Assembly (NCBI GenBank): GCA_009921265.1
Contig: RFYV01000016.1
Coordinates: forward strand, 1-52,159
From: Betaproteobacteria bacterium
GTDB lineage: Bacteria; Pseudomonadota; Gammaproteobacteria; Burkholderiales; Burkholderiaceae_C
Direction: 5' to 3'
Length of the DNA: 52,159 nucleotides
Under the pieces are notes generated by a model. That model searched no databases. It saw only the letters and a list, made by a program, of their open reading frames with translations, and was not told the DNA's origin. The position numbers and the translations under genes are program-made. The stretch's first letter is position 1. Each line of letters begins with the position of its first letter. This document shows, piece by piece, positions 1 through 52,159 of this stretch.

Positions 1-146
1 GAAAAGATTTTGACGTTTTGTTGAATGACGCTTTGATCAACTCCTTTGATCTTCCAAAGGTAGTAGGTGTGGATAAGGGGCGCGAGCAATATCACAGAAA
101 ATTCGACAATGAGTTCGATGTGTTCTTCAGTCTTTTTTCTCCTTAA
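1..146 (+). CDS. 3' end of an unknown gene (truncated by window start)
   Basis: One frame is open from the window edge to a TAA at 144-146 and gives about 47 residues ending in FFSLFSP. The stretch is rich in Asp, Phe and Lys and looks like a soluble C-terminus. The other two plus-strand frames meet stops within the first 25 bases. I do not recognise the family. The roughly 180 bases that follow, up to the next gene, are AT-rich and hold nothing else I can support. An open frame of this length could arise by chance, hence the moderate confidence. Confidence 0.45.
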   Translation, partial: KDFDVLLNDALINSFDLPKVVGVDKGREQYHRKFDNEFDVFFSLFSP

Positions 147-330
147 GGGGATCAAATTTTTGCGGGTGAAGCTGATTAACTTTATGTTACAGGACGATTA
201 GCCCTTGATATTTGGGCTTGTAATATAGATAATTGGCAGTAATTTAGTTGCATGGGAATATGTGAATAAACTAATTTCTATGATCCCTACAAAATAATTG
301 ACATTTACCCAATAATCAAATCAAACACCC

Positions 331-1161
331 ATGTCACACCTCCAAACCCTCCTCAACACTTGGCCCAAACGCCTTGCATCAACCCCCGCAGGTGATATGT
401 CTTATCGTCTATCGGGTGCGATAGGTGCAAGTCATACGCTGGTGTTGCTCCATGGTATTGGCTCTGCTTCTGGGAGTTGGTTGAAGCAACTCGCAGCAGC
501 GCAACAATCTCCTGATGTGTGTGTGATTGCGTGGGACGCGCCAGGCTACGCGCAAAGTGCGCCTGTGGGGCAAGACAGGCCGAATGCAACTGAGTATGCA
601 AATCGTTTGCTGATGTTGTTGCAATCTCTCAAGATTTATTCAAAAATAACTTTGGTTGGGCATTCGCTAGGAACCATTGTGGCTTCGCGTTTTGCTTTGC
701 TTAATGCTGAGCGCGTCAAGCAATTAATTTTATTGGCGCCTGCGCAAGGTTTTGCCAATGCAACGCAAGAGGTCAGAGAAAAAAGTTTAAATCAACGACT
801 TGATGCGCTCAAGCTTTTGGGCCCAGCGGGTATGGCACAAAAACGAAGCCCCGCAATGTTGACGCCCGATGTGTCGCCCGATTTGATGGCGTATGTTCAA
901 GAACTGATGTCTGCGGTGATTCCATCGGGTTATACCCAAGCCGCTTATTTGTTGGCTTATTCGGACTTGGCCATTGATTTGCCGCAGGTGTCTGCGCCCA
1001 TCACGATTGCCAGTGGCTTGTTGGATTTGATCACGCCTGCGCAAGATTGCCAGTATTTGGCCAAGCTGGTGGGAGTGGATTGGGTCAACTTGGGCAATGT
1101 GGGCCACGCCTGTCCCTTACAGGCAGAAGGGCGGGTTAATGGACTTTTAGGGCTTAACTAG
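331..1161 (+). CDS. Alpha/beta-fold hydrolase
   Basis: This 276-residue protein has the single-domain alpha/beta hydrolase pattern. An HGIG oxyanion-hole motif follows the first strand at about residue 41. The nucleophile elbow GHSLG puts Ser near residue 112. A late Asp in SGLLDLITP and a His in GNVGHACPL complete the likely Ser-Asp-His triad. No signal peptide is visible, so it should be cytoplasmic. The substrate is unknown; esters, lactones or C-C bonds (meta-cleavage type) are all possible. The start at 331 lacks a clear ribosome-binding site. An internal ATG at 397 is an alternative but would remove part of the N-terminal sheet. It stands alone ahead of ahpC. Confidence 0.85.
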   Translation: MSHLQTLLNTWPKRLASTPAGDMSYRLSGAIGASHTLVLLHGIGSASGSWLKQLAAAQQSPDVCVIAWDAPGYAQSAPVGQDRPNATEYANRLLMLLQSLKIYSKITLVGHSLGTIVASRFALLNAERVKQLILLAPAQGFANATQEVREKSLNQRLDALKLLGPAGMAQKRSPAMLTPDVSPDLMAYVQELMSAVIPSGYTQAAYLLAYSDLAIDLPQVSAPITIASGLLDLITPAQDCQYLAKLVGVDWVNLGNVGHACPLQAEGRVNGLLGLN

Positions 1162-1187
1162 ACAATTTTGACCCCAAAAGGTGTCTT

Positions 1188-1224
1188 TTAGGTTTAACCT
1201 ATCGCCTACATAGCGATAAACAAT
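1188..1224 (+). promoter_or_regulatory. OxyR-type binding site upstream of ahpC
   Basis: Four tetranucleotides, TTAG, CTAT, ATAG and CAAT, are separated by exactly seven bases each. This matches the OxyR tetramer pattern ATAG-N7-CTAT-N7-ATAG-N7-CTAT with one mismatch in the first element and one in the last. The site lies about 87 bases before the ahpC start. A TATGAT hexamer at 1247-1252 is a plausible -10 with no good -35, as expected for an OxyR-activated promoter. The spacing and elements are seen directly; peroxide control by OxyR is inferred from the consensus and the downstream genes. Confidence 0.75.
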
Positions 1225-1310
1225 AAGGGTTAACCCGATATTGAATTATGATTCCTGTCAATGAGTTTTCCTCATTCAATAGCTTTTATCAACCAACGAA
1301 AGGAATCCAA

Positions 1311-1874
1311 ATGTCCATTATTAACACGCAAGTTCAGCCGTTCAAAGCACAAGCTTTTCACAATGGCAAGTTTGTCCAAGTTTCAGATGAATCTTTTAAA
1401 GGCGAGTGGTCGGTGCTGATTTTTATGCCCGCCGCATTTACTTTTAATTGCCCAACTGAAGTGGAGGACGCTGCTGACAACTACGCCGAATTTCAAAAGG
1501 CGGGTGCAGAGGTGTATATCGTGACTACCGACACGCACTTTGCCCACAAGGTTTGGCACGAGACTTCGCCAGCCGTTGGCAAAGCAAAGTTTCCATTGAT
1601 CGGTGACCCAACACATCAATTGACACGTGCGTTTGGTGTACACATTGAACAAGAGGGTTTGGCTTTGCGCGGAACTTTTATCATCAATCCAGAAGGCTTC
1701 ATCAAAACTGCAGAAGTTCACGACAACGCAATTGCGCGTGATGTGAAGGAAACTGTGCGCAAATTGAAGGCTGCTCAATACGTGGCTAACAACCCTGGTC
1801 AAGTTTGCCCTGCTAAGTGGAATGAAGGTGCAAAAACTTTGACTCCATCTCTTGATCTCGTTGGCAAAATTTAA
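1311..1874 (+). CDS. ahpC: Alkyl hydroperoxide reductase subunit C (2-Cys peroxiredoxin)
   Basis: AhpC reduces hydrogen peroxide and organic hydroperoxides in the cytoplasm and is recycled by AhpF. The 187-residue length equals that of E. coli AhpC. The peroxidatic cysteine is Cys47 in the motif FTFNCPTE (Asn replaces the more usual Val). The resolving cysteine is Cys166 in [10 protein letters not shown], and the C-terminus LDLVGKI is typical. I chose ATG 1311 because GAAAGGA precedes it; the open frame extends to 1248 but that would add a 21-residue leader unknown in the family. ahpF follows after 11 bases, so the two are one operon. Confidence 0.96.
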
Positions 1875-1885
1875 GAAGAAATATC

Positions 1886-3475
1886 ATGCTTGATTCACAA
1901 ATGAAAACTCAATTGCAATCATATTTGCAAAACTTACGATTTCCTATTCGTTTGATTGCAACGCTTGACGACAGCAAAAACAGTACACAGTTAAAAGAGC
2001 TTTTGCAAGAAATCGCTCAATTGTCTGACAAAGTACATTTTGACGCTTCAGGTAACGATGCAAGAAAGCCTTCGTTTGTGATCGCTAAAGAAGGGGAGAC
2101 TCGTGGCGTTCGCTTTGCGGCGATTCCATTGGGTCATGAGTTCACCTCTTTGGTGTTGGCTTTGCTTTGGACGGGTGGACACCCGCCCAAGGTGGACGGT
2201 GCTGTAATTGAACAAATTAAATCTTTAGACTCTCCAATGAAGTTTGAGGTGTATATGTCTTTGTCGTGCCATAACTGTCCTGATGTGGTGCAAGCTGCAA
2301 CGTTAATGGCAATCTACAATCCCAATATTGAAACCACCGTGATTGATGGTGCGCTCAATCAAGCTGAGGTTGATGCACGCCAAGTGATGGCGGTTCCCAT
2401 GGTCTACATGAATGACAAGGTGTTTGGTTCGGGCCGCATGAGCTTGGAAGAAATTGTGGGTAAGTTGGACACGCATTCTGCTGTGCGTGAAGCTGCAAAG
2501 TTAAGTACCAAAGAAGCTTTTGATATGTTGGTTGTAGGCGGTGGGCCTGCAGGCGCTGCTGCTGCTATTTATGCAGCCAGAAAAGGTATTCGTGTGGGAG
2601 TGGTTGCTGAACGCTTTGGTGGTCAAACCAATGACACGATGGCCATTGAAAATTACATTTCTGTTTTAGAAACAGATGGGCCCAGATTTGCGGCCGCTTT
2701 AGACGCGCAGGTTCGTCAATATGAAGTTGACATTATGAATTTGCAACGCGTTGAAAAAATAATTCCTGCGTCCGTAAATGGAGGCATGGTTGAGTTGCAA
2801 TTGGCCAATGGCGGCACATTGAGTGCGCGCAGTGTGATTTTGTCGACGGGCGCGCGTTGGCGCAATGTGAATGTGCCTGGCGAGCAAGAATACAAAAACA
2901 AGGGCGTTGCTTATTGCCCGCATTGCGATGGGCCTCTTTTTAAAGGCAAGCATGTTGCGGTGATTGGTGGCGGCAATTCTGGCGTTGAAGCCGCTATTGA
3001 TTTGGCAGGCGTCGTGTCGCACGTGACGTTGCTTGAATTTACGGATGCATTAAAGGCCGATGCGGTGTTGGTGAGTAAGCTCAAAAGTTTGAATAATGTA
3101 ACGATTCATGTGAATGCGCAAACAACCGAAATTACGGGTGATAGCAAACGAGTGAATGGTTTGCGTTACAAAGATCGCGCAACGCAGCAAGATCATTTGC
3201 TTGCCCTTGAAGGTGTGTTTGTGCAGATTGGCTTGGTGCCCAACACAGAATTTTTGAAGGGCACGGTTGAGCTCAGCAAGTTTGGTGAAATTGTGGTGGA
3301 TGCAAAGTGCCACACCAATGTGCCTGGCGTTTTTGCTGCGGGGGATGTGACAACTGTACCGTTTAAACAAATTGTGATTGCGGCAGGTGAGGGTGCTAAG
3401 GCGGCTCTTAGTGCGTTTGATTATTTAATTCGCATGCCTGTGGTTGAGGCTGTTGAAGAAGAGGCTGTTGTTTAA
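1886..3475 (+). CDS. ahpF: Alkyl hydroperoxide reductase subunit F
   Basis: AhpF is the NAD(P)H- and FAD-dependent disulfide reductase that regenerates AhpC. At 529 residues it is slightly longer than E. coli AhpF (521). The N-terminal tandem thioredoxin-like domain carries the CHNC centre at Cys128/Cys131. The FAD Rossmann motif [14 protein letters not shown] follows at about residue 218. The thioredoxin-reductase-like module carries the second redox pair in YCPHCDGP near residue 350, then an NAD(P)-binding [10 protein letters not shown] and a C-terminal [12 protein letters not shown] motif. The start is preceded by AAGAAG. It is co-transcribed with ahpC. Confidence 0.96.
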
Positions 3476-3481
3476 GTGAGG

Positions 3482-3886
3482 TTAAGGCTTAGACGCCTTA
3501 GCTTCTTCATCACGCATTTTGATTAGTTGGGCGGAGAGTTCGACTGTTTTGCCGTCGATAGAGACAACGATACCTGTGTTGGTTTGCAGGGCAAGGTCTT
3601 GAGCGGCCAGAGCTGCCCTCTCCATTGCTGCATAAGAGCATGCTAAATCTGGTTTCGATAAAGTGCGAATATCTTTTGGATTCATTTGTTGGTATATATT
3701 TAAAAGCTTGTTAAAAGCAATTAGAACTTGCCTGATAGGCTCAACAATAAAGGCATTAATTCCATCCTTCTCAATCTCTTCTAGACACACTTTGAAAGCC
3801 TCAGCATCAGTTATATACTCTTGATCCCAAACAGTTGAGTTGTTAAATTCATCAACAACCTCAAGTGTCCAATCAGAATCAGGCAT
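3482..3886 (-). CDS. Hypothetical protein (main frame of a frameshifted gene)
   Basis: The intact frame from ATG 3886 gives 134 residues, acidic and mostly alpha-helical by composition. It has no signal peptide and no motif I recognise. The true gene probably starts further upstream at 3972. The frame stays open for 17 more codons above ATG 3886, and the missing N-terminus lies in another frame behind a good ribosome-binding site. Adding one A to the A5 run at 3929-3933 would join both parts into a protein of about 163 residues. It converges with ahpF, with six bases between the stops. A TAAGGC/GCCTTA hairpin at 3483-3500 sits at its 3' end. Confidence 0.6.
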   Translation of the reverse strand: MPDSDWTLEVVDEFNNSTVWDQEYITDAEAFKVCLEEIEKDGINAFIVEPIRQVLIAFNKLLNIYQQMNPKDIRTLSKPDLACSYAAMERAALAAQDLALQTNTGIVVSIDGKTVELSAQLIKMRDEEAKASKP

Positions 3887-3972
3887 AAGATAAATGTGTA
3901 TTTCAATGGGTTTTTCATCTTTAGTGAATTTTTGCTAAAGAGGGAGTTGATCATATCGTTTTCATCATACAT
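3887..3972 (-). other. Frameshifted 5' part of the hypothetical gene
   Basis: ATG 3972 encodes MYDENDMINSLFSK before the frame drifts into a hydrophobic, unrelated-looking tail overlapping the main frame. An AAGGAG Shine-Dalgarno at 3981-3986 sits eight bases upstream, much better than anything before ATG 3886. The frames meet at the five-A run (minus strand) at 3929-3933. One extra A there would read SLFSKKFTKDEKPIEIHIYL directly into the downstream frame. This is either a homopolymer sequencing error, a recent inactivation or, less likely, a slippage switch. Confidence 0.55.
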
Positions 3973-4102
3973 ATCGCATTCTCCTTGTGTAAGAAACATA
4001 AGCTCCTAAAATTCTAGCAAAAATACATATTCCATCTGACACAAAAGTGGTGAATTTGTTATCCCTTAAGATAGCGCATTAAGTTCAATACGCGGAGTTG
4101 AT

Positions 4103-4699
4103 ATGAATTTACTAATCGCTGGTCTTGTAATTTTTTTAGGTACACATTCCGTTCGCATTTTTGCACCCTCATGGTGTGATCAAAAGCTTCAAGCTCTTGG
4201 AGAAAAAATGTTTAAGGGCATGTATACCGTTGCATCACTGGTGGGTTTTTTGTTGTTAATATACGGCTACGACCAAGCGAGACTGACGCCACAAGTGATT
4301 TGGTCGCCGCCGTTTGCTATGCGCTACGTCAATTTATTTTTAATGTGGGTGTCAATGATTTTGCTTTGCGCGGCTTTTGTAAAAAACAATGGTTTTAAAG
4401 CGCGACTGCGTCACCCCATGGTTTTGAGCGTGAAGGTTTGGGCCTTGTCGCATTTGCTTGTTAATGGCAACTTAGAAGAGATTATTTTGTTTGTTGGATT
4501 TTTGATTTGGTCGGTGCTGTGTTTTAGATCCTTGCGTCAACGCGATCGAATGGCCAACGCAAATATTGATTCTTCGATTGCAAAACCCAATTGGATTAAT
4601 TCGCCTGCATGGCGCTGCTTGTTTGCAGCAACGCTCATTTGGAGTGTGATGGTGCGAGGCGGGCACTTGTGGATGTTTGGCGTGAGTCCTTTGACTTAA
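4103..4699 (+). CDS. NnrU-family integral membrane protein
   Basis: This 198-residue protein has about five or six hydrophobic segments, at roughly residues 1-14, 40-58, 72-92, 122-142 and 172-190. NnrU family members share the early pattern LGxHSxRIFAP, seen here near residue 13. They also share a conserved HP before helix 4 (RHPMVLSVKVWALSHLLVNG), which matches well. In other bacteria the family is linked to nitric-oxide reduction or carotenoid isomerisation, but its biochemical role is not settled. The start follows GGAG with five-base spacing. Its stop overlaps the stop of the convergent cupin gene by four bases. Confidence 0.85.
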   Translation: MNLLIAGLVIFLGTHSVRIFAPSWCDQKLQALGEKMFKGMYTVASLVGFLLLIYGYDQARLTPQVIWSPPFAMRYVNLFLMWVSMILLCAAFVKNNGFKARLRHPMVLSVKVWALSHLLVNGNLEEIILFVGFLIWSVLCFRSLRQRDRMANANIDSSIAKPNWINSPAWRCLFAATLIWSVMVRGGHLWMFGVSPLT

Positions 4700-5073
4700 C
4701 CAACCAAGGGCCAATCGGTCACCACAAAGTCTTCAGGCACGATCACGTGAAAAAACCCGCGTGTTTCTCGAAGAGAGCGAGTGATGTGTCCGCGTCCATC
4801 AAAGTCTTCGGTAAATAATATATCTCCTGGCCTGCAACTCCAACGTTTGCCATCGCTGGTTTCTATTTCAACCAAACCCGATGTTATAAAAATCAATTGA
4901 CGGCGTGGTGCGTTGTGAAATCCTTGCACATGCCCTTCGGATGTTTCTCTAAAAAAAAGTGCTGTTGCAGCATAGGTGGCAGACGTGGGCCGCTCTGCTG
5001 CAGACATAGGCACTTTGCGCAACTCAATTTTGGAGTCACCCGAGGGGAGGGTGATGATGTGGTGGATGATCAT
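4696..5073 (-). CDS. Small cupin-domain protein
   Basis: The protein has 125 residues with a single cupin barrel. The segment RRQLIFITSGLVEIETSDG corresponds to cupin motif 1 and CRPGDILFTEDFDGRGH to motif 2. The usual metal-binding HxH of motif 1 is weak: the His in GFHNAPRRQ is the only early candidate, with His in GRGH later. It may be a small-molecule binding or regulatory cupin rather than an oxygenase. The ATG at 5073 has no convincing ribosome-binding site and no in-frame alternative is better. It diverges from the Bug receptor gene at 5204. Confidence 0.7.
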   Translation of the reverse strand: MIIHHIITLPSGDSKIELRKVPMSAAERPTSATYAATALFFRETSEGHVQGFHNAPRRQLIFITSGLVEIETSDGKRWSCRPGDILFTEDFDGRGHITRSLRETRGFFHVIVPEDFVVTDWPLVG

Positions 5074-5133
5074 GATGAAAGCATTGGGTTGGTAACTCTG
5101 ACGACATGGTAATCCTTAATTAAGTCGACATAA

Positions 5134-5148
5134 ATAGTGATTCACTAT
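5134..5148. promoter_or_regulatory. 15-bp palindrome, candidate operator
   Basis: ATAGTGA and TCACTAT flank a single central T, a perfect inverted repeat in the 130-base region between the divergent cupin and Bug receptor genes. A second palindrome, CTTAATTAAG, lies at 5115-5124. The size and symmetry suit a dimeric repressor or activator (GntR or LysR type), but no regulator gene sits next to it. Confidence 0.4.
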
Positions 5149-5203
5149 AAAATCTAACCGACTAAAGGATAAAAAATCAATCAATGGAGGCGAGTGATAA
5201 AGT

Positions 5204-6175
5204 ATGCATTTAACTATTTTTAAACGCGTATGGGTCTTGTTATCAGGTGCTCTTACGATATGTGCAGCGTTTGCACAAGCACCAACAGTATCCAATAAAA
5301 CCATACGAATCGTAGTTCCGTTTGCAGCGGGTAGCTACACAGATAACGTGATTCGCTTGGTGGCGCCTACGCTTTCAGAAAAATTATCTGCAACCATTAT
5401 TGTTGACAACAAACCTGGAGCCAATGGAATGATTGGCGCAGATATGGTTGCAAAGGCTGCGCCTGACGGCACTACTTTTTTAATGGGCGGTGCGAGCGTC
5501 AATGCAGCCAATCCCAGTTTGTATAAATCAATGACATATGACCCCGTTCGCGACCTTATTCCTGTTTCACGTTTTGGCGTGTTACCTTTTTTGTTGGTGG
5601 TGAACCCCAAAGTTCCTATCAAATCGGTTCCTGATTTAATTGAATACAGCAAAAAGAATCCTGGCAAACTGGCGTACGCCACACCCAACAGTGCTACCTT
5701 AGTAGGTATGGAGAGTTTGAAGCGCGCAGCGGGTATTGATATTTTGCAAGTGCCCTATAAGTCAAGTCCGCAGGCGATGCTCGATCTCATATCGGATCAA
5801 GTTCAAGTGTTGATTGCTGATTTTGCAACCGCAATGCCACACGTGAAGGCCAACAACGCGCGCATTATTTCTGTGACTATGCTCAAGCGTTCCTCTCAAC
5901 TGCCTGATATTCCTGCAACTTCTGAAACGCTCAAAGGCTATGACATCTCTGCATGGAATGGATTGTTTGCGCCCGCTGGCACATCCAAAGACGTGATGAA
6001 TCGCGTGAACGATGCGGTACAAAGTGCTTTGGCGACCAAAGAGGTTCAAGAAAAACTCATTGGTATTGGTTTTGATATTTTGCCGTTGGGGCCTGATACG
6101 TTTGGTCCTTATGTGAGAGATCAAATATCGACTTGGGCTAAGCTCATCCAAGAAAGCGGCATCAAACCTGAATAA
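5204..6175 (+). CDS. Bug/TctC-family periplasmic solute receptor
   Basis: Bug proteins are periplasmic receptors for carboxylates and related small solutes, usually feeding TctAB-type tripartite transporters. This 323-residue member has a signal peptide ending AAFAQA. The family N-terminal motif reads [15 protein letters not shown]; the usual GGG is GS-Y here, so the ligand-binding loop differs from its relatives in the window. Also present are [22 protein letters not shown] and the [13 protein letters not shown] segment (usually PYKG). No TctA or TctB gene is nearby. prpB follows after eight bases, so the receptor may bring in a substrate whose breakdown yields methylisocitrate, propionyl-CoA or a related dicarboxylate. 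Confidence 0.9.
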
Positions 6176-6183
6176 AGAAATTT

Positions 6184-7104
6184 ATGACATCACTACGACC
6201 CAGACCTGCTCTCACATCTGACTCTGCAGGTCAGCGTTTTCGTTCTGCACTTACTGCATATTCTCCGCTTACTGTTGTTGGAACTATCAATCCGTATTGT
6301 GCGTTGATGGCCGAGAGAGTAGGACATCAAGCGATTTATTTGGCGGGTGGCGGGTTGGCGACGCATTCGTTTGGTCTTCCTGATTTAGCGATTACTACCT
6401 TGAATGATGTTTTAACGGAAGTCAGGCGTATCACTGATGCGTGTTCAATTCCGTTGGTTGTTGATGTGGATACAGGCTTTGGAGGGTTTTTTTCGATTGA
6501 TCGATTGGTCAAAGGACTCATCAAAGATGGTGCAGCTGCAATGCACATTGAAGATCAAATTTCTTTGAAGCGATGCGGGCACCGACCTGGCAAATCAATT
6601 GTTTCAACAGCAGAGATGGTTGATCGAATCAAATCAGCTGTGGATGCAAAAACGGATCCTTCTTTTTTTGTGATTGCAAGAACAGATGCATTGGCCAATG
6701 AGGGCTTAGAAGCAGCAACAGAGCGCGCTTGCCGTTATATAGAGGCGGGTGCCGATATGATTTTTGCTGAAGCATGCTCGCAACTCGATCAGTATGCGTA
6801 TTTTGTAAAAGCCATTAATAGACCGCATAGCGTGATGGCCAATATCACAGAATTTTCGATGACGCCTGCTTTTTCATTGGACGAATTAAAAAGTGTGGGT
6901 GTGTCGGCTGCATTGTTTCCATTATCGGCCGTAAGGGCCATGGCTGCTGCTGCCTTGCAGGTGTATCAAGCCATTCATCGAGACGGCACTCAAAAAAATG
7001 TTCTCCACTTGATGCAATCACGTGCAGAGTTGTATGATTTTTTGGATTACCAGGAATACGAAAAAAAATACGATGAACTTTTTAATAACAAGAATACGTC
7101 TTAA
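6184..7104 (+). CDS. prpB: Methylisocitrate lyase
   Basis: PrpB cleaves (2S,3R)-2-methylisocitrate to pyruvate and succinate, the last step of the 2-methylcitrate cycle for propionyl-CoA. At 306 residues it is near the E. coli length (296) and collinear with it by eye. It shares the VGTIN start, IYLAGGG, the metal-binding [10 protein letters not shown], the catalytic loop [13 protein letters not shown] with its Cys, [13 protein letters not shown] and PLSAVRAM. The closely related 2,3-dimethylmalate lyase remains possible. prpC and prpD are not adjacent, although a MmgE/PrpD homologue lies at 32118-33431. It shares a transcript with the upstream Bug receptor and converges on a DUF35 gene three bases away. 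Confidence 0.85.
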
Positions 7105-7107
7105 CAT

Positions 7108-7518
7108 TTATTGAATCAGACAAAATCGCGGAAGTATCGTTCCGTCTTTTAAAGTCACATAGCAAATTTCTACCGCTTGTCCAATCCAACTACCCTTGGG
7201 CTCGGATCCTTCTAAATTAGAGACCATCAGCGGACCTTCTTCGAGTTGAATGCTGATGACGTTGTAGGGCGTGGTGTAGGCCTCTAAATATTGGCGATGA
7301 AAAACAATCCAACTCCAAATGCTTGCTTTGCCCGATATAGGTTGCCATTCAAAATCTAATGACAAACAATAACCACAGGTGGGGCCTGGAGGATAGCGAA
7401 AGGTATTGCAATGTTTGCATTGTTGCAAACGCATGGCGCGTGCGCGAATGCTCTCCCACATGGGACGATCGTAGTGGCCTAAGACGGGAGGCGGTGAGAG
7501 AGGCGTTTTATCTTGCAT
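7108..7518 (-). CDS. DUF35 OB-fold/zinc-ribbon partner protein
   Basis: This 136-residue protein has the two-part DUF35 layout. An N-terminal rubredoxin-like zinc ribbon carries CKHC and CGYC, and an OB fold contains SGKASIWSWIVFHRQY and PYNVISIQLEEG. DUF35 proteins bind acyl-CoA and pair with thiolase-fold enzymes. In the steroid Ltp2-DUF35 system the pair forms an aldolase. I start at ATG 7518, five bases after the thiolase-like stop; the longer frame to 7590 would overlap that gene. It is the last gene of the minus-strand operon. Confidence 0.9.
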   Translation of the reverse strand: MQDKTPLSPPPVLGHYDRPMWESIRARAMRLQQCKHCNTFRYPPGPTCGYCLSLDFEWQPISGKASIWSWIVFHRQYLEAYTTPYNVISIQLEEGPLMVSNLEGSEPKGSWIGQAVEICYVTLKDGTILPRFCLIQ

Positions 7519-7523
7519 GTGTA

Positions 7524-8690
7524 TCAGCGTCCATAAATAATGGAGAAGGCTTTGCCAAAGATATCGGATGAATAATGCGCACGATTGCAATTTTCAACTT
7601 GTCGATTACCGCACGTACCACGCAATTGACGCACTATTTCTAATTGGTGATTCCATCCTTGCATATAAGACTCTGAGAGATGACCGCCGCTGGTGTTGAC
7701 GGGTCTTTTGCCGCCAGGGGCAATGCCTTCCTCTTTGCAGAGTTTGGGGAATTCGCCAGGTTTGCAATAACCGTATCCTTCTAATGCCAAAGGTATGTGA
7801 ACAGAAAAACTATCGTAAATCTGAACCAGATCTATGTCTTCGGGGCCCCATCCTGTTGCATTAAAAATACAATCGGCAACTTTTGATTGGGCGTGTGTAT
7901 AAAAAGTTTCGAGTTGCGGTCTAAGCGAAGTTCCGTTTTGGTTGTAATCGTAACGAGCAATGGTTTCGATGTAAACAGGTTTATCGCATATCTGTCGAGC
8001 GCGATTGGACTCGGCCAATATCATTGCGACGCCTCCATCGTTGATCATGCAGTAATCAAATAAATGCAATGGCTCGCACACGTAATCGGATGACAAGTAA
8101 TCGTCAATCGTAATAGGTTGTTGTTGAATGGCATGTGGATTTTTGGAGGCCCATGCGCGTTGAGCAACTGCAACTTGTCCCAAATCGCTTTCTGTGTAGT
8201 CTCGCTCTTGCGCATAACGCCTTTGAAGCATGGCGTACAAACTTCCCTGTGAGGTCATGCCCCATGGTGCATGGTAAACATAAGAGAGAACGTTTTCTCC
8301 GCCCATGGCTTTAGCGCCACCGTATTGAACATTGGCTGATCTTTGATTGTTGCCATAAACCAATGCCACCACTTCTGCCATCCCCGTTTCGATGGCCATC
8401 ACCGCTTGTGAGATCGCCATGGCTGCATTGCCTAAACCACCCCATCGCACATTCAAACCCAGCACTTCACCCATGCGTTCATAGGAAGTGGATTGACCCG
8501 ATAGAAGTCCATCAATGTCTTGAGCGCTGATGTTTGCGTCTTGCAGTGCGCGTTGAAATGCAACAGTGGCGTAGCCATATGAATCAAAAGGTACTTGACC
8601 TTGACGAACGAGATTCCAATCTTGACGCCAATCAGAGTGGCCAATGCCAACGAAAGCTGCGCTGCGATGTAGAGGAATTTTTTGTTCCAT
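7524..8690 (-). CDS. Thiolase-fold protein lacking the nucleophilic Cys (Ltp2-like aldolase candidate)
   Basis: This 388-residue thiolase-superfamily protein is of the SCP-x/lipid-transfer type. Where active thiolases have ACASG, residues 84-93 read GGLGNAAMAI with no cysteine. The C-terminal GHP motif is replaced by SESYMQG, placing Tyr342 at the usual His position after the conserved NTSGG. Another Tyr sits in QIYDSFSVH. Ltp2-type retro-aldolases of steroid side-chain catabolism likewise work without the thiolase Cys, use tyrosines and need a DUF35 partner, here the next gene. Retro-aldol cleavage of a 3-hydroxyacyl-CoA is therefore inferred. A non-catalytic acyl carrier role is the alternative. 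Confidence 0.85.
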   Translation of the reverse strand: MEQKIPLHRSAAFVGIGHSDWRQDWNLVRQGQVPFDSYGYATVAFQRALQDANISAQDIDGLLSGQSTSYERMGEVLGLNVRWGGLGNAAMAISQAVMAIETGMAEVVALVYGNNQRSANVQYGGAKAMGGENVLSYVYHAPWGMTSQGSLYAMLQRRYAQERDYTESDLGQVAVAQRAWASKNPHAIQQQPITIDDYLSSDYVCEPLHLFDYCMINDGGVAMILAESNRARQICDKPVYIETIARYDYNQNGTSLRPQLETFYTHAQSKVADCIFNATGWGPEDIDLVQIYDSFSVHIPLALEGYGYCKPGEFPKLCKEEGIAPGGKRPVNTSGGHLSESYMQGWNHQLEIVRQLRGTCGNRQVENCNRAHYSSDIFGKAFSIIYGR

Positions 8691-8699
8691 CGGAAAATT

Positions 8700-10301
8700 T
8701 TATGCTGTGCTTTTGCTTGCTAAATAATACTTTTCAAGAATTTCTTGCGTTTTACCGCGATGTACTTTGCCTGTGTCGGTGAGGGGAACTTCATCGTCTT
8801 TGACAATCAAAACATAGCGTGGAATTTTAAAAGCGGCGGCAGATTTTTTGCAATGTGCCAATAAGTCTTTCATGTCGATGGTTTGGCCTGGATGAGCAAC
8901 GACCATAGCTGCAACAATTTCGTCACGCTCTTTGTCGGGCAAACCCACCACCACGGCTTGTCGCACACGCGGATGGCTATGCAATACATCCTCTACATCG
9001 ACAGGCACCACATTGATGCCGCCAGTTTTAATCAGCTCTTTGTAGCGACCTCTAAAAGTTAAGCTGCCATCTTCTTCCAGCACGCCCACGTCACCCGTGT
9101 GAAACCAACCCTCAGCATCAATCGTTTCACGCGTGCGTTCGGGGTTTTTGTAATAGCCAGGTGTGATGTAACCACGCAATAAAATTTCGCCAGCTGTACC
9201 GCTTGGTAAAGTTTGTTGCGTATCGGGATCGGTGATTTTGATTTCAACACCCGTTAGTGGTTTGCCAGCGTTGCGCATTTTGGTTGCTAGGGGTGCGCGT
9301 GCATCGGTATCACAACTGTGTCCATAGCCTTCGGTTAATCCGTAGCCACTGATCATTTCATGCGCGCCCATTTCGTGCATCAAGTGAATCACACCCGAGC
9401 GTACGGTGCCTGTGCGCCAAGCGGATAAATCAAATTTGTTTCGATGTGGATAGGCATGCATGGCCAGTGCAATGTTGGGAAGCGTGTAAATGCCTGTGCA
9501 GCGTTCTCTCTCCATGGTTTGAAAAAGATCATCAATGTCGTACTTAAATAAAATGACAATGGATCCACCATGCGTCATCACGGCAAATAAACCATTGATG
9601 CATGTCAAACTCCAAAACATGGAAGTTGGCATGAGCATTCGGTCTAATTCGGTGAGGTACATGCGCTCGCCAATGCCGTGGGTATTTTCTATGCAACCGC
9701 GGTGAGTGAGTTCAACCGCTTTGGATCTTGCTGTTGAGCCCGATGTAAATAACAGGTAAGCGTTGTCATCTGGTTTAACATTTTTTTGTAATTCATCAAT
9801 CGACGCATCGTCCACTCCATCGGCTAGTTTTAATAAAGCCTCGTATGTCATTGCGCCCGGTAATAAATCGGTGCCAAAGCCGATGATGGTTTTGAGCAAG
9901 GGTAGGGCTTTTGAGAGATCACCGATCTCTCGCATGGCTAGGCTGTAGTTGTTGCTTAAATATTGATCGACCATGATGAGAATTGAAGAATCCGTGCTGA
10001 GCAACGCATGCTCGAGCTCCATTTTTTTCCACCATGTATTTACACCCACTAAGACGCCACCTAATAGTGCAACCGCAAAATCAATCACTACCCATTCGAT
10101 TTGGTTGCCCATAATGAGCGCAACTTTGGTATCTTTACGAACGCCGAGTTTGTAGAGTGCTTTGGCAAGATGGCGCACCTCTTTTCTAAATTCGTTATAG
10201 CTCAGTCGTCGAACGTTATCGGTTAAAAAATTGCGTTCGCCATAACGCTCGGCCATTTCGTCCATCAGTCCTGCAAAGGTGCGATTGCGTGGTAAATCCA
10301 T
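8700..10301 (-). CDS. Acyl-CoA ligase (AMP-forming)
   Basis: This 533-residue ANL-superfamily adenylating enzyme would activate a carboxylic acid to its CoA thioester. The A3 phosphate loop reads LLFTSGSTARSKAVELTH. This departs from the usual SGTTGxPKG at three positions but keeps the Lys. The A5-like motif is SGYGLTEGYG. The A7 Asp is in GWFHTGD, the hinge is GRYKELIKTGGINV and the catalytic C-terminal Lys is in TDTGKVHRGK. No signal peptide or membrane segment is present. It lies between the zinc alcohol dehydrogenase and a thiolase-like gene in one operon, ten bases ahead of the latter. Confidence 0.92.
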   Translation of the reverse strand: MDLPRNRTFAGLMDEMAERYGERNFLTDNVRRLSYNEFRKEVRHLAKALYKLGVRKDTKVALIMGNQIEWVVIDFAVALLGGVLVGVNTWWKKMELEHALLSTDSSILIMVDQYLSNNYSLAMREIGDLSKALPLLKTIIGFGTDLLPGAMTYEALLKLADGVDDASIDELQKNVKPDDNAYLLFTSGSTARSKAVELTHRGCIENTHGIGERMYLTELDRMLMPTSMFWSLTCINGLFAVMTHGGSIVILFKYDIDDLFQTMERERCTGIYTLPNIALAMHAYPHRNKFDLSAWRTGTVRSGVIHLMHEMGAHEMISGYGLTEGYGHSCDTDARAPLATKMRNAGKPLTGVEIKITDPDTQQTLPSGTAGEILLRGYITPGYYKNPERTRETIDAEGWFHTGDVGVLEEDGSLTFRGRYKELIKTGGINVVPVDVEDVLHSHPRVRQAVVVGLPDKERDEIVAAMVVAHPGQTIDMKDLLAHCKKSAAAFKIPRYVLIVKDDEVPLTDTGKVHRGKTQEILEKYYLASKSTA

Positions 10302-10329
10302 TTTCTACTTCCCGTTTTTTCTTGAGTTC

Positions 10330-11385
10330 TTAAAGTCCAGGTTTGAGGATGATGCGTCCAGTGGATCGGCCTGCTTCGACGTCGCTGTGCGCTTGTGACG
10401 CGTGTTCAAGTGACATCTCTCCAGTGATGATGGGTTTGATATCACCGCGTGCCACCAAATCGAGTGCGTCTTGAAGTTGTTTCTTAGAAGTGCTTTTGGC
10501 GCTCATGATGGAGATGTCTCGCATAAACAATTGTGCGGGATTGAGTTTGACAAAGTCGCCTGTGACTTGTCCCACAAAAATCCAACGCGCGCCCATGGCC
10601 AAACTGCGACGTGTTGCTTCAAATGTAGGGCTGCCCACATTGTCAATGACTACATCAACACCGTTACCACCTGTTGCTTCTTTGACCGCGCCAGAAAAAT
10701 CTTCGCCGCGTTCAACCAATAGCACTTCATGCGCTCCATTTTCAAAAATAATTTTTTGTTTTTCTTTGGATGATGTAACTGCAATGACGTATGCGCCTGC
10801 GAGTTTGCCCAATTGAATGCCATGTACGCCTAAGCCGCCACCCGCACCTGTCACCAAAACTTTTTCACCCATTTTGACTTTGCCCACGTCTCGCACGGCG
10901 TTGAGTTCGGTACCAATAGCGCAAGATGTGATGGCAGCTTGATTGAATGTAACCCCTTGCGGAATGTGACAAACGCCGTCTTGTTGAACCGCAACAAACT
11001 CTGCATAGCCACCGTTGAGTCCGATGTCACCCAAAAATTCACGATCGTTGCAAGAGGTTTCGCGTGAACTTCTGCAATACATGCAGTGACCACAAATGTG
11101 TCTGCGTTGTGTGGTGGTGACGCGGTCGCCAGGTTTAAATCCAAAAACTTGGGGTCCGATTTTTTCGACAACGCCCGATACTTCGTGCCCAGGTATCACA
11201 GGCATTTTGATGCCGCGACGCAATACACCGTTGCGTGTAACGACATCGTGAAAACAAACACCGCAAGATTCCACACGAATCAATAGATCGGTGGGGCGCA
11301 TGTCTGGGATAGGCACGTTTCTTAGGTACATGACTTCGGGGCCGCCTGGGGCTTCCACTACAACTGCTCTCATGGTTTGTGTCAT
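10330..11385 (-). CDS. Zinc-dependent alcohol dehydrogenase (MDR family)
   Basis: This is a 351-residue medium-chain dehydrogenase. The catalytic zinc ligands are in CGVCFHD and PGHEVSG. The structural zinc lobe CGHCMYCRSSRETSC carries four cysteines. The NAD(P)-binding Rossmann motif is VTGAGGGLGVHGIQLG, an alanine/glycine-rich variant of GxGxxG. It may oxidise a 3-hydroxyacyl-CoA or an aldehyde/alcohol released by the neighbouring aldolase-like pair. The start overlaps the upstream DUF35 stop in an ATGA, implying translational coupling. An internal Met five residues in is the other possible start. Confidence 0.9.
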   Translation of the reverse strand: MTQTMRAVVVEAPGGPEVMYLRNVPIPDMRPTDLLIRVESCGVCFHDVVTRNGVLRRGIKMPVIPGHEVSGVVEKIGPQVFGFKPGDRVTTTQRRHICGHCMYCRSSRETSCNDREFLGDIGLNGGYAEFVAVQQDGVCHIPQGVTFNQAAITSCAIGTELNAVRDVGKVKMGEKVLVTGAGGGLGVHGIQLGKLAGAYVIAVTSSKEKQKIIFENGAHEVLLVERGEDFSGAVKEATGGNGVDVVIDNVGSPTFEATRRSLAMGARWIFVGQVTGDFVKLNPAQLFMRDISIMSAKSTSKKQLQDALDLVARGDIKPIITGEMSLEHASQAHSDVEAGRSTGRIILKPGL

Positions 11386-11795
11386 GTAGAGTCCTTTTCA
11401 AATTTCACCAAAGTGACGGCCGATGTGACTGCATCAAAACAAGCTTTGACGCGCATACCAATGTGGATCTCACTCTTTTTAACGCCCACCAAATTGCTGT
11501 AGATGCGAATGCCTTCATCGAGTTCCACGAGCACGACGTTATAGGGCCTCTCGGCTTCAAAACCTTTGAAGTAGGGACGATGAAAAACACACCATGACCA
11601 AATCGATCCTTTGCCACTAACTTGTTTCCAGTCCACTTCTGTGCTGTGACAATCGGTACACATTTTTTTAAATGGATATCGATAGGAGTTGCATTGGATG
11701 CATTGTTGAACCATTAAGCGGCCCTGTTGTGCACCGCGCCAATGGGCTTGATTGAGTTCATCAATTTTTGGAAGAGGTTTTAAGTAATCGCTCAT
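11382..11795 (-). CDS. DUF35 OB-fold/zinc-ribbon partner protein
   Basis: This 137-residue protein has the zinc ribbon CIQC/CTDC followed by an OB fold (SGKGSIWSWCVFHRPYF, PYNVVLVELDEG). It closely resembles the DUF35 gene at 7108-7518, so the two thiolase/DUF35 modules may be paralogous. The start at 11795 overlaps the thiolase-like stop in an ATGA, and its own stop overlaps the alcohol dehydrogenase start the same way, so three genes are translationally chained. The longer frame to 12017 runs inside the thiolase gene and was not used. Confidence 0.9.
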   Translation of the reverse strand: MSDYLKPLPKIDELNQAHWRGAQQGRLMVQQCIQCNSYRYPFKKMCTDCHSTEVDWKQVSGKGSIWSWCVFHRPYFKGFEAERPYNVVLVELDEGIRIYSNLVGVKKSEIHIGMRVKACFDAVTSAVTLVKFEKDST

Positions 11796-12937
11796 ACGGC
11801 ATCCTTTCCGTAAATGATGGAGGTCATTAAGGGTGCAGCGCACATGTATTGAATGAGTTTGGCATCTTTGACTTGTCGTTGATTGCATTCGCCCCGTATT
11901 TGTCTCACGGCTTCTACGTTGAGGCCCCATCCTTGCATATAACTCTCTGACAAATGACCGCCACTGGTGTTGGTTGGAAATTGACCGCCTAATTCGAGTC
12001 GGCCGTTTTGGATCCAATCACCACCTTCGCCCTGTTTGCAAAAACCAAATCCTTCAAGACTAAATAGCACAGTGGGTGCAAAGTTGTCGTAAACCATGAG
12101 GACATCGAGATCTTCGCGTTTGACGTCTGCCATGGCATAAACATCGGTGGCGGCTTTTTGTATGGCGTTGTGCCATAAATCATCGGGGGGAAATGTGGAG
12201 TCTTTAAGTTTGCTCGATTGAGAAAATCCTCTGATGTAAGCGGGTGGTTTTTTCATGTCTTTGGCGCGATCAGCGCTGGTGATGATGAGAGCAACTCCAC
12301 CATCATTGATCATGCAGTAGTCATAGATGTGCAAAGGCTCTGCAATAAATTTTGACGCTTGGTGTTGTTCAACGGTAATGAGTTCTCGCATCACGGCAGA
12401 TGGATTGAGCGACGCGTGTTTTCTAAATGCAACTGGAATTGCTGCTAGTTGTGCGCTCGTTGTTCCATATTGATGCATGTGACGTGCAAACATCATCGCG
12501 TGAACAGCCCCAGGTGACGTCATGCCATAAGGAAAAAATTGACCTGCGCCGCCACTGCCATATCGATCCCCCTCACCACCGTATTTGTCTCCAGCTGATC
12601 GACCATCGTTGCCATAAACCAAAGCAATGGTTTTTGCCATACCTGATGCAACAGCCATTGCTGCAATTTGAATCGACACACCCGACATGCGTCCTTGCCC
12701 TGGTGTAGTTAATGCAAAGCGAGGATTCAATCCAAATGATTCACTAAAGCGTTGATAGTCTGGAATGCGATTGACGATCAAACCATCGATATCTGCCGCG
12801 GTGAGTCCACAATCGTTGAGTGCTTCTTTTAATGCCCATGCACCTAAGTCGTAGGTGTCCATGCCAGGCAAGCGACCAAACTGCGTGGTGCCAACACCAA
12901 CAATGGCGGTTTGATTTTTGAGATGAGGCGAGGGCAT
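11792..12937 (-). CDS. Thiolase-fold protein lacking the nucleophilic Cys (second Ltp2-like candidate)
   Basis: This protein has 381 residues from ATG 12937; the frame continues to 13015 but would overlap the ABC ATPase gene. The thiolase Cys segment reads GQGRMSGVSIQIAAMAVASG with no cysteine. The GHP motif is again SESYMQG after NTSGG, with Tyr333 in place of His. VYDNFAPTVLFSLEGFGFC matches the tyrosine-bearing segment of the first copy. It shares FDYCMINDGG-like and NTSGGHLSESYMQGW blocks with 7524-8690. With the overlapping DUF35 gene it probably forms a second aldolase-type complex. Whether both copies act on the same intermediate cannot be told. Confidence 0.85.
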   Translation of the reverse strand: MPSPHLKNQTAIVGVGTTQFGRLPGMDTYDLGAWALKEALNDCGLTAADIDGLIVNRIPDYQRFSESFGLNPRFALTTPGQGRMSGVSIQIAAMAVASGMAKTIALVYGNDGRSAGDKYGGEGDRYGSGGAGQFFPYGMTSPGAVHAMMFARHMHQYGTTSAQLAAIPVAFRKHASLNPSAVMRELITVEQHQASKFIAEPLHIYDYCMINDGGVALIITSADRAKDMKKPPAYIRGFSQSSKLKDSTFPPDDLWHNAIQKAATDVYAMADVKREDLDVLMVYDNFAPTVLFSLEGFGFCKQGEGGDWIQNGRLELGGQFPTNTSGGHLSESYMQGWGLNVEAVRQIRGECNQRQVKDAKLIQYMCAAPLMTSIIYGKDAV

Positions 12938-12957
12938 CAGTTGAACCTTTATTGCTG

Positions 12958-14037
12958 TTATGTTTTGGATGAATGCGCATACAAGCGCAAGGCTTGAGTT
13001 GGAATATGAATCCACACGGATTGACCGATGTCTAAATGTTGGGGAGGACTCAATTGCGAGCGAACTTGTATGTTTCCGATATTGATGTACACATCAGCCA
13101 CGTTACCCAGAAAAAATGTATGACTGACTTGTCCTTGCCACACATTAGCGCCTTGTAGTGGCGATGTGGAGAGTCTGACTTGTTCGGGTCGACTCATTAC
13201 GTCAACCGATTGACCTGTTGCAAATTGTCCATGTGTGCAAACGATTTGCATGTGATCACTCAATTGAACGCTTGTTGTTTCACCAGTTTGGATAACTTGT
13301 CCCTTATGAATATTGGCAAGACCAATAAAATCTGCACCAAATACAGTTGTTGGATTTTCGTAAATATCTACGGGCGTGCTGATCTGATCAATTAACCCTT
13401 CGCACAATAAAACAATGCGATCGGCTACAACCATGGCTTCTTGCTGATCGTGCGTGACATAAACCGTGGTGATGCCCAACAGTTTTTGCAATTGACGCAA
13501 TTCAAAGCGCATGTGCTCGCGTAGTTTGGCGTCTAAATTGGACAGGGGTTCGTCAAACAACAAAACGCTTGGTTCTAAAACGACAGCGCGAGCGAGTGCA
13601 ACGCGTTGTTGTTGACCACCACTGAGTTGGCTAATGGCGCGTGTTGCATATTCTGTAAGACCCACCAAGGAGAGGGCGCGATCTACCTTTTGTTTGATTT
13701 GTGATGATTCAATGCCTTTGAGTTCGAGACCAAAGGATACGTTTTCTGCAACTGTTTTGTGTGGCCACAAGGCATAGGATTGAAAAACCATTCCAATGGA
13801 TCGTTTTTCGGGGGGCAATGAAAATTCAGACGAAGAAACCACTTTGTCATCAATTGAAATTTCTCCACCAGTGACATTTTCTAAACCTGCGATGCACCTG
13901 AGGATTGAAGTTTTTCCGCATCCGCTTGGGCCTAACAGAACTAAAAATTCGCCATCTTCAATTTCAAGACTCACATCTGCAACAGCACGATGCTGGCCAT
14001 ATTTTTTAACCAATCCTCTAATTGAAATCTGTGCCAT
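12958..14037 (-). CDS. ABC importer ATP-binding subunit (PotA/FbpC type)
   Basis: This 359-residue ATPase has Walker A GPSGCGKTS, the Q-loop in GMVFQSYALWPHKT, signature LSGGQQQR, Walker B VLLFDEPLSNLDA and the switch His in VTHDQ. A C-terminal beta-rich TOBE-type regulatory domain follows from about residue 240. It belongs to the iron(III)/spermidine/thiamine importer branch. Together with the permease and binding protein just upstream it makes a complete importer. The transporter genes sit in the middle of the acyl-CoA operon, so the cargo is more likely an organic substrate than iron, but this is inference. Confidence 0.94.
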   Translation of the reverse strand: MAQISIRGLVKKYGQHRAVADVSLEIEDGEFLVLLGPSGCGKTSILRCIAGLENVTGGEISIDDKVVSSSEFSLPPEKRSIGMVFQSYALWPHKTVAENVSFGLELKGIESSQIKQKVDRALSLVGLTEYATRAISQLSGGQQQRVALARAVVLEPSVLLFDEPLSNLDAKLREHMRFELRQLQKLLGITTVYVTHDQQEAMVVADRIVLLCEGLIDQISTPVDIYENPTTVFGADFIGLANIHKGQVIQTGETTSVQLSDHMQIVCTHGQFATGQSVDVMSRPEQVRLSTSPLQGANVWQGQVSHTFFLGNVADVYINIGNIQVRSQLSPPQHLDIGQSVWIHIPTQALRLYAHSSKT

Positions 14038-14068
14038 ATCGAAATTACCTTTTTAAGTACCTATTGAT

Positions 14069-15772
14069 TCAACTGCCCAGTGCTTTTTCAAATTTGACAC
14101 GAAATACTGCGCGTGTGAGCACCACCAGCAAAAGCATCATCACTGTTTGTGTAACGCCCACAGCAGCGGCAAACTGATAGTTGCCTGCGTCCATGTAGTG
14201 CCATGTGAGCACGGATAACACTTGACTCTTTTGTGTGTAAAGCAAAACAGATGCTGATAACTCTTTGATACTTTGAAGCATGACAAAAACTAAAATCGCA
14301 ATCAATGTGGTTTTCATGAGTGGCATGGTGATGAGTCGCAGTACTTGCGCATTGTTAGCGCCCGACATGCGTGCACTTTCTTCCATCTCGGGATGCAATT
14401 GCAAAATGCCTGATCGACTGGTCATGATGCCGTAGGGTAAAAATTTGGCAATGTAGGCGAGTAACAATACCCACGCAGTTCCGTACAACGGTGTTTGAAT
14501 GTAAACCCATAGCAAGCCCAGTCCATAAACAAGGCCTGGTACGGCAACGGGCAGGGACCCAGTGAATGCTAAAAAACGTGTGGAGATGCTGGGTTTACGA
14601 GCATCCGTATAACTGATTGCAAAACCCATCATGACACATATTGCACCACTCAATACGGCAAGCCATGCGGTATTCCAAAGCGCATTCAACATATTTTGCA
14701 AGGTAAAGATTTGTACGTAATGCGTCAGGGTAAATATTTGCATGTTGATGACGGGTGCGCTGTACATCATCAACGAAGACATCAACATACCTGCAATGGG
14801 CAATACCACCGCTGACAAGATATAGCCAATGACTAAGACCCAAGACAAGACGGTCCACCGACCTAAATTCATGGGATTGCTTCTAAAACCTTTGCCACTG
14901 ACTGTGATGTAGCGTGTTGCAAGGCGAGTGAACCAGCGTTGCAACAACATGCCGATCATAGCAATGATGAGAAGCATGCTGGCTGCCGCCGCCGCATGCG
15001 CTTGATGTACAGGAAATGCGGTGGAGTCTTGATAGATGCGCCAAGGTAATGTGGTGAAACCAAATGTGGAACCGATGAGCCCAGGGATGGTGTACATCTC
15101 TGCAGAAAAAATAAAAACCAACAATGCAGACGATAAAACCGAAGGTATTTGCATGGGCAGTGTGATGCGAAGCAATGTTTGCATCGGCGTTGCACCGCTT
15201 GCTCTGGCTGATTCTTCGAGTGACGTATCCATTGATCGCAAGCTGCTTGATGTGAACAAATACATGAGCGATGTAAAAAATAAACTCATCACCCAAACAA
15301 TACCGCTAAAACTCCAGATATTGACGATGGGTTCTAAATCAAATCCCATCCAATGCGCGATTCCAATAAGAGTGACGTTGATAAAACCTGTTTTGACAGA
15401 ACCCAAAGCAATCCATGCAATCAATCCCGTGAAGGGCGATAAAAACATCGGGATGATGGCCAGTAAATCAAAAGCGCCTCTAAATGGCAAATCGGTTCTA
15501 GCGAGTATCAATGCCAAGGCCGCGCCTAATGTGACTGATATTGCAGTGACGATGGAGGCTAAATAAAGTGCGTTCCAAAGATACTCTAAATATTCTTGAC
15601 TGGTAAAGACGTTAAGAAAAGGAACCAAACTTCGGATCTGCGAGAGACCCGTTTTATTTTCTTTGTAAAAGGCCGCATCGATGGTGTAGATGAGCGGTAC
15701 GACTGCAATGATCAGTACCGCAACAATCAACACGAACCATAAAATTCGCGATAACTTGAAATCAACGCGCAT
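14069..15772 (-). CDS. ABC importer permease, two fused transmembrane domains (FbpB-like)
   Basis: This 567-residue membrane protein carries two tandem binding-protein-dependent permease domains, about 12 membrane segments in all. The EAA cytoplasmic loops read EESARASGATPMQTLLRI in the first half and EESARMSGANNAQVLRLI in the second. These couple to the ATPase. The fused layout is typical of the Fbp/Sfu/2-aminoethylphosphonate importer branch. I chose ATG 15772 (MRVDFKLSRILWF), which overlaps the binding-protein stop by 11 bases. The longer frame to 15820 adds a cysteine-containing leader unlikely for the family. Confidence 0.92.
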   Translation of the reverse strand: MRVDFKLSRILWFVLIVAVLIIAVVPLIYTIDAAFYKENKTGLSQIRSLVPFLNVFTSQEYLEYLWNALYLASIVTAISVTLGAALALILARTDLPFRGAFDLLAIIPMFLSPFTGLIAWIALGSVKTGFINVTLIGIAHWMGFDLEPIVNIWSFSGIVWVMSLFFTSLMYLFTSSSLRSMDTSLEESARASGATPMQTLLRITLPMQIPSVLSSALLVFIFSAEMYTIPGLIGSTFGFTTLPWRIYQDSTAFPVHQAHAAAAASMLLIIAMIGMLLQRWFTRLATRYITVSGKGFRSNPMNLGRWTVLSWVLVIGYILSAVVLPIAGMLMSSLMMYSAPVINMQIFTLTHYVQIFTLQNMLNALWNTAWLAVLSGAICVMMGFAISYTDARKPSISTRFLAFTGSLPVAVPGLVYGLGLLWVYIQTPLYGTAWVLLLAYIAKFLPYGIMTSRSGILQLHPEMEESARMSGANNAQVLRLITMPLMKTTLIAILVFVMLQSIKELSASVLLYTQKSQVLSVLTWHYMDAGNYQFAAAVGVTQTVMMLLLVVLTRAVFRVKFEKALGS

Positions 15773-16835
15773 CACGTAGCATCTTGGCCCACATATCCAT
15801 GTCTTTGTGATAGTCCGCATCCCAACGCTTGAAATCGGGGTCGTAACGTTTTTGGATGGGGCGGTACCAAGCTTCAGATGTGACTTTGCGTTTATCAGGA
15901 ACGCCGTTCATGGTGGTCGCTGTTCCATATTTTTGTTGCAAAGTTGCTGCGCCTTCTGCACTCATGGACCAATTTTGAAAAAGTCGGGCAGCATTTGGGT
16001 GGGGCGCGTATTTGGATACGGCTTGCCAAGAGTTGCCATAGTCGGGTGTGGGCGTTGGTCGAATCCAACGAATGGGCGCACCTTGCAACCATTTAGTGTT
16101 GGCGATACTCTCCCATGTCCAATAGGTGAAGTCGTGCTCACCCGCAATCACTCGATCTAGGCCCACCAATACTTCGGAGTACACAGCAGGTTTTTGTGCA
16201 GCGAGTTTCTTTAAAAACTCAACACCGTATTCGTCTTTCATTTGCGGATCCAAAAACATATGAATTCCTGCATAACAAGCGCCGCATTTCATGGTGGATA
16301 CAGCAAATCGACCTTTGAAGCGAGGATCAAGAACACCTTTCCAACTGCTTTCCAAAATTTTGACTTCTTCTGCTGTGAGTTTGTTCACGTTGTAGATGAT
16401 GGCGTTATCGGTTGTATAGTTGGCATAAGAATGATTCTTGATACGAAAAGCAGGACTGAAGCGATCGTGCATCGGCACTTTCCATTCAGACACATGGCCT
16501 TCGTCAATCAATTCAATCATGCTGGGGCGATCGCTGATATGAAGCACGTCGACAAAGTGACGCTTGGCTTGTACTTCTTGCATAAAGCGTTGGTATTGCT
16601 GAACACCCACAATGCGCAACACCTCAACTTTGATGCCAGGATATTTTTTTTCAAACTCTATGGCCACTTCTTTCATGGGTTCAATTGGACCGCTTTCGTA
16701 CCAAACAACCGTGCCTTCTTTTTTGGCCGCCTCATAAAGCTTGGCCTCATCGGTGGGGTAGGTTTGTGCACTAGCAACAAATGCAGAAGTGGTGAGTGCA
16801 AGTAGTGCAATGACTTGTTTGAAAGAATACTTCAT
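15762..16835 (-). CDS. ABC importer periplasmic binding protein (family 1, Fbp-like)
   Basis: From ATG 16835 the product has 357 residues, starting MKYSFKQ with a Sec signal peptide cut after ASA before QTYPTDEA. The mature start EAKLYEAAKKEGTVVWYES is typical of iron/phosphonate/polyamine-type family 1 binding proteins. The classic paired tyrosines that bind iron in FbpA are not obvious, so an organic ligand is plausible. The longer frame to 16865 is not needed. A 127-base gap separates it from the upstream SMP-30 gene and could hold a promoter for the transporter part of the operon. Confidence 0.9.
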   Translation of the reverse strand: MKYSFKQVIALLALTTSAFVASAQTYPTDEAKLYEAAKKEGTVVWYESGPIEPMKEVAIEFEKKYPGIKVEVLRIVGVQQYQRFMQEVQAKRHFVDVLHISDRPSMIELIDEGHVSEWKVPMHDRFSPAFRIKNHSYANYTTDNAIIYNVNKLTAEEVKILESSWKGVLDPRFKGRFAVSTMKCGACYAGIHMFLDPQMKDEYGVEFLKKLAAQKPAVYSEVLVGLDRVIAGEHDFTYWTWESIANTKWLQGAPIRWIRPTPTPDYGNSWQAVSKYAPHPNAARLFQNWSMSAEGAATLQQKYGTATTMNGVPDKRKVTSEAWYRPIQKRYDPDFKRWDADYHKDMDMWAKMLRDAR

Positions 16836-16962
16836 CGTAGCCTCGATTTTAAATAAACAATTCAATGAATGTAAGTTATATCTTTACAAAATACAACACA
16901 ATTGAACTGGTGTTTTCCCTCTTAAGGTCACCTAGGTTTCAGGCAATTCACCGCATGTGTGA

Positions 16963-17835
16963 TTAGCCTGCAAATGCGTGTTCAAGGTGGCCTTTAATCC
17001 CTGTTTCGATGGCAAAAATGGCCCCTGCATAGGGCTGCTTCGCTAAGTCTTCAGGGGTGAGCGTGAGGGTAGAGGTTGTCACAAACAGTGTTTCCATAGA
17101 CGGGCCGCCAAAGACCAGGCTGGTGGGGCGTGACACGGGCATGACAATGCTTCGCTCGATTTTTCCAGCGGGGTCGTAACGGTCAATCCGGCCACCACGC
17201 ACGCGTGCGCTCCAAATGAATCCTTCTGAATCCACAGTGCAGCCATCGGGTCTTCCTGGTGTTTCGTCAAAGGAAGCAAATACTCGGCGATTGGCAATAT
17301 TGCCTTGTGCTAAATCAAAATCATATGCGTAGATTATTCTTGCAGGTGAATCTGCAAAATACATGGTTTTGTTATCGGGGCTCCACGAAATACCATTTGA
17401 AATCGTAAACCCTTTGTCCATTTGGGTGGGTTTGAGTTGCAAATCAAATCGGTAGAGAGCACCAATGGGTTCAGTTACATTTTTGTCCATTGTGCCGACC
17501 CAAAATCGACCTAATGCATCGCACTTGCCATCATTGAATCGACCGTTTGGGTGCAAATCTGAGGGCGGATCCATCCATTCGACAGGACTATCGGGAGACT
17601 GCATGGTGGCAATGCCTTTTCGAAATCCGATCAAAAAACCACCACTTTTTCTTAATGCAAATGATCCAATCGCTTTGGGCAAAGACCATTCATCGGTTTT
17701 TTTTGTTTGCGGATTGAAGCGAAATAAACTGGGCTTTGAAATATCAATCCACCAAAGAACATTTTCTTTTCCGCACCAAATAGGGCATTCACCGAGTTCA
17801 TTTTTGCAATCTACTATGGGTTCAATTTCAAACAT
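16963..17835 (-). CDS. SMP-30/gluconolactonase-family lactonase
   Basis: This 290-residue six-bladed propeller enzyme is of the SMP-30/LRE type, which hydrolyses lactones with one divalent metal. Likely metal ligands are visible: Glu in NELGECPIW, Asn in ISNGISWSPD and Asp in GRPDGCTVD. GRFNDGKCD supplies the further Asn/Asp of the active site. The length is standard and no signal peptide is seen. In this operon it might open a lactone formed during breakdown of a hydroxy- or oxo-acid. It starts 16 bases after the HpaI-aldolase stop. Confidence 0.9.
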   Translation of the reverse strand: MFEIEPIVDCKNELGECPIWCGKENVLWWIDISKPSLFRFNPQTKKTDEWSLPKAIGSFALRKSGGFLIGFRKGIATMQSPDSPVEWMDPPSDLHPNGRFNDGKCDALGRFWVGTMDKNVTEPIGALYRFDLQLKPTQMDKGFTISNGISWSPDNKTMYFADSPARIIYAYDFDLAQGNIANRRVFASFDETPGRPDGCTVDSEGFIWSARVRGGRIDRYDPAGKIERSIVMPVSRPTSLVFGGPSMETLFVTTSTLTLTPEDLAKQPYAGAIFAIETGIKGHLEHAFAG

Positions 17836-17851
17836 GAATTTTCCTGTTTTT

Positions 17852-18652
17852 TTAAAATGAAGGATTACCAGTCATTTCTTTTTGAATCGATTGGTAAGCG
17901 TTTGCCATCACACGATAGTCAATTGAGCAGAGAAAAAAATCGACTCCTAAATCGATCCACATTCCTGCAGATTTGGGATCAATTAAGTAGACGCCGACCT
18001 TGAGTCCAGGCACCGATTTACCAGCTAAAACAATTTTTTTGACTGCAGCAATCACCTCGGGGTGATTGCCTTGACCATGAAAGCCCATGGATGTGGCTAA
18101 ATCACCGGGGCCGCCAGGAACGATAGCGTCAAGTTTGCAGTTGGCTAAAACTGAATCAATTTTTTTAACCACTGATGCGTCTTCTATCAGTCCAATTGCC
18201 ATGGCTTGCTCGTTGGATATGTTTGCATATTTTTCGAACGAGGTTAATCCATAAGAAACACTTCGAACACCTGTGCATGTTCCACGAGTGCCATCTGGTG
18301 CATATCGAAACGCTTCGAGGATATGGTGTGTGTGAGTCATGTCTAAACCAAAATGCGGAAGGACGATGCCATGTACACCTTGATCAAGTAATCGTCCTAT
18401 CTGTTGTGGTTGTGCGTGTCCCACGCGAGCCCAGCATGAAATACCTGTTGCATTTGCTGCGCGAACATGGGATGCAATATCGCCTATCTCTAAGGGGGCG
18501 TGCTCCATATCGATAACGACCAAATCAAAACCAGCGTGACAAATAATTTCTGTATGACATGGATCTGAAGAAAATACAAATGTTCCGATACCACGCTGGC
18601 CTTTTTGTATTTTTCCCCAAAGCGGGTTTGGTGTGCCTGTTGTTTGAGTCAT
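17852..18652 (-). CDS. HpcH/HpaI-family aldolase
   Basis: This 266-residue class II pyruvate aldolase family member would cleave a 4-hydroxy-2-oxoacid, or a similar aldol, to pyruvate plus an aldehyde. Family hallmarks are DMEHAPLE (catalytic His), the Arg in SCWARVG, GVHGIVLPH, the metal Glu in IGLIEDASVV and the metal Asp in PGGPGDLATSMG. The start overlaps the upstream acyl-CoA dehydrogenase stop in an ATGA. Its place in the operon gives a second, chemically distinct aldolase beside the thiolase-fold ones. Confidence 0.92.
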   Translation of the reverse strand: MTQTTGTPNPLWGKIQKGQRGIGTFVFSSDPCHTEIICHAGFDLVVIDMEHAPLEIGDIASHVRAANATGISCWARVGHAQPQQIGRLLDQGVHGIVLPHFGLDMTHTHHILEAFRYAPDGTRGTCTGVRSVSYGLTSFEKYANISNEQAMAIGLIEDASVVKKIDSVLANCKLDAIVPGGPGDLATSMGFHGQGNHPEVIAAVKKIVLAGKSVPGLKVGVYLIDPKSAGMWIDLGVDFFLCSIDYRVMANAYQSIQKEMTGNPSF

Positions 18653-19650
18653 GGATGAGTTGTCATTTGTATGAAATCAGATAATTGAGTTGTCTTGCTT
18701 GCTAACACTTGCTCGCCAATCCATTGGTTCCAATAGGATTCCGAGCCATAGGCCATGCGCGCGTGATGAAGTCGTCGCGTGTAAATTTGCAAGTCATATT
18801 CGTAAGTGATTCCAATGGCGCCATGAATGGCATGCGCAGTTGCAGCAATCAGTTGTGCAGACTCGCTCGTTCTTGATTTTGCGATCGCGCTATGCATGCG
18901 CGTAGGTTGGCCGCTTGTCAGATCAAACGCTGCTTGAACCGCAATGCTTGCACCCGCTACGTGTTCGGCCATCACACTTAATTGATGTTGTATCGCTTGA
19001 AATTTTCCGATTGATTTTCCAAATTGAACGCGGTCGTTTCCGTATTGGAGCGTCATATCAAAAACTTTTTTGATGGATGCTGCGAGTTCTACGGCATTTA
19101 ATACTGCGGACATAGCCATTAGATCAGTGGGCGTGTTTTTCATCTCGAATGAATGAGCAGCATTGATTTTCCACTCAAAAGTGGTAAGTAGGCTGCCCTT
19201 AATTCCACTGTCAGTGAGTTTGATGGCGTCGGCACAATTCAACACCTTTAAATGTTGTTGATCTTGAATGACGATGAATTGACAAACACGACCCATGGGT
19301 ACGTTGGCGCAAATCAATACATTACTTTTGACGCTGTGATGAGGCGCAAATGCGATCAACCCATTGGGAATATCTACATGGTTTTTCCATAACCAACGCG
19401 CAGCAATGGTTTGAGCAATGGGCAGTGGCACTGCATATTGAGCCAGCAAAAATAAAACAGGAAATAATTCGCGTGTGCTGATGTTTGCGCCGCCATCGGA
19501 TTCAGCGGCTAACAGTTCTACAAAACCAGCATCTTTTATTTTTTGAAAAAGTGAGTGACCTGCATCATTAGCTTCGATGCGACGCACATCCGATGGTGTG
19601 CAGTGGTCGATCAGTATGGGTTCAAGTGCTTCAACAAACATGTTCATCAT
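18649..19650 (-). CDS. Acyl-CoA dehydrogenase family protein, small/partner subunit
   Basis: This 333-residue member is shorter than usual. The middle beta domain lacks the canonical EPxxGSD flavin/substrate motif: AFAPHHSVKSNVLICANVP takes its place. The C-terminal helical domain is conserved (RVQFGKSIGKFQAIQH, HGAIGITYEYDLQIYTRR). Pairing with a full-length dehydrogenase through ATGA overlap is the gene arrangement of heterotetrameric alpha2beta2 FadE enzymes known from steroid side-chain degradation, where only one subunit holds the catalytic Glu. I infer that this gene supplies the partner subunit. Confidence 0.9.
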   Translation of the reverse strand: MMNMFVEALEPILIDHCTPSDVRRIEANDAGHSLFQKIKDAGFVELLAAESDGGANISTRELFPVLFLLAQYAVPLPIAQTIAARWLWKNHVDIPNGLIAFAPHHSVKSNVLICANVPMGRVCQFIVIQDQQHLKVLNCADAIKLTDSGIKGSLLTTFEWKINAAHSFEMKNTPTDLMAMSAVLNAVELAASIKKVFDMTLQYGNDRVQFGKSIGKFQAIQHQLSVMAEHVAGASIAVQAAFDLTSGQPTRMHSAIAKSRTSESAQLIAATAHAIHGAIGITYEYDLQIYTRRLHHARMAYGSESYWNQWIGEQVLASKTTQLSDFIQMTTHP

Positions 19651-20804
19651 CTGAGCCCCAATCCGCGAGCAATCATGCCACGCAATATTTCTCGTGTGCC
19701 GCCACGCAATGAATAAGTGGGCGCCATTTGGCTCACATAAGCCAATGCACGAAGCAAGTTGGCGTCGATGATTTCATTGGGGTCTGCCCCCATTTCATCC
19801 TCTAACAATGCAGGAATGTTTTGCTCAAACTCGGTGGCGATGTCTTTGACGAGCGCTGCCTCAATCACGGGGCTTTTACCTTGAACCAATTGGTGTGTAA
19901 CGGCTATTGACATATTGCGCAGAGTGCTGAGGTGTGCAGTGAAGCGTCCCACCATGGCTACGCGTTGTGGTGTGGCGTGCCCTTTTTTGAGCCATTGGAT
20001 CCATTCATCGAGCAAAATAATACTGGAATAAACGCGCTCGGGGCCGCTTCGCTCAAAAGCCAATTCTGCAATCACTTGATCCCAACCTTGTCCTTCAACA
20101 CCGATCAATGTGTCTTCACTCAACAACACATTTTCAAAAAATATTTCTGAAAAATGTTCGTCACCTGTGAGGTCAACAATGGGTTTGCGAGTGACGCCAG
20201 GTAGGGAGAGGTCAATAATAAATTGTGAGAGGCCTGCGTGACGATCTGCTGTTGTGCCTGATGTGCGAACCAACGCAATCGCATAGTGGCATTGATGTCC
20301 GTTAGTGGTCCAAATTTTTTGGCCGTTTAAACACCAGCCTTGATCGGTTTTGACAGCGCGTGTTGCGACTGAAGAAAGATCAGACCCCGAATTGGGCTCG
20401 CTCATTCCAATACAAAAAAATGCTTTGGCTTGACATATTAAAGGCAAGTAAAAAGATTTTTGTTTTTCTGTGCCATATTTAAGAATGAGTGGGCCGCTTT
20501 GTCGATCCGCAATCCAATGCGCTGCGACGGGGGAACCTGCACTCAGCATTTCTTCGACCAACACAAAGCGTGCAAATGCATCCATTTCTGCGCCGCCGTA
20601 GGTTTTAGGGAGTGTGAGACCTACCCATCCTTGTTTGGCTAGTCGCTGGCTGAACTCTGGATCAAAGCCAAACCATGATCTTGCTTTTTGATCAGCAGCG
20701 AGCGCTGGCATGGCGTGTTTTAAAAATTGCTTGACTTCGATTCGAAAGGAATCGAGGCCTTGGGGCAAATGAGCCAATTGAAAATGGTCTAAAAGATTGT
20801 TCAT
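19647..20804 (-). CDS. Acyl-CoA dehydrogenase, catalytic-type subunit
   Basis: This 385-residue FAD enzyme introduces an alpha-beta double bond into an acyl-CoA. It has the flavin motif GMSEPNSGSD, NGQKIWTTNGH, and ELAFERSGPER in the helix where isovaleryl- and long-chain-type enzymes carry the catalytic Glu. The alternative late Glu position (YEGT in medium-chain enzymes) reads YSLRGGT, with Arg, which fits the FadE28/29-like group. Electrons would go to ETF. It is the first gene of the 13-gene minus-strand operon and diverges from the crotonase gene across a 115-base promoter region. Confidence 0.93.
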   Translation of the reverse strand: MNNLLDHFQLAHLPQGLDSFRIEVKQFLKHAMPALAADQKARSWFGFDPEFSQRLAKQGWVGLTLPKTYGGAEMDAFARFVLVEEMLSAGSPVAAHWIADRQSGPLILKYGTEKQKSFYLPLICQAKAFFCIGMSEPNSGSDLSSVATRAVKTDQGWCLNGQKIWTTNGHQCHYAIALVRTSGTTADRHAGLSQFIIDLSLPGVTRKPIVDLTGDEHFSEIFFENVLLSEDTLIGVEGQGWDQVIAELAFERSGPERVYSSIILLDEWIQWLKKGHATPQRVAMVGRFTAHLSTLRNMSIAVTHQLVQGKSPVIEAALVKDIATEFEQNIPALLEDEMGADPNEIIDANLLRALAYVSQMAPTYSLRGGTREILRGMIARGLGLR

Positions 20805-20919
20805 GAGGTAGGATTCGATTGTCTCTTGATTATGTGAGCGCTCTTGTCATGAGGGAGACCATAGCGCAGATTTTTTTTTGCAATCTGTTAAACTGCAACT
20901 CTATTCAGTAGGCCAATAC
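20805..20919. promoter_or_regulatory. Divergent promoter region between the two catabolic operons
   Basis: The region separates the minus-strand dehydrogenase operon from the plus-strand crotonase gene. CAGATT (20867-20872) and AATCTG (20882-20887) form an inverted repeat around a T run and a GC dinucleotide. An 8-bp palindrome GAGCGCTC lies at 20836-20843. Either could bind the IclR regulator encoded at 21886-22647. No confident -35/-10 pair was found by eye on either strand. Confidence 0.45.
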
Positions 20920-21714
20920 ATGTCAAACTTTTTACTCTATTCGCAAGAGAACCATATTGTTACTTTAACGATGAATCAACCCGAGCGGCGCAATCCCCTT
21001 ACAGGAAACAGTGCAGTTGAAGAATTTTTGACGGCGATTGATCGTATTCATGATGACCCCTCTGTGCGCTGCGTTATTTTGACGGGCAATGGGCCCTCTT
21101 TTTCAGCGGGAGGGGATGTTCAGGAGATGTTGAGACAGTCCACACCCGAAGTCACGCAAATCAATATTAGGCAGGATTACCGCCGCGGTATTCAACGCTT
21201 AACGCTTGGACTTTTTAATTTAGAGGTTCCTGTGATCGCCGCAGTGAACGGTCATGCCATTGGCGCAGGTTTGGATTTGGCTTGTATGTGCGACATTCGT
21301 ATTGCGTCAGAAAAAGCAAAATTTGCAGAAAGCTTTGTCAAACTGGGCATCATTCCTGGAGACGGAGGGGCTTGGCTTTTACCTCGCATCATTGGAATGT
21401 CGCGCGCCGCAGAGTTGTCTTTCACAGGAGAGATGATTGATGCCCAATTAGCGCTTGAATGGAATTTGGTTTCACGAGTGGTGGCGCCAGATCAACTGCT
21501 GACTGCGGCCAATGAGCTGGCTCTCAAAATAGCCACCAATCCACCTCATGGTGTGCGTCTGACCAAGCGTTTAATGCGTGAGGCTATTCACTCTAGGCTC
21601 GATTCTGTGCTGGAGTTGTCAGCGGTGTTTCAGGCAATTTCTCACAAGACAGCGCACCACAAAGAGGCGGTGGATGCATTTATTCAAAAGAGAGAGCCTA
21701 ACTTTAAAGATTAA
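20920..21714 (+). CDS. Crotonase-superfamily protein (enoyl-CoA hydratase-like)
   Basis: From ATG 20920 the product has 264 residues. The crotonase oxyanion-hole segments are FSAGGDV and NGHAIGAGLDLACM. The two catalytic glutamates of rat mitochondrial hydratase are not conserved by my alignment: the Glu144 position is Asp119, and the Glu164 position is Phe139 within FAESFVKLG. Hydration is therefore uncertain, and isomerase, dehydratase or hydrolase chemistry is possible. The longer frame to 20878 lies in the promoter region. It is the first gene of the plus-strand block and is followed by a 171-base gap before the IclR gene. Confidence 0.9.
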   Translation: MSNFLLYSQENHIVTLTMNQPERRNPLTGNSAVEEFLTAIDRIHDDPSVRCVILTGNGPSFSAGGDVQEMLRQSTPEVTQINIRQDYRRGIQRLTLGLFNLEVPVIAAVNGHAIGAGLDLACMCDIRIASEKAKFAESFVKLGIIPGDGGAWLLPRIIGMSRAAELSFTGEMIDAQLALEWNLVSRVVAPDQLLTAANELALKIATNPPHGVRLTKRLMREAIHSRLDSVLELSAVFQAISHKTAHHKEAVDAFIQKREPNFKD

Positions 21715-21770
21715 ATATTTGTTGATGGATGATGGTCTTGGGGTAATCCCTTAAACAGATTACTTTTTAT

Positions 21771-21780
21771 CACATATGTG
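21771..21780. promoter_or_regulatory. CACATATGTG palindrome before the IclR gene
   Basis: A perfect 10-bp palindrome sits about 105 bases before the IclR start, in the 171-base gap after the crotonase gene. IclR-family proteins often bind short palindromes near their own promoter, so autoregulation is a reasonable guess. No second copy was found in the 20805-20919 divergent region. Confidence 0.35.
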
Positions 21781-21885
21781 AATTCTGTTACGCTGAATGT
21801 AAAATTGAGGCGTGGAATACATACACTTATTTCACACCATTAATGCTTTATTGGCTCAATGGTTTTTTGATGAATAGGCAATGTG

Positions 21886-22647
21886 ATGGCAAGAGCGGTT
21901 AAATCAGCTATCCGAGTTCTTGAGGTGTTGGAGTTGTTTGATCGACTTCAACGCGAAGCATCTGTTGGCGAAATTGCACGTGAGTTGGGCTATCCACTTT
22001 CAAGCACATCCATGCTTTTGGCAAACTTGTTAGAGATGGGTTATTTTCGACACGGGCCTGATCAGCGAACTTATTTTCCAACGCCGCGTGTAACTGTTTT
22101 GGGCGCATGGATCGAACCGTTATTAACACCTGGTGCAGAAATCATGCGAATGATGGCTGACCTTGGTAATGAGACGGGTGAAACAATTATTTTGGCCGCA
22201 CCCACGCGCGATCAAGTGCAATATGTTCATGTCGTACCTGCAACCACCACCATGCGAATGCATGTCGGACCTGGCACGATGCGTCCATTGTTGGCGTCTG
22301 GGTTGGGCAGAGTTTTGCTATCTGCCATGCCTCAAGAAAAAATCAATCATTTGGTTATGCGGCATAACAATGGGCCACTTGCCACTGAAGATCGAATCAG
22401 TAATTCTGCGTTGCAACGCGAATTGGCTGCTATTCGAACCAAAGGGTATGCGGTTGTATTGCGTGGTGTAACACCCGGTGCGGGTTTAATTGGAATGCTG
22501 TTGCCACTGGAATTAAGTGGTGTTCCACTGGCACTTGGTATTGGCGGGTGGGCCAAAGAAATTCGTTTGCGACAACAAGAATATTTGCAACTGATGCGTG
22601 AAGCCATTGATCGACATCTTCGTCGCGACTTGCGCTCAGCTGCTTAA
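21886..22647 (+). CDS. IclR-family transcriptional regulator
   Basis: This 253-residue regulator has a winged helix-turn-helix at residues 6-70 (VLEVLELFD, EIARELGYPLSSTSMLL). A C-terminal GAF-like effector domain follows (LGNETGETIILAAP, GPGTMRPLLASGLGRVLLSA). Such proteins sense small aromatic or aliphatic acids and control catabolic operons. As the only regulator in the window it probably governs the two divergent operons around it. GTG 21883 is an alternative start; ATG 21886 is used. The next gene begins ten bases after its stop. Confidence 0.92.
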   Translation: MARAVKSAIRVLEVLELFDRLQREASVGEIARELGYPLSSTSMLLANLLEMGYFRHGPDQRTYFPTPRVTVLGAWIEPLLTPGAEIMRMMADLGNETGETIILAAPTRDQVQYVHVVPATTTMRMHVGPGTMRPLLASGLGRVLLSAMPQEKINHLVMRHNNGPLATEDRISNSALQRELAAIRTKGYAVVLRGVTPGAGLIGMLLPLELSGVPLALGIGGWAKEIRLRQQEYLQLMREAIDRHLRRDLRSAA

Positions 22648-22657
22648 AAGAAATTTA

Positions 22658-23836
22658 ATGGTAATACCACAATCTTTTCAATTTCAAACATCCAAGTCCA
22701 TGGTTGTGGCTGATGCGGGTTGTGTTTCGCAGATAGATACCTATTTGCAAACTCTAGCCTGTGAGCGTGTGATGCTGATCACAAGTCCTCGTGCATCGCA
22801 AGGTATTGCCGCTCGCAAGGTGACTCATGCGCTGGATAAAAAAATTGTATGTCAATATACACAAGTGACTCAGCATTCGGGTGTTGCAATTATTGAAGAA
22901 ATTGTAAAGTTGGCTAAACTGCATAAGATCGATGGATTTATATCAGTGGGTGGAGGGAGTTGTTCAGACAGTGCAAAAGCGGGTGCAATTTTACTCGCTG
23001 AAGGTGGAAAATTAAAAGATCATGCCAATGTTTTTTATCCGCCCGATCGATATGTGCAACAGCATCTGACCAACCCCAAGCTTCCTATCATTGCAATTCC
23101 ACTGAGTCTTTCTGCCGCAGAGGTGACGCCTGGATTGGGTATTCGTGATCCCCATGGTCATAAGTTGGTTTTTTGGGATCCACTTATTGTTCCTCGCTAT
23201 ATTTTGCTTGATGGTGAGTCCACAACGGATGTTCCTGCTTCCATTTTTACATCAACAGGTATGAATGCATTGGCTCATTGCGTTGAGGGTATGTATTCAA
23301 AAGTTAAAAATCCAATGTCTGAAGCCCTTGCGGTTCAAGGTATTGCATATTTAAAAGAGGCTTTGCCTCGAATTCAAAAAACTCCACAAGACAAAGATGC
23401 ACGCGCATTGGGGCTTATTGGTGCGTATCTGAGTGGGATGGTGATTAGCAATGCGCGCGTGGGCATTCATCACGGCATTTGCCATGGCTTGGGTGCATTG
23501 GGTGGCCTATCACACGGGATGGCCAATTCTGTTTTCTTGCCGCATGCAATGCGATTTAATTTGGAAGTGGCTACTGATTATTTGGCAAAAGTTGCAACGG
23601 CCATGGGTGTTGATACCCATCAACTTTCGGCAAAAGAAGCGGCGCTTGAGGCGATTGTTGCCGTTGAAAAATTGCAATTGGTATTGGATATTCCTCAAGG
23701 ATTAAAAGCAGCAGGTTTGGATCGATCATTGCTTCCTCAATTGGCAAAGAACGCCATGTCCGATCGAGGTTTGTATTTCAATCCACGGTTGGCCAATGAA
23801 GCGGAAGTGATGAAATTGTTGGAGGCCGCTTGGTAA
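22658..23836 (+). CDS. Iron-type alcohol dehydrogenase family (maleylacetate-reductase-like features)
   Basis: From ATG 22658 the product has 392 residues. The GGGSCSDSAKAG nucleotide-binding turn is clear. Metal ligands of E. coli FucO lie in DALTH and in a later HxxxH region. Here the first motif is GMNALAHCVEG with Asn203 in place of Asp, and the later ones are GIHHGICHGLG and SHGMANSVFLPHAM. Asn at that position is a feature of maleylacetate reductases, so the enzyme may reduce a ketone or enoyl group without iron. The longer frame to 22598 overlaps the IclR gene and was rejected. Confidence 0.87.
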   Translation: MVIPQSFQFQTSKSMVVADAGCVSQIDTYLQTLACERVMLITSPRASQGIAARKVTHALDKKIVCQYTQVTQHSGVAIIEEIVKLAKLHKIDGFISVGGGSCSDSAKAGAILLAEGGKLKDHANVFYPPDRYVQQHLTNPKLPIIAIPLSLSAAEVTPGLGIRDPHGHKLVFWDPLIVPRYILLDGESTTDVPASIFTSTGMNALAHCVEGMYSKVKNPMSEALAVQGIAYLKEALPRIQKTPQDKDARALGLIGAYLSGMVISNARVGIHHGICHGLGALGGLSHGMANSVFLPHAMRFNLEVATDYLAKVATAMGVDTHQLSAKEAALEAIVAVEKLQLVLDIPQGLKAAGLDRSLLPQLAKNAMSDRGLYFNPRLANEAEVMKLLEAAW

Positions 23837-24894
23837 ACCCCGAAGTTCAACGTTTGGTCGCTGATATGAAAAGTGGGAAAATTCGTGCTTTGTCTAGAGC
23901 TATATCGTGGGTTGAATCTCAAACAAAAGAATCTAGTGAGCTATTAGAAAAAGTGTATGCATGTGCCAAAGCGCCTTGGGTGATTGGCATTACGGGTGTT
24001 GGTGGTGCTGGAAAAAGTTCATTGGTGCCGCACATTGCAAAATATTTTGCAAACCAAGGTCGTCGCGTTGCCGTACTTGCAGTGGATCCATCAAGTCCAA
24101 TTACTGGCGGTGCTTTGTTGGGCGACCGCATTCGCGATAACGGTGGGCAACAACACCCTCATATTTTTTTTCGCAGCGTGGCGTCGCGTGGCGGACAGGG
24201 TGGTCTTGCCACCTGCGTGTCAGACCTCACGCGTGTGGTGAGCACCGCAGGCTTTGATGTAGTTTTAATTGAAACCGTAGGCGCGGGCCAATCGGAGTTG
24301 GCTATTTTAAATGTGGCCCACACCATTATGTTGATTCATGCACCAGGTTTGGGTGATGATATTCAGGCTCAAAAAGCTGGCGTGATGGAAATTGCTGATG
24401 TGTTAGTGGTTAATAAGGCTGACAAGCCTGGCGCACAAGACGCTGTGCTCATGTTGCAGCAAGCTTTGTTGCTATCAGAAAAAAATGCACACATGCATGA
24501 GGGTTTGAATCTGACTACAAATCATCCAGCTCATTGGCATCCACCCGTGGTCTCAACCATTGCAATCGAAGGCAAAGGCATTGAGCAGACATGTCAACAA
24601 TTGCAAGCGCATTTTGCCTATTTGCAACTGGATGAAGGTTATGAAAAACGCAACCACGCGCATGTGATGAAACGCATGCACGATTACATCAAGCAATTGG
24701 TATTAGATCGACTTGCGCATCAAATCCAAACACCTTCTGTACAAATACGAATGGAAAAAGAATTAACGAGTCTTACTCACGATCCACTTGGAACTGCTCG
24801 TGAATTGGCTGATTCGTTTTTTCAATCTCAAGCAACGCATTCAGAATTTTCACAATTGTTACGTCAAACATCTCAAAAGGAAACTGCACCATGA
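23830..24894 (+). CDS. meaB: MeaB/ArgK-type GTPase, chaperone of the B12 mutase
   Basis: MeaB proteins gate loading and protection of adenosylcobalamin in acyl-CoA mutases using GTP. The 354-residue product has the P-loop GVGGAGKSS, the switch segment AVDPSSPITGGALLGDR, ETVGAGQSE and the guanine-specificity motif NKAD. The start is an uncommon TTG at 23830 behind GGAGG, overlapping the upstream stop by seven bases. It precedes the mutase subunits with two Bug receptor genes in between, and its stop overlaps the next start in an ATGA. Confidence 0.93.
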   Translation: MVNPEVQRLVADMKSGKIRALSRAISWVESQTKESSELLEKVYACAKAPWVIGITGVGGAGKSSLVPHIAKYFANQGRRVAVLAVDPSSPITGGALLGDRIRDNGGQQHPHIFFRSVASRGGQGGLATCVSDLTRVVSTAGFDVVLIETVGAGQSELAILNVAHTIMLIHAPGLGDDIQAQKAGVMEIADVLVVNKADKPGAQDAVLMLQQALLLSEKNAHMHEGLNLTTNHPAHWHPPVVSTIAIEGKGIEQTCQQLQAHFAYLQLDEGYEKRNHAHVMKRMHDYIKQLVLDRLAHQIQTPSVQIRMEKELTSLTHDPLGTARELADSFFQSQATHSEFSQLLRQTSQKETAP

Positions 24895-25883
24895 AGTTCA
24901 ATCATCACCCACAACAGTTGACACGTGTTTGCGCAACTGTCTTTTTGGGCCTGCTCTTAAGTTGCATCAGCATCTTGAGTTTTGCGCAGGGTAACTACCC
25001 CAATCGACCGGTTCGCATCATCGTTCCATTTTCTGCAGGTTCTGGTACTGATATTTTGGCGCGAATGGTGGCCGAGCGTTTAACAAAAACATTGGGCCAA
25101 TCCTTTGTGGTTGAAAACAAGCAAGGTGCAGACGGTATTTTGGGAACTGATCAGATCGCCAAATCTGCACCCGATGGTTATATCTTGGGCATGGTTCCAT
25201 CAAGCCCCATTGTGATGAATCCTGCATTGTATAAATTACCCTTTGATCCGATCAAAGATTTGACGCCTGTTGTTGTGATGGCTAACTTGAGTTGTGTCGT
25301 CGGTGTGCAACCTAATTTACCGATTAAAAATGTGCAAGAGTTGATTGCTTATGCCAAGGCCAATCCCGATAAACTCAATTACGCAGCAGGTTCAACTTTT
25401 ACTCATTTGGCAGGTGAAATGTTTAAATACATTGCAGGCGTCAACATGACTGCCATTCCTTATAAAGGAACAGCGCCGCAAGTGACTGCATTTTTGGGTA
25501 ACGAGATTGAAGTAATTTTTGATCCTTTCTTAGGTGTTCAACACATCAAGAGTGGAAGAATCCGTCCATTGGCAGTTACTGCTGCAAAACGCTCAGGCGT
25601 ATTCCCCGATCTACCTACTTTGCAAGAAGCAGGTTTGAAAGATTACGTGGTTGAAACTTGGGTTGCCATGTTTGCTCCACCAGGAACACCCAAAGCGATT
25701 GTTGACTTACTGCATTCAGAAGTGAACAAAATTACCGCATCACCCGATGTACGTGCGCGATTGGCTGATCTGTCTTATGACCCCATCATCGAGTCGCAAG
25801 ATCAATTTTCTAAACGAATTGTGGCTGATACAGCGAGATGGGCGAAGACTGTGAAAGATTCAAAATTTCAAGTTAGTAAATAA
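24891..25883 (+). CDS. Bug/TctC-family periplasmic solute receptor
   Basis: This 330-residue receptor has a long signal peptide (hydrophobic core LGLLLSCISILS, cut near SFA before QGNYPNRP). The motif is VRIIVPFSAGSGTDILARM, followed by ENKQGADGILGTDQIAKSAPDG and PYKGTAPQVTAFL. It is translationally coupled to meaB (ATGA) and lies inside the mutase operon, so it presumably binds the substrate, or a relative of it, that the operon degrades. No membrane partners are present here. Confidence 0.92.
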   Translation: MKFNHHPQQLTRVCATVFLGLLLSCISILSFAQGNYPNRPVRIIVPFSAGSGTDILARMVAERLTKTLGQSFVVENKQGADGILGTDQIAKSAPDGYILGMVPSSPIVMNPALYKLPFDPIKDLTPVVVMANLSCVVGVQPNLPIKNVQELIAYAKANPDKLNYAAGSTFTHLAGEMFKYIAGVNMTAIPYKGTAPQVTAFLGNEIEVIFDPFLGVQHIKSGRIRPLAVTAAKRSGVFPDLPTLQEAGLKDYVVETWVAMFAPPGTPKAIVDLLHSEVNKITASPDVRARLADLSYDPIIESQDQFSKRIVADTARWAKTVKDSKFQVSK

Positions 25884-25892
25884 GGAATTGAT

Positions 25893-26864
25893 ATGAAAAA
25901 CATTACAAGACGGTTGATGTTGAGTGGTGCGATTGCATGTGCTTTATTAGGCAGTGCCAACGCTTGGGCTCAAACTTGGCCCAACAAACCCATTCGAATG
26001 ATTGTTCCACTGGCACCTGGTGGTGGAACTGATATTGCTGCACGTGTGGTGGCAAATTATTTAACTGAAGCGTTGGGTCAGCAAGTCATTATTGAAAATA
26101 AATTAGGCGCTAACGGTGTTGTGGGGGTGGACTTTGCGTCTAAGGCTGCACCTGATGGATACACCATTTTGGTGGGATCAACCACCACGATGGCGGCTAA
26201 TAATTTCATGTACAAAAATCCAACCGTTGATCCTCTCAAAGATTTTTTGCCCGTTGCAATTTTGGGAACGATTGAGTTTGCGATGGTGGTTCCTGCCAGC
26301 TCCAACTACAACAGCTTGAAAGATTTGATTTCTGCTGCTAAAAATAACCCTGGCAAACTCAGCTATGGTTTTGGTTCTAGCGCTGCTTTGTTGTGTGGTG
26401 AGATGTTTAATGCAGCCGCTGGGATTCAAATTGTCAAAGTTCCTTATAAAGGAACGCCGCAGTCTCTGACTGATTTAGCAGCCGATCGCATTCAATTGGT
26501 ATGCGAACCTTTGGGCACCAGTATGTCTTTGATCAAAGCGGGCAAACTTCGTCCGTTGGCCGTAACCAGCGTTAATCGACATGGTTTAGCCCCCGAAGTG
26601 CCAACAATGGCAGAAGCTGGATTACCCATGGAACACGCTACATGGGCCGGTTTTTTTGTACCTGCAAAAACACCCAAAGAAATCATCACACGACTCAGTA
26701 ACGAAATTGTGAAGATGATGGCAAGACCTGAAGTACAAGAAAAAATTCGTGATACTGGGTTTGTACCGCGTCAACTGGGAAGTGACGAGTTTGGTGCTAC
26801 TCACCGAAATGATTACACGCGAATGGAAAAGTTAATTAAACAAGCTGGAATATCTCCAGAGTAA
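25893..26864 (+). CDS. Bug/TctC-family periplasmic solute receptor
   Basis: The 323-residue product starts MKNITRRLMLSG with a signal peptide ending ANAWAQ. The motif is IRMIVPLAPGGGTDIAARV with the canonical GGG and Asp. PYKGTPQSLTDLAADR and the C-terminal region are typical. AAGGA precedes the start. It is the second of two adjacent receptors inside the mutase operon. The two differ clearly in the ligand loop (SAGSGTD versus APGGGTD), which suggests two related ligands rather than a recent duplication. Confidence 0.92.
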   Translation: MKNITRRLMLSGAIACALLGSANAWAQTWPNKPIRMIVPLAPGGGTDIAARVVANYLTEALGQQVIIENKLGANGVVGVDFASKAAPDGYTILVGSTTTMAANNFMYKNPTVDPLKDFLPVAILGTIEFAMVVPASSNYNSLKDLISAAKNNPGKLSYGFGSSAALLCGEMFNAAAGIQIVKVPYKGTPQSLTDLAADRIQLVCEPLGTSMSLIKAGKLRPLAVTSVNRHGLAPEVPTMAEAGLPMEHATWAGFFVPAKTPKEIITRLSNEIVKMMARPEVQEKIRDTGFVPRQLGSDEFGATHRNDYTRMEKLIKQAGISPE

Positions 26865-26874
26865 GGTTGCAGTT

Positions 26875-28554
26875 ATGTCAACATCATCCAAACCACTGCC
26901 ACAAACATACGATCATTGGCTAGAAGAGCACAGCAAAGAGTTGCAAGACTCTAGGAAAAAATCGTTTGAAAGTTCCAGCGGTATTCTTGTTGAAACGCTG
27001 TATACCCCTGAGCATTTGCAACATGCGGGGTGGGATTACCAGCGCGATGTAGGCTATCCTGGGCAAGTACCTTATACGCGTGGTTTTACACCTGGGGGCT
27101 ATCGTCAACATCTTTGGAAAATGGAGATGTATGCTGGATTTGGTTCTGCTGAAGAAGCCAATGAGCGTTATCGCTATTTGATGTCGCAAGGCAGTACGGG
27201 TGGTGTTTCTATTGCCTTGGATTTGCCAACGCAAATAGGGTATGACTCAGATCATGTTATGGCTAGAGATGAAGTGGGACAAATTGGAGTTGCTTTAACT
27301 TCTTTGGATGATGTGGAGCGTGTGTTTGATGGTATACCGCTTGATCAAGTAGGGCATATTTTTTCAACTGCCAATTGCATTGGCCCCATTGTTTGTGCAT
27401 GGTTGTTAGCGCTTTATGAAAAACGCGGCACGCCAACAGCAGACTGCATCGTGCAATTGCAAAATGATCCTATCAAAGAATATATTGCACGCGGTACACA
27501 ATTTTTACCTATTGAGTCAGCGGTTAAATTAACCACTGACATGATTGAATATTGTCGAACGGCTGCGCCCGAGTGGTTGCCGATTTCAATTTCGGGTTCT
27601 CACATGAAGCAAGCAGGCGCGACTTGTGTTCAAGAAGCAGCCTTTACGATTTGTAATGGCATCACTTATGTAGAAAGTTGTTTGGCGCGTGGCATGAAGA
27701 TCGATGATTTTGGTCATGTGATTGAATTGCACTTTTGTACCGAAATGGATTTCTTTGAAGAGGTTGCTAAATACCGCGCAGTGCGAAAAGTGTGGGCAAG
27801 GTTGGTGCGTGAACGTTTTGGGGGTACCACTGCTAAGGCGCAACATTTCAGATTGCATGCGGCGACATCAGGGCGACCATTAACGGCACAACAACCCCTG
27901 AACAACATTGCGCGTATTACTTTGCAAGCACTTGCGCAAATTTTGGGTGGATGTGAACAAACGCGAACAGCTTCATTTGACGAAGCGTTGGGCATTCCAA
28001 CACAAGAGGCCGCGCGCACATCGATTCGTGCCAATCAAATCATTGCTTATGAAACAGGAATACCAGACACAGTTGATCCTTTGGGTGGTTCATATTATTT
28101 GGAAAATCTCACACTTGAATACGAAAAACGCATCGATTCCATCATTGCCCAAGTGGATAAGATGGGTGGATCGTTAGCGGCAGTCAAAGATGGTTTTTTT
28201 CAACGTGCATTGGCACAAGGCGCATACCGAGAGCAGTGCGCTGTTGAAAGTGGCGAGCAAGTAGTGGTCGGTGTTAATCGTTTTCAATCAGAAGAAGGCC
28301 AACCTGTTCCAACTTTTAAAGTCGATCCTGGTGCGGCTGATCGACAAATTGCAAAACTTAAACAAGTGCGTGAGCGCAGAGATGCGCAAGCGGTTGCCAA
28401 GAGTTTGCAACGTTTAAAAGAAGATTGTCAAGCCAAGCGCAATATCATGCCCGCCACATTGGAGTGCGTAAAAGCCTATGCAACGATTGGTGAAATCGCC
28501 GATGTATGGCGCGAAGTTTTTGGTGTTTATGTTCCTGAATCTGTGAGGTTTTAA
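26875..28554 (+). CDS. B12-dependent acyl-CoA mutase, large (barrel) subunit, atypical active site
   Basis: This 559-residue TIM-barrel subunit belongs to the methylmalonyl-CoA mutase family, with the B12 domain on a separate gene as in two-gene isobutyryl- and hydroxyisobutyryl-CoA mutases. Aligned by eye to P. shermanii MutB, it keeps Tyr89 (Tyr86 here), Arg207 (Arg206), His244 (His243), His328 and Glu370. The Tyr/Arg pair binds the free carboxylate in methylmalonyl-CoA mutase and is changed in isobutyryl-type enzymes, so a dicarboxylic substrate is likely. Lost are Tyr243 (Ser242), the CoA-tunnel residues at 75, 78, 82, 85, 87 and 283, Gln330 and Asn366 (both Ala). It shares one base with the next start. 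Confidence 0.92.
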   Translation: MSTSSKPLPQTYDHWLEEHSKELQDSRKKSFESSSGILVETLYTPEHLQHAGWDYQRDVGYPGQVPYTRGFTPGGYRQHLWKMEMYAGFGSAEEANERYRYLMSQGSTGGVSIALDLPTQIGYDSDHVMARDEVGQIGVALTSLDDVERVFDGIPLDQVGHIFSTANCIGPIVCAWLLALYEKRGTPTADCIVQLQNDPIKEYIARGTQFLPIESAVKLTTDMIEYCRTAAPEWLPISISGSHMKQAGATCVQEAAFTICNGITYVESCLARGMKIDDFGHVIELHFCTEMDFFEEVAKYRAVRKVWARLVRERFGGTTAKAQHFRLHAATSGRPLTAQQPLNNIARITLQALAQILGGCEQTRTASFDEALGIPTQEAARTSIRANQIIAYETGIPDTVDPLGGSYYLENLTLEYEKRIDSIIAQVDKMGGSLAAVKDGFFQRALAQGAYREQCAVESGEQVVVGVNRFQSEEGQPVPTFKVDPGAADRQIAKLKQVRERRDAQAVAKSLQRLKEDCQAKRNIMPATLECVKAYATIGEIADVWREVFGVYVPESVRF

Positions 28555-28997
28555 TGACGAACAAACGAGCAGCGTTTGGACAGCGTCCAATTCGAGTGGT
28601 CCTAACAAAAGTGGGACTCGATGGCCATGATCGTGGCGTCAAAGTAATTGCACAAGCCTTGCGCGATGCAGGCATGGAAGTGATTTATGCAGGGCTTCGC
28701 AGAACGCCTGAAGAAATTGCTCGTATCGTATTGGAAGAGGATGCGGATGTTTTGGGTTTATCGATTTTGTCGGGCGCTGTGGTGCCATTGACGCGTCGGG
28801 TGGTGGAGGCGTTGAAGGCGCAACAACTGGATGATGTTGTAATGGTTGTGGGGGGCATCGTGCCGGAACCATCGCGGGTGGAACTCAACGCAATGGGAGT
28901 TACGGGTGTTTTTACACCAGGCTCAAGTCTCAAAGCAATTATTGATTTTATTCAAGCTGGTGTAGCCAATCACCGCACATACCAGGAGTCAAAATGA
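28554..28997 (+). CDS. B12-dependent acyl-CoA mutase, cobalamin-binding subunit
   Basis: The 147-residue domain matches the C-terminal cobalamin domain of methylmalonyl-CoA mutase. TKVGLDGHDRG contains the DxHxxG motif with His25 as lower axial ligand and the conserved Lys19. LGLSILSG and VVGGIVPEPS form the nucleotide-tail pocket. All B12 residues are intact, in contrast with the altered barrel subunit, so the pair should still bind adenosylcobalamin. The start overlaps the large-subunit stop by one base, and the stop overlaps the thiolase start in an ATGA. Confidence 0.94.
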   Translation: MTNKRAAFGQRPIRVVLTKVGLDGHDRGVKVIAQALRDAGMEVIYAGLRRTPEEIARIVLEEDADVLGLSILSGAVVPLTRRVVEALKAQQLDDVVMVVGGIVPEPSRVELNAMGVTGVFTPGSSLKAIIDFIQAGVANHRTYQESK

Positions 28998-30151
28998 AAG
29001 GTCACGATGTTTTTATCAATGGCGTGGGTTACCACCCCTTTGGACGTTTTCCAGAAAAAACACTCAAAACATTAGCAGCCACGGCAGCGCTTGCGGCCTT
29101 GGATGATGCACAAATTCAGGTAAAGGATGTGCAAGCCGCGTTTTGCGCTAATGCCTATGCTGGTTTACTTAATGGGCAAGAATCCATTCGTGGTGAAACT
29201 TGGTTGCGTGGTATTGGTTTGGGTGGCGTGCCCATTATGAATGTTGAAAATGCATGTGCCAGCGGATCAACCGCTGTTCATATGGCATGCATGGCTATCG
29301 CAAGTGGTAACTATGACACTGTGCTGGTTGTGGGTGCAGAAAAAATGTTTGTGGGCGATACAGGTCGTACTTTGGCCGCACTTGCTAATTCTGCAGATAC
29401 CGAAGTGATGAGCAACATTGGTTTGCAATTTTCTGCGTTGGATGCCATTAGGGTGCGTGAAATGATGGCAGAAGAAACTTTAGGCGATGATGATTTTGCT
29501 TGGGTGACTGTTAAAAATCACGACCATGCCGTGAGTAATCCAATTGCGCAATATCGTAAACCACTTACCATCGAACAAGTACAAACATCTCGCATGATTG
29601 CAGATCCGATTCGTTTGCTGATGTGCAGTGCAATTTCTGATGGTGCGGCCGCATTGGTTCTGTCACGCAAACCCACTCGTGGTGGCATTCGCGTGCGTGC
29701 CAGCGCCATGGCTTCTTCCCCTTGGCGCCTTACACCTGATAGCACGCCTGGGCCTACGCTTGCTGCTAACAAAGCGTATGAGCAAGCATCGATCGGTCCA
29801 CAAGATTTGCATTTGGTTGAAGTGCATGACGCTGTGTCGCCAGCAGAGTTGATGCATTACAGAGAATTGGGTTTGTGCGCGCATGGTGATGTCGGCAAAT
29901 TTGTTGCTGAAAAAGCCAGTGCCATTGGTGGTCGATTGCCTGTTAACACCAGTGGGGGGTTGAATTCTCGTGGACACCCTGTGGGGGCAACAGGTGTTGC
30001 TCAGTTGATTGAATTAACATTGCAATTGCGTGGTGACGCAGGACCACGACAAGTACAAGGTGCGCGCATTGCCATGGCTCACAACTCGGGTGGATGGATT
30101 GATCAAGATCCGGCTGTTAGCAGCATTCACATATTAGAAAAAATCAATTAA
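28994..30151 (+). CDS. SCP-x-type thiolase with intact nucleophile
   Basis: This 385-residue thiolase-superfamily enzyme has Cys88 in NVENACASGS and His328 in SRGHPVGATG, both needed for thiolysis. The third catalytic position reads AMAHNSGG instead of CxGGG, which is normal for the SCP-x/lipid-transfer branch. It would cleave a 3-oxoacyl-CoA with CoA to give acetyl- or propionyl-CoA. It is the only one of three thiolase-fold proteins in the window that looks fully active as a thiolase. A DUF35 gene follows after nine bases. Confidence 0.92.
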   Translation: MKGHDVFINGVGYHPFGRFPEKTLKTLAATAALAALDDAQIQVKDVQAAFCANAYAGLLNGQESIRGETWLRGIGLGGVPIMNVENACASGSTAVHMACMAIASGNYDTVLVVGAEKMFVGDTGRTLAALANSADTEVMSNIGLQFSALDAIRVREMMAEETLGDDDFAWVTVKNHDHAVSNPIAQYRKPLTIEQVQTSRMIADPIRLLMCSAISDGAAALVLSRKPTRGGIRVRASAMASSPWRLTPDSTPGPTLAANKAYEQASIGPQDLHLVEVHDAVSPAELMHYRELGLCAHGDVGKFVAEKASAIGGRLPVNTSGGLNSRGHPVGATGVAQLIELTLQLRGDAGPRQVQGARIAMAHNSGGWIDQDPAVSSIHILEKIN

Positions 30152-30160
30152 GGATCGATC

Positions 30161-30541
30161 ATGCAAAAAACCAATCCATCCCTTTTCTTTGTGGAGGGCG
30201 AGGCACCAGGCGCACCAGGACTCAAAGGCTCACACTGCCCCCAATGTCGTCAAATTGTTTTGCTAGAAGTCGCAGCGTGCCCACAATGTGGCTATCGCGA
30301 GTTAGACACGGTATGCATCGGACAAAAAGCGACGCTGGGTGAATCATCTGAGGTTTTACATTCCACAGAAGGATTTGAAGCGCCGTATTACATTGGTCAA
30401 ATTGAAACCGCTGAGGGACCTCACACCTTTGCTCCTTTGGATGTCAAACCTGGCACTCAACTTTGCGTTGGCATGCCCTTGACATTCAAGCTCCATCACC
30501 GAGCCGATGGACGAGTGGGTTTCATTTACGCAGTTGAGTAG
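30161..30541 (+). CDS. DUF35 OB-fold/zinc-ribbon partner protein
   Basis: This 126-residue protein has a zinc ribbon with CPQC and CPQCG and a short OB fold (GFEAPYYIGQIETAEGP). The linker between ribbon and barrel is shorter, and the SxWSW block of the two minus-strand copies is missing, so it belongs to a different DUF35 subgroup. It presumably binds the thiolase encoded just upstream and helps acyl-CoA access. The acyl-CoA ligase follows after ten bases. Confidence 0.9.
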   Translation: MQKTNPSLFFVEGEAPGAPGLKGSHCPQCRQIVLLEVAACPQCGYRELDTVCIGQKATLGESSEVLHSTEGFEAPYYIGQIETAEGPHTFAPLDVKPGTQLCVGMPLTFKLHHRADGRVGFIYAVE

Positions 30542-30551
30542 GAATTAAAGA

Positions 30552-32105
30552 ATGAATGTTGCCGATCAACTGTATAAATCAGCATTGTTGTTTAGCGATC
30601 ATCTGGCCGCAAGGTGTGATGATGAAACGATGACCTATGCGCAATTGGATGAGCGAAGCAATCGTTTGGCCAATGCACTATTAGCAATGGGTCTTAGTCA
30701 TGGAGATCGAGTGGCGACATTGATTGAAAACTCGATTCGATGCGTTGAAATTGATTTTGCTCTTGCCAAAGCTGGACTTGTTCGCGTCTCGCTCAATCCC
30801 AAATTAACATCTCGTGAAGCTGCTTATATATTTCAAGACAGCGACGCTAAATGTATTATTTATGGTGCTTCATTTGATCAAGCCATTGCGGAGTCAACCC
30901 AAGAGACACCAATCGTGCAATTCAAAATTCGCGCACAGGAGACCAGTGCGACTGATTTGGAAGGAAGTCATAATTATGAAAAATTCTTAACATCAGGCAA
31001 AACTCATGCCCCAAGTGTTGCTGTTGATGGTGAAGATATTTATTGCTTGTTTTATACATCAGGCACAACGGGCAAACCCAAAGGGGTGATGCTGTCGCAT
31101 CGATCAATCCTTCAGACCTCATTTAATTTATTGATGGAGTTAGGGCCTATCGCATCGAATGAAAAAATATTATTGATGCAACCCTTGAGCCATGGTGCAG
31201 GATTTTTTGTGTTGCCACAATACATGAAGGGCGGGTGTTGCATCATCATGCGCCATTTTGATCCCGCGCAAGTGATTGATTTGGCGAGCAAGTATCAAGT
31301 GGAAGTGATTAAGTTAATTCCAACGATGCTGCAAAGAATTTTATTGTTGCCTAATGCCAAAAAAATTAAATTACCTCATTTGCGTTACATGATTTATGGC
31401 GCAAGCCCAATGCCCAATGAACCACTCAAGTTTGCGATCGAGATTTTTGGGCCCAATAAGTTAGTTCAAATATATGGCCAAAGTGAATGCCCTGTAACCC
31501 TGTCCATCTTGCCCAGCGAAGAGCATGTAGCCAATCCAGCATTCCCGCAACGATTGCTTTCCGCAGGGCGCGCTTGGGCCACTGTTGAGATGCGAATTGT
31601 GGATGATGACATGAAAGATATTGAAGCAGGTGGCATAGGCGAATTGGCGTTAAAGGGACCCCACATGATGTCGGGTTATTGGAAGCGCGAAGATTTAACG
31701 CAGGAGACGATTCAATACGGATGGTTGAAGACAAAAGACATGGGGCGAATTGATGAGCACGGATTTGTTTATTTGTTGGGTCGAAAAGACGAAATGATCA
31801 TCAGCGGTGGCTATAACATTGCACCTAGAGAAGTAGAAGATGTCCTTTACCAATTTCCAGGCGTCGAGCAAGCAGCGGTGGTGGGTGAAACGGATGTGGA
31901 GTGGGGTCAAGCGGTTGTGGCTTATGTGGTGATGAATCAGGCTCATCAACACAATGCTAAAAATCTAATCGATTTTGGCCGTCAAGAATTGGGGTTTAAA
32001 AAACCAAAACGAATTTATATGGTCCCGGAATTGCCTAAAAATGCAGCTGGAAAAATACAAAAAAAAGCATTGCAACCTAGCATGGCTACTGAACAAATTG
32101 GATAA
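30552..32105 (+). CDS. Acyl-CoA ligase (AMP-forming)
   Basis: This 517-residue ANL enzyme has a canonical phosphate loop LFYTSGTTGKPKGVMLSH, the A5 motif IYGQSE, the hinge GRKDEMIISGGYN and the catalytic Lys in AAGKIQKK. It would convert a free acid to its CoA ester at the entry of the pathway or for a released intermediate. Unlike the ligase at 8700-10301 its P-loop is standard, so the two enzymes probably take different acids. Thirteen bases or fewer separate it from both neighbours. Confidence 0.93.
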   Translation: MNVADQLYKSALLFSDHLAARCDDETMTYAQLDERSNRLANALLAMGLSHGDRVATLIENSIRCVEIDFALAKAGLVRVSLNPKLTSREAAYIFQDSDAKCIIYGASFDQAIAESTQETPIVQFKIRAQETSATDLEGSHNYEKFLTSGKTHAPSVAVDGEDIYCLFYTSGTTGKPKGVMLSHRSILQTSFNLLMELGPIASNEKILLMQPLSHGAGFFVLPQYMKGGCCIIMRHFDPAQVIDLASKYQVEVIKLIPTMLQRILLLPNAKKIKLPHLRYMIYGASPMPNEPLKFAIEIFGPNKLVQIYGQSECPVTLSILPSEEHVANPAFPQRLLSAGRAWATVEMRIVDDDMKDIEAGGIGELALKGPHMMSGYWKREDLTQETIQYGWLKTKDMGRIDEHGFVYLLGRKDEMIISGGYNIAPREVEDVLYQFPGVEQAAVVGETDVEWGQAVVAYVVMNQAHQHNAKNLIDFGRQELGFKKPKRIYMVPELPKNAAGKIQKKALQPSMATEQIG

Positions 32106-32117
32106 AGAAAGAATCTT

Positions 32118-33431
32118 ATGCGTGACGAACTCGGAAGTTATTTAACTCAAGTTTCCTGGAAAAACTTAAATCAAGCAGCCAAAGATAAATTATTGTTGTG
32201 TTTGTTGGCTAATTTATCAGTGGCTGTTGCAGGCACCAGTGCCATGCGCCTTCCAAAGCCGCCTTTGCACAAAGGTCATTTGTTGTTTGATGGCGGAGAA
32301 ACATCAAGTGCACGCGAGGCTGCTTTTTATAACGCCGCATTAATGCATGCAAGAACACAAGACGATTTCCATCCGATTGGCAATTTACATATTGCTACCA
32401 TAGTTATACCTGCCATTTTTGCTCAAGCCGAACGATTAGGCTCAAAGGGCGAAGCATTTTTGGATGCTCTTGCAGTGTCGTATGCCACTGCAGCAGGTTT
32501 ATCGCGTCAATTTTCACCCGTCACAACACCTAGAGGTTTGCGCTCAACGAGTTTGTATACCTGTATGGGCGCAGCAGTAGGAGTCGAACGATTGCACGGT
32601 AACAACGCAACAGCGATGGCCAATACATTGGGAATGGCATCGCAAACCAGTTTTGGAACAACTCAGTGTTGGCCCGACGGTACTGATGAATATCAATTTC
32701 ATGTAGCCAATGCAGCCAGTCAAGCCTTGTTGTGTTCTGATTTAACGCAAGCCAAAGTTTTATCGGGAAAAAATGCATTAGATGGCCCTTATGGTTTTTA
32801 CTCTGCTTTGATGGGTTTGAGGCCATCATTCCAAACCATCAAAAATGACTTTGAACCCAATGCGGCGATTGTTGAAACTGTTCTCAAGCGTTATCCAGTC
32901 AGTGGCATCTGTCAGCCTGTGGTTCGATTGTCTGAAAAACTGGCGTTGCAAGTTAAAGATCAAGCGATTGACAAAATTTTGCTTGAAATGAATGCGTTTG
33001 AGATGAACTATCCAGGCACGCTCAAAGAGGGTCCTGTTTTTCAATCATTCACTGATAAATTGATGAGTGCGAGGTATTGTTTAACTTCAGTTATTTCTGA
33101 AGGTCACTTTGATTTTGACGCTTTCATCAGTCATAACTATCAAAAGCTTGTACCCCTTATGGCGTGTACGAATGTGATTTCTGCCTCTGACTTGGGAACG
33201 CTTAGCTGTCGAATCACCATCACTTTAAAAAATGGGCAAACCATTCGTGATGAATTAAGAAATGGTGGCGCTCAGTTGGCTCTTGATTGGTCAAGCATTG
33301 ATGAGTGGGCACAAGACTTGTGGATGGCTGGGAAACGAACGCCTTCATCTTATTCAAAAACACGAGACGTCATCCATGATTTGCACAAACTCCCATTGAG
33401 TGAATTAACAAAATGTCTTGCATTTGATTAA
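32118..33431 (+). CDS. MmgE/PrpD-family protein
   Basis: This 437-residue protein has the MmgE/PrpD helical fold, whose members dehydrate 2-methylcitrate, decarboxylate cis-aconitate or isomerise related tricarboxylates. The helical active-site region ARTQDDFHPIGNLHIATIVIPA corresponds to the conserved Asp/Asp/His block. ATANTLGMASQ-like helices and the C-terminal beta-alpha lid follow. It is somewhat shorter than true 2-methylcitrate dehydratases (about 480). With prpB elsewhere in the window a methylcitrate role is possible, but the operon context suggests another hydroxyacid. Confidence 0.85.
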   Translation: MRDELGSYLTQVSWKNLNQAAKDKLLLCLLANLSVAVAGTSAMRLPKPPLHKGHLLFDGGETSSAREAAFYNAALMHARTQDDFHPIGNLHIATIVIPAIFAQAERLGSKGEAFLDALAVSYATAAGLSRQFSPVTTPRGLRSTSLYTCMGAAVGVERLHGNNATAMANTLGMASQTSFGTTQCWPDGTDEYQFHVANAASQALLCSDLTQAKVLSGKNALDGPYGFYSALMGLRPSFQTIKNDFEPNAAIVETVLKRYPVSGICQPVVRLSEKLALQVKDQAIDKILLEMNAFEMNYPGTLKEGPVFQSFTDKLMSARYCLTSVISEGHFDFDAFISHNYQKLVPLMACTNVISASDLGTLSCRITITLKNGQTIRDELRNGGAQLALDWSSIDEWAQDLWMAGKRTPSSYSKTRDVIHDLHKLPLSELTKCLAFD

Positions 33432-33449
33432 TCTTTAAGATCGATTTCT

Positions 33450-34562
33450 ATGCATATAAAAAAAGTCGAATCATTTATTTTGCACATACCCGTGACGGGT
33501 AGTCAGATTTCGGACAGCACGCATACGATTTCTCATTGGGGTGTGGTGGGCGCGATGATCACTGCAGAAGACGGCACGTGTGGTTATGGATTTACGGGAA
33601 CGCACGCGCATTTACCCAGCGATCAACTCATTACACGTTGTATTGATACTTGTTTGGCACCTTTGTTGTTGGGTGACGATAGCGATGATATTGAACGTTT
33701 GTGGCAAAAAATTGCGCGTCAACCTGCGTTGCAATGGGTAGGGCGTGCAGGTATTACAACGATTGCGCACGCTGCGGTTGATATTGCGCTGTGGGATCTG
33801 AAAGCTAAGTTGCAACATATTGCTTTATGGAAATTGTTGGGTGGTCAAGTGCGCGATCGTGTTCGTGCATACAACACCGATATCGGTTGGTTGTCGATTC
33901 CTGATGATCAATTGATACGTGGAGCACAACAAGCGGTGGCCGATGGTTTTACAGGAATCAAAATCAAAGTGGGTTCAACGGTTGAGAGAGATCTCAAGCG
34001 TTTGCGTTCGGTGCGACAAGCGATTGGTGACGACATCACGCTTGCGATTGATGGAAACGGCAAATGGGATTTGGCCGACTGCTTGCGCTTTTGTCATGCG
34101 GCAGAGGACTCTCATGTTTTTTGGTTTGAAGAACCGTTGTGGTATGACGCCGTGCAATCGCATGCGCAGTTGGCACGTTCAACAAGTATTCCTGTCGCAT
34201 TGGGCGAGCAGTTGTATAGCGTCGATGCATTTGCAGAATTTATCGGTCAACAAGCGATTCATTGGTTGCAACCCGATGTGACGCGCATGGCTGGCGTGAC
34301 TGAAGTATTGCGTGTGATTGAATTAGCCAGTGCCCATCGGTTACCCGTTGCACCGCACGCGGGGGACATGAGTCAAATTCATCAACACCTTAATTTCAGT
34401 CGATCGACTTGTACTGTGTTGGAGTACATTCCTTGGATTAAGGATAGTTTTGAAGAGCCGGCGTTGGTGGTGGATGGCTATTACCAAGCGCCCCAGCAAC
34501 CTGGGGCGAGTTCGACACCAACCCAACAAGCTTGGGGAAAATTTAGAAAACCGTTGTCTTAA
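33450..34562 (+). CDS. Mandelate racemase/muconate-lactonising enzyme family protein
   Basis: This 370-residue enolase-superfamily enzyme abstracts a proton alpha to a carboxylate. The KxK pair is in GIKIKVGS. Metal ligands are in [17 protein letters not shown] and ALGEQL. A His in APHAGDMSQ is the likely second base. These place it in the mandelate-racemase subgroup, which includes sugar-acid dehydratases and racemases; the exact substrate is unknown. It is the last gene of the plus-strand operon and its stop overlaps the convergent Bug gene stop by four bases. Confidence 0.9.
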
Positions 34563-35536
34563 TTGACTTGAACTTTGTTGTCAATGGCGAGTTGTCGCCA
34601 CAGCGGAATTTCAGTTGAAATAATTTTTGAAAATTCTTCAGATGTATTACTCATCGGCGTGACTGACATGGCGCTCATTTTCTTTTGCACATCGGGCATC
34701 TCAACAACCTTGGCAACGCCGTCTTGCAAAATTTTAATAATGTCAGCAGGCGTGCCAGCAGGCGCCAATAAACCAATCCATAAAGACACTTTGATATCAA
34801 TGCCCAACTCGCTGAGTGTAGGAATATTCGGATAGTCTTTCATGCGCTTGGCCGATGTGACCGCTAATGCTTTGACACGACCGCTTTGGAGTCCTGCAAA
34901 TGCAGGGCCTGCGTCTGCCAATGTCATGGTGACATCACCTGCCATCACGGCAGTAACTGAGTCGTTAGCGCCTTTATAGGGAATGTGTGTAAATTGTGCG
35001 CCAGTTTTGCGATTAAACAATTCTGTGATCAATTGAAAAGAAGCGGAGCTTGCACCGTAGTTCGATTTTTCTGGATTCTGTTTGGATTGATTGACCAAAT
35101 CTTGAACTGTTTTTGCAGGGTTGCTGATATTGACCAGCAAGATGAGTGGTGAATCGCTTGCAAATGAAATTGGAATAAAGTCTTGCGGTGTGTAGGGCAG
35201 TTTGTTGTACACCGCGTGATTAAAAATGATCGGTCCTGGTGCGCCCATCAACAAGGTGTAACCATCGGGTTTGGCCTTGGCTACATAGGCGCTACCGACA
35301 ACTGCACCAACGCTGGGTCTGTTTTCAACCACCACAGGTTGACCAATGACGGAAGGTAGTTTTTCAGACAAGATGCGAGCGATTGCGTCGACGCCACCGC
35401 CTGCTGAGTAGCCCACCACGATGGTGACGGGCTTGGTGGGATAGTCTGCTGCTTTTAACGCGAGGGGTGTTAACAGCAAGCAAGATAGGCTTAATAATGA
35501 AAGCACTGTTTTGAAGTATTGATTATTATGAAACAT
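34559..35536 (-). CDS. Bug/TctC-family periplasmic solute receptor
   Basis: This 325-residue receptor has a signal peptide ([19 protein letters not shown] before ADYP). The motif is [19 protein letters not shown]; Gly replaces the usual Pro before the loop. [16 protein letters not shown] and the APAGTPAD segment are standard. It is the last gene of the minus-strand HyuAB operon, 18 bases after the ThDP-enzyme gene. Confidence 0.92.
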
Positions 35537-35554
35537 CTCTATCTCCTATTGAAT

Positions 35555-37285
35555 TTATTGTTGACCGATTTGCACATTAAGCACCGCTGATTTACCCGCA
35601 TCTACAGCTTTGAGGCAACGTGCAATCGATGCAGCAACTTCTTTGGGATCGCTGACGCATTCGCCATAAGCGCCAAAAGCTTCGCCGATTTTTTCAAACT
35701 GTCGTACCTGACCTTGCAGTCGTGCTTGAAATTCATTGGCGTGCACCGCTGCACCATCAGGATACACGCGCACCACCGCTTCTTTAACCGCTTGCCATCC
35801 GCCGTTATCAAGCACCACAGTAAAGATCGGTAATTGATATTGTTGAGACGCCGCATACACCGAAGTAGGCGTTGAAAAATGAAAACTACCGTCACCCACA
35901 ATTTGAATCACGCGCGATTGGGGGCATGCGAGTTTGACGCCTAGCGCCATACCGCCGCTGTAGCCAAGTCCGCCGCCTGCGCTGCTGATGAGTGTGAGGG
36001 GAAGCGTGCGTTCGATGTGATTGAGTAACTGGGGTGCATTTCGAATAGCTTCGTTGATGACGATGTCGTTTTGATCAATGGCTTTACTGATTGTTGCTAA
36101 CAAATAATCTGAAGAGATGGCGTTGACTTTGCCAGCGTCCTGTGCTGCACGATGGAGATTGTCTTTGCGTTGAGCAGATGAAACTTTGAAACTTTCTATG
36201 CGTGTGGCAACTTGTTGATGAAACGCTGCATCTGCTTTTTTGCGAATGATATTGGCCACTTGTTTTAAAACGCTTGCGCAGTCTGCGTTGATGCGCATGT
36301 CGGTGGCAAAGCCCCACATTGGAAAATCTTTTTTGATGGTGTCGACATCGATGTGCAACCAACGTGTTTCTGATTTGACTTTGACTACTTTGGGTAACCA
36401 CGGAACATCCACATCGAGTAATAAACCAAGATCTGCACTTGCAACGCCTTTGCCCACATCAAATCCACCAAAGCAAGGTGAGTTGCGATTGATATTCATG
36501 TAGTTGGGGCTGAATTCAAACACTTGAATACCGCACAACAATGCGAGCTCTTCTAGCGCCGCGACGGCCTCTGGATTGCGACCTAAGTAAGCAGTGACAG
36601 CGATGGGACTCTTGGCGCTCATCAACTTTGATGCAATGGCCTGTGCGCGTTCATCGTCGATACCACCTGAAGATACGGCACCGTATCGATCTTCTTCAAA
36701 ATTGTGCATGCTCGATATGTTGATTTTTTCTGCGAGTACTTCTCGTGGCAATGTGAGATACACAGGACCCTTGGGATCGCTTTGCATCATGGAGTGACCA
36801 CGTCGCAACACTTCTTTGGTAACAACGCCATGGGGCAACACATATTCCCATTTGGTATACGGTCTAACCAAACTTGCCATATCAAATGGATCTTGCACAA
36901 AGTGTACATAGTTGTCGCGAGAGCCTGTGAGTTCGCCGCGCATCGTGAAAGGCGCTTTACCAGCCATCAACATCACGGGTAACCGTCCACGAAACATGTT
37001 GTGCATGCCCATGGCAGCATTGGCCGTTCCTGCGTCCACATGTACCACAACGGCTTGCCCTCGACCCGTGATGGCTGCAAAGCCCGCGGCCATATGAATG
37101 GCAACGTTTTCGTGCGGGCACAAAATAATTTTGGGGTGCTTGCGACCTTGCTCATCCCAGCGGGCTAACTCTTCAATGATGGGCGCGTGATCGGTACCGA
37201 AATTACTGAAAATGTATTCAATCCCAAGATCGTTGAGTCCTTCGATTAAAAAATGCGCGGTGGTGTTTTGTTGGGGATGGTTCAT
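35555..37285 (-). CDS. ThDP-dependent enzyme (acetolactate synthase/benzoylformate decarboxylase type)
   Basis: This 576-residue enzyme has the three-domain ThDP decarboxylase/ligase layout. The Pyr domain has the cofactor-activating Glu59 in CPHENVAIHMAAG. A central Rossmann-like domain follows, then a PP domain with VGDGSFHFSTP and downstream LDNGGW for Mg-ThDP. It would act on a 2-oxoacid or a 2-hydroxyacyl compound; sequence alone does not choose. It lies between two Bug receptors in the HyuAB operon, starting one base before the upstream gene ends its spacing. Confidence 0.88.
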   Translation of the reverse strand: MNHPQQNTTAHFLIEGLNDLGIEYIFSNFGTDHAPIIEELARWDEQGRKHPKIILCPHENVAIHMAAGFAAITGRGQAVVVHVDAGTANAAMGMHNMFRGRLPVMLMAGKAPFTMRGELTGSRDNYVHFVQDPFDMASLVRPYTKWEYVLPHGVVTKEVLRRGHSMMQSDPKGPVYLTLPREVLAEKINISSMHNFEEDRYGAVSSGGIDDERAQAIASKLMSAKSPIAVTAYLGRNPEAVAALEELALLCGIQVFEFSPNYMNINRNSPCFGGFDVGKGVASADLGLLLDVDVPWLPKVVKVKSETRWLHIDVDTIKKDFPMWGFATDMRINADCASVLKQVANIIRKKADAAFHQQVATRIESFKVSSAQRKDNLHRAAQDAGKVNAISSDYLLATISKAIDQNDIVINEAIRNAPQLLNHIERTLPLTLISSAGGGLGYSGGMALGVKLACPQSRVIQIVGDGSFHFSTPTSVYAASQQYQLPIFTVVLDNGGWQAVKEAVVRVYPDGAAVHANEFQARLQGQVRQFEKIGEAFGAYGECVSDPKEVAASIARCLKAVDAGKSAVLNVQIGQQ

Positions 37286-37286
37286 T

Positions 37287-38261
37287 TCACTCCGGTTTGA
37301 ATCCAGCTGTTTTTAATAACTCCGCACTTTGCGCCACATCAGATGCAATGAATTTACTGAATTGATCCAAACTCTCTGTAACACCATCAACACCAATCGT
37401 TGTGAACGCGCCATTTTTAATGAGATCTGAAACTGTGTCGTTGATGGCTTGATGCAACCATTGAATGCGATCTTTTGGTGTATCTTTGGGTGCCCACACA
37501 CCATACCAAGATGCGTACACCATGCCTGGTAATCCGCTTTCAATCGCAGTAGGTACATCGGGTGCGAGTGCGCTGCGTTTGGCGGATGTTGTGACCAATG
37601 GACGAACCTTGCCCGACTTGGCCATGGGCAACAATGAAATGATGGAGTCAAGCAATATTTGTGAATGACCGCCTGCAATATCAACCAATGCAGGTGCTGT
37701 TCCTTTGTAAGGCGCCATCACCAATTTCATTTGTGTTTTTTGAGCCAACATCAACGTTGCCAAATGACTCGGTGCGCCCATCGCAGGCAATGCGGCTGTC
37801 CACTTATCGGGTTGTTGACGCACAGCATCAATAACTTCTTTGAGTGTTTGTTCTTTGAGTGTGGGCGTGACCACCATCATCAAAGGCGCTTCGCCCACGC
37901 GTGCGACGGGTGCAAAGTCATTCACAGGGTCATAAGGGGGCTTGCTCATCACCAAATTTGTGAGGATGTGTGTTGCAGCTGAATACAACAAGGTGTAGCC
38001 ATCAGGTGTTGCGCTTTGAACCACTTTACTTCCTACCGTGCCACTGGCGCCCGGTCTGTTCTCGACAATGACAGCAACGCCTAATCGTGTTTGCATTTGA
38101 CGTGCAAGAACGCGTGCTGATTGATCAACACCGCCGCCAGGCGCAAAAGGCACAATTAATTTAATGGGTTGATCGGGAAATTTTCCGCTCTGTGCCCAAG
38201 AGAGATTGAAAGTTATGGCAAGCCCCATGCAAGCAATGGTTTGAATCCAACGTTGACTCAT
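37287..38261 (-). CDS. Bug/TctC-family periplasmic solute receptor
   Basis: The 324-residue product has a signal peptide (TIACMGLAITFNLSWA before QSGKFPDQP). The motif is IKLIVPFAPGGGVDQSARV, and PYKGTAPALVDIAGG and ENRPGASGTVGSKVV are canonical. It follows the small hypothetical gene by 21 bases and precedes the ThDP enzyme with a one-base gap, so it is co-transcribed with both. Confidence 0.92.
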   Translation of the reverse strand: MSQRWIQTIACMGLAITFNLSWAQSGKFPDQPIKLIVPFAPGGGVDQSARVLARQMQTRLGVAVIVENRPGASGTVGSKVVQSATPDGYTLLYSAATHILTNLVMSKPPYDPVNDFAPVARVGEAPLMMVVTPTLKEQTLKEVIDAVRQQPDKWTAALPAMGAPSHLATLMLAQKTQMKLVMAPYKGTAPALVDIAGGHSQILLDSIISLLPMAKSGKVRPLVTTSAKRSALAPDVPTAIESGLPGMVYASWYGVWAPKDTPKDRIQWLHQAINDTVSDLIKNGAFTTIGVDGVTESLDQFSKFIASDVAQSAELLKTAGFKPE

Positions 38262-38282
38262 GATGGTGTCTCCTCGATATTT

Positions 38283-38642
38283 TTATGAATGATGCGCTTC
38301 AATGGATGAAATACTGTTTTCCAATGCTTGAACAAGATCTTCTGCACTTTTGTGTCCTTCGGGTCCATGACCTTCGGCCAATAGACTGAGCAATGGCTCA
38401 ATACTGCCCCTTCGTCCTGCGCTGGGTTGTGATTGCAGCCATTTCGCAATGTTGGGACGCTTTTCGAATCTTTCGATAATACTCTCCCACAGCATTTCAT
38501 CCAATACCCCAGCATCGATGGCTAAATCAATACCGCATCCGCAACCATATAGCACTGAAACGTCTCTACTCGCTCTAAGCCAGCGCCCGCACAACTGCAA
38601 TGCATGAAGGCGAGTTTGATTGTTTAAAACTGCGGTCTTCAT
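38283..38642 (-). CDS. Small hypothetical protein linked to HyuAB
   Basis: This 119-residue soluble, largely helical protein has a distinctive YGCGCGIDL segment near residue 35 and a third Cys at residue 18. These could bind a metal. I do not recognise the family. Its start overlaps the hyuB stop in an ATGA, so it is translated with the HyuA/HyuB subunits. Multi-subunit relatives of hydantoinase/oxoprolinase enzymes, such as acetone and acetophenone carboxylases, contain an extra small subunit. This could be such a subunit, but that is inference from position only. Confidence 0.75.
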   Translation of the reverse strand: MKTAVLNNQTRLHALQLCGRWLRASRDVSVLYGCGCGIDLAIDAGVLDEMLWESIIERFEKRPNIAKWLQSQPSAGRRGSIEPLLSLLAEGHGPEGHKSAEDLVQALENSISSIEAHHS

Positions 38643-40366
38643 ACAGTACTCTTTAATCGCAGTTTTGTTTTTTCTTCGGTGGTGAGTTTGACACCATAGT
38701 TTTTTTTTGCAAACGCTGGCGTGATGTAACCCAATCGCAAGTCTTGTAAAACAGATTCGCGTTTTCTATTTTTTGGATAACCAAAACCTCCGCCACCGCC
38801 CGAGTAAATCACATAAGACTCGCCTTTTTGTAATCGCATGTTGACTTTACCCGTTGGGTATAAGGTCAGACTGCCATCTTTTTTTCTCATGCCCACTCGG
38901 TTACCCAATGCAGATTGCCCGCCCTCAAGTCCCCAAGGTGGATGATTGACGCGGTCCATTCTTGTTTGATAGTTAACGTTGGTTAATGCAAGCACTTCGG
39001 CCTCTGCGCCCAATCCTCCTCTAAATTGTCCAGCACCGCACGAGTCTTCTCGCAATCTGTAGTATTGAACGACCAATGGAAATTTATTTTCGACTTGTTC
39101 GGTGGGGCCGTTGTGTGTATCGCCATCGTTCATGGCAACCGTTACATTGACGCCGTCTTCATCCTGCTTAGCACCCCAACCGCCACCAATTAATCCACCT
39201 AAATAAATCCACAGTTTGCCGTCGCGCGGATGAAAGCCGTTGACATTGGCAATGACCAAGTCGGCGTGATGGCCTGCAATCACGCGTTGTGGAATGGCTT
39301 TGGCCAATGCTTTAAAAATCGTATCAACCACCGTCATTGGATACGTCATCCACACACGCATCGGTGCTGGATGCAATGCACTAACAACAGTACCTTTGGG
39401 AATAATCACTTTGAGCGGCCTGAAATTACCATCGTTGATCGGGTGGTCGGTGGAGAGTGTTAAACATTTGAATGCCACTTGTGCACAAGCCACGCCCGCA
39501 CCTGAATTAAAAAATCCTTTGACTTGTGGACTCATACGAGAGAGATCGACGATCATCTCATCACCTTTGACAGTGACTTTGACGCGAATAGGAACGGCTT
39601 GATCAAGATCGACAGCATCGTCATCCATGAATGATTCAGCTTCATAAACACCATCGGGTATTTGCTTGACGATGGCGCGTGCTTCTGCTTCGGTGTGATC
39701 CATGATGGCACCCAATGCTGCTTGCCATTGATTGATGGAGTGACGCTCGAGCATTTCTTCAACGTGTTTAACACCCACGCGACATGCAGATAGTTGCGCT
39801 TCAAGATCGCCTGCTGCGCGATCGCGACGACGCACATTCATCAAAATCAATTCGCGCATTTCTTCATTTAAAACACCACGGCTGTGATATTTGATCAACG
39901 GAATTTGCAAGCCTTCTGCATAAATATCGGTGGTCACGCCATTGAGAATGCCGCCAATGTCTTGCCAATGTGCCATGCAAGTGGCAAAAGCCACAATGCG
40001 TTGTTTGTGAAATACTGGAATTGAAAAAGTCAGGTGGTTGAGGTGAGCGCCCGTTGTGTAGGAGTCGTTGGTGAGCAAGATATCACCTGGATGAATATTT
40101 TCTTCACTCCAGTGTGCCAGTTTCGCTTTGACGACGTCACTCATTCCACGAATGAACATGGGAAGACCTAAGCCAATGGAGAGAGTGTTGCCATAGTGAT
40201 CAAACAAACCGACAGTAAAGTCGAGTGCCTCATAGATGATCATGTTGTAAGACGTGCGCATCAGCACGGACTTCATCTCTTCGGTGGCTGCGACCAAACT
40301 GTTGCGGATGAGTTCAACTGCAACTGGATCTGCCAAAGATTTTTGACGTTTAGTTTTTGCTTTCAT
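38639..40366 (-). CDS. hyuB: Hydantoinase B/oxoprolinase-family subunit
   Basis: This 575-residue HyuB-family protein is the usual partner of HyuA in ATP-dependent hydantoinases, 5-oxoprolinase and acetone/acetophenone carboxylases. Conserved blocks include DPVAVELIRNSLVAATEEM at the start, HPGDILLTNDSYTTGAHLNH, RDRAAGDLEAQLSACRVG and GGGGGFGYP near the end. The start overlaps the hyuA stop in an ATGA, and the small 119-residue gene is chained to its 3' end. The substrate may be a cyclic amide or a ketone for carboxylation. Confidence 0.92.
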   Translation of the reverse strand: MKAKTKRQKSLADPVAVELIRNSLVAATEEMKSVLMRTSYNMIIYEALDFTVGLFDHYGNTLSIGLGLPMFIRGMSDVVKAKLAHWSEENIHPGDILLTNDSYTTGAHLNHLTFSIPVFHKQRIVAFATCMAHWQDIGGILNGVTTDIYAEGLQIPLIKYHSRGVLNEEMRELILMNVRRRDRAAGDLEAQLSACRVGVKHVEEMLERHSINQWQAALGAIMDHTEAEARAIVKQIPDGVYEAESFMDDDAVDLDQAVPIRVKVTVKGDEMIVDLSRMSPQVKGFFNSGAGVACAQVAFKCLTLSTDHPINDGNFRPLKVIIPKGTVVSALHPAPMRVWMTYPMTVVDTIFKALAKAIPQRVIAGHHADLVIANVNGFHPRDGKLWIYLGGLIGGGWGAKQDEDGVNVTVAMNDGDTHNGPTEQVENKFPLVVQYYRLREDSCGAGQFRGGLGAEAEVLALTNVNYQTRMDRVNHPPWGLEGGQSALGNRVGMRKKDGSLTLYPTGKVNMRLQKGESYVIYSGGGGGFGYPKNRKRESVLQDLRLGYITPAFAKKNYGVKLTTEEKTKLRLKSTV

Positions 40367-42450
40367 TTTTTCCCCTGATTAATGCTCAAGTGAAGATTGC
40401 CAAATACATCGACTTTAACGCGATCTCCTGGTTCAACAACGGTGGTGCTAGCGTGTTCTTCAATTAACGCAGGCCCTTGAATTACATTGCCTGCAAGCAA
40501 ATGCTCTCGAGCAAAAACAGGTGTGTCGCACCAACCGTGAATGCCAAAATAAGCTTTGCGGCGACCTGTTGAACTCGAATTCAACGGCTTGGATATTCCG
40601 CTTTGTATTTTTTCTAGCGTTGGTTTTTTCATCACGCCGCTGATAGCACTTCGAATACTGACAATTTCTGCCATCTCATGCGGGGAACCGCGTCCATAAC
40701 GTTCTTCGTGCGCTTGATCAAATGATTGCTTGACTAAGTCCATATTTTTTTGTTTAAAAGCACTGAAAGGTATTTCAACTGTCACCGCGTGCTCTTGTCC
40801 CACATAACGCATATCCAAATAACGTTGTACGACAACACGTTGAATCGGTAGACCCGAATCTTTTTGTGCTTTAAATCCTGTGGACTCCAAATCTTCAAAA
40901 CATGCATTGAGTTGTTGAACTTGAACATCGCCCAATATGATGAACATGGAGCGAACCAAATCTTTGCGAAAGTTGGCGAGCAGCATACCGAATGCAGAAA
41001 AATGTCCAGGTGCTCTTGGAATAATCACATGCGGTATTCGTAATTCGCGAGCAACCATAGAAGCGTGCAAGGGGCCCGCACCGCCATAAGCAAATAAATA
41101 GGGAAATGCACCTGGGTCTAAACCGCGATCGGTGGTGACACCTTTGACCGCATGAGACATCGATGCAGCAGCAATTTGCAAAATTCCGTAGGCTGCTTTG
41201 GTCACATCCAAACCCAAAGGTTTTGCAATTTTGTTGAGCATCGCTGTTTGACTGGCTTTGCTATAGAGTTGCATTTCTCCGCCCAAAAAATGATCGGGGT
41301 TGAGCCTGCCAAGCAACAAGTTAGCGTCTGTGACGGTGGGTTGTGTTCCACCTAAGCCATAACAAACAGGGCCAGGCATCGCACCTGCACTTTGAGGGCC
41401 AACACGCAATGCGCCTGTTGCGCTGAGTGTGGCCATGCTGCCGCCACCCGTTCCTACTTCATGAATATCAATCATGGGTGTGAGCAAAGGCAAACCCGTG
41501 AGATAACCACCAATCATCACGCTATTGGCCACCAAAGCTTCGCCTGCGCGAACCACGCCTGCTTTTGCTGTTGTGCCACCCATATCAAATGCAATGGCGT
41601 TTGGAATGTTTAAGGCTTCGCACAAAACTTGTGTGCCAATGACACCTGATGCAGGACCTGACTCCATCATGCGCACACAATCTTTGCGAGCTTCCTTGAG
41701 CGAATAAAGACCGCCCGTTGATTGGACTACGTGAAACTGTCCAGAAAATTTTTCTGTTTTTAATTCAGTTTCAATTTCGCCTAGGTAGCGATCGATGCGA
41801 GGACCAATATAGGCATTGGCAACAACAGTCGATGTTCTTTCAAACTCTCTGTACTCTTGCGATAAATCAGATGAAATAGAAACAAAAAGATGAGGCAATT
41901 TTTTTCGTATTTGATTACGTACCATGACTTCATGTTTTGGATTTCTGTAGGCGTGTAAAAACAAAATTGCAACGGCTTCTATATCGAGTTTTGCTAATTC
42001 ATTAATCAATGCATCAAGCTCAGGCTGATTCAAGGGCAGATGGATCGTGCCGTTAGCAAGTAATCTTTCGGTCAATTCAAATCGCAAATCGCGCTCGACC
42101 AAGGGCTGGTGCTTGCGATGATGAAGATTGAATGAATCAGGGCGATTGATGCGTCCGATTTCATAGATGTCTCTAAAGCCACGCGTCGTGATCAATGCGG
42201 TTTTTGCACCTGAGCGCTCGAGCATGGTATTGATGGCGATGGTGGATCCATGCAGAAATAATTGCGCCTGATCAATGGCAATTCCTGTTTTGTGAACACC
42301 ATCCAAAATACCAGCCACCAAGCGATGGGGTGTGCTTAATGTTTTACCTAAATAGAGGCGTCCTTTTTTTTCATCAAAAGCGGCTACGTCGGTGAATGTG
42401 CCGCCAATGTCGGCGGCTAATCGAATGATTTTGTTTGTTTTGGACTTCAT
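40363..42450 (-). CDS. hyuA: Hydantoinase A/oxoprolinase-family subunit
   Basis: This 695-residue subunit has the ASKHA ATPase fold. An N-terminal phosphate-binding DIGGTFTDVAAFD is followed by FLHGSTIAINTMLERSGAKTALI and a second phosphate loop AFDMGGTTAKAGVV. GGAGPLHA lies in the C-terminal half. It would phosphorylate or activate the substrate at ATP expense for the HyuB partner. The length is normal. A 59-base gap separates it from the upstream Bug receptor gene, which likely starts the operon. Confidence 0.93.
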   Translation of the reverse strand: MKSKTNKIIRLAADIGGTFTDVAAFDEKKGRLYLGKTLSTPHRLVAGILDGVHKTGIAIDQAQLFLHGSTIAINTMLERSGAKTALITTRGFRDIYEIGRINRPDSFNLHHRKHQPLVERDLRFELTERLLANGTIHLPLNQPELDALINELAKLDIEAVAILFLHAYRNPKHEVMVRNQIRKKLPHLFVSISSDLSQEYREFERTSTVVANAYIGPRIDRYLGEIETELKTEKFSGQFHVVQSTGGLYSLKEARKDCVRMMESGPASGVIGTQVLCEALNIPNAIAFDMGGTTAKAGVVRAGEALVANSVMIGGYLTGLPLLTPMIDIHEVGTGGGSMATLSATGALRVGPQSAGAMPGPVCYGLGGTQPTVTDANLLLGRLNPDHFLGGEMQLYSKASQTAMLNKIAKPLGLDVTKAAYGILQIAAASMSHAVKGVTTDRGLDPGAFPYLFAYGGAGPLHASMVARELRIPHVIIPRAPGHFSAFGMLLANFRKDLVRSMFIILGDVQVQQLNACFEDLESTGFKAQKDSGLPIQRVVVQRYLDMRYVGQEHAVTVEIPFSAFKQKNMDLVKQSFDQAHEERYGRGSPHEMAEIVSIRSAISGVMKKPTLEKIQSGISKPLNSSSTGRRKAYFGIHGWCDTPVFAREHLLAGNVIQGPALIEEHASTTVVEPGDRVKVDVFGNLHLSINQGKK

Positions 42451-42509
42451 CTGCTGACTGTTTATTTTTTAAATGGAGATCAATGAATATGATTTTTTAT
42501 TGCAAGTAA

Positions 42510-43487
42510 TTAGTCGAGTTTCATGCCCACCTCTCGAATCACTTGACCAAACCGTTTGAAATCATTGGCGATGATGGCGCCAAATTCTTCTTTGAGCTCC
42601 GAACGTGGGTCGTATCCCATGGCCATTAACTTTTCACGCACATCGGGTAGGGCGGTGATACGCGCCAATTCTTGACTGAGTTTTTGAACAATATCTGCAG
42701 GAGTATTGGCTGCAACAACAACGCCGTTCCACGATTCGTATTCGAAGTTGGGTAGATTGAGTTCTTTGATCTCTCTGATGGTGGGTACTTCTGGCAAGTT
42801 TGGGCTTCGTTTTTTTCCAGTCATGGCCAAGGCTTTGAGTTTGCCGGCTCGGATATTGGGTAAGGGCCCGACTTGGCTGTCAAACACCAAATTAATTTCA
42901 CCACTCAATATTGCCAGGGTCATTGGTGCATTGCCTTTATAAGGAATGTGCAACATTCGCGTGTTCGCTTGAGAGTTGAACAATTCGGCTCCCATATGCA
43001 AAGGGCCGCCACTGCCTGATGATCCATACGTTAACTTACCTGGATTTGCTTTGGCATAGCTGATTAGCTCTTGCATATTTTGCGCGGGTACCGAAGGATG
43101 CGCAGCAATCACCAAACCATAAGATGCGATTAAACCGATGGGTGTGAAGTCACGCAGGGGGTCCCAATTGAGTCGAGCCATATGTGGTTGTATGGACATG
43201 CCACTGGTGGCGAGCAACAGTGTGTAGCCATCAGGTTGCGAGCGAGCAACGTATTCGGTTCCGATATTTCCACCTGCACCAGGCCTCGTTTCAACCACCA
43301 CGGGCTGACCCAACCCTTCAGACATTTTTTGAGCTACCAAACGAACCGTTGATTCTGCGCCGCCGCCTGGTGGAAAGGGAACAATGAAACGAATCGGTTT
43401 ATTGGGAAAGCCTTGAGCCCAAGATACATTGCCAAGCAAAGTTAAAAGGAGCAATGCAATTATTTTTGATGGGTTTATGAAATTCAA
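42510..43487 (-). CDS. Bug/TctC-family periplasmic solute receptor
   Basis: I start this gene at TTG 43487, giving 325 residues like the other receptors. GGAG lies seven bases before it and a normal signal peptide (IIALLLLTLLGNVSWA before QGFPNKP) follows at once. The ATG at 43526 would add 13 residues ahead of the signal peptide. The motif is IRFIVPFPPGGGAEST: Glu-Ser replaces the usual Asp of the ligand loop, so its ligand may differ. It is the first gene of the hyuAB operon. Confidence 0.9.
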   Translation of the reverse strand: MNFINPSKIIALLLLTLLGNVSWAQGFPNKPIRFIVPFPPGGGAESTVRLVAQKMSEGLGQPVVVETRPGAGGNIGTEYVARSQPDGYTLLLATSGMSIQPHMARLNWDPLRDFTPIGLIASYGLVIAAHPSVPAQNMQELISYAKANPGKLTYGSSGSGGPLHMGAELFNSQANTRMLHIPYKGNAPMTLAILSGEINLVFDSQVGPLPNIRAGKLKALAMTGKKRSPNLPEVPTIREIKELNLPNFEYESWNGVVVAANTPADIVQKLSQELARITALPDVREKLMAMGYDPRSELKEEFGAIIANDFKRFGQVIREVGMKLD

Positions 43488-43599
43488 TGGGGGTCTCCAA
43501 ATTTTGTAGTTTTCTGAGTTGAGCATTTATTCTTGAATGGTAACTGAAAGGATGAAAAATCTCTGTCGCATCCACCCTAAGTTCGATGCCGAGTTCATA

Positions 43600-43650
43600 A
43601 TCAAAAAGTACTTACTTTTTGATATCAAAGCATTTCAACATTCAATGTTG
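43600..43650. promoter_or_regulatory. Cluster of three palindromes before the MetE-like gene
   Basis: ATCAAAAAGTA (43600-43610) and TACTTTTTGAT (43613-43623) form a perfect 11-bp inverted repeat with a two-base centre. TTTGATATCAAA (43618-43629) is a perfect 12-bp palindrome overlapping it. CAACATT and AATGTTG (43636-43650) flank one C. A direct repeat GTATCTTT occurs twice at 43681-43698. All lie in the 229-base region between two divergent genes. Operators for one or two regulators are likely; an RNA hairpin is the other reading. Confidence 0.55.
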
Positions 43651-43716
43651 CATGGTTTACACGTACGAGCCTCAAATCATGTATCTTTCGGTATCTTTAA
43701 AAGTAAAGGATCTTCT

Positions 43717-44877
43717 ATGTTGCGCAGCACCGATCGATTTTTAACGACTCACACAGGCAGTTTGCCCAGACCTGATGACTTGATCAAAAGTATGTTTGCC
43801 AAGGAAGAGGGCGTGCCTGTTGATCCAGAGGCACTCAATCAGCGCATTACAACAGCGGTTGAAGAAGTGGTGATCAAGCAAGCAAAAGCGGGTGTTGATT
43901 TGGTGAATGATGGTGAAATGAGTAAGCCCAGTTATGCGACCTATGTGAAAGACCGGTTGGCGGGTTTTGGTGGAACAGGCAATACATTTGTGTATCAAGA
44001 TTTGGCAGAGTTTCCGGTGCTAGAGAGAAAAGTATTTGGCGATCCTGGCCGATCACGAAGAAAAACACCTGCATGCAATGGCCCCATCTCTGTGAGTAAT
44101 CCGCAAGCAGTTGCCATTGATACACAAAATTTAAAAGATGCGTTTGTGAAACACAAATCAAAGCAAGCGGCGCAAGAAATGTTTATGAGTGCAGCGTCGC
44201 CTGGCGTGGTTTCACTTTTTTTTCGCAATGACCATTACAAATCACAAGAAGATTATTTGCACGCGATTGCGCACACCATGAGACATGAGTACGAATCGGT
44301 TGCCAAGGCGGGTATTATTTTACAAATTGATTGTCCCGATTTAGCCATGGGGCGGCATATTCAATACGCCGATTTATCGATTGCAGAATTTAGAAAGCGC
44401 GCACAAATGCATGTGGAAGCTTTGAACTATGCGGTTGAAAATATTCCTGCTGAGCAACTGCGCATGCATGTGTGTTGGGGTAACTATGAAGGACCGCATC
44501 ATTGCGATGTGGATATGTCTGAAATCATTGATATTGTTTTTAAAGCCAAGCCACACGCGATTTCATTTGAAGCGGCTAATCCTCGTCACGCACATGAATG
44601 GACTTTGTTTGAAAAAGTTAAGTTGCCCGATGGCAAAGTATTGATTCCTGGTGTGTTGGAATCAAAAACTAATTTTATTGAACACCCCGAATTGATTGCT
44701 CAACGCATTGCGCGTTATGCCAATTTAGTAGGGCGTGAAAATGTAATTGCAGGTAGCGACTGCGGTTATGGCACTTGGGTGGGTCAGGCCGCAGTTGATC
44801 CCGATGTGGTTTGGGCAAAATTTGCCGCAATGGTTGAGGGCGCAAAAATTGCCAGCAAACAATTTTGGAAAAATTAA
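43717..44877 (+). CDS. MetE C-terminal-like zinc protein (cobalamin-independent methyltransferase family)
   Basis: From ATG 43717 (AAAGGA six bases upstream) the product has 386 residues. It resembles the C-terminal zinc barrel of cobalamin-independent methionine synthase. Likely zinc ligands are His and Cys in MHVCWGN and Cys in AGSDCGYGT. It starts with TTHTGSLPRP, the family phosphate/folate-side motif. Stand-alone members include epoxyalkane:coenzyme M transferase-like and uncharacterised methyl- or thiol-transfer enzymes; true methionine synthase is unlikely without the N-terminal half. The open frame reaches 43537 but that extension has no ribosome-binding site. Confidence 0.88.
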   Translation: MLRSTDRFLTTHTGSLPRPDDLIKSMFAKEEGVPVDPEALNQRITTAVEEVVIKQAKAGVDLVNDGEMSKPSYATYVKDRLAGFGGTGNTFVYQDLAEFPVLERKVFGDPGRSRRKTPACNGPISVSNPQAVAIDTQNLKDAFVKHKSKQAAQEMFMSAASPGVVSLFFRNDHYKSQEDYLHAIAHTMRHEYESVAKAGIILQIDCPDLAMGRHIQYADLSIAEFRKRAQMHVEALNYAVENIPAEQLRMHVCWGNYEGPHHCDVDMSEIIDIVFKAKPHAISFEAANPRHAHEWTLFEKVKLPDGKVLIPGVLESKTNFIEHPELIAQRIARYANLVGRENVIAGSDCGYGTWVGQAAVDPDVVWAKFAAMVEGAKIASKQFWKN

Positions 44878-45458
44878 TACGGTGCGTAGGTATTTACTAA
44901 GTTGATCGAGTCAGCGTAGTTTCCAAAAGGTTTCAGATCGAATGATTCGCTGATGGGGGCGCGCAACTCAATCAATCCCAAATAATCGATTCCCGTTTCA
45001 GTGACGTTTGTTAATACACGCATTTGTTTTGTTTCGGCAAGACTTTCAAAGTTGCTGCGCATTCCTGCAATGATGGTGGGTGCTGCTTTTGAATCTAAAT
45101 TTTTAAAACGAATGACCATCACGCGTGCGCAAATCCCCGTGATTTTGTTGCCAGGATAAATTTGTTCACCCGCTGTTCGATCCACTTTGACGCGACCTGT
45201 GACGCGCTTGGTCCATGGGCTGGATTGATCGAACGAAACCTTCAGGTATTCGGGTGATGAAAGCACTTCGGGTGCAGCCATGTCATAAATGGCCAAAAAT
45301 TTGGGAAAACCCGAAGTACAAACAAAACGAATGCCCGTTTCGAATCCACGAACAGCTACACGCTCTGGAATATGCTCGTTGTCATACCATGCGGTGAACT
45401 CGTCTTCCATGCCAGCAGGTGGCTGCATCATGACTAATAAAAAACCTTTGTTGCTCAT
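44874..45458 (-). CDS. EthD-like ferredoxin-fold protein of unknown function
   Basis: This 194-residue cytoplasmic protein has an N-terminal segment GFLLVMMQPPAGMEDEFTAWYDNEHIPERV. That Trp-Tyr-Asp-x-Glu-His-Ile-Pro pattern is typical of dimeric alpha/beta-barrel (EthD/DUF4286-like) proteins, some of which act on small organic acids or aromatic intermediates. The second half repeats a beta-alpha-beta pattern (ARVMVIRFKNL), suggesting a two-domain barrel. Its stop overlaps that of the MetE-like gene, and it diverges from the Bug gene at 45616. The function is not known. Confidence 0.8.
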   Translation of the reverse strand: MSNKGFLLVMMQPPAGMEDEFTAWYDNEHIPERVAVRGFETGIRFVCTSGFPKFLAIYDMAAPEVLSSPEYLKVSFDQSSPWTKRVTGRVKVDRTAGEQIYPGNKITGICARVMVIRFKNLDSKAAPTIIAGMRSNFESLAETKQMRVLTNVTETGIDYLGLIELRAPISESFDLKPFGNYADSINLVNTYAPY

Positions 45459-45524
45459 GTTGATTCTCTCGGTTGTGGTGACTTGTTTCTCAGACCGTTC
45501 TGTTATAGGATGACTTGGTTTGAT

Positions 45525-45548
45525 TTTTTGTCACGCATGCGACAAAAA
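45525..45548. promoter_or_regulatory. 24-bp inverted repeat in a divergent promoter region
   Basis: TTTTTGTC (45525-45532) and GACAAAAA (45541-45548) are perfect 8-bp arms around ACGCATGC, itself containing the palindrome GCATGC. The site is about 67 bases before the Bug receptor start and as far from the divergent EthD-like gene. As no transcript needs to end here, an operator is more likely than a terminator. Confidence 0.5.
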
Positions 45549-45615
45549 CCCAAAAGTAAAACCTAATTGGTGTCATGCTTCGCATTAATGGTGAATAATT
45601 AAAGGCGACATTTTG

Positions 45616-46587
45616 ATGATTAATCGACGCAAATTTTCGACGCTTATGAGTCTTTCAACAATAGGCCTCACATCGGCTCAAGCGGCTGAATGGCCAGAAA
45701 GACCGGTCACCATTGTGGTTCCATTTGCGCCTGGTGGTGCTACCGACGTTGCTGCCAGAATTTTGGCGCAAGAGTTGACCCAAAAATTTGGCCAACCTTT
45801 TTTAGTCGATAACAAAGCCGGTGCAGCTGGCAATATTGGTTTAGAGGCCGTGATACGTTCTCCTGCCAATGGATACACGCTTGCATTTGCAACTATGGGC
45901 TCGCTGACAACCAATCCCCATATTTATGGCAATGCCAAATTCAATGTAGAGCGTGATCTGCGTCCAATTTCGCAGACATTCAAAGTTGATCATGTGTTAG
46001 TTGTAAATCCCAAGGTGCCCGCAAAAGATGTCGCACAGTTAATTGCTTATGCAAAAGCCAATCCAGACAAATTAACCTATGGTTCTGCAGGAACGGGTTC
46101 CTCGGTTCAAATGTTTGCCATTCTTTTGGAGATGCGAACAGGCATCAAAATGCGTCACATTCCTTACAAAGGTTCTGCTCCAGCCTTGGCGGATTTGTTG
46201 TCGGGCAATATCGATATTTTGATGGATTCGGTACCTACATCATTGAGTCAAATTCAAGCAGGCAAGGTGCGCGCATTAGCCATCACCAGTGGCGTGCGAA
46301 ATAAGCGAGTGCCCGACGTTCCAACCATGCAAGAGGCGGGTATTGCTGACTATGACACGGCGGCTTGGGGCTCGTTGATGGCCCCTACAGGAACGCCCGA
46401 CGCGTTGATTGCCCGTTTAAGTGAGGCCGTTCAAGAGGCCTATAAAAAACCTAGTGTCATTGAAAAGTTTCTTGCACAAGGCATGGACCCCGTTGCTTCA
46501 ACACCCACCCAACTGTCATCTTTGATTCAGCGTGACACAGAACTTTGGGGTAAAGTGGTCAGCGCAGGTAAGGTAAAAATTGATTAA
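45616..46587 (+). CDS. Bug/TctC-family periplasmic solute receptor with Tat-like leader
   Basis: This receptor has 323 residues from ATG 45616 (a TTG three bases earlier is also possible). The leader MINRRKFSTLMSLST has a twin-arginine RRKF pair and a mild hydrophobic core, unlike the Sec-type leaders of most other receptors here. Cleavage is likely after AQA before AEWPERP. The motif is VTIVVPFAPGGATDVAARI, with PYKGSAPALADLLSG later. It begins a three-gene operon with another receptor and a CoA-transferase. Confidence 0.92.
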   Translation: MINRRKFSTLMSLSTIGLTSAQAAEWPERPVTIVVPFAPGGATDVAARILAQELTQKFGQPFLVDNKAGAAGNIGLEAVIRSPANGYTLAFATMGSLTTNPHIYGNAKFNVERDLRPISQTFKVDHVLVVNPKVPAKDVAQLIAYAKANPDKLTYGSAGTGSSVQMFAILLEMRTGIKMRHIPYKGSAPALADLLSGNIDILMDSVPTSLSQIQAGKVRALAITSGVRNKRVPDVPTMQEAGIADYDTAAWGSLMAPTGTPDALIARLSEAVQEAYKKPSVIEKFLAQGMDPVASTPTQLSSLIQRDTELWGKVVSAGKVKID

Positions 46588-46604
46588 GCTCAAGGAGACA
46601 AAAA

Positions 46605-47597
46605 ATGAATTTGAATTCTTTATTCAAATCAGTATTGACTTTATGCGTTTGTTTTTTTGTTACGGTGCATGCGAGTTTTGCGCAAGATGCTTATCCCACC
46701 AAAAAACCGATCACACTTATCACACCCTATCCAGCGGGTGGTGCCAGTGATGTACTGACGCGAATTCTTGGTGCATCACTGAGTAAAACATTAGGCCAAG
46801 TTGTTACCGTTCAAAATCAAACGGGTGCGGGTGGCACGATTGGTTCTCGATTTGTTGCCAATGCACCTGCTGATGGATATACATTGCTGTTGCAGCATTT
46901 TAGCATGGCCACAGGTCCTTATCTTTACAAAGACCTTCAATTCGATCCCTTAAAAAGTTTCGAACACGTGGGTCTTTTTGCTGAGACTGCTTTTATTCTT
47001 GTGAGTGGAAAACAGTTTGCTCCCAACAATATGAAAGAGTTGGTTGAACACATCAAGTTAAACAAAGAAAAAGTGACGTTTGCCACAGGTGGAATTGGTA
47101 GTGGTGGACATTTGTTTGGAATTATTTTGGAACAATCTCTCGGTACCAAAATCACGCCTGTTCATTACCGTGGCGCAGCGCCCGCGATGGTCGATGTGTT
47201 GGCAGGACGCGTTGATTTGCTGTGTGACAGCCCAGGACCTGTTAAGCCCCATTTGGTAACGGGTGCGCTCAAACCATTTGCCCTTACAGGGCCTAATCGA
47301 CTCGCTGGTGTGCCCAATATACCAACAGTCGCAGAGACTCAATACAAAGAGTTAACTATGAGCTTGTGGTACGGTTTGTATGCTCCCAAAGGTACGCCGA
47401 AAGCGATTGTTGATCGAATCTCTGAAGCGCTTCAAGTCGCAATGAAGGATCGATCCATCGACACGCAATTAGACAAAATAGACACTGCGTTACTTTCACC
47501 TGATCAAGGGACACCCAATGCACTCTACAAAAGACTTTCTAACGAAATGGATATGTGGGGACCTGTGATTAAAAAAGCAGGCGTGATTCCTGAGTAA
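46605..47597 (+). CDS. Bug/TctC-family periplasmic solute receptor
   Basis: The 330-residue product has a Sec signal peptide (VLTLCVCFFVTVHASFA before QDAYPTKK). The motif is ITLITPYPAGGASDVLTRI, a more divergent loop with Thr before Pro. HYRGAAPAMVDVLAG replaces the usual PYKG segment. AAGGAG precedes the start. It sits 17 bases after the previous receptor and 12 bases before the formyl-CoA-transferase-like gene. Confidence 0.92.
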   Translation: MNLNSLFKSVLTLCVCFFVTVHASFAQDAYPTKKPITLITPYPAGGASDVLTRILGASLSKTLGQVVTVQNQTGAGGTIGSRFVANAPADGYTLLLQHFSMATGPYLYKDLQFDPLKSFEHVGLFAETAFILVSGKQFAPNNMKELVEHIKLNKEKVTFATGGIGSGGHLFGIILEQSLGTKITPVHYRGAAPAMVDVLAGRVDLLCDSPGPVKPHLVTGALKPFALTGPNRLAGVPNIPTVAETQYKELTMSLWYGLYAPKGTPKAIVDRISEALQVAMKDRSIDTQLDKIDTALLSPDQGTPNALYKRLSNEMDMWGPVIKKAGVIPE

Positions 47598-47609
47598 AAA
47601 TTTAATTCA

Positions 47610-48857
47610 ATGGATGAAAAAATGAATCAAGATTCAACTTCGAAACAATCCGATACAGCACTGGCTGGTGTTCGTGTTGTTGACCTCACTCAATTTGAAG
47701 CGGGTACTTCATGCACCGAAACACTGGCCTGGATGGGTGCAGAAGTTATTAAGGTTGAGCCGCCCGTTAGAGGAGAGCAGGGGCGCAACGCGCACGACGG
47801 CCCTGGTGTGGATTCCACTTACTTTATGTTGCTCAATGCCAATAAACGCAGCGTGACGTGCAATCTCAAAAGCGAAGAGGGTCGTCGCTTAATGGTGGGC
47901 ATGATTGAAAAAGCCGATGTGTTTATAGAAAACTTTGCGCCAGGTGTGATTGAAAGACTGGGTTTTAGTTATGAGCAGGTCATGGCCATTAATCCGCGAA
48001 TTATTTATGCGCAAATCAAAGGATTTGCACCTGATGGCCCGTTTGCAAATTATCTTTCTTTCGATCCGATTGCTCAGGCTGCAGGCGGTGGTTTGTCAAT
48101 TACGGGCGAGCCCGATGGTCGTCCATTAAAACCAGGTTTAAATGTGGGAGACAGTGGTGCAGGTTTGCATTGCGCCATTGGTATATTGGGCGCACTGTTT
48201 CAACGCTACAAAAGCAACAAAGGTCAGCGAATTGAAATTTCAATGCAAGATGCAGTGATTAATTTTGGTCGTATTGCGTATGCGGCTCAAGCCTTGTTTA
48301 ATCAACCCGCGCCGCGCACAGGCAATCAAAGTATTATTGCGGGTACATCACCCAGCGAAGTGTATCCATGCAAGGGTGGTGGTCCCAATGATTATTGTTA
48401 TGTCTATACAACGAGAGCAGGCAATCATCAGTGGGAGAGTTGTTTAAAAATTATTGGTCGATCTGACTTGTTAGAAGATGAAAGATTTTCAACACCTCGC
48501 AAACGACAAGATAACTATAAGCTTGTTGATGAAATACTCTCAGCTTGGACAATCAATTACAACAAGCGCGAAGTGATGAGGATTTTGGGGGATGCGGGTG
48601 TTCCTGCCAGTGCTGTGTTCGATACGATGGAACTCTCAAGCGATCCCGATTTGCGCAAGCGCGGCACTTTTGTCTCTGTGACGCATCCCGTTAAAGGCGA
48701 GTTTGTGATGCCCGGCTTTATGGTTAAGATGAGCGGCTCAAACGTGCCGATCAAACACGCACCCTTATTGGGTGCAGACAACCAAGCCATCTATGGTGAC
48801 TTGCTGGGTTTGAGCGAGAAAGAACTCAACGAGTTGAAAGAAAAAAAAGTGATTTGA
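47610..48857 (+). CDS. Family III CoA-transferase (formyl-CoA:oxalate CoA-transferase-like)
   Basis: This 415-residue CaiB/BaiF protein moves CoA between carboxylates through an aspartyl-CoA anhydride. The catalytic Asp is in NVGDSGAGLH (residue about 181). QFEAGTSCTETLAWMGAEVI, NANKRSVTCNL and the C-terminal KEKKVI parallel O. formigenes formyl-CoA transferase more than CaiB. The substrate pair is not certain. ATG 47622 is an alternative start. It is co-transcribed with two Bug receptors and converges, 23 bases apart, on an oxalyl-CoA-decarboxylase-like gene. Confidence 0.9.
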   Translation: MDEKMNQDSTSKQSDTALAGVRVVDLTQFEAGTSCTETLAWMGAEVIKVEPPVRGEQGRNAHDGPGVDSTYFMLLNANKRSVTCNLKSEEGRRLMVGMIEKADVFIENFAPGVIERLGFSYEQVMAINPRIIYAQIKGFAPDGPFANYLSFDPIAQAAGGGLSITGEPDGRPLKPGLNVGDSGAGLHCAIGILGALFQRYKSNKGQRIEISMQDAVINFGRIAYAAQALFNQPAPRTGNQSIIAGTSPSEVYPCKGGGPNDYCYVYTTRAGNHQWESCLKIIGRSDLLEDERFSTPRKRQDNYKLVDEILSAWTINYNKREVMRILGDAGVPASAVFDTMELSSDPDLRKRGTFVSVTHPVKGEFVMPGFMVKMSGSNVPIKHAPLLGADNQAIYGDLLGLSEKELNELKEKKVI

Positions 48858-48880
48858 TTTTTTCACATTTTGTATTTCTT

Positions 48881-50527
48881 TTAGGTTGAAAAATTAGTGA
48901 AGTTGGCTGTGCCTGCGCGTGCACGCCAATCGGTGACGACATTGACCAATGCAGTTTTGCCTGCTGCCACTGCTTGACTTGCGCGTTGCAATGCGCCACG
49001 AATATCTTCGGGCCGCTCAACATATTCACCATGGCATCCGAGCGACTCCGCCATCAAATCAAATCGCGTATATCCCAAATCGCGACCTGGTTTGACCTTA
49101 TCTGGATCTGCAGTCCAACCCCCATTCAAACTAATCACCACGAGTATGGGAAGTTGATGTCTTACGGCAGTATCAAGCTCCATGGCATTGAGTCCGAACG
49201 ATCCGTCTCCATGCAGCACCAATACTTTGTGATCTGGTTTTGCGGCCTTTGCACCCACACCAAATGGCAAGCCCACACCCATGGTGCCAAAGGGGCCTGA
49301 GTTGAGGCGATGTCCTGGTAAGAAGCTTGGAATGCTTTGTCTGCCGTAATTTAAAATTTCTTGACCATCGACTACCAAAATCGTATCGCGATCGATGAAG
49401 TCACGAATTTCTTTGCAAAGTCTGAGCGGATGAATCGGCATTTGATCGGTTGCCAATTGCGCTTCGTGTGCAGGCAAGCGTTTTTGTTCAATGGCTTTCA
49501 GTTTGTCGCGCCACTCTTGATATTGACTTGATGACAACTTGGATTTGAATGCGAAAGTCATTTGATCTAACACTACACCCGCATCACCTAATACACCTAA
49601 ATCAACTCTTTCGATGCCTTCAGTTTCATTGGGGTCGATATCGATTCGTATAAAAAAAGCTTTTTCTGAAAAACGTGGTGACTTGCCTTGTGCAAAAACA
49701 TAGTTGAGTCGGGTGCCAATGACCAATACGCAATCGGCTTCTTTGAATGCAGTTGATCTTGCATGTCCAAAAAAGTGTGGATCATCTTCTGCAATAACAC
49801 CGCGCCCTTGAGGCGTTGTATAAAAGGGGATGCCACTGGCGTTAACAAATTGCTGAAGTGCATGCGATGCTTTGGACCAAATCACGCCACTGCCCGATAA
49901 AATAATCGGTTGCTTGGCTTTGCTTAACGCTTGCATGATGTGTGCAAGCGTTTCGGTTGAAGCGGCTGGTTTGGAGATCACACGTTCCATGGCGGGCTTG
50001 GGCCAATGCACGTCTTCTTCTTCAACTTCTGCATAAAGAATATCGCCAGGTAGATCTAAAAAGACGGGACCTGGTTTTCCTGCAGTTGCATGGCGAAAAG
50101 CCATATCAATGTATTCTGGAATCCGTTCTGTGTGGTGAACGCGCTCGGCCCATTTGGTAACGGGTCGCATGATTGCCAATTGATCAATTTCTTGAAACGA
50201 TCCTGTGAGTACTGAATTGAGTGGACTCGATCCACCCAGAGCAACAACGGGCGCACAATCGATTAAAGCATTGGCCAATCCCGTTGTGAGATTGATGGTG
50301 CCAGGGCCAGACGCTGCCGCGCAAACGCCAGGCTTGGAGCGCACTCGCGAATAAGCTTGCGCCATCATGGCTGCCGCTTGTTCGTGTCTCACATCGATGG
50401 CGCGGATGTTGTTTGTGATGGCGGCATTGATCGAGTCATTCATGGGACCACCCATGATGAAAAATAATGTGTCAACGCCTTGTTGCGCTAGTGCACGACC
50501 GAGTAAGGTATATCCTCTGACTTTCAT
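48881..50527 (-). CDS. ThDP enzyme of the oxalyl-CoA decarboxylase/2-hydroxyacyl-CoA lyase type
   Basis: This 548-residue ThDP enzyme has Glu49 in DVRHEQAAAMMAQAYSR for ylide formation. The NTLTTGLANAL-like loop here reads TINLTTGLANALIDCAPVV. The Mg-ThDP motif is LHGDGSFGLNAMELDTA with LNGGW downstream. The N-terminal half resembles oxalyl-CoA decarboxylase and 2-hydroxyacyl-CoA lyase (GSFQEIDQLAIMRPVTKWAERV). With the convergent formyl-CoA-transferase-like gene it could act on oxalyl-CoA or another 2-hydroxyacyl-CoA. Acetolactate-synthase-like chemistry cannot be excluded. It is 71 bases upstream of the Gfo/Idh gene. Confidence 0.88.
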   Translation of the reverse strand: MKVRGYTLLGRALAQQGVDTLFFIMGGPMNDSINAAITNNIRAIDVRHEQAAAMMAQAYSRVRSKPGVCAAASGPGTINLTTGLANALIDCAPVVALGGSSPLNSVLTGSFQEIDQLAIMRPVTKWAERVHHTERIPEYIDMAFRHATAGKPGPVFLDLPGDILYAEVEEEDVHWPKPAMERVISKPAASTETLAHIMQALSKAKQPIILSGSGVIWSKASHALQQFVNASGIPFYTTPQGRGVIAEDDPHFFGHARSTAFKEADCVLVIGTRLNYVFAQGKSPRFSEKAFFIRIDIDPNETEGIERVDLGVLGDAGVVLDQMTFAFKSKLSSSQYQEWRDKLKAIEQKRLPAHEAQLATDQMPIHPLRLCKEIRDFIDRDTILVVDGQEILNYGRQSIPSFLPGHRLNSGPFGTMGVGLPFGVGAKAAKPDHKVLVLHGDGSFGLNAMELDTAVRHQLPILVVISLNGGWTADPDKVKPGRDLGYTRFDLMAESLGCHGEYVERPEDIRGALQRASQAVAAGKTALVNVVTDWRARAGTANFTNFST

Positions 50528-50598
50528 TTCGATGTTCCTGATGAATGAGTAATGTTGAAGAGACTATTGTGGCCGAAGAATACCATCTGCACATTCAC

Positions 50599-51597
50599 TT
50601 ACTTGACAGTGAGTGGTCGGCTTAATTGGTAGGCTTGGTCGATTAAGTGCATGCTATCTAACATGGCATCGAGCCCTGCAAGAGGCTCTTGGCCTTTGGA
50701 GAATCGATCCAGTGTTTCGTGCATGAAATCAACATAGTGCGGCACATTGGTGGTTGAAATCGCATGATTGACGCTATGGCCTTCGTAATCACGAATTTCT
50801 AAATTCATCGGGCCCCAAGCGGTGAGGTAGTGCTTAGATGTGCGAATGGAGTAGTGCATGTCAAAGTGGTTGGTTGGCGCAGGATAAAGATAACCCGTCT
50901 CGATCAACACACTTTTGTTATTGGACATGATGGTGACTGCCGAATAATCTTCAACTGGATATTTCCATGCGTCGTTGCTCATCAAAGTAGAGGAGACCTT
51001 GGCGTTGGGTCCCAAAATCATGCATGCCAAATCAAAAAAATGAACGCCTAAATTGATGGTACATCCGCCGCCCGATTGCAATGGATCAAGCATCCAACTG
51101 CAACCGTTTTGGAGATAGCGGCTCGCAGACCCTGCAATAAAACGAAACGTTGCGTACGTGGCTTCTTCTTGACTCAGTATTTGACTGAGTTGTTTGACAA
51201 AAGGGCCGTGTCGCATCACCAAGGGCACTGCTGCAAAAACAGATTTCTTTTTAGCGTTGGCCGCAATCGATGCCACTTCGATAGCGTTCATGCCGCAAGG
51301 TTTTTCAATTGCAAATGCAATGCCTTCATCAATTAAATATTGCGCGGTGCTGGCCATTTCGCAGTGACGTCCCAAGACCACGACAAAATCGGGCTTGAGA
51401 GAGTCACACATGGCGCGGTAATCAGTTTGCCCGACACAGCCGATGCGTTTTTTAAAACTATCGACGACGGATTGATCAGGATCGCTGATGCCACACACTT
51501 CAACATGAGCCATCTCAAGCAAAGGGTCGAGATAAAACCCCGTATGCCAGTGAGAGACGCCGATGAGGGCGACTCGATTTTTTTTTATTTGGGCCAA
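50599..51597 (-). CDS. Gfo/Idh/MocA-family oxidoreductase
   Basis: This 332-residue NAD(P)-dependent dehydrogenase family member has an N-terminal Rossmann domain and a C-terminal alpha/beta substrate domain. The conserved EKP (IAFAIEKPCGMN) and the later GGGCTINLGVHFFDLACMI (catalytic Asp/His region) are present. The dinucleotide motif reads ALIGVSHWHTGF instead of GxGxxG, so cofactor binding may be altered. Sugars, inositols or cyclic hydroxy-compounds are usual substrates. It overlaps the beta-propeller gene stop by 13 bases. Confidence 0.88.
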   Translation of the reverse strand: MAQIKKNRVALIGVSHWHTGFYLDPLLEMAHVEVCGISDPDQSVVDSFKKRIGCVGQTDYRAMCDSLKPDFVVVLGRHCEMASTAQYLIDEGIAFAIEKPCGMNAIEVASIAANAKKKSVFAAVPLVMRHGPFVKQLSQILSQEEATYATFRFIAGSASRYLQNGCSWMLDPLQSGGGCTINLGVHFFDLACMILGPNAKVSSTLMSNDAWKYPVEDYSAVTIMSNNKSVLIETGYLYPAPTNHFDMHYSIRTSKHYLTAWGPMNLEIRDYEGHSVNHAISTTNVPHYVDFMHETLDRFSKGQEPLAGLDAMLDSMHLIDQAYQLSRPLTVK

Positions 51598-52159
51598 ACG
51601 GTTCCTTGACTAGTGGATACATCTCGCATACCTTTGTAGACAAATTTTTGCAAACGCTTGCCTTCGTAGGTTTCTGTTGTGTAGATATTGCCTTTGGAAT
51701 CTGTGGCAATGCTGTGCACGCCAAAGAATTGGCCAGGTTGTCTTCCACCGTCGCCAAAGTTGGTGACCTCCATCAAGGTTTCACGCAAAATCACACGCAC
51801 TTTTTCGTTGGTGCCGTCAGCCAGAAAAATAAACCGTTGTTGTGGGTCTTTAGAGAAAGCCAAGTCCCATGTAGATCCTGACCCCAAGGTTTGACGTGCA
51901 AAGTGAGCTTCTTTCACATAAGTGCCGTCAGGCTTGAACACTTGCAAACGATTGGATTGTCGATCGCAAACATAAACCAATCCATCGTTACTTCTCTCAA
52001 CACAATGCACAGGATTTCTAAATTGCTTGGGTGGAGCAGCAGAGGGATCAAACTTACCTAAATCAGCGTCATCGGGTTTGCTGCCATAGGCGCCCCAATA
52101 GCGTTTCATTTTTCCAGTTTCTGCATCTAATACAGCGATGCGTTTGTTTTTATAACCAT
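51585..52159 (-). CDS. Beta-propeller (NHL-like) protein, N-terminus beyond the window
   Basis: The frame is open to the window edge, so the 5' end is missing; 191 codons plus the stop are seen. Repeats such as VYVCDRQSNRLQVFKPDGTYVKE and IYTTETYEGKRLQKFVYKG have the NHL/six-bladed propeller pattern. Such propellers are secreted or periplasmic binding or lyase/lactonase folds. The internal Met at 52109 is not the start, because RIAVLDAETGK upstream in frame is a propeller strand. Co-transcribed with the downstream Gfo/Idh gene. Confidence 0.8.
   Translation of the reverse strand, partial: GYKNKRIAVLDAETGKMKRYWGAYGSKPDDADLGKFDPSAAPPKQFRNPVHCVERSNDGLVYVCDRQSNRLQVFKPDGTYVKEAHFARQTLGSGSTWDLAFSKDPQQRFIFLADGTNEKVRVILRETLMEVTNFGDGGRQPGQFFGVHSIATDSKGNIYTTETYEGKRLQKFVYKGMRDVSTSQGTVWPK

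Follow-up and report, generated by a model that had tools for sequence, protein, structure and literature searches.

A conserved acyl-CoA degradation gene set surrounds a split B12 mutase at positions 17852–33431 of the window (the whole 52,159-nucleotide stretch of DNA that was analyzed). The existence of such a set agrees with the original prediction, and no description of it was found in the open-access literature, to which our search was confined and which gives weak evidence of absence. Degradation of a branched organic acid, in which a distinct B12 enzyme takes part, is the probable function of the core gene set. From its gene content, synteny, motifs and mutase clade, all of which are observed, we infer a chemistry to which we give an even chance: an accessory catabolic operon that would convert a 2-substituted dicarboxylic acid to its CoA ester, shift the carbon skeleton between succinyl and malonyl types, and complete degradation by β-oxidation and thiolysis. 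The wider proposal, which we place just short of even, has two parts. The mutase clade, ranging across records as far apart as Comamonadaceae, Actinomycetes and Rokubacteria, would form a so far undescribed functional subclade of B12 carbon-skeleton mutases in which the substrate channel has been rebuilt; and the core operon would encode an equally undescribed pathway, its substrate being a 2-substituted dicarboxylic acid or even a free polycarboxylic one.

Thirteen minus-strand genes (7108–20804) and thirteen plus-strand genes (20920–34562) make up the gene block, and all the families claimed for them were found (Table 1). The two arms diverge, as had been proposed, from a 115-base region bounded by the start of ACAD1 at 20804 and the crotonase ATG at 20920. 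Most neighboring genes either share a few bases, about a dozen at most, or are spaced by 5–31 bases, with 16 bases between the lactonase and HpaI genes. Wider gaps lie between the lactonase and ABC binding protein genes (127 bases) and between the crotonase and IclR genes (171 bases), in a measurement that took the starts of DUF35_B and the ABC permease each one codon off.

Table 1. Features of the divergent gene block; loci are the 16 carrying an orthologous mutase.
Feature	Position	Strand	Observations
Neighbor module, outside core: DUF35_A, Thl_A, AcsA, ZnADH, DUF35_B, Thl_B, ABC importer (3 genes), lactonase	7108..17835	-	
HpaI-type aldolase, core accessory	17852..18652	-	Pfam PF03328; 3/16 loci; 89% in L024
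ACAD2, second subunit of heteromeric acyl-CoA dehydrogenase	18649..19650	-	C-terminal Pfam domain only; 4/16 loci at 38% threshold
ACAD1, first subunit of heteromeric acyl-CoA dehydrogenase	19647..20804	-	6/16 loci
Divergent region ACAD1/crotonase	20805..20919	.	115 bases
Crotonase-type enoyl-CoA hydratase (ECH)	20920..21714	+	NF006699 above cut-off; 3/16 loci
IclR-family regulator	21886..22647	+	family match; 8/16 loci
Iron-containing alcohol dehydrogenase (Fe-ADH)	22658..23836	+	family match; 8/16 loci
MeaB GTPase, B12 mutase chaperone	23830..24894	+	TIGR00750 above cut-off; 10/16 loci
Two Bug (TctC) solute receptors	24891..26864	+	family match; 9/16 and 10/16 loci
MutL, large subunit of split AdoCbl-dependent acyl-CoA mutase, distinct clade	26875..28554	+	MM_CoA_mutase family
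MutS, B12-binding small subunit	28554..28997	+	DGHDRG; 14/16 loci
Thl_C, SCP2-type thiolase with catalytic Cys	28994..30151	+	closest to benzoylsuccinyl-CoA thiolase BbsB; 14/16 loci
DUF35_C, zinc-ribbon partner of Thl_C	30161..30541	+	two CPQC; 10/16 loci
AcsB, AMP-forming acyl-CoA ligase	30552..32105	+	family match; 15/16 loci
PrpD/IRG1-superfamily protein, divergent	32118..33431	+	10/16 loci
Enolase-superfamily gene, outside core	33450..34562	+	0/16 loci

The predicted split mutase with its MeaB partner was confirmed: MutL matches the MM_CoA_mutase family, MutS carries a DxHxxG motif and the MeaB GTPase scores above its curated cut-off. In a tree of 57 mutase rows, which held no ethylmalonyl-CoA mutase sequences, the MutL clade is separate from the methylmalonyl-CoA mutases (MCM) and the 2-hydroxyisobutyryl-CoA mutases (HCM) with support of 100/99; L018 and P0029 are one protein entered twice, and one IcmF cut with gaps in the alignment was exchanged for a fresh one. 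The equivalents of Tyr89, Gln197, Arg207 and His244, which we take to serve in substrate binding, are kept in 25/25 MutL clade rows, so that judging from the alignment the clade probably still binds the free carboxylate and the acyl carbonyl. HCM lacks the Tyr (Tyr89) and Arg (Arg207) that MutL keeps, and this Tyr/Arg pair fits the dicarboxylic part of the substrate originally envisaged. Elsewhere the pocket differs: E84, E284, H286, A330 and R364 occur in 25/25 clade rows, E361 in 24/25 and R334 in 23/25; the residues at these positions in 13/13 MCM rows are R, S, F, Q, H, Q and W, respectively. The clade also shows the changes R87 to E, T195 to Q, S285 to E and Q361 to E at positions that presumably contact the CoA moiety in methylmalonyl-CoA mutase, and the iaa-like mutase L004 keeps the original residues; these altered CoA-contact positions count against a CoA-ester reading of MutLS. 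An AlphaFold model of MutL (19-row alignment) had a mean pLDDT of 68.1, with residues 58–89, 332–342, 362–383 and 389–405 below 50, and was therefore left out of fold searches.

A scan with two peptide patterns, which misses members, gave 23 mutase loci, comprising 16 of the MutL clade (at least 55% identity) and seven outgroups (40–45%). A gene was scored as present when the best match of an open frame had at least 38% identity over at least half its length; the loci are 3.6–21.7 kb long, and absence from short ones means little. By this measure the genes of 17852–33431 recur in 3 to 16 of the 16 loci with an orthologous mutase (55–96% identity). Comamonadaceae records keep MutL, MutS, Thl_C, DUF35_C, AcsB and the PrpD-like gene in synteny with MeaB, Fe-ADH, IclR and ACAD1/2; those of Bradyrhizobiaceae, Rhodobacteraceae, Actinomycetes and Rokubacteria do so partially. 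ECH, HpaI and ACAD2 were scored in only 3/16, 3/16 and 4/16 loci (several of them short). The crotonase gene is also divergent from ACAD1 in L016, L072 and L073; in L016 and L072 the following gene is ACAD2. Copies below threshold were seen for ACAD2 in L025 and L027 (28%), DUF35_C in L027 and L028 (37–38%), PrpD in L026 and L033 (31–32%) and L030 (29%), and HpaI in L016 and L018 (32%); L025, L027 and L033 carry different transporter genes. ACAD1 is present in 12/14 genomes (E≤1e-60) and lies on a contig other than that of the mutase in four of these 12 (G537, G538, G547 and G548), so that its link to the operon looks looser there. Among the outgroup loci, a Thl_C-like gene with ENAC occurs in 3/7 (L032, L034 and L036) and a CoA-transferase III-like gene in 6/7. 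Orthologues of the sister-clade mutase of L034 were found in 0/399 genomes of the order at E≤1e-140, in a search with no positive control among those genomes.

The original prediction had united all 26 genes in one system, and here the comparison departs from it: all ten genes of 7108–17835, and the enolase gene, occur in 0/16 mutase loci at the 38% threshold. A lack of synteny in relatives, named in advance as the observation that would speak against the prediction, is thus what was found for these genes, but not for 17852–33431. We consider it unlikely that a single two-operon pathway draws on all three thiolase-fold pairs and on the genes of both arms, the minus-strand module having been added in this lineage. 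Such a pathway would account for two tightly packed arms leaving one 115-base region, for the close spacing of lactonase and HpaI, and for the actinomycete locus L026, in which MutL directly follows a thiolase-fold gene without the Cys (34% to Thl_B, no ENAC motif) and a DUF35 gene (36% to DUF35_B); both fall under the counting threshold, and they speak against a separate module. However, the ten genes beyond HpaI lack counterparts in the loci at the threshold used for counting, the 127-base gap precedes the ABC genes, and the close relative L024 (mutase 96%) has the core and, of the ten module genes, only distant ABC ATPases (25–32%) in the stretch seen. Nor was a shared operator detected: among 11 candidate regulatory regions no 9-mer recurs in at least four, and inverted repeats differ from region to region. 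The sequence before IclR is alike, by eye only, in the window and L024. The ABC binding protein was found in 2/14 genomes, its own included, and Thl_B homologues in the other 13 genomes reach at most 48% identity. The predicted association of Cys-less thiolase folds with the mutase is not supported by these comparisons, L026 being the one locus that points to it. We favor the reading of 7108–17835 as a separate module; its probable functions are CoA activation and a retro-aldol step in which two Ltp2-like enzymes, together with their DUF35 partners, cleave hindered 3-hydroxyacyl-CoAs.

Three further explanations concern the mutase itself. MutLS may act on a free polycarboxylic acid rather than a CoA thioester, with AcsB activating the rearranged product and charged residues filling the old pantetheine channel. 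The near-invariant pocket residues set out above, absent from MCM rows, would suit this, and PrpD and HpaI families work on free acids; yet thiolase, ACAD and crotonase families work on CoA esters, IcmF, a known CoA mutase, also deviates at some of these positions, and the His244 and Gln197 equivalents are kept, and we regard a free-acid substrate as improbable. Slightly less likely still, in our view, is that MutLS is an additional methylmalonyl-CoA or ethylmalonyl-CoA mutase that plays an ordinary part in propionate or acetate assimilation: family membership and the kept Tyr89 and Arg207 equivalents point that way, but the clade is separate and well supported (in a tree without ethylmalonyl-CoA mutases), Y243 is replaced by Ser with further differences at F287, Q330, Q361 and others, and the core genes include no ethylmalonyl-CoA pathway carboxylase or reductase. 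The same genome also encodes a methylmalonyl-CoA mutase and IcmF elsewhere, and MutLS is therefore an extra enzyme. A pathway that degrades tertiary 2-hydroxy acids by way of 2-hydroxyisobutyryl-CoA mutase (HcmAB) is very unlikely. Among solved structures MutL matches the HCM large subunit best (E=5.8e-125), but it falls in a separate clade, and Ile90, Asp117 and Gln208 of HCM (read from 4r3u), which we take to be the substrate-defining positions, are Tyr, Ala and Arg in 25/25 MutL clade rows; the HCM pathway was set aside on these residues. Ligase, chaperone and split mutase share one operon, as in the hcm clusters described in part of PMC7176365, but the regulator is of the IclR family and not the GntR type usual for those clusters.

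For the core operon we favor a dicarboxylyl-CoA substrate. A small organic acid would enter through a transporter using the Bug receptors and be converted to a CoA thioester by AcsB. With MeaB maintaining its activity, MutLS would move the thioester carbonyl of a 2-substituted dicarboxylyl-CoA to the neighboring carbon, in a reaction of the type alkyl- or arylsuccinyl-CoA to and from alkyl- or benzylmalonyl-CoA. Desaturation by ACAD1/ACAD2 (nearest solved structure to ACAD1, 6wy9 Tcur3483) and hydration by ECH would follow. The core has no 3-hydroxyacyl-CoA dehydrogenase gene; that Fe-ADH may oxidize the hydroxyl is a guess. Thl_C/DUF35_C would finally split the 3-oxoacyl-CoA into two acyl-CoAs. 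Any part played by HpaI or the PrpD-like protein is likewise guesswork; the latter weakly matches IRG1 and IDS-epimerase and has lost the Lys and His aligned in both.

The thiolase-fold proteins, predicted to be Cys-less, divide into two kinds. Thl_A and Thl_B indeed have no nucleophile, but Thl_C does (ENACASGS, HDAV, GHPVGA), and its clade copies keep ENAC in 14/14, GHPVGA in 13/14 and HDAV in 12/14. Thl_C best matches, among solved structures, benzoylsuccinyl-CoA thiolase (7pxp, E=1.2e-59) and shares with BbsAB the Cys, the His of HDxx, GHPxGA and a DUF35 partner; yet scores remain under the NCBIfam equivalog cut-offs (227.1 versus 750 bits for Thl_C, 45.6 versus 250 bits for DUF35_C as BbsA), and DUF35_C has no Pfam match at 1e-5. 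The bbs β-oxidation of benzylsuccinyl-CoA likewise combines dehydrogenase, hydratase, alcohol dehydrogenase and thiolase; the core adds a B12 mutase and has Fe-ADH where bbs presumably uses BbsCD. Thl_A and Thl_B, by their motifs, look like Ltp2-type retro-aldolases: YDNF and SESY of Thl_B align in 6ok1 with Tyr294 (YDHF) and Tyr344 of Ltp2, and YDSF and SESY of Thl_A were placed by alignment with Thl_B. Like the Ltp2/Sal steroid side-chain retro-aldolases (PMC12329534, in part), they have a thiolase fold, a partner of the DUF35 type, the two catalytic Tyr positions and no Cys nucleophile, but they have Ser (Thl_A) and Asn (Thl_B) for the oxyanion His of YDHF and stay under the lipid-transfer protein model cut-offs, and the families detected in the window include no steroid-ring genes.

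Two known mutases offer a parallel to the proposed reaction. MatB/ActD is proposed to convert hexylmalonyl- to pentylsuccinyl-CoA (PMC5719088, in part). IaaGH is a B12 mutase of phenylsuccinyl- and benzylmalonyl-CoA, and its iaa operon for anaerobic indoleacetate degradation in Aromatoleum aromaticum, as covered in part of PMC8360864, resembles the proposed core in placing a mutase on a substituted succinyl-CoA/malonyl-CoA pair ahead of an acyl-CoA dehydrogenase and β-oxidation. It differs in that the conserved core has no hydantoinase or CoA-transferase and has a heteromeric ACAD in place of IaaF, and MutL has lost the residues kept in L004, our stand-in for the IaaG sequence (L004/L068 is only tentatively assigned to iaa, from its neighbor genes). 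The window does encode hydantoinase A/B and CoA-transferase III outside the gene block; these have counterparts with the mutase in 0/16 loci at threshold, and the iaa pathway was rejected. L026 has a CoA-transferase III after MutS, 33% identical to the window's gene. HcmAB resembles MutLS in its split architecture with chaperone and ligase and differs at the three residues discussed above.

For the neighboring Cys-less thiolase folds, then, a retro-aldolase reading is offered instead. To our knowledge, reactions have been assigned to rather few B12 carbon-skeleton mutases. The MutL clade differs in its invariant pocket residues from the MCM, HCM and IcmF rows examined, and its genes belong to a conserved operon. 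Hydrogenophaga sp. BPS33 has, on a 6.3 Mb contig, a mutase 83% identical to MutL, and an abstract mentions isolated Hydrogenophaga hosts; if the whole operon is present in this strain, growth tests could reveal the substrate.

The window covers contig C58 of a 3.56 Mb draft genome from end to end. The observation itself is real: all 26 genes of the original prediction are present with the families stated, in two divergent sets of 13 on opposite strands, separated by 115 bases. The reading of these genes as one system is poorly backed: the minus-strand genes beyond HpaI (the neighbour module in the table) and the enolase gene occur in none of 16 related mutase loci, nor do the tested flanking genes of the window. 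What remains is a conserved operon built round an unassigned clade of B12 mutases.

Relatives of the mutase large subunit, MutL, were sought among 5.8 billion proteins, with 8000 candidates scored and the best 120 listed; among the matches listed, identity ran from 100% down to 68%. Alignment of 19 relatives gave two peptide patterns, and a scan of the genome collection with these yielded 23 loci. Mutase identity is 55-96% in 16 of the 23, the nearest among the fetched genome loci being a Limnohabitans sp. Rim8 record (96%). Within the stretch of each locus covered, MutL is present in all 16, AcsB in 15, MutS and Thl_C in 14, MeaB, Bug2, DUF35_C and PrpD-like in 10, Bug1 in nine, IclR and Fe-ADH in eight, ACAD1 in six, ACAD2 in four, and the crotonase and HpaI in three each. 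One locus, L024, carries IclR, Fe-ADH, MeaB, two Bug receptors, MutL, MutS, Thl_C, DUF35_C, AcsB, PrpD-like, ACAD1, ACAD2 and HpaI in the same orientation throughout; for the remaining window genes, its covered stretch holds only distant ABC ATPases (25-32%).

Coordinates of gene groups in the window and in related loci
Feature	Location	Observation
Core	window 17852-33431	HpaI, ACAD2, ACAD1 (minus); crotonase to PrpD-like (plus)
Neighbour module	window 7108-17835 (minus)	DUF35_A, Thl_A, AcsA, ZnADH, DUF35_B, Thl_B, three ABC genes, lactonase; each in 0/16 loci
PEP mutase/isocitrate lyase-family gene	window 6184-7104	ends 3 bases from convergent DUF35_A
TPP enzyme	window 35555-37285	between two Bug receptors; NF006203 (PRK08327), 666.4 bits against a cut-off of 456
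iaa-resembling genes	window 38639-42450 and 47610-48857	hydantoinase B/A pair, CoA-transferase III, several Bug receptors; beyond the 26 genes
iaa-like locus L068	G099:C81:28000-45000	acyl-CoA ligase-, hydantoinase A/B-, mutase- and CoA-transferase III-like genes, in a genome from the same taxonomic order; named solely by BLAST to window genes
ADP-forming acyl-CoA synthetase and second thiolase-fold/DUF35 pair	L026 6009-9918	actinomycete version of the cluster; pair immediately upstream of MutL
Integrase-core transposase	L025 1446-2645	close to the Bradyrhizobiaceae core copy
AtuA family protein	L033 2998-4575	Rokubacteria record; near the PrpD-like gene

The original prediction also had the mutase co-occurring with Cys-less thiolases. 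At the presence threshold, Thl_A and Thl_B are found in 0 of 16 loci, but a weak Thl_B-like pair is present in L026 (Actinomycetes), where MutL is immediately preceded by a gene for a thiolase fold that lacks ENAC and is 34% identical to Thl_B, together with a DUF35 gene (36%). This pair falls under the threshold and is therefore uncounted in the 0 of 16, and as one result it stands against a clean split of core and neighbour module, though it leaves the overall judgement unchanged. L026 alone among the 16 loci has a frame whose best window match is Thl_B. At the presence threshold, the window's hydantoinase B/A and CoA-transferase III genes have no counterparts beside the mutase in the 16 loci. 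A contig filed as Bacteroidales (L028) combines a DUF35_C-like gene with MutL, MutS, Thl_C and AcsB. In the tree the L028 mutase pairs with the one from the Rhodobacteraceae locus L027 (100/100), pointing to recent transfer or a binning error.

The mutase tree comprised 56 rows, none of them from IaaG, MatB/ActD, ethylmalonyl-CoA mutase or alkylsuccinate mutase, and resolved 25 MutL-clade rows (100/99), 13 methylmalonyl-CoA mutase (MCM) rows (100/100) and two 2-hydroxyisobutyryl-CoA mutase (HCM) rows (100/100). Sister to the MutL clade is a clade of unassigned mutases, the L032 minus-strand one and those of L034-L038, joining at 96/87; a Thl_C-like gene is found in three of the seven outgroup loci (L032, L034 and L036) and a CoA-transferase III-like gene in six. 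Active sites were compared using MCM residue numbers and roles. The equivalents of Tyr89, Gln197, Arg207 and His244 are retained in 25/25 MutL-clade rows, and all 25 carry Arg87 to Glu, Thr195 to Gln, Tyr243 to Ser, Glu247 to Gln, Ser285 to Glu, Phe287 to His and Gln330 to Ala, with Gln361 to Glu in 24. HCM retains most of the MCM set, and the L004 mutase, within the iaa-like locus L068, keeps the CoA-side residues with others changed. Some CoA-side positions are likewise altered in IcmF, so the loss of these contacts in the MutL clade does not imply loss of CoA.

While the enzymes are constant across loci, the transport genes vary: Comamonadaceae loci have Bug receptors, L027 has two DctP receptors along with DctQ and DctM, L025 has a periplasmic binding protein, and L033 has an oligopeptide-type permease with a binding protein. 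Such swapping is consistent with uptake of a small organic acid. We infer a route in which the substrate, once imported, would be activated by AcsB; MutLS would interconvert a substituted succinyl-CoA and malonyl-CoA, after which ACAD1/2, the crotonase and Fe-ADH would act in turn, and Thl_C/DUF35_C would perform the last step. HpaI and PrpD-like are placed at no step; the latter shares a DDxH stretch with IRG1 but lacks one Lys and one His found at aligned positions of IRG1 and IDS-epimerase. Precedents for the succinyl/malonyl-type shift are IaaGH (PMC8360864) and the MatB/ActD reaction, itself only proposed (PMC5719088).

The thiolase folds are of two kinds. Thl_C has ENACASGS, HDAV and GHPVGA motifs, and its best match among solved structures is benzoylsuccinyl-CoA thiolase (E=1.2e-59); the 14 clade copies keep ENAC in 14, GHPVGA in 13 and HDAV in 12, and 3/3 outgroup Thl_C-like copies have ENAC and GHPVGA. 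The description as Cys-less holds for Thl_A and Thl_B, neither of which has the Cys nucleophile or the GHP motif. The best solved matches of Thl_B are thiolase 4u4e (E=5.6e-62) and Ltp2 (6ok1, E=9.9e-62), whose catalytic residues are given in PMC12329534 as Tyr294 of YDHF and Tyr344. At these positions Thl_B has YDNF and SESY and Thl_A, aligned via Thl_B, YDSF and SESY, the YDHF His being Asn and Ser, respectively. These motifs suggest that Thl_A and Thl_B are retro-aldolases.

Whole-genome checks mostly agree with the locus counts. Of 14 genomes that carry the mutase, 12 have an ACAD1 match at E<=1e-60, counting the window's own; in four of the 12 (G537, G538, G547 and G548) ACAD1 lies on a separate contig from the mutase. 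It diverges from a crotonase (72-75% identity) in G537 and G538, as in the window; no crotonase match was found near ACAD1 in G547 and G548. Thl_B has matches in 14/14 of these genomes, at <=48% identity outside its own, and the ABC binding protein in two, its own and one at 31%. Across a family sample of 399 genomes, MutL at E<=1e-150 was confined to its own genome, and Thl_B at E<=1e-115 was found in two, the second in a different neighbourhood. Since both are rare in this sample, core and neighbour module appear to be accessory genes lying side by side at this site. The core operon is a good target for identifying a substrate.
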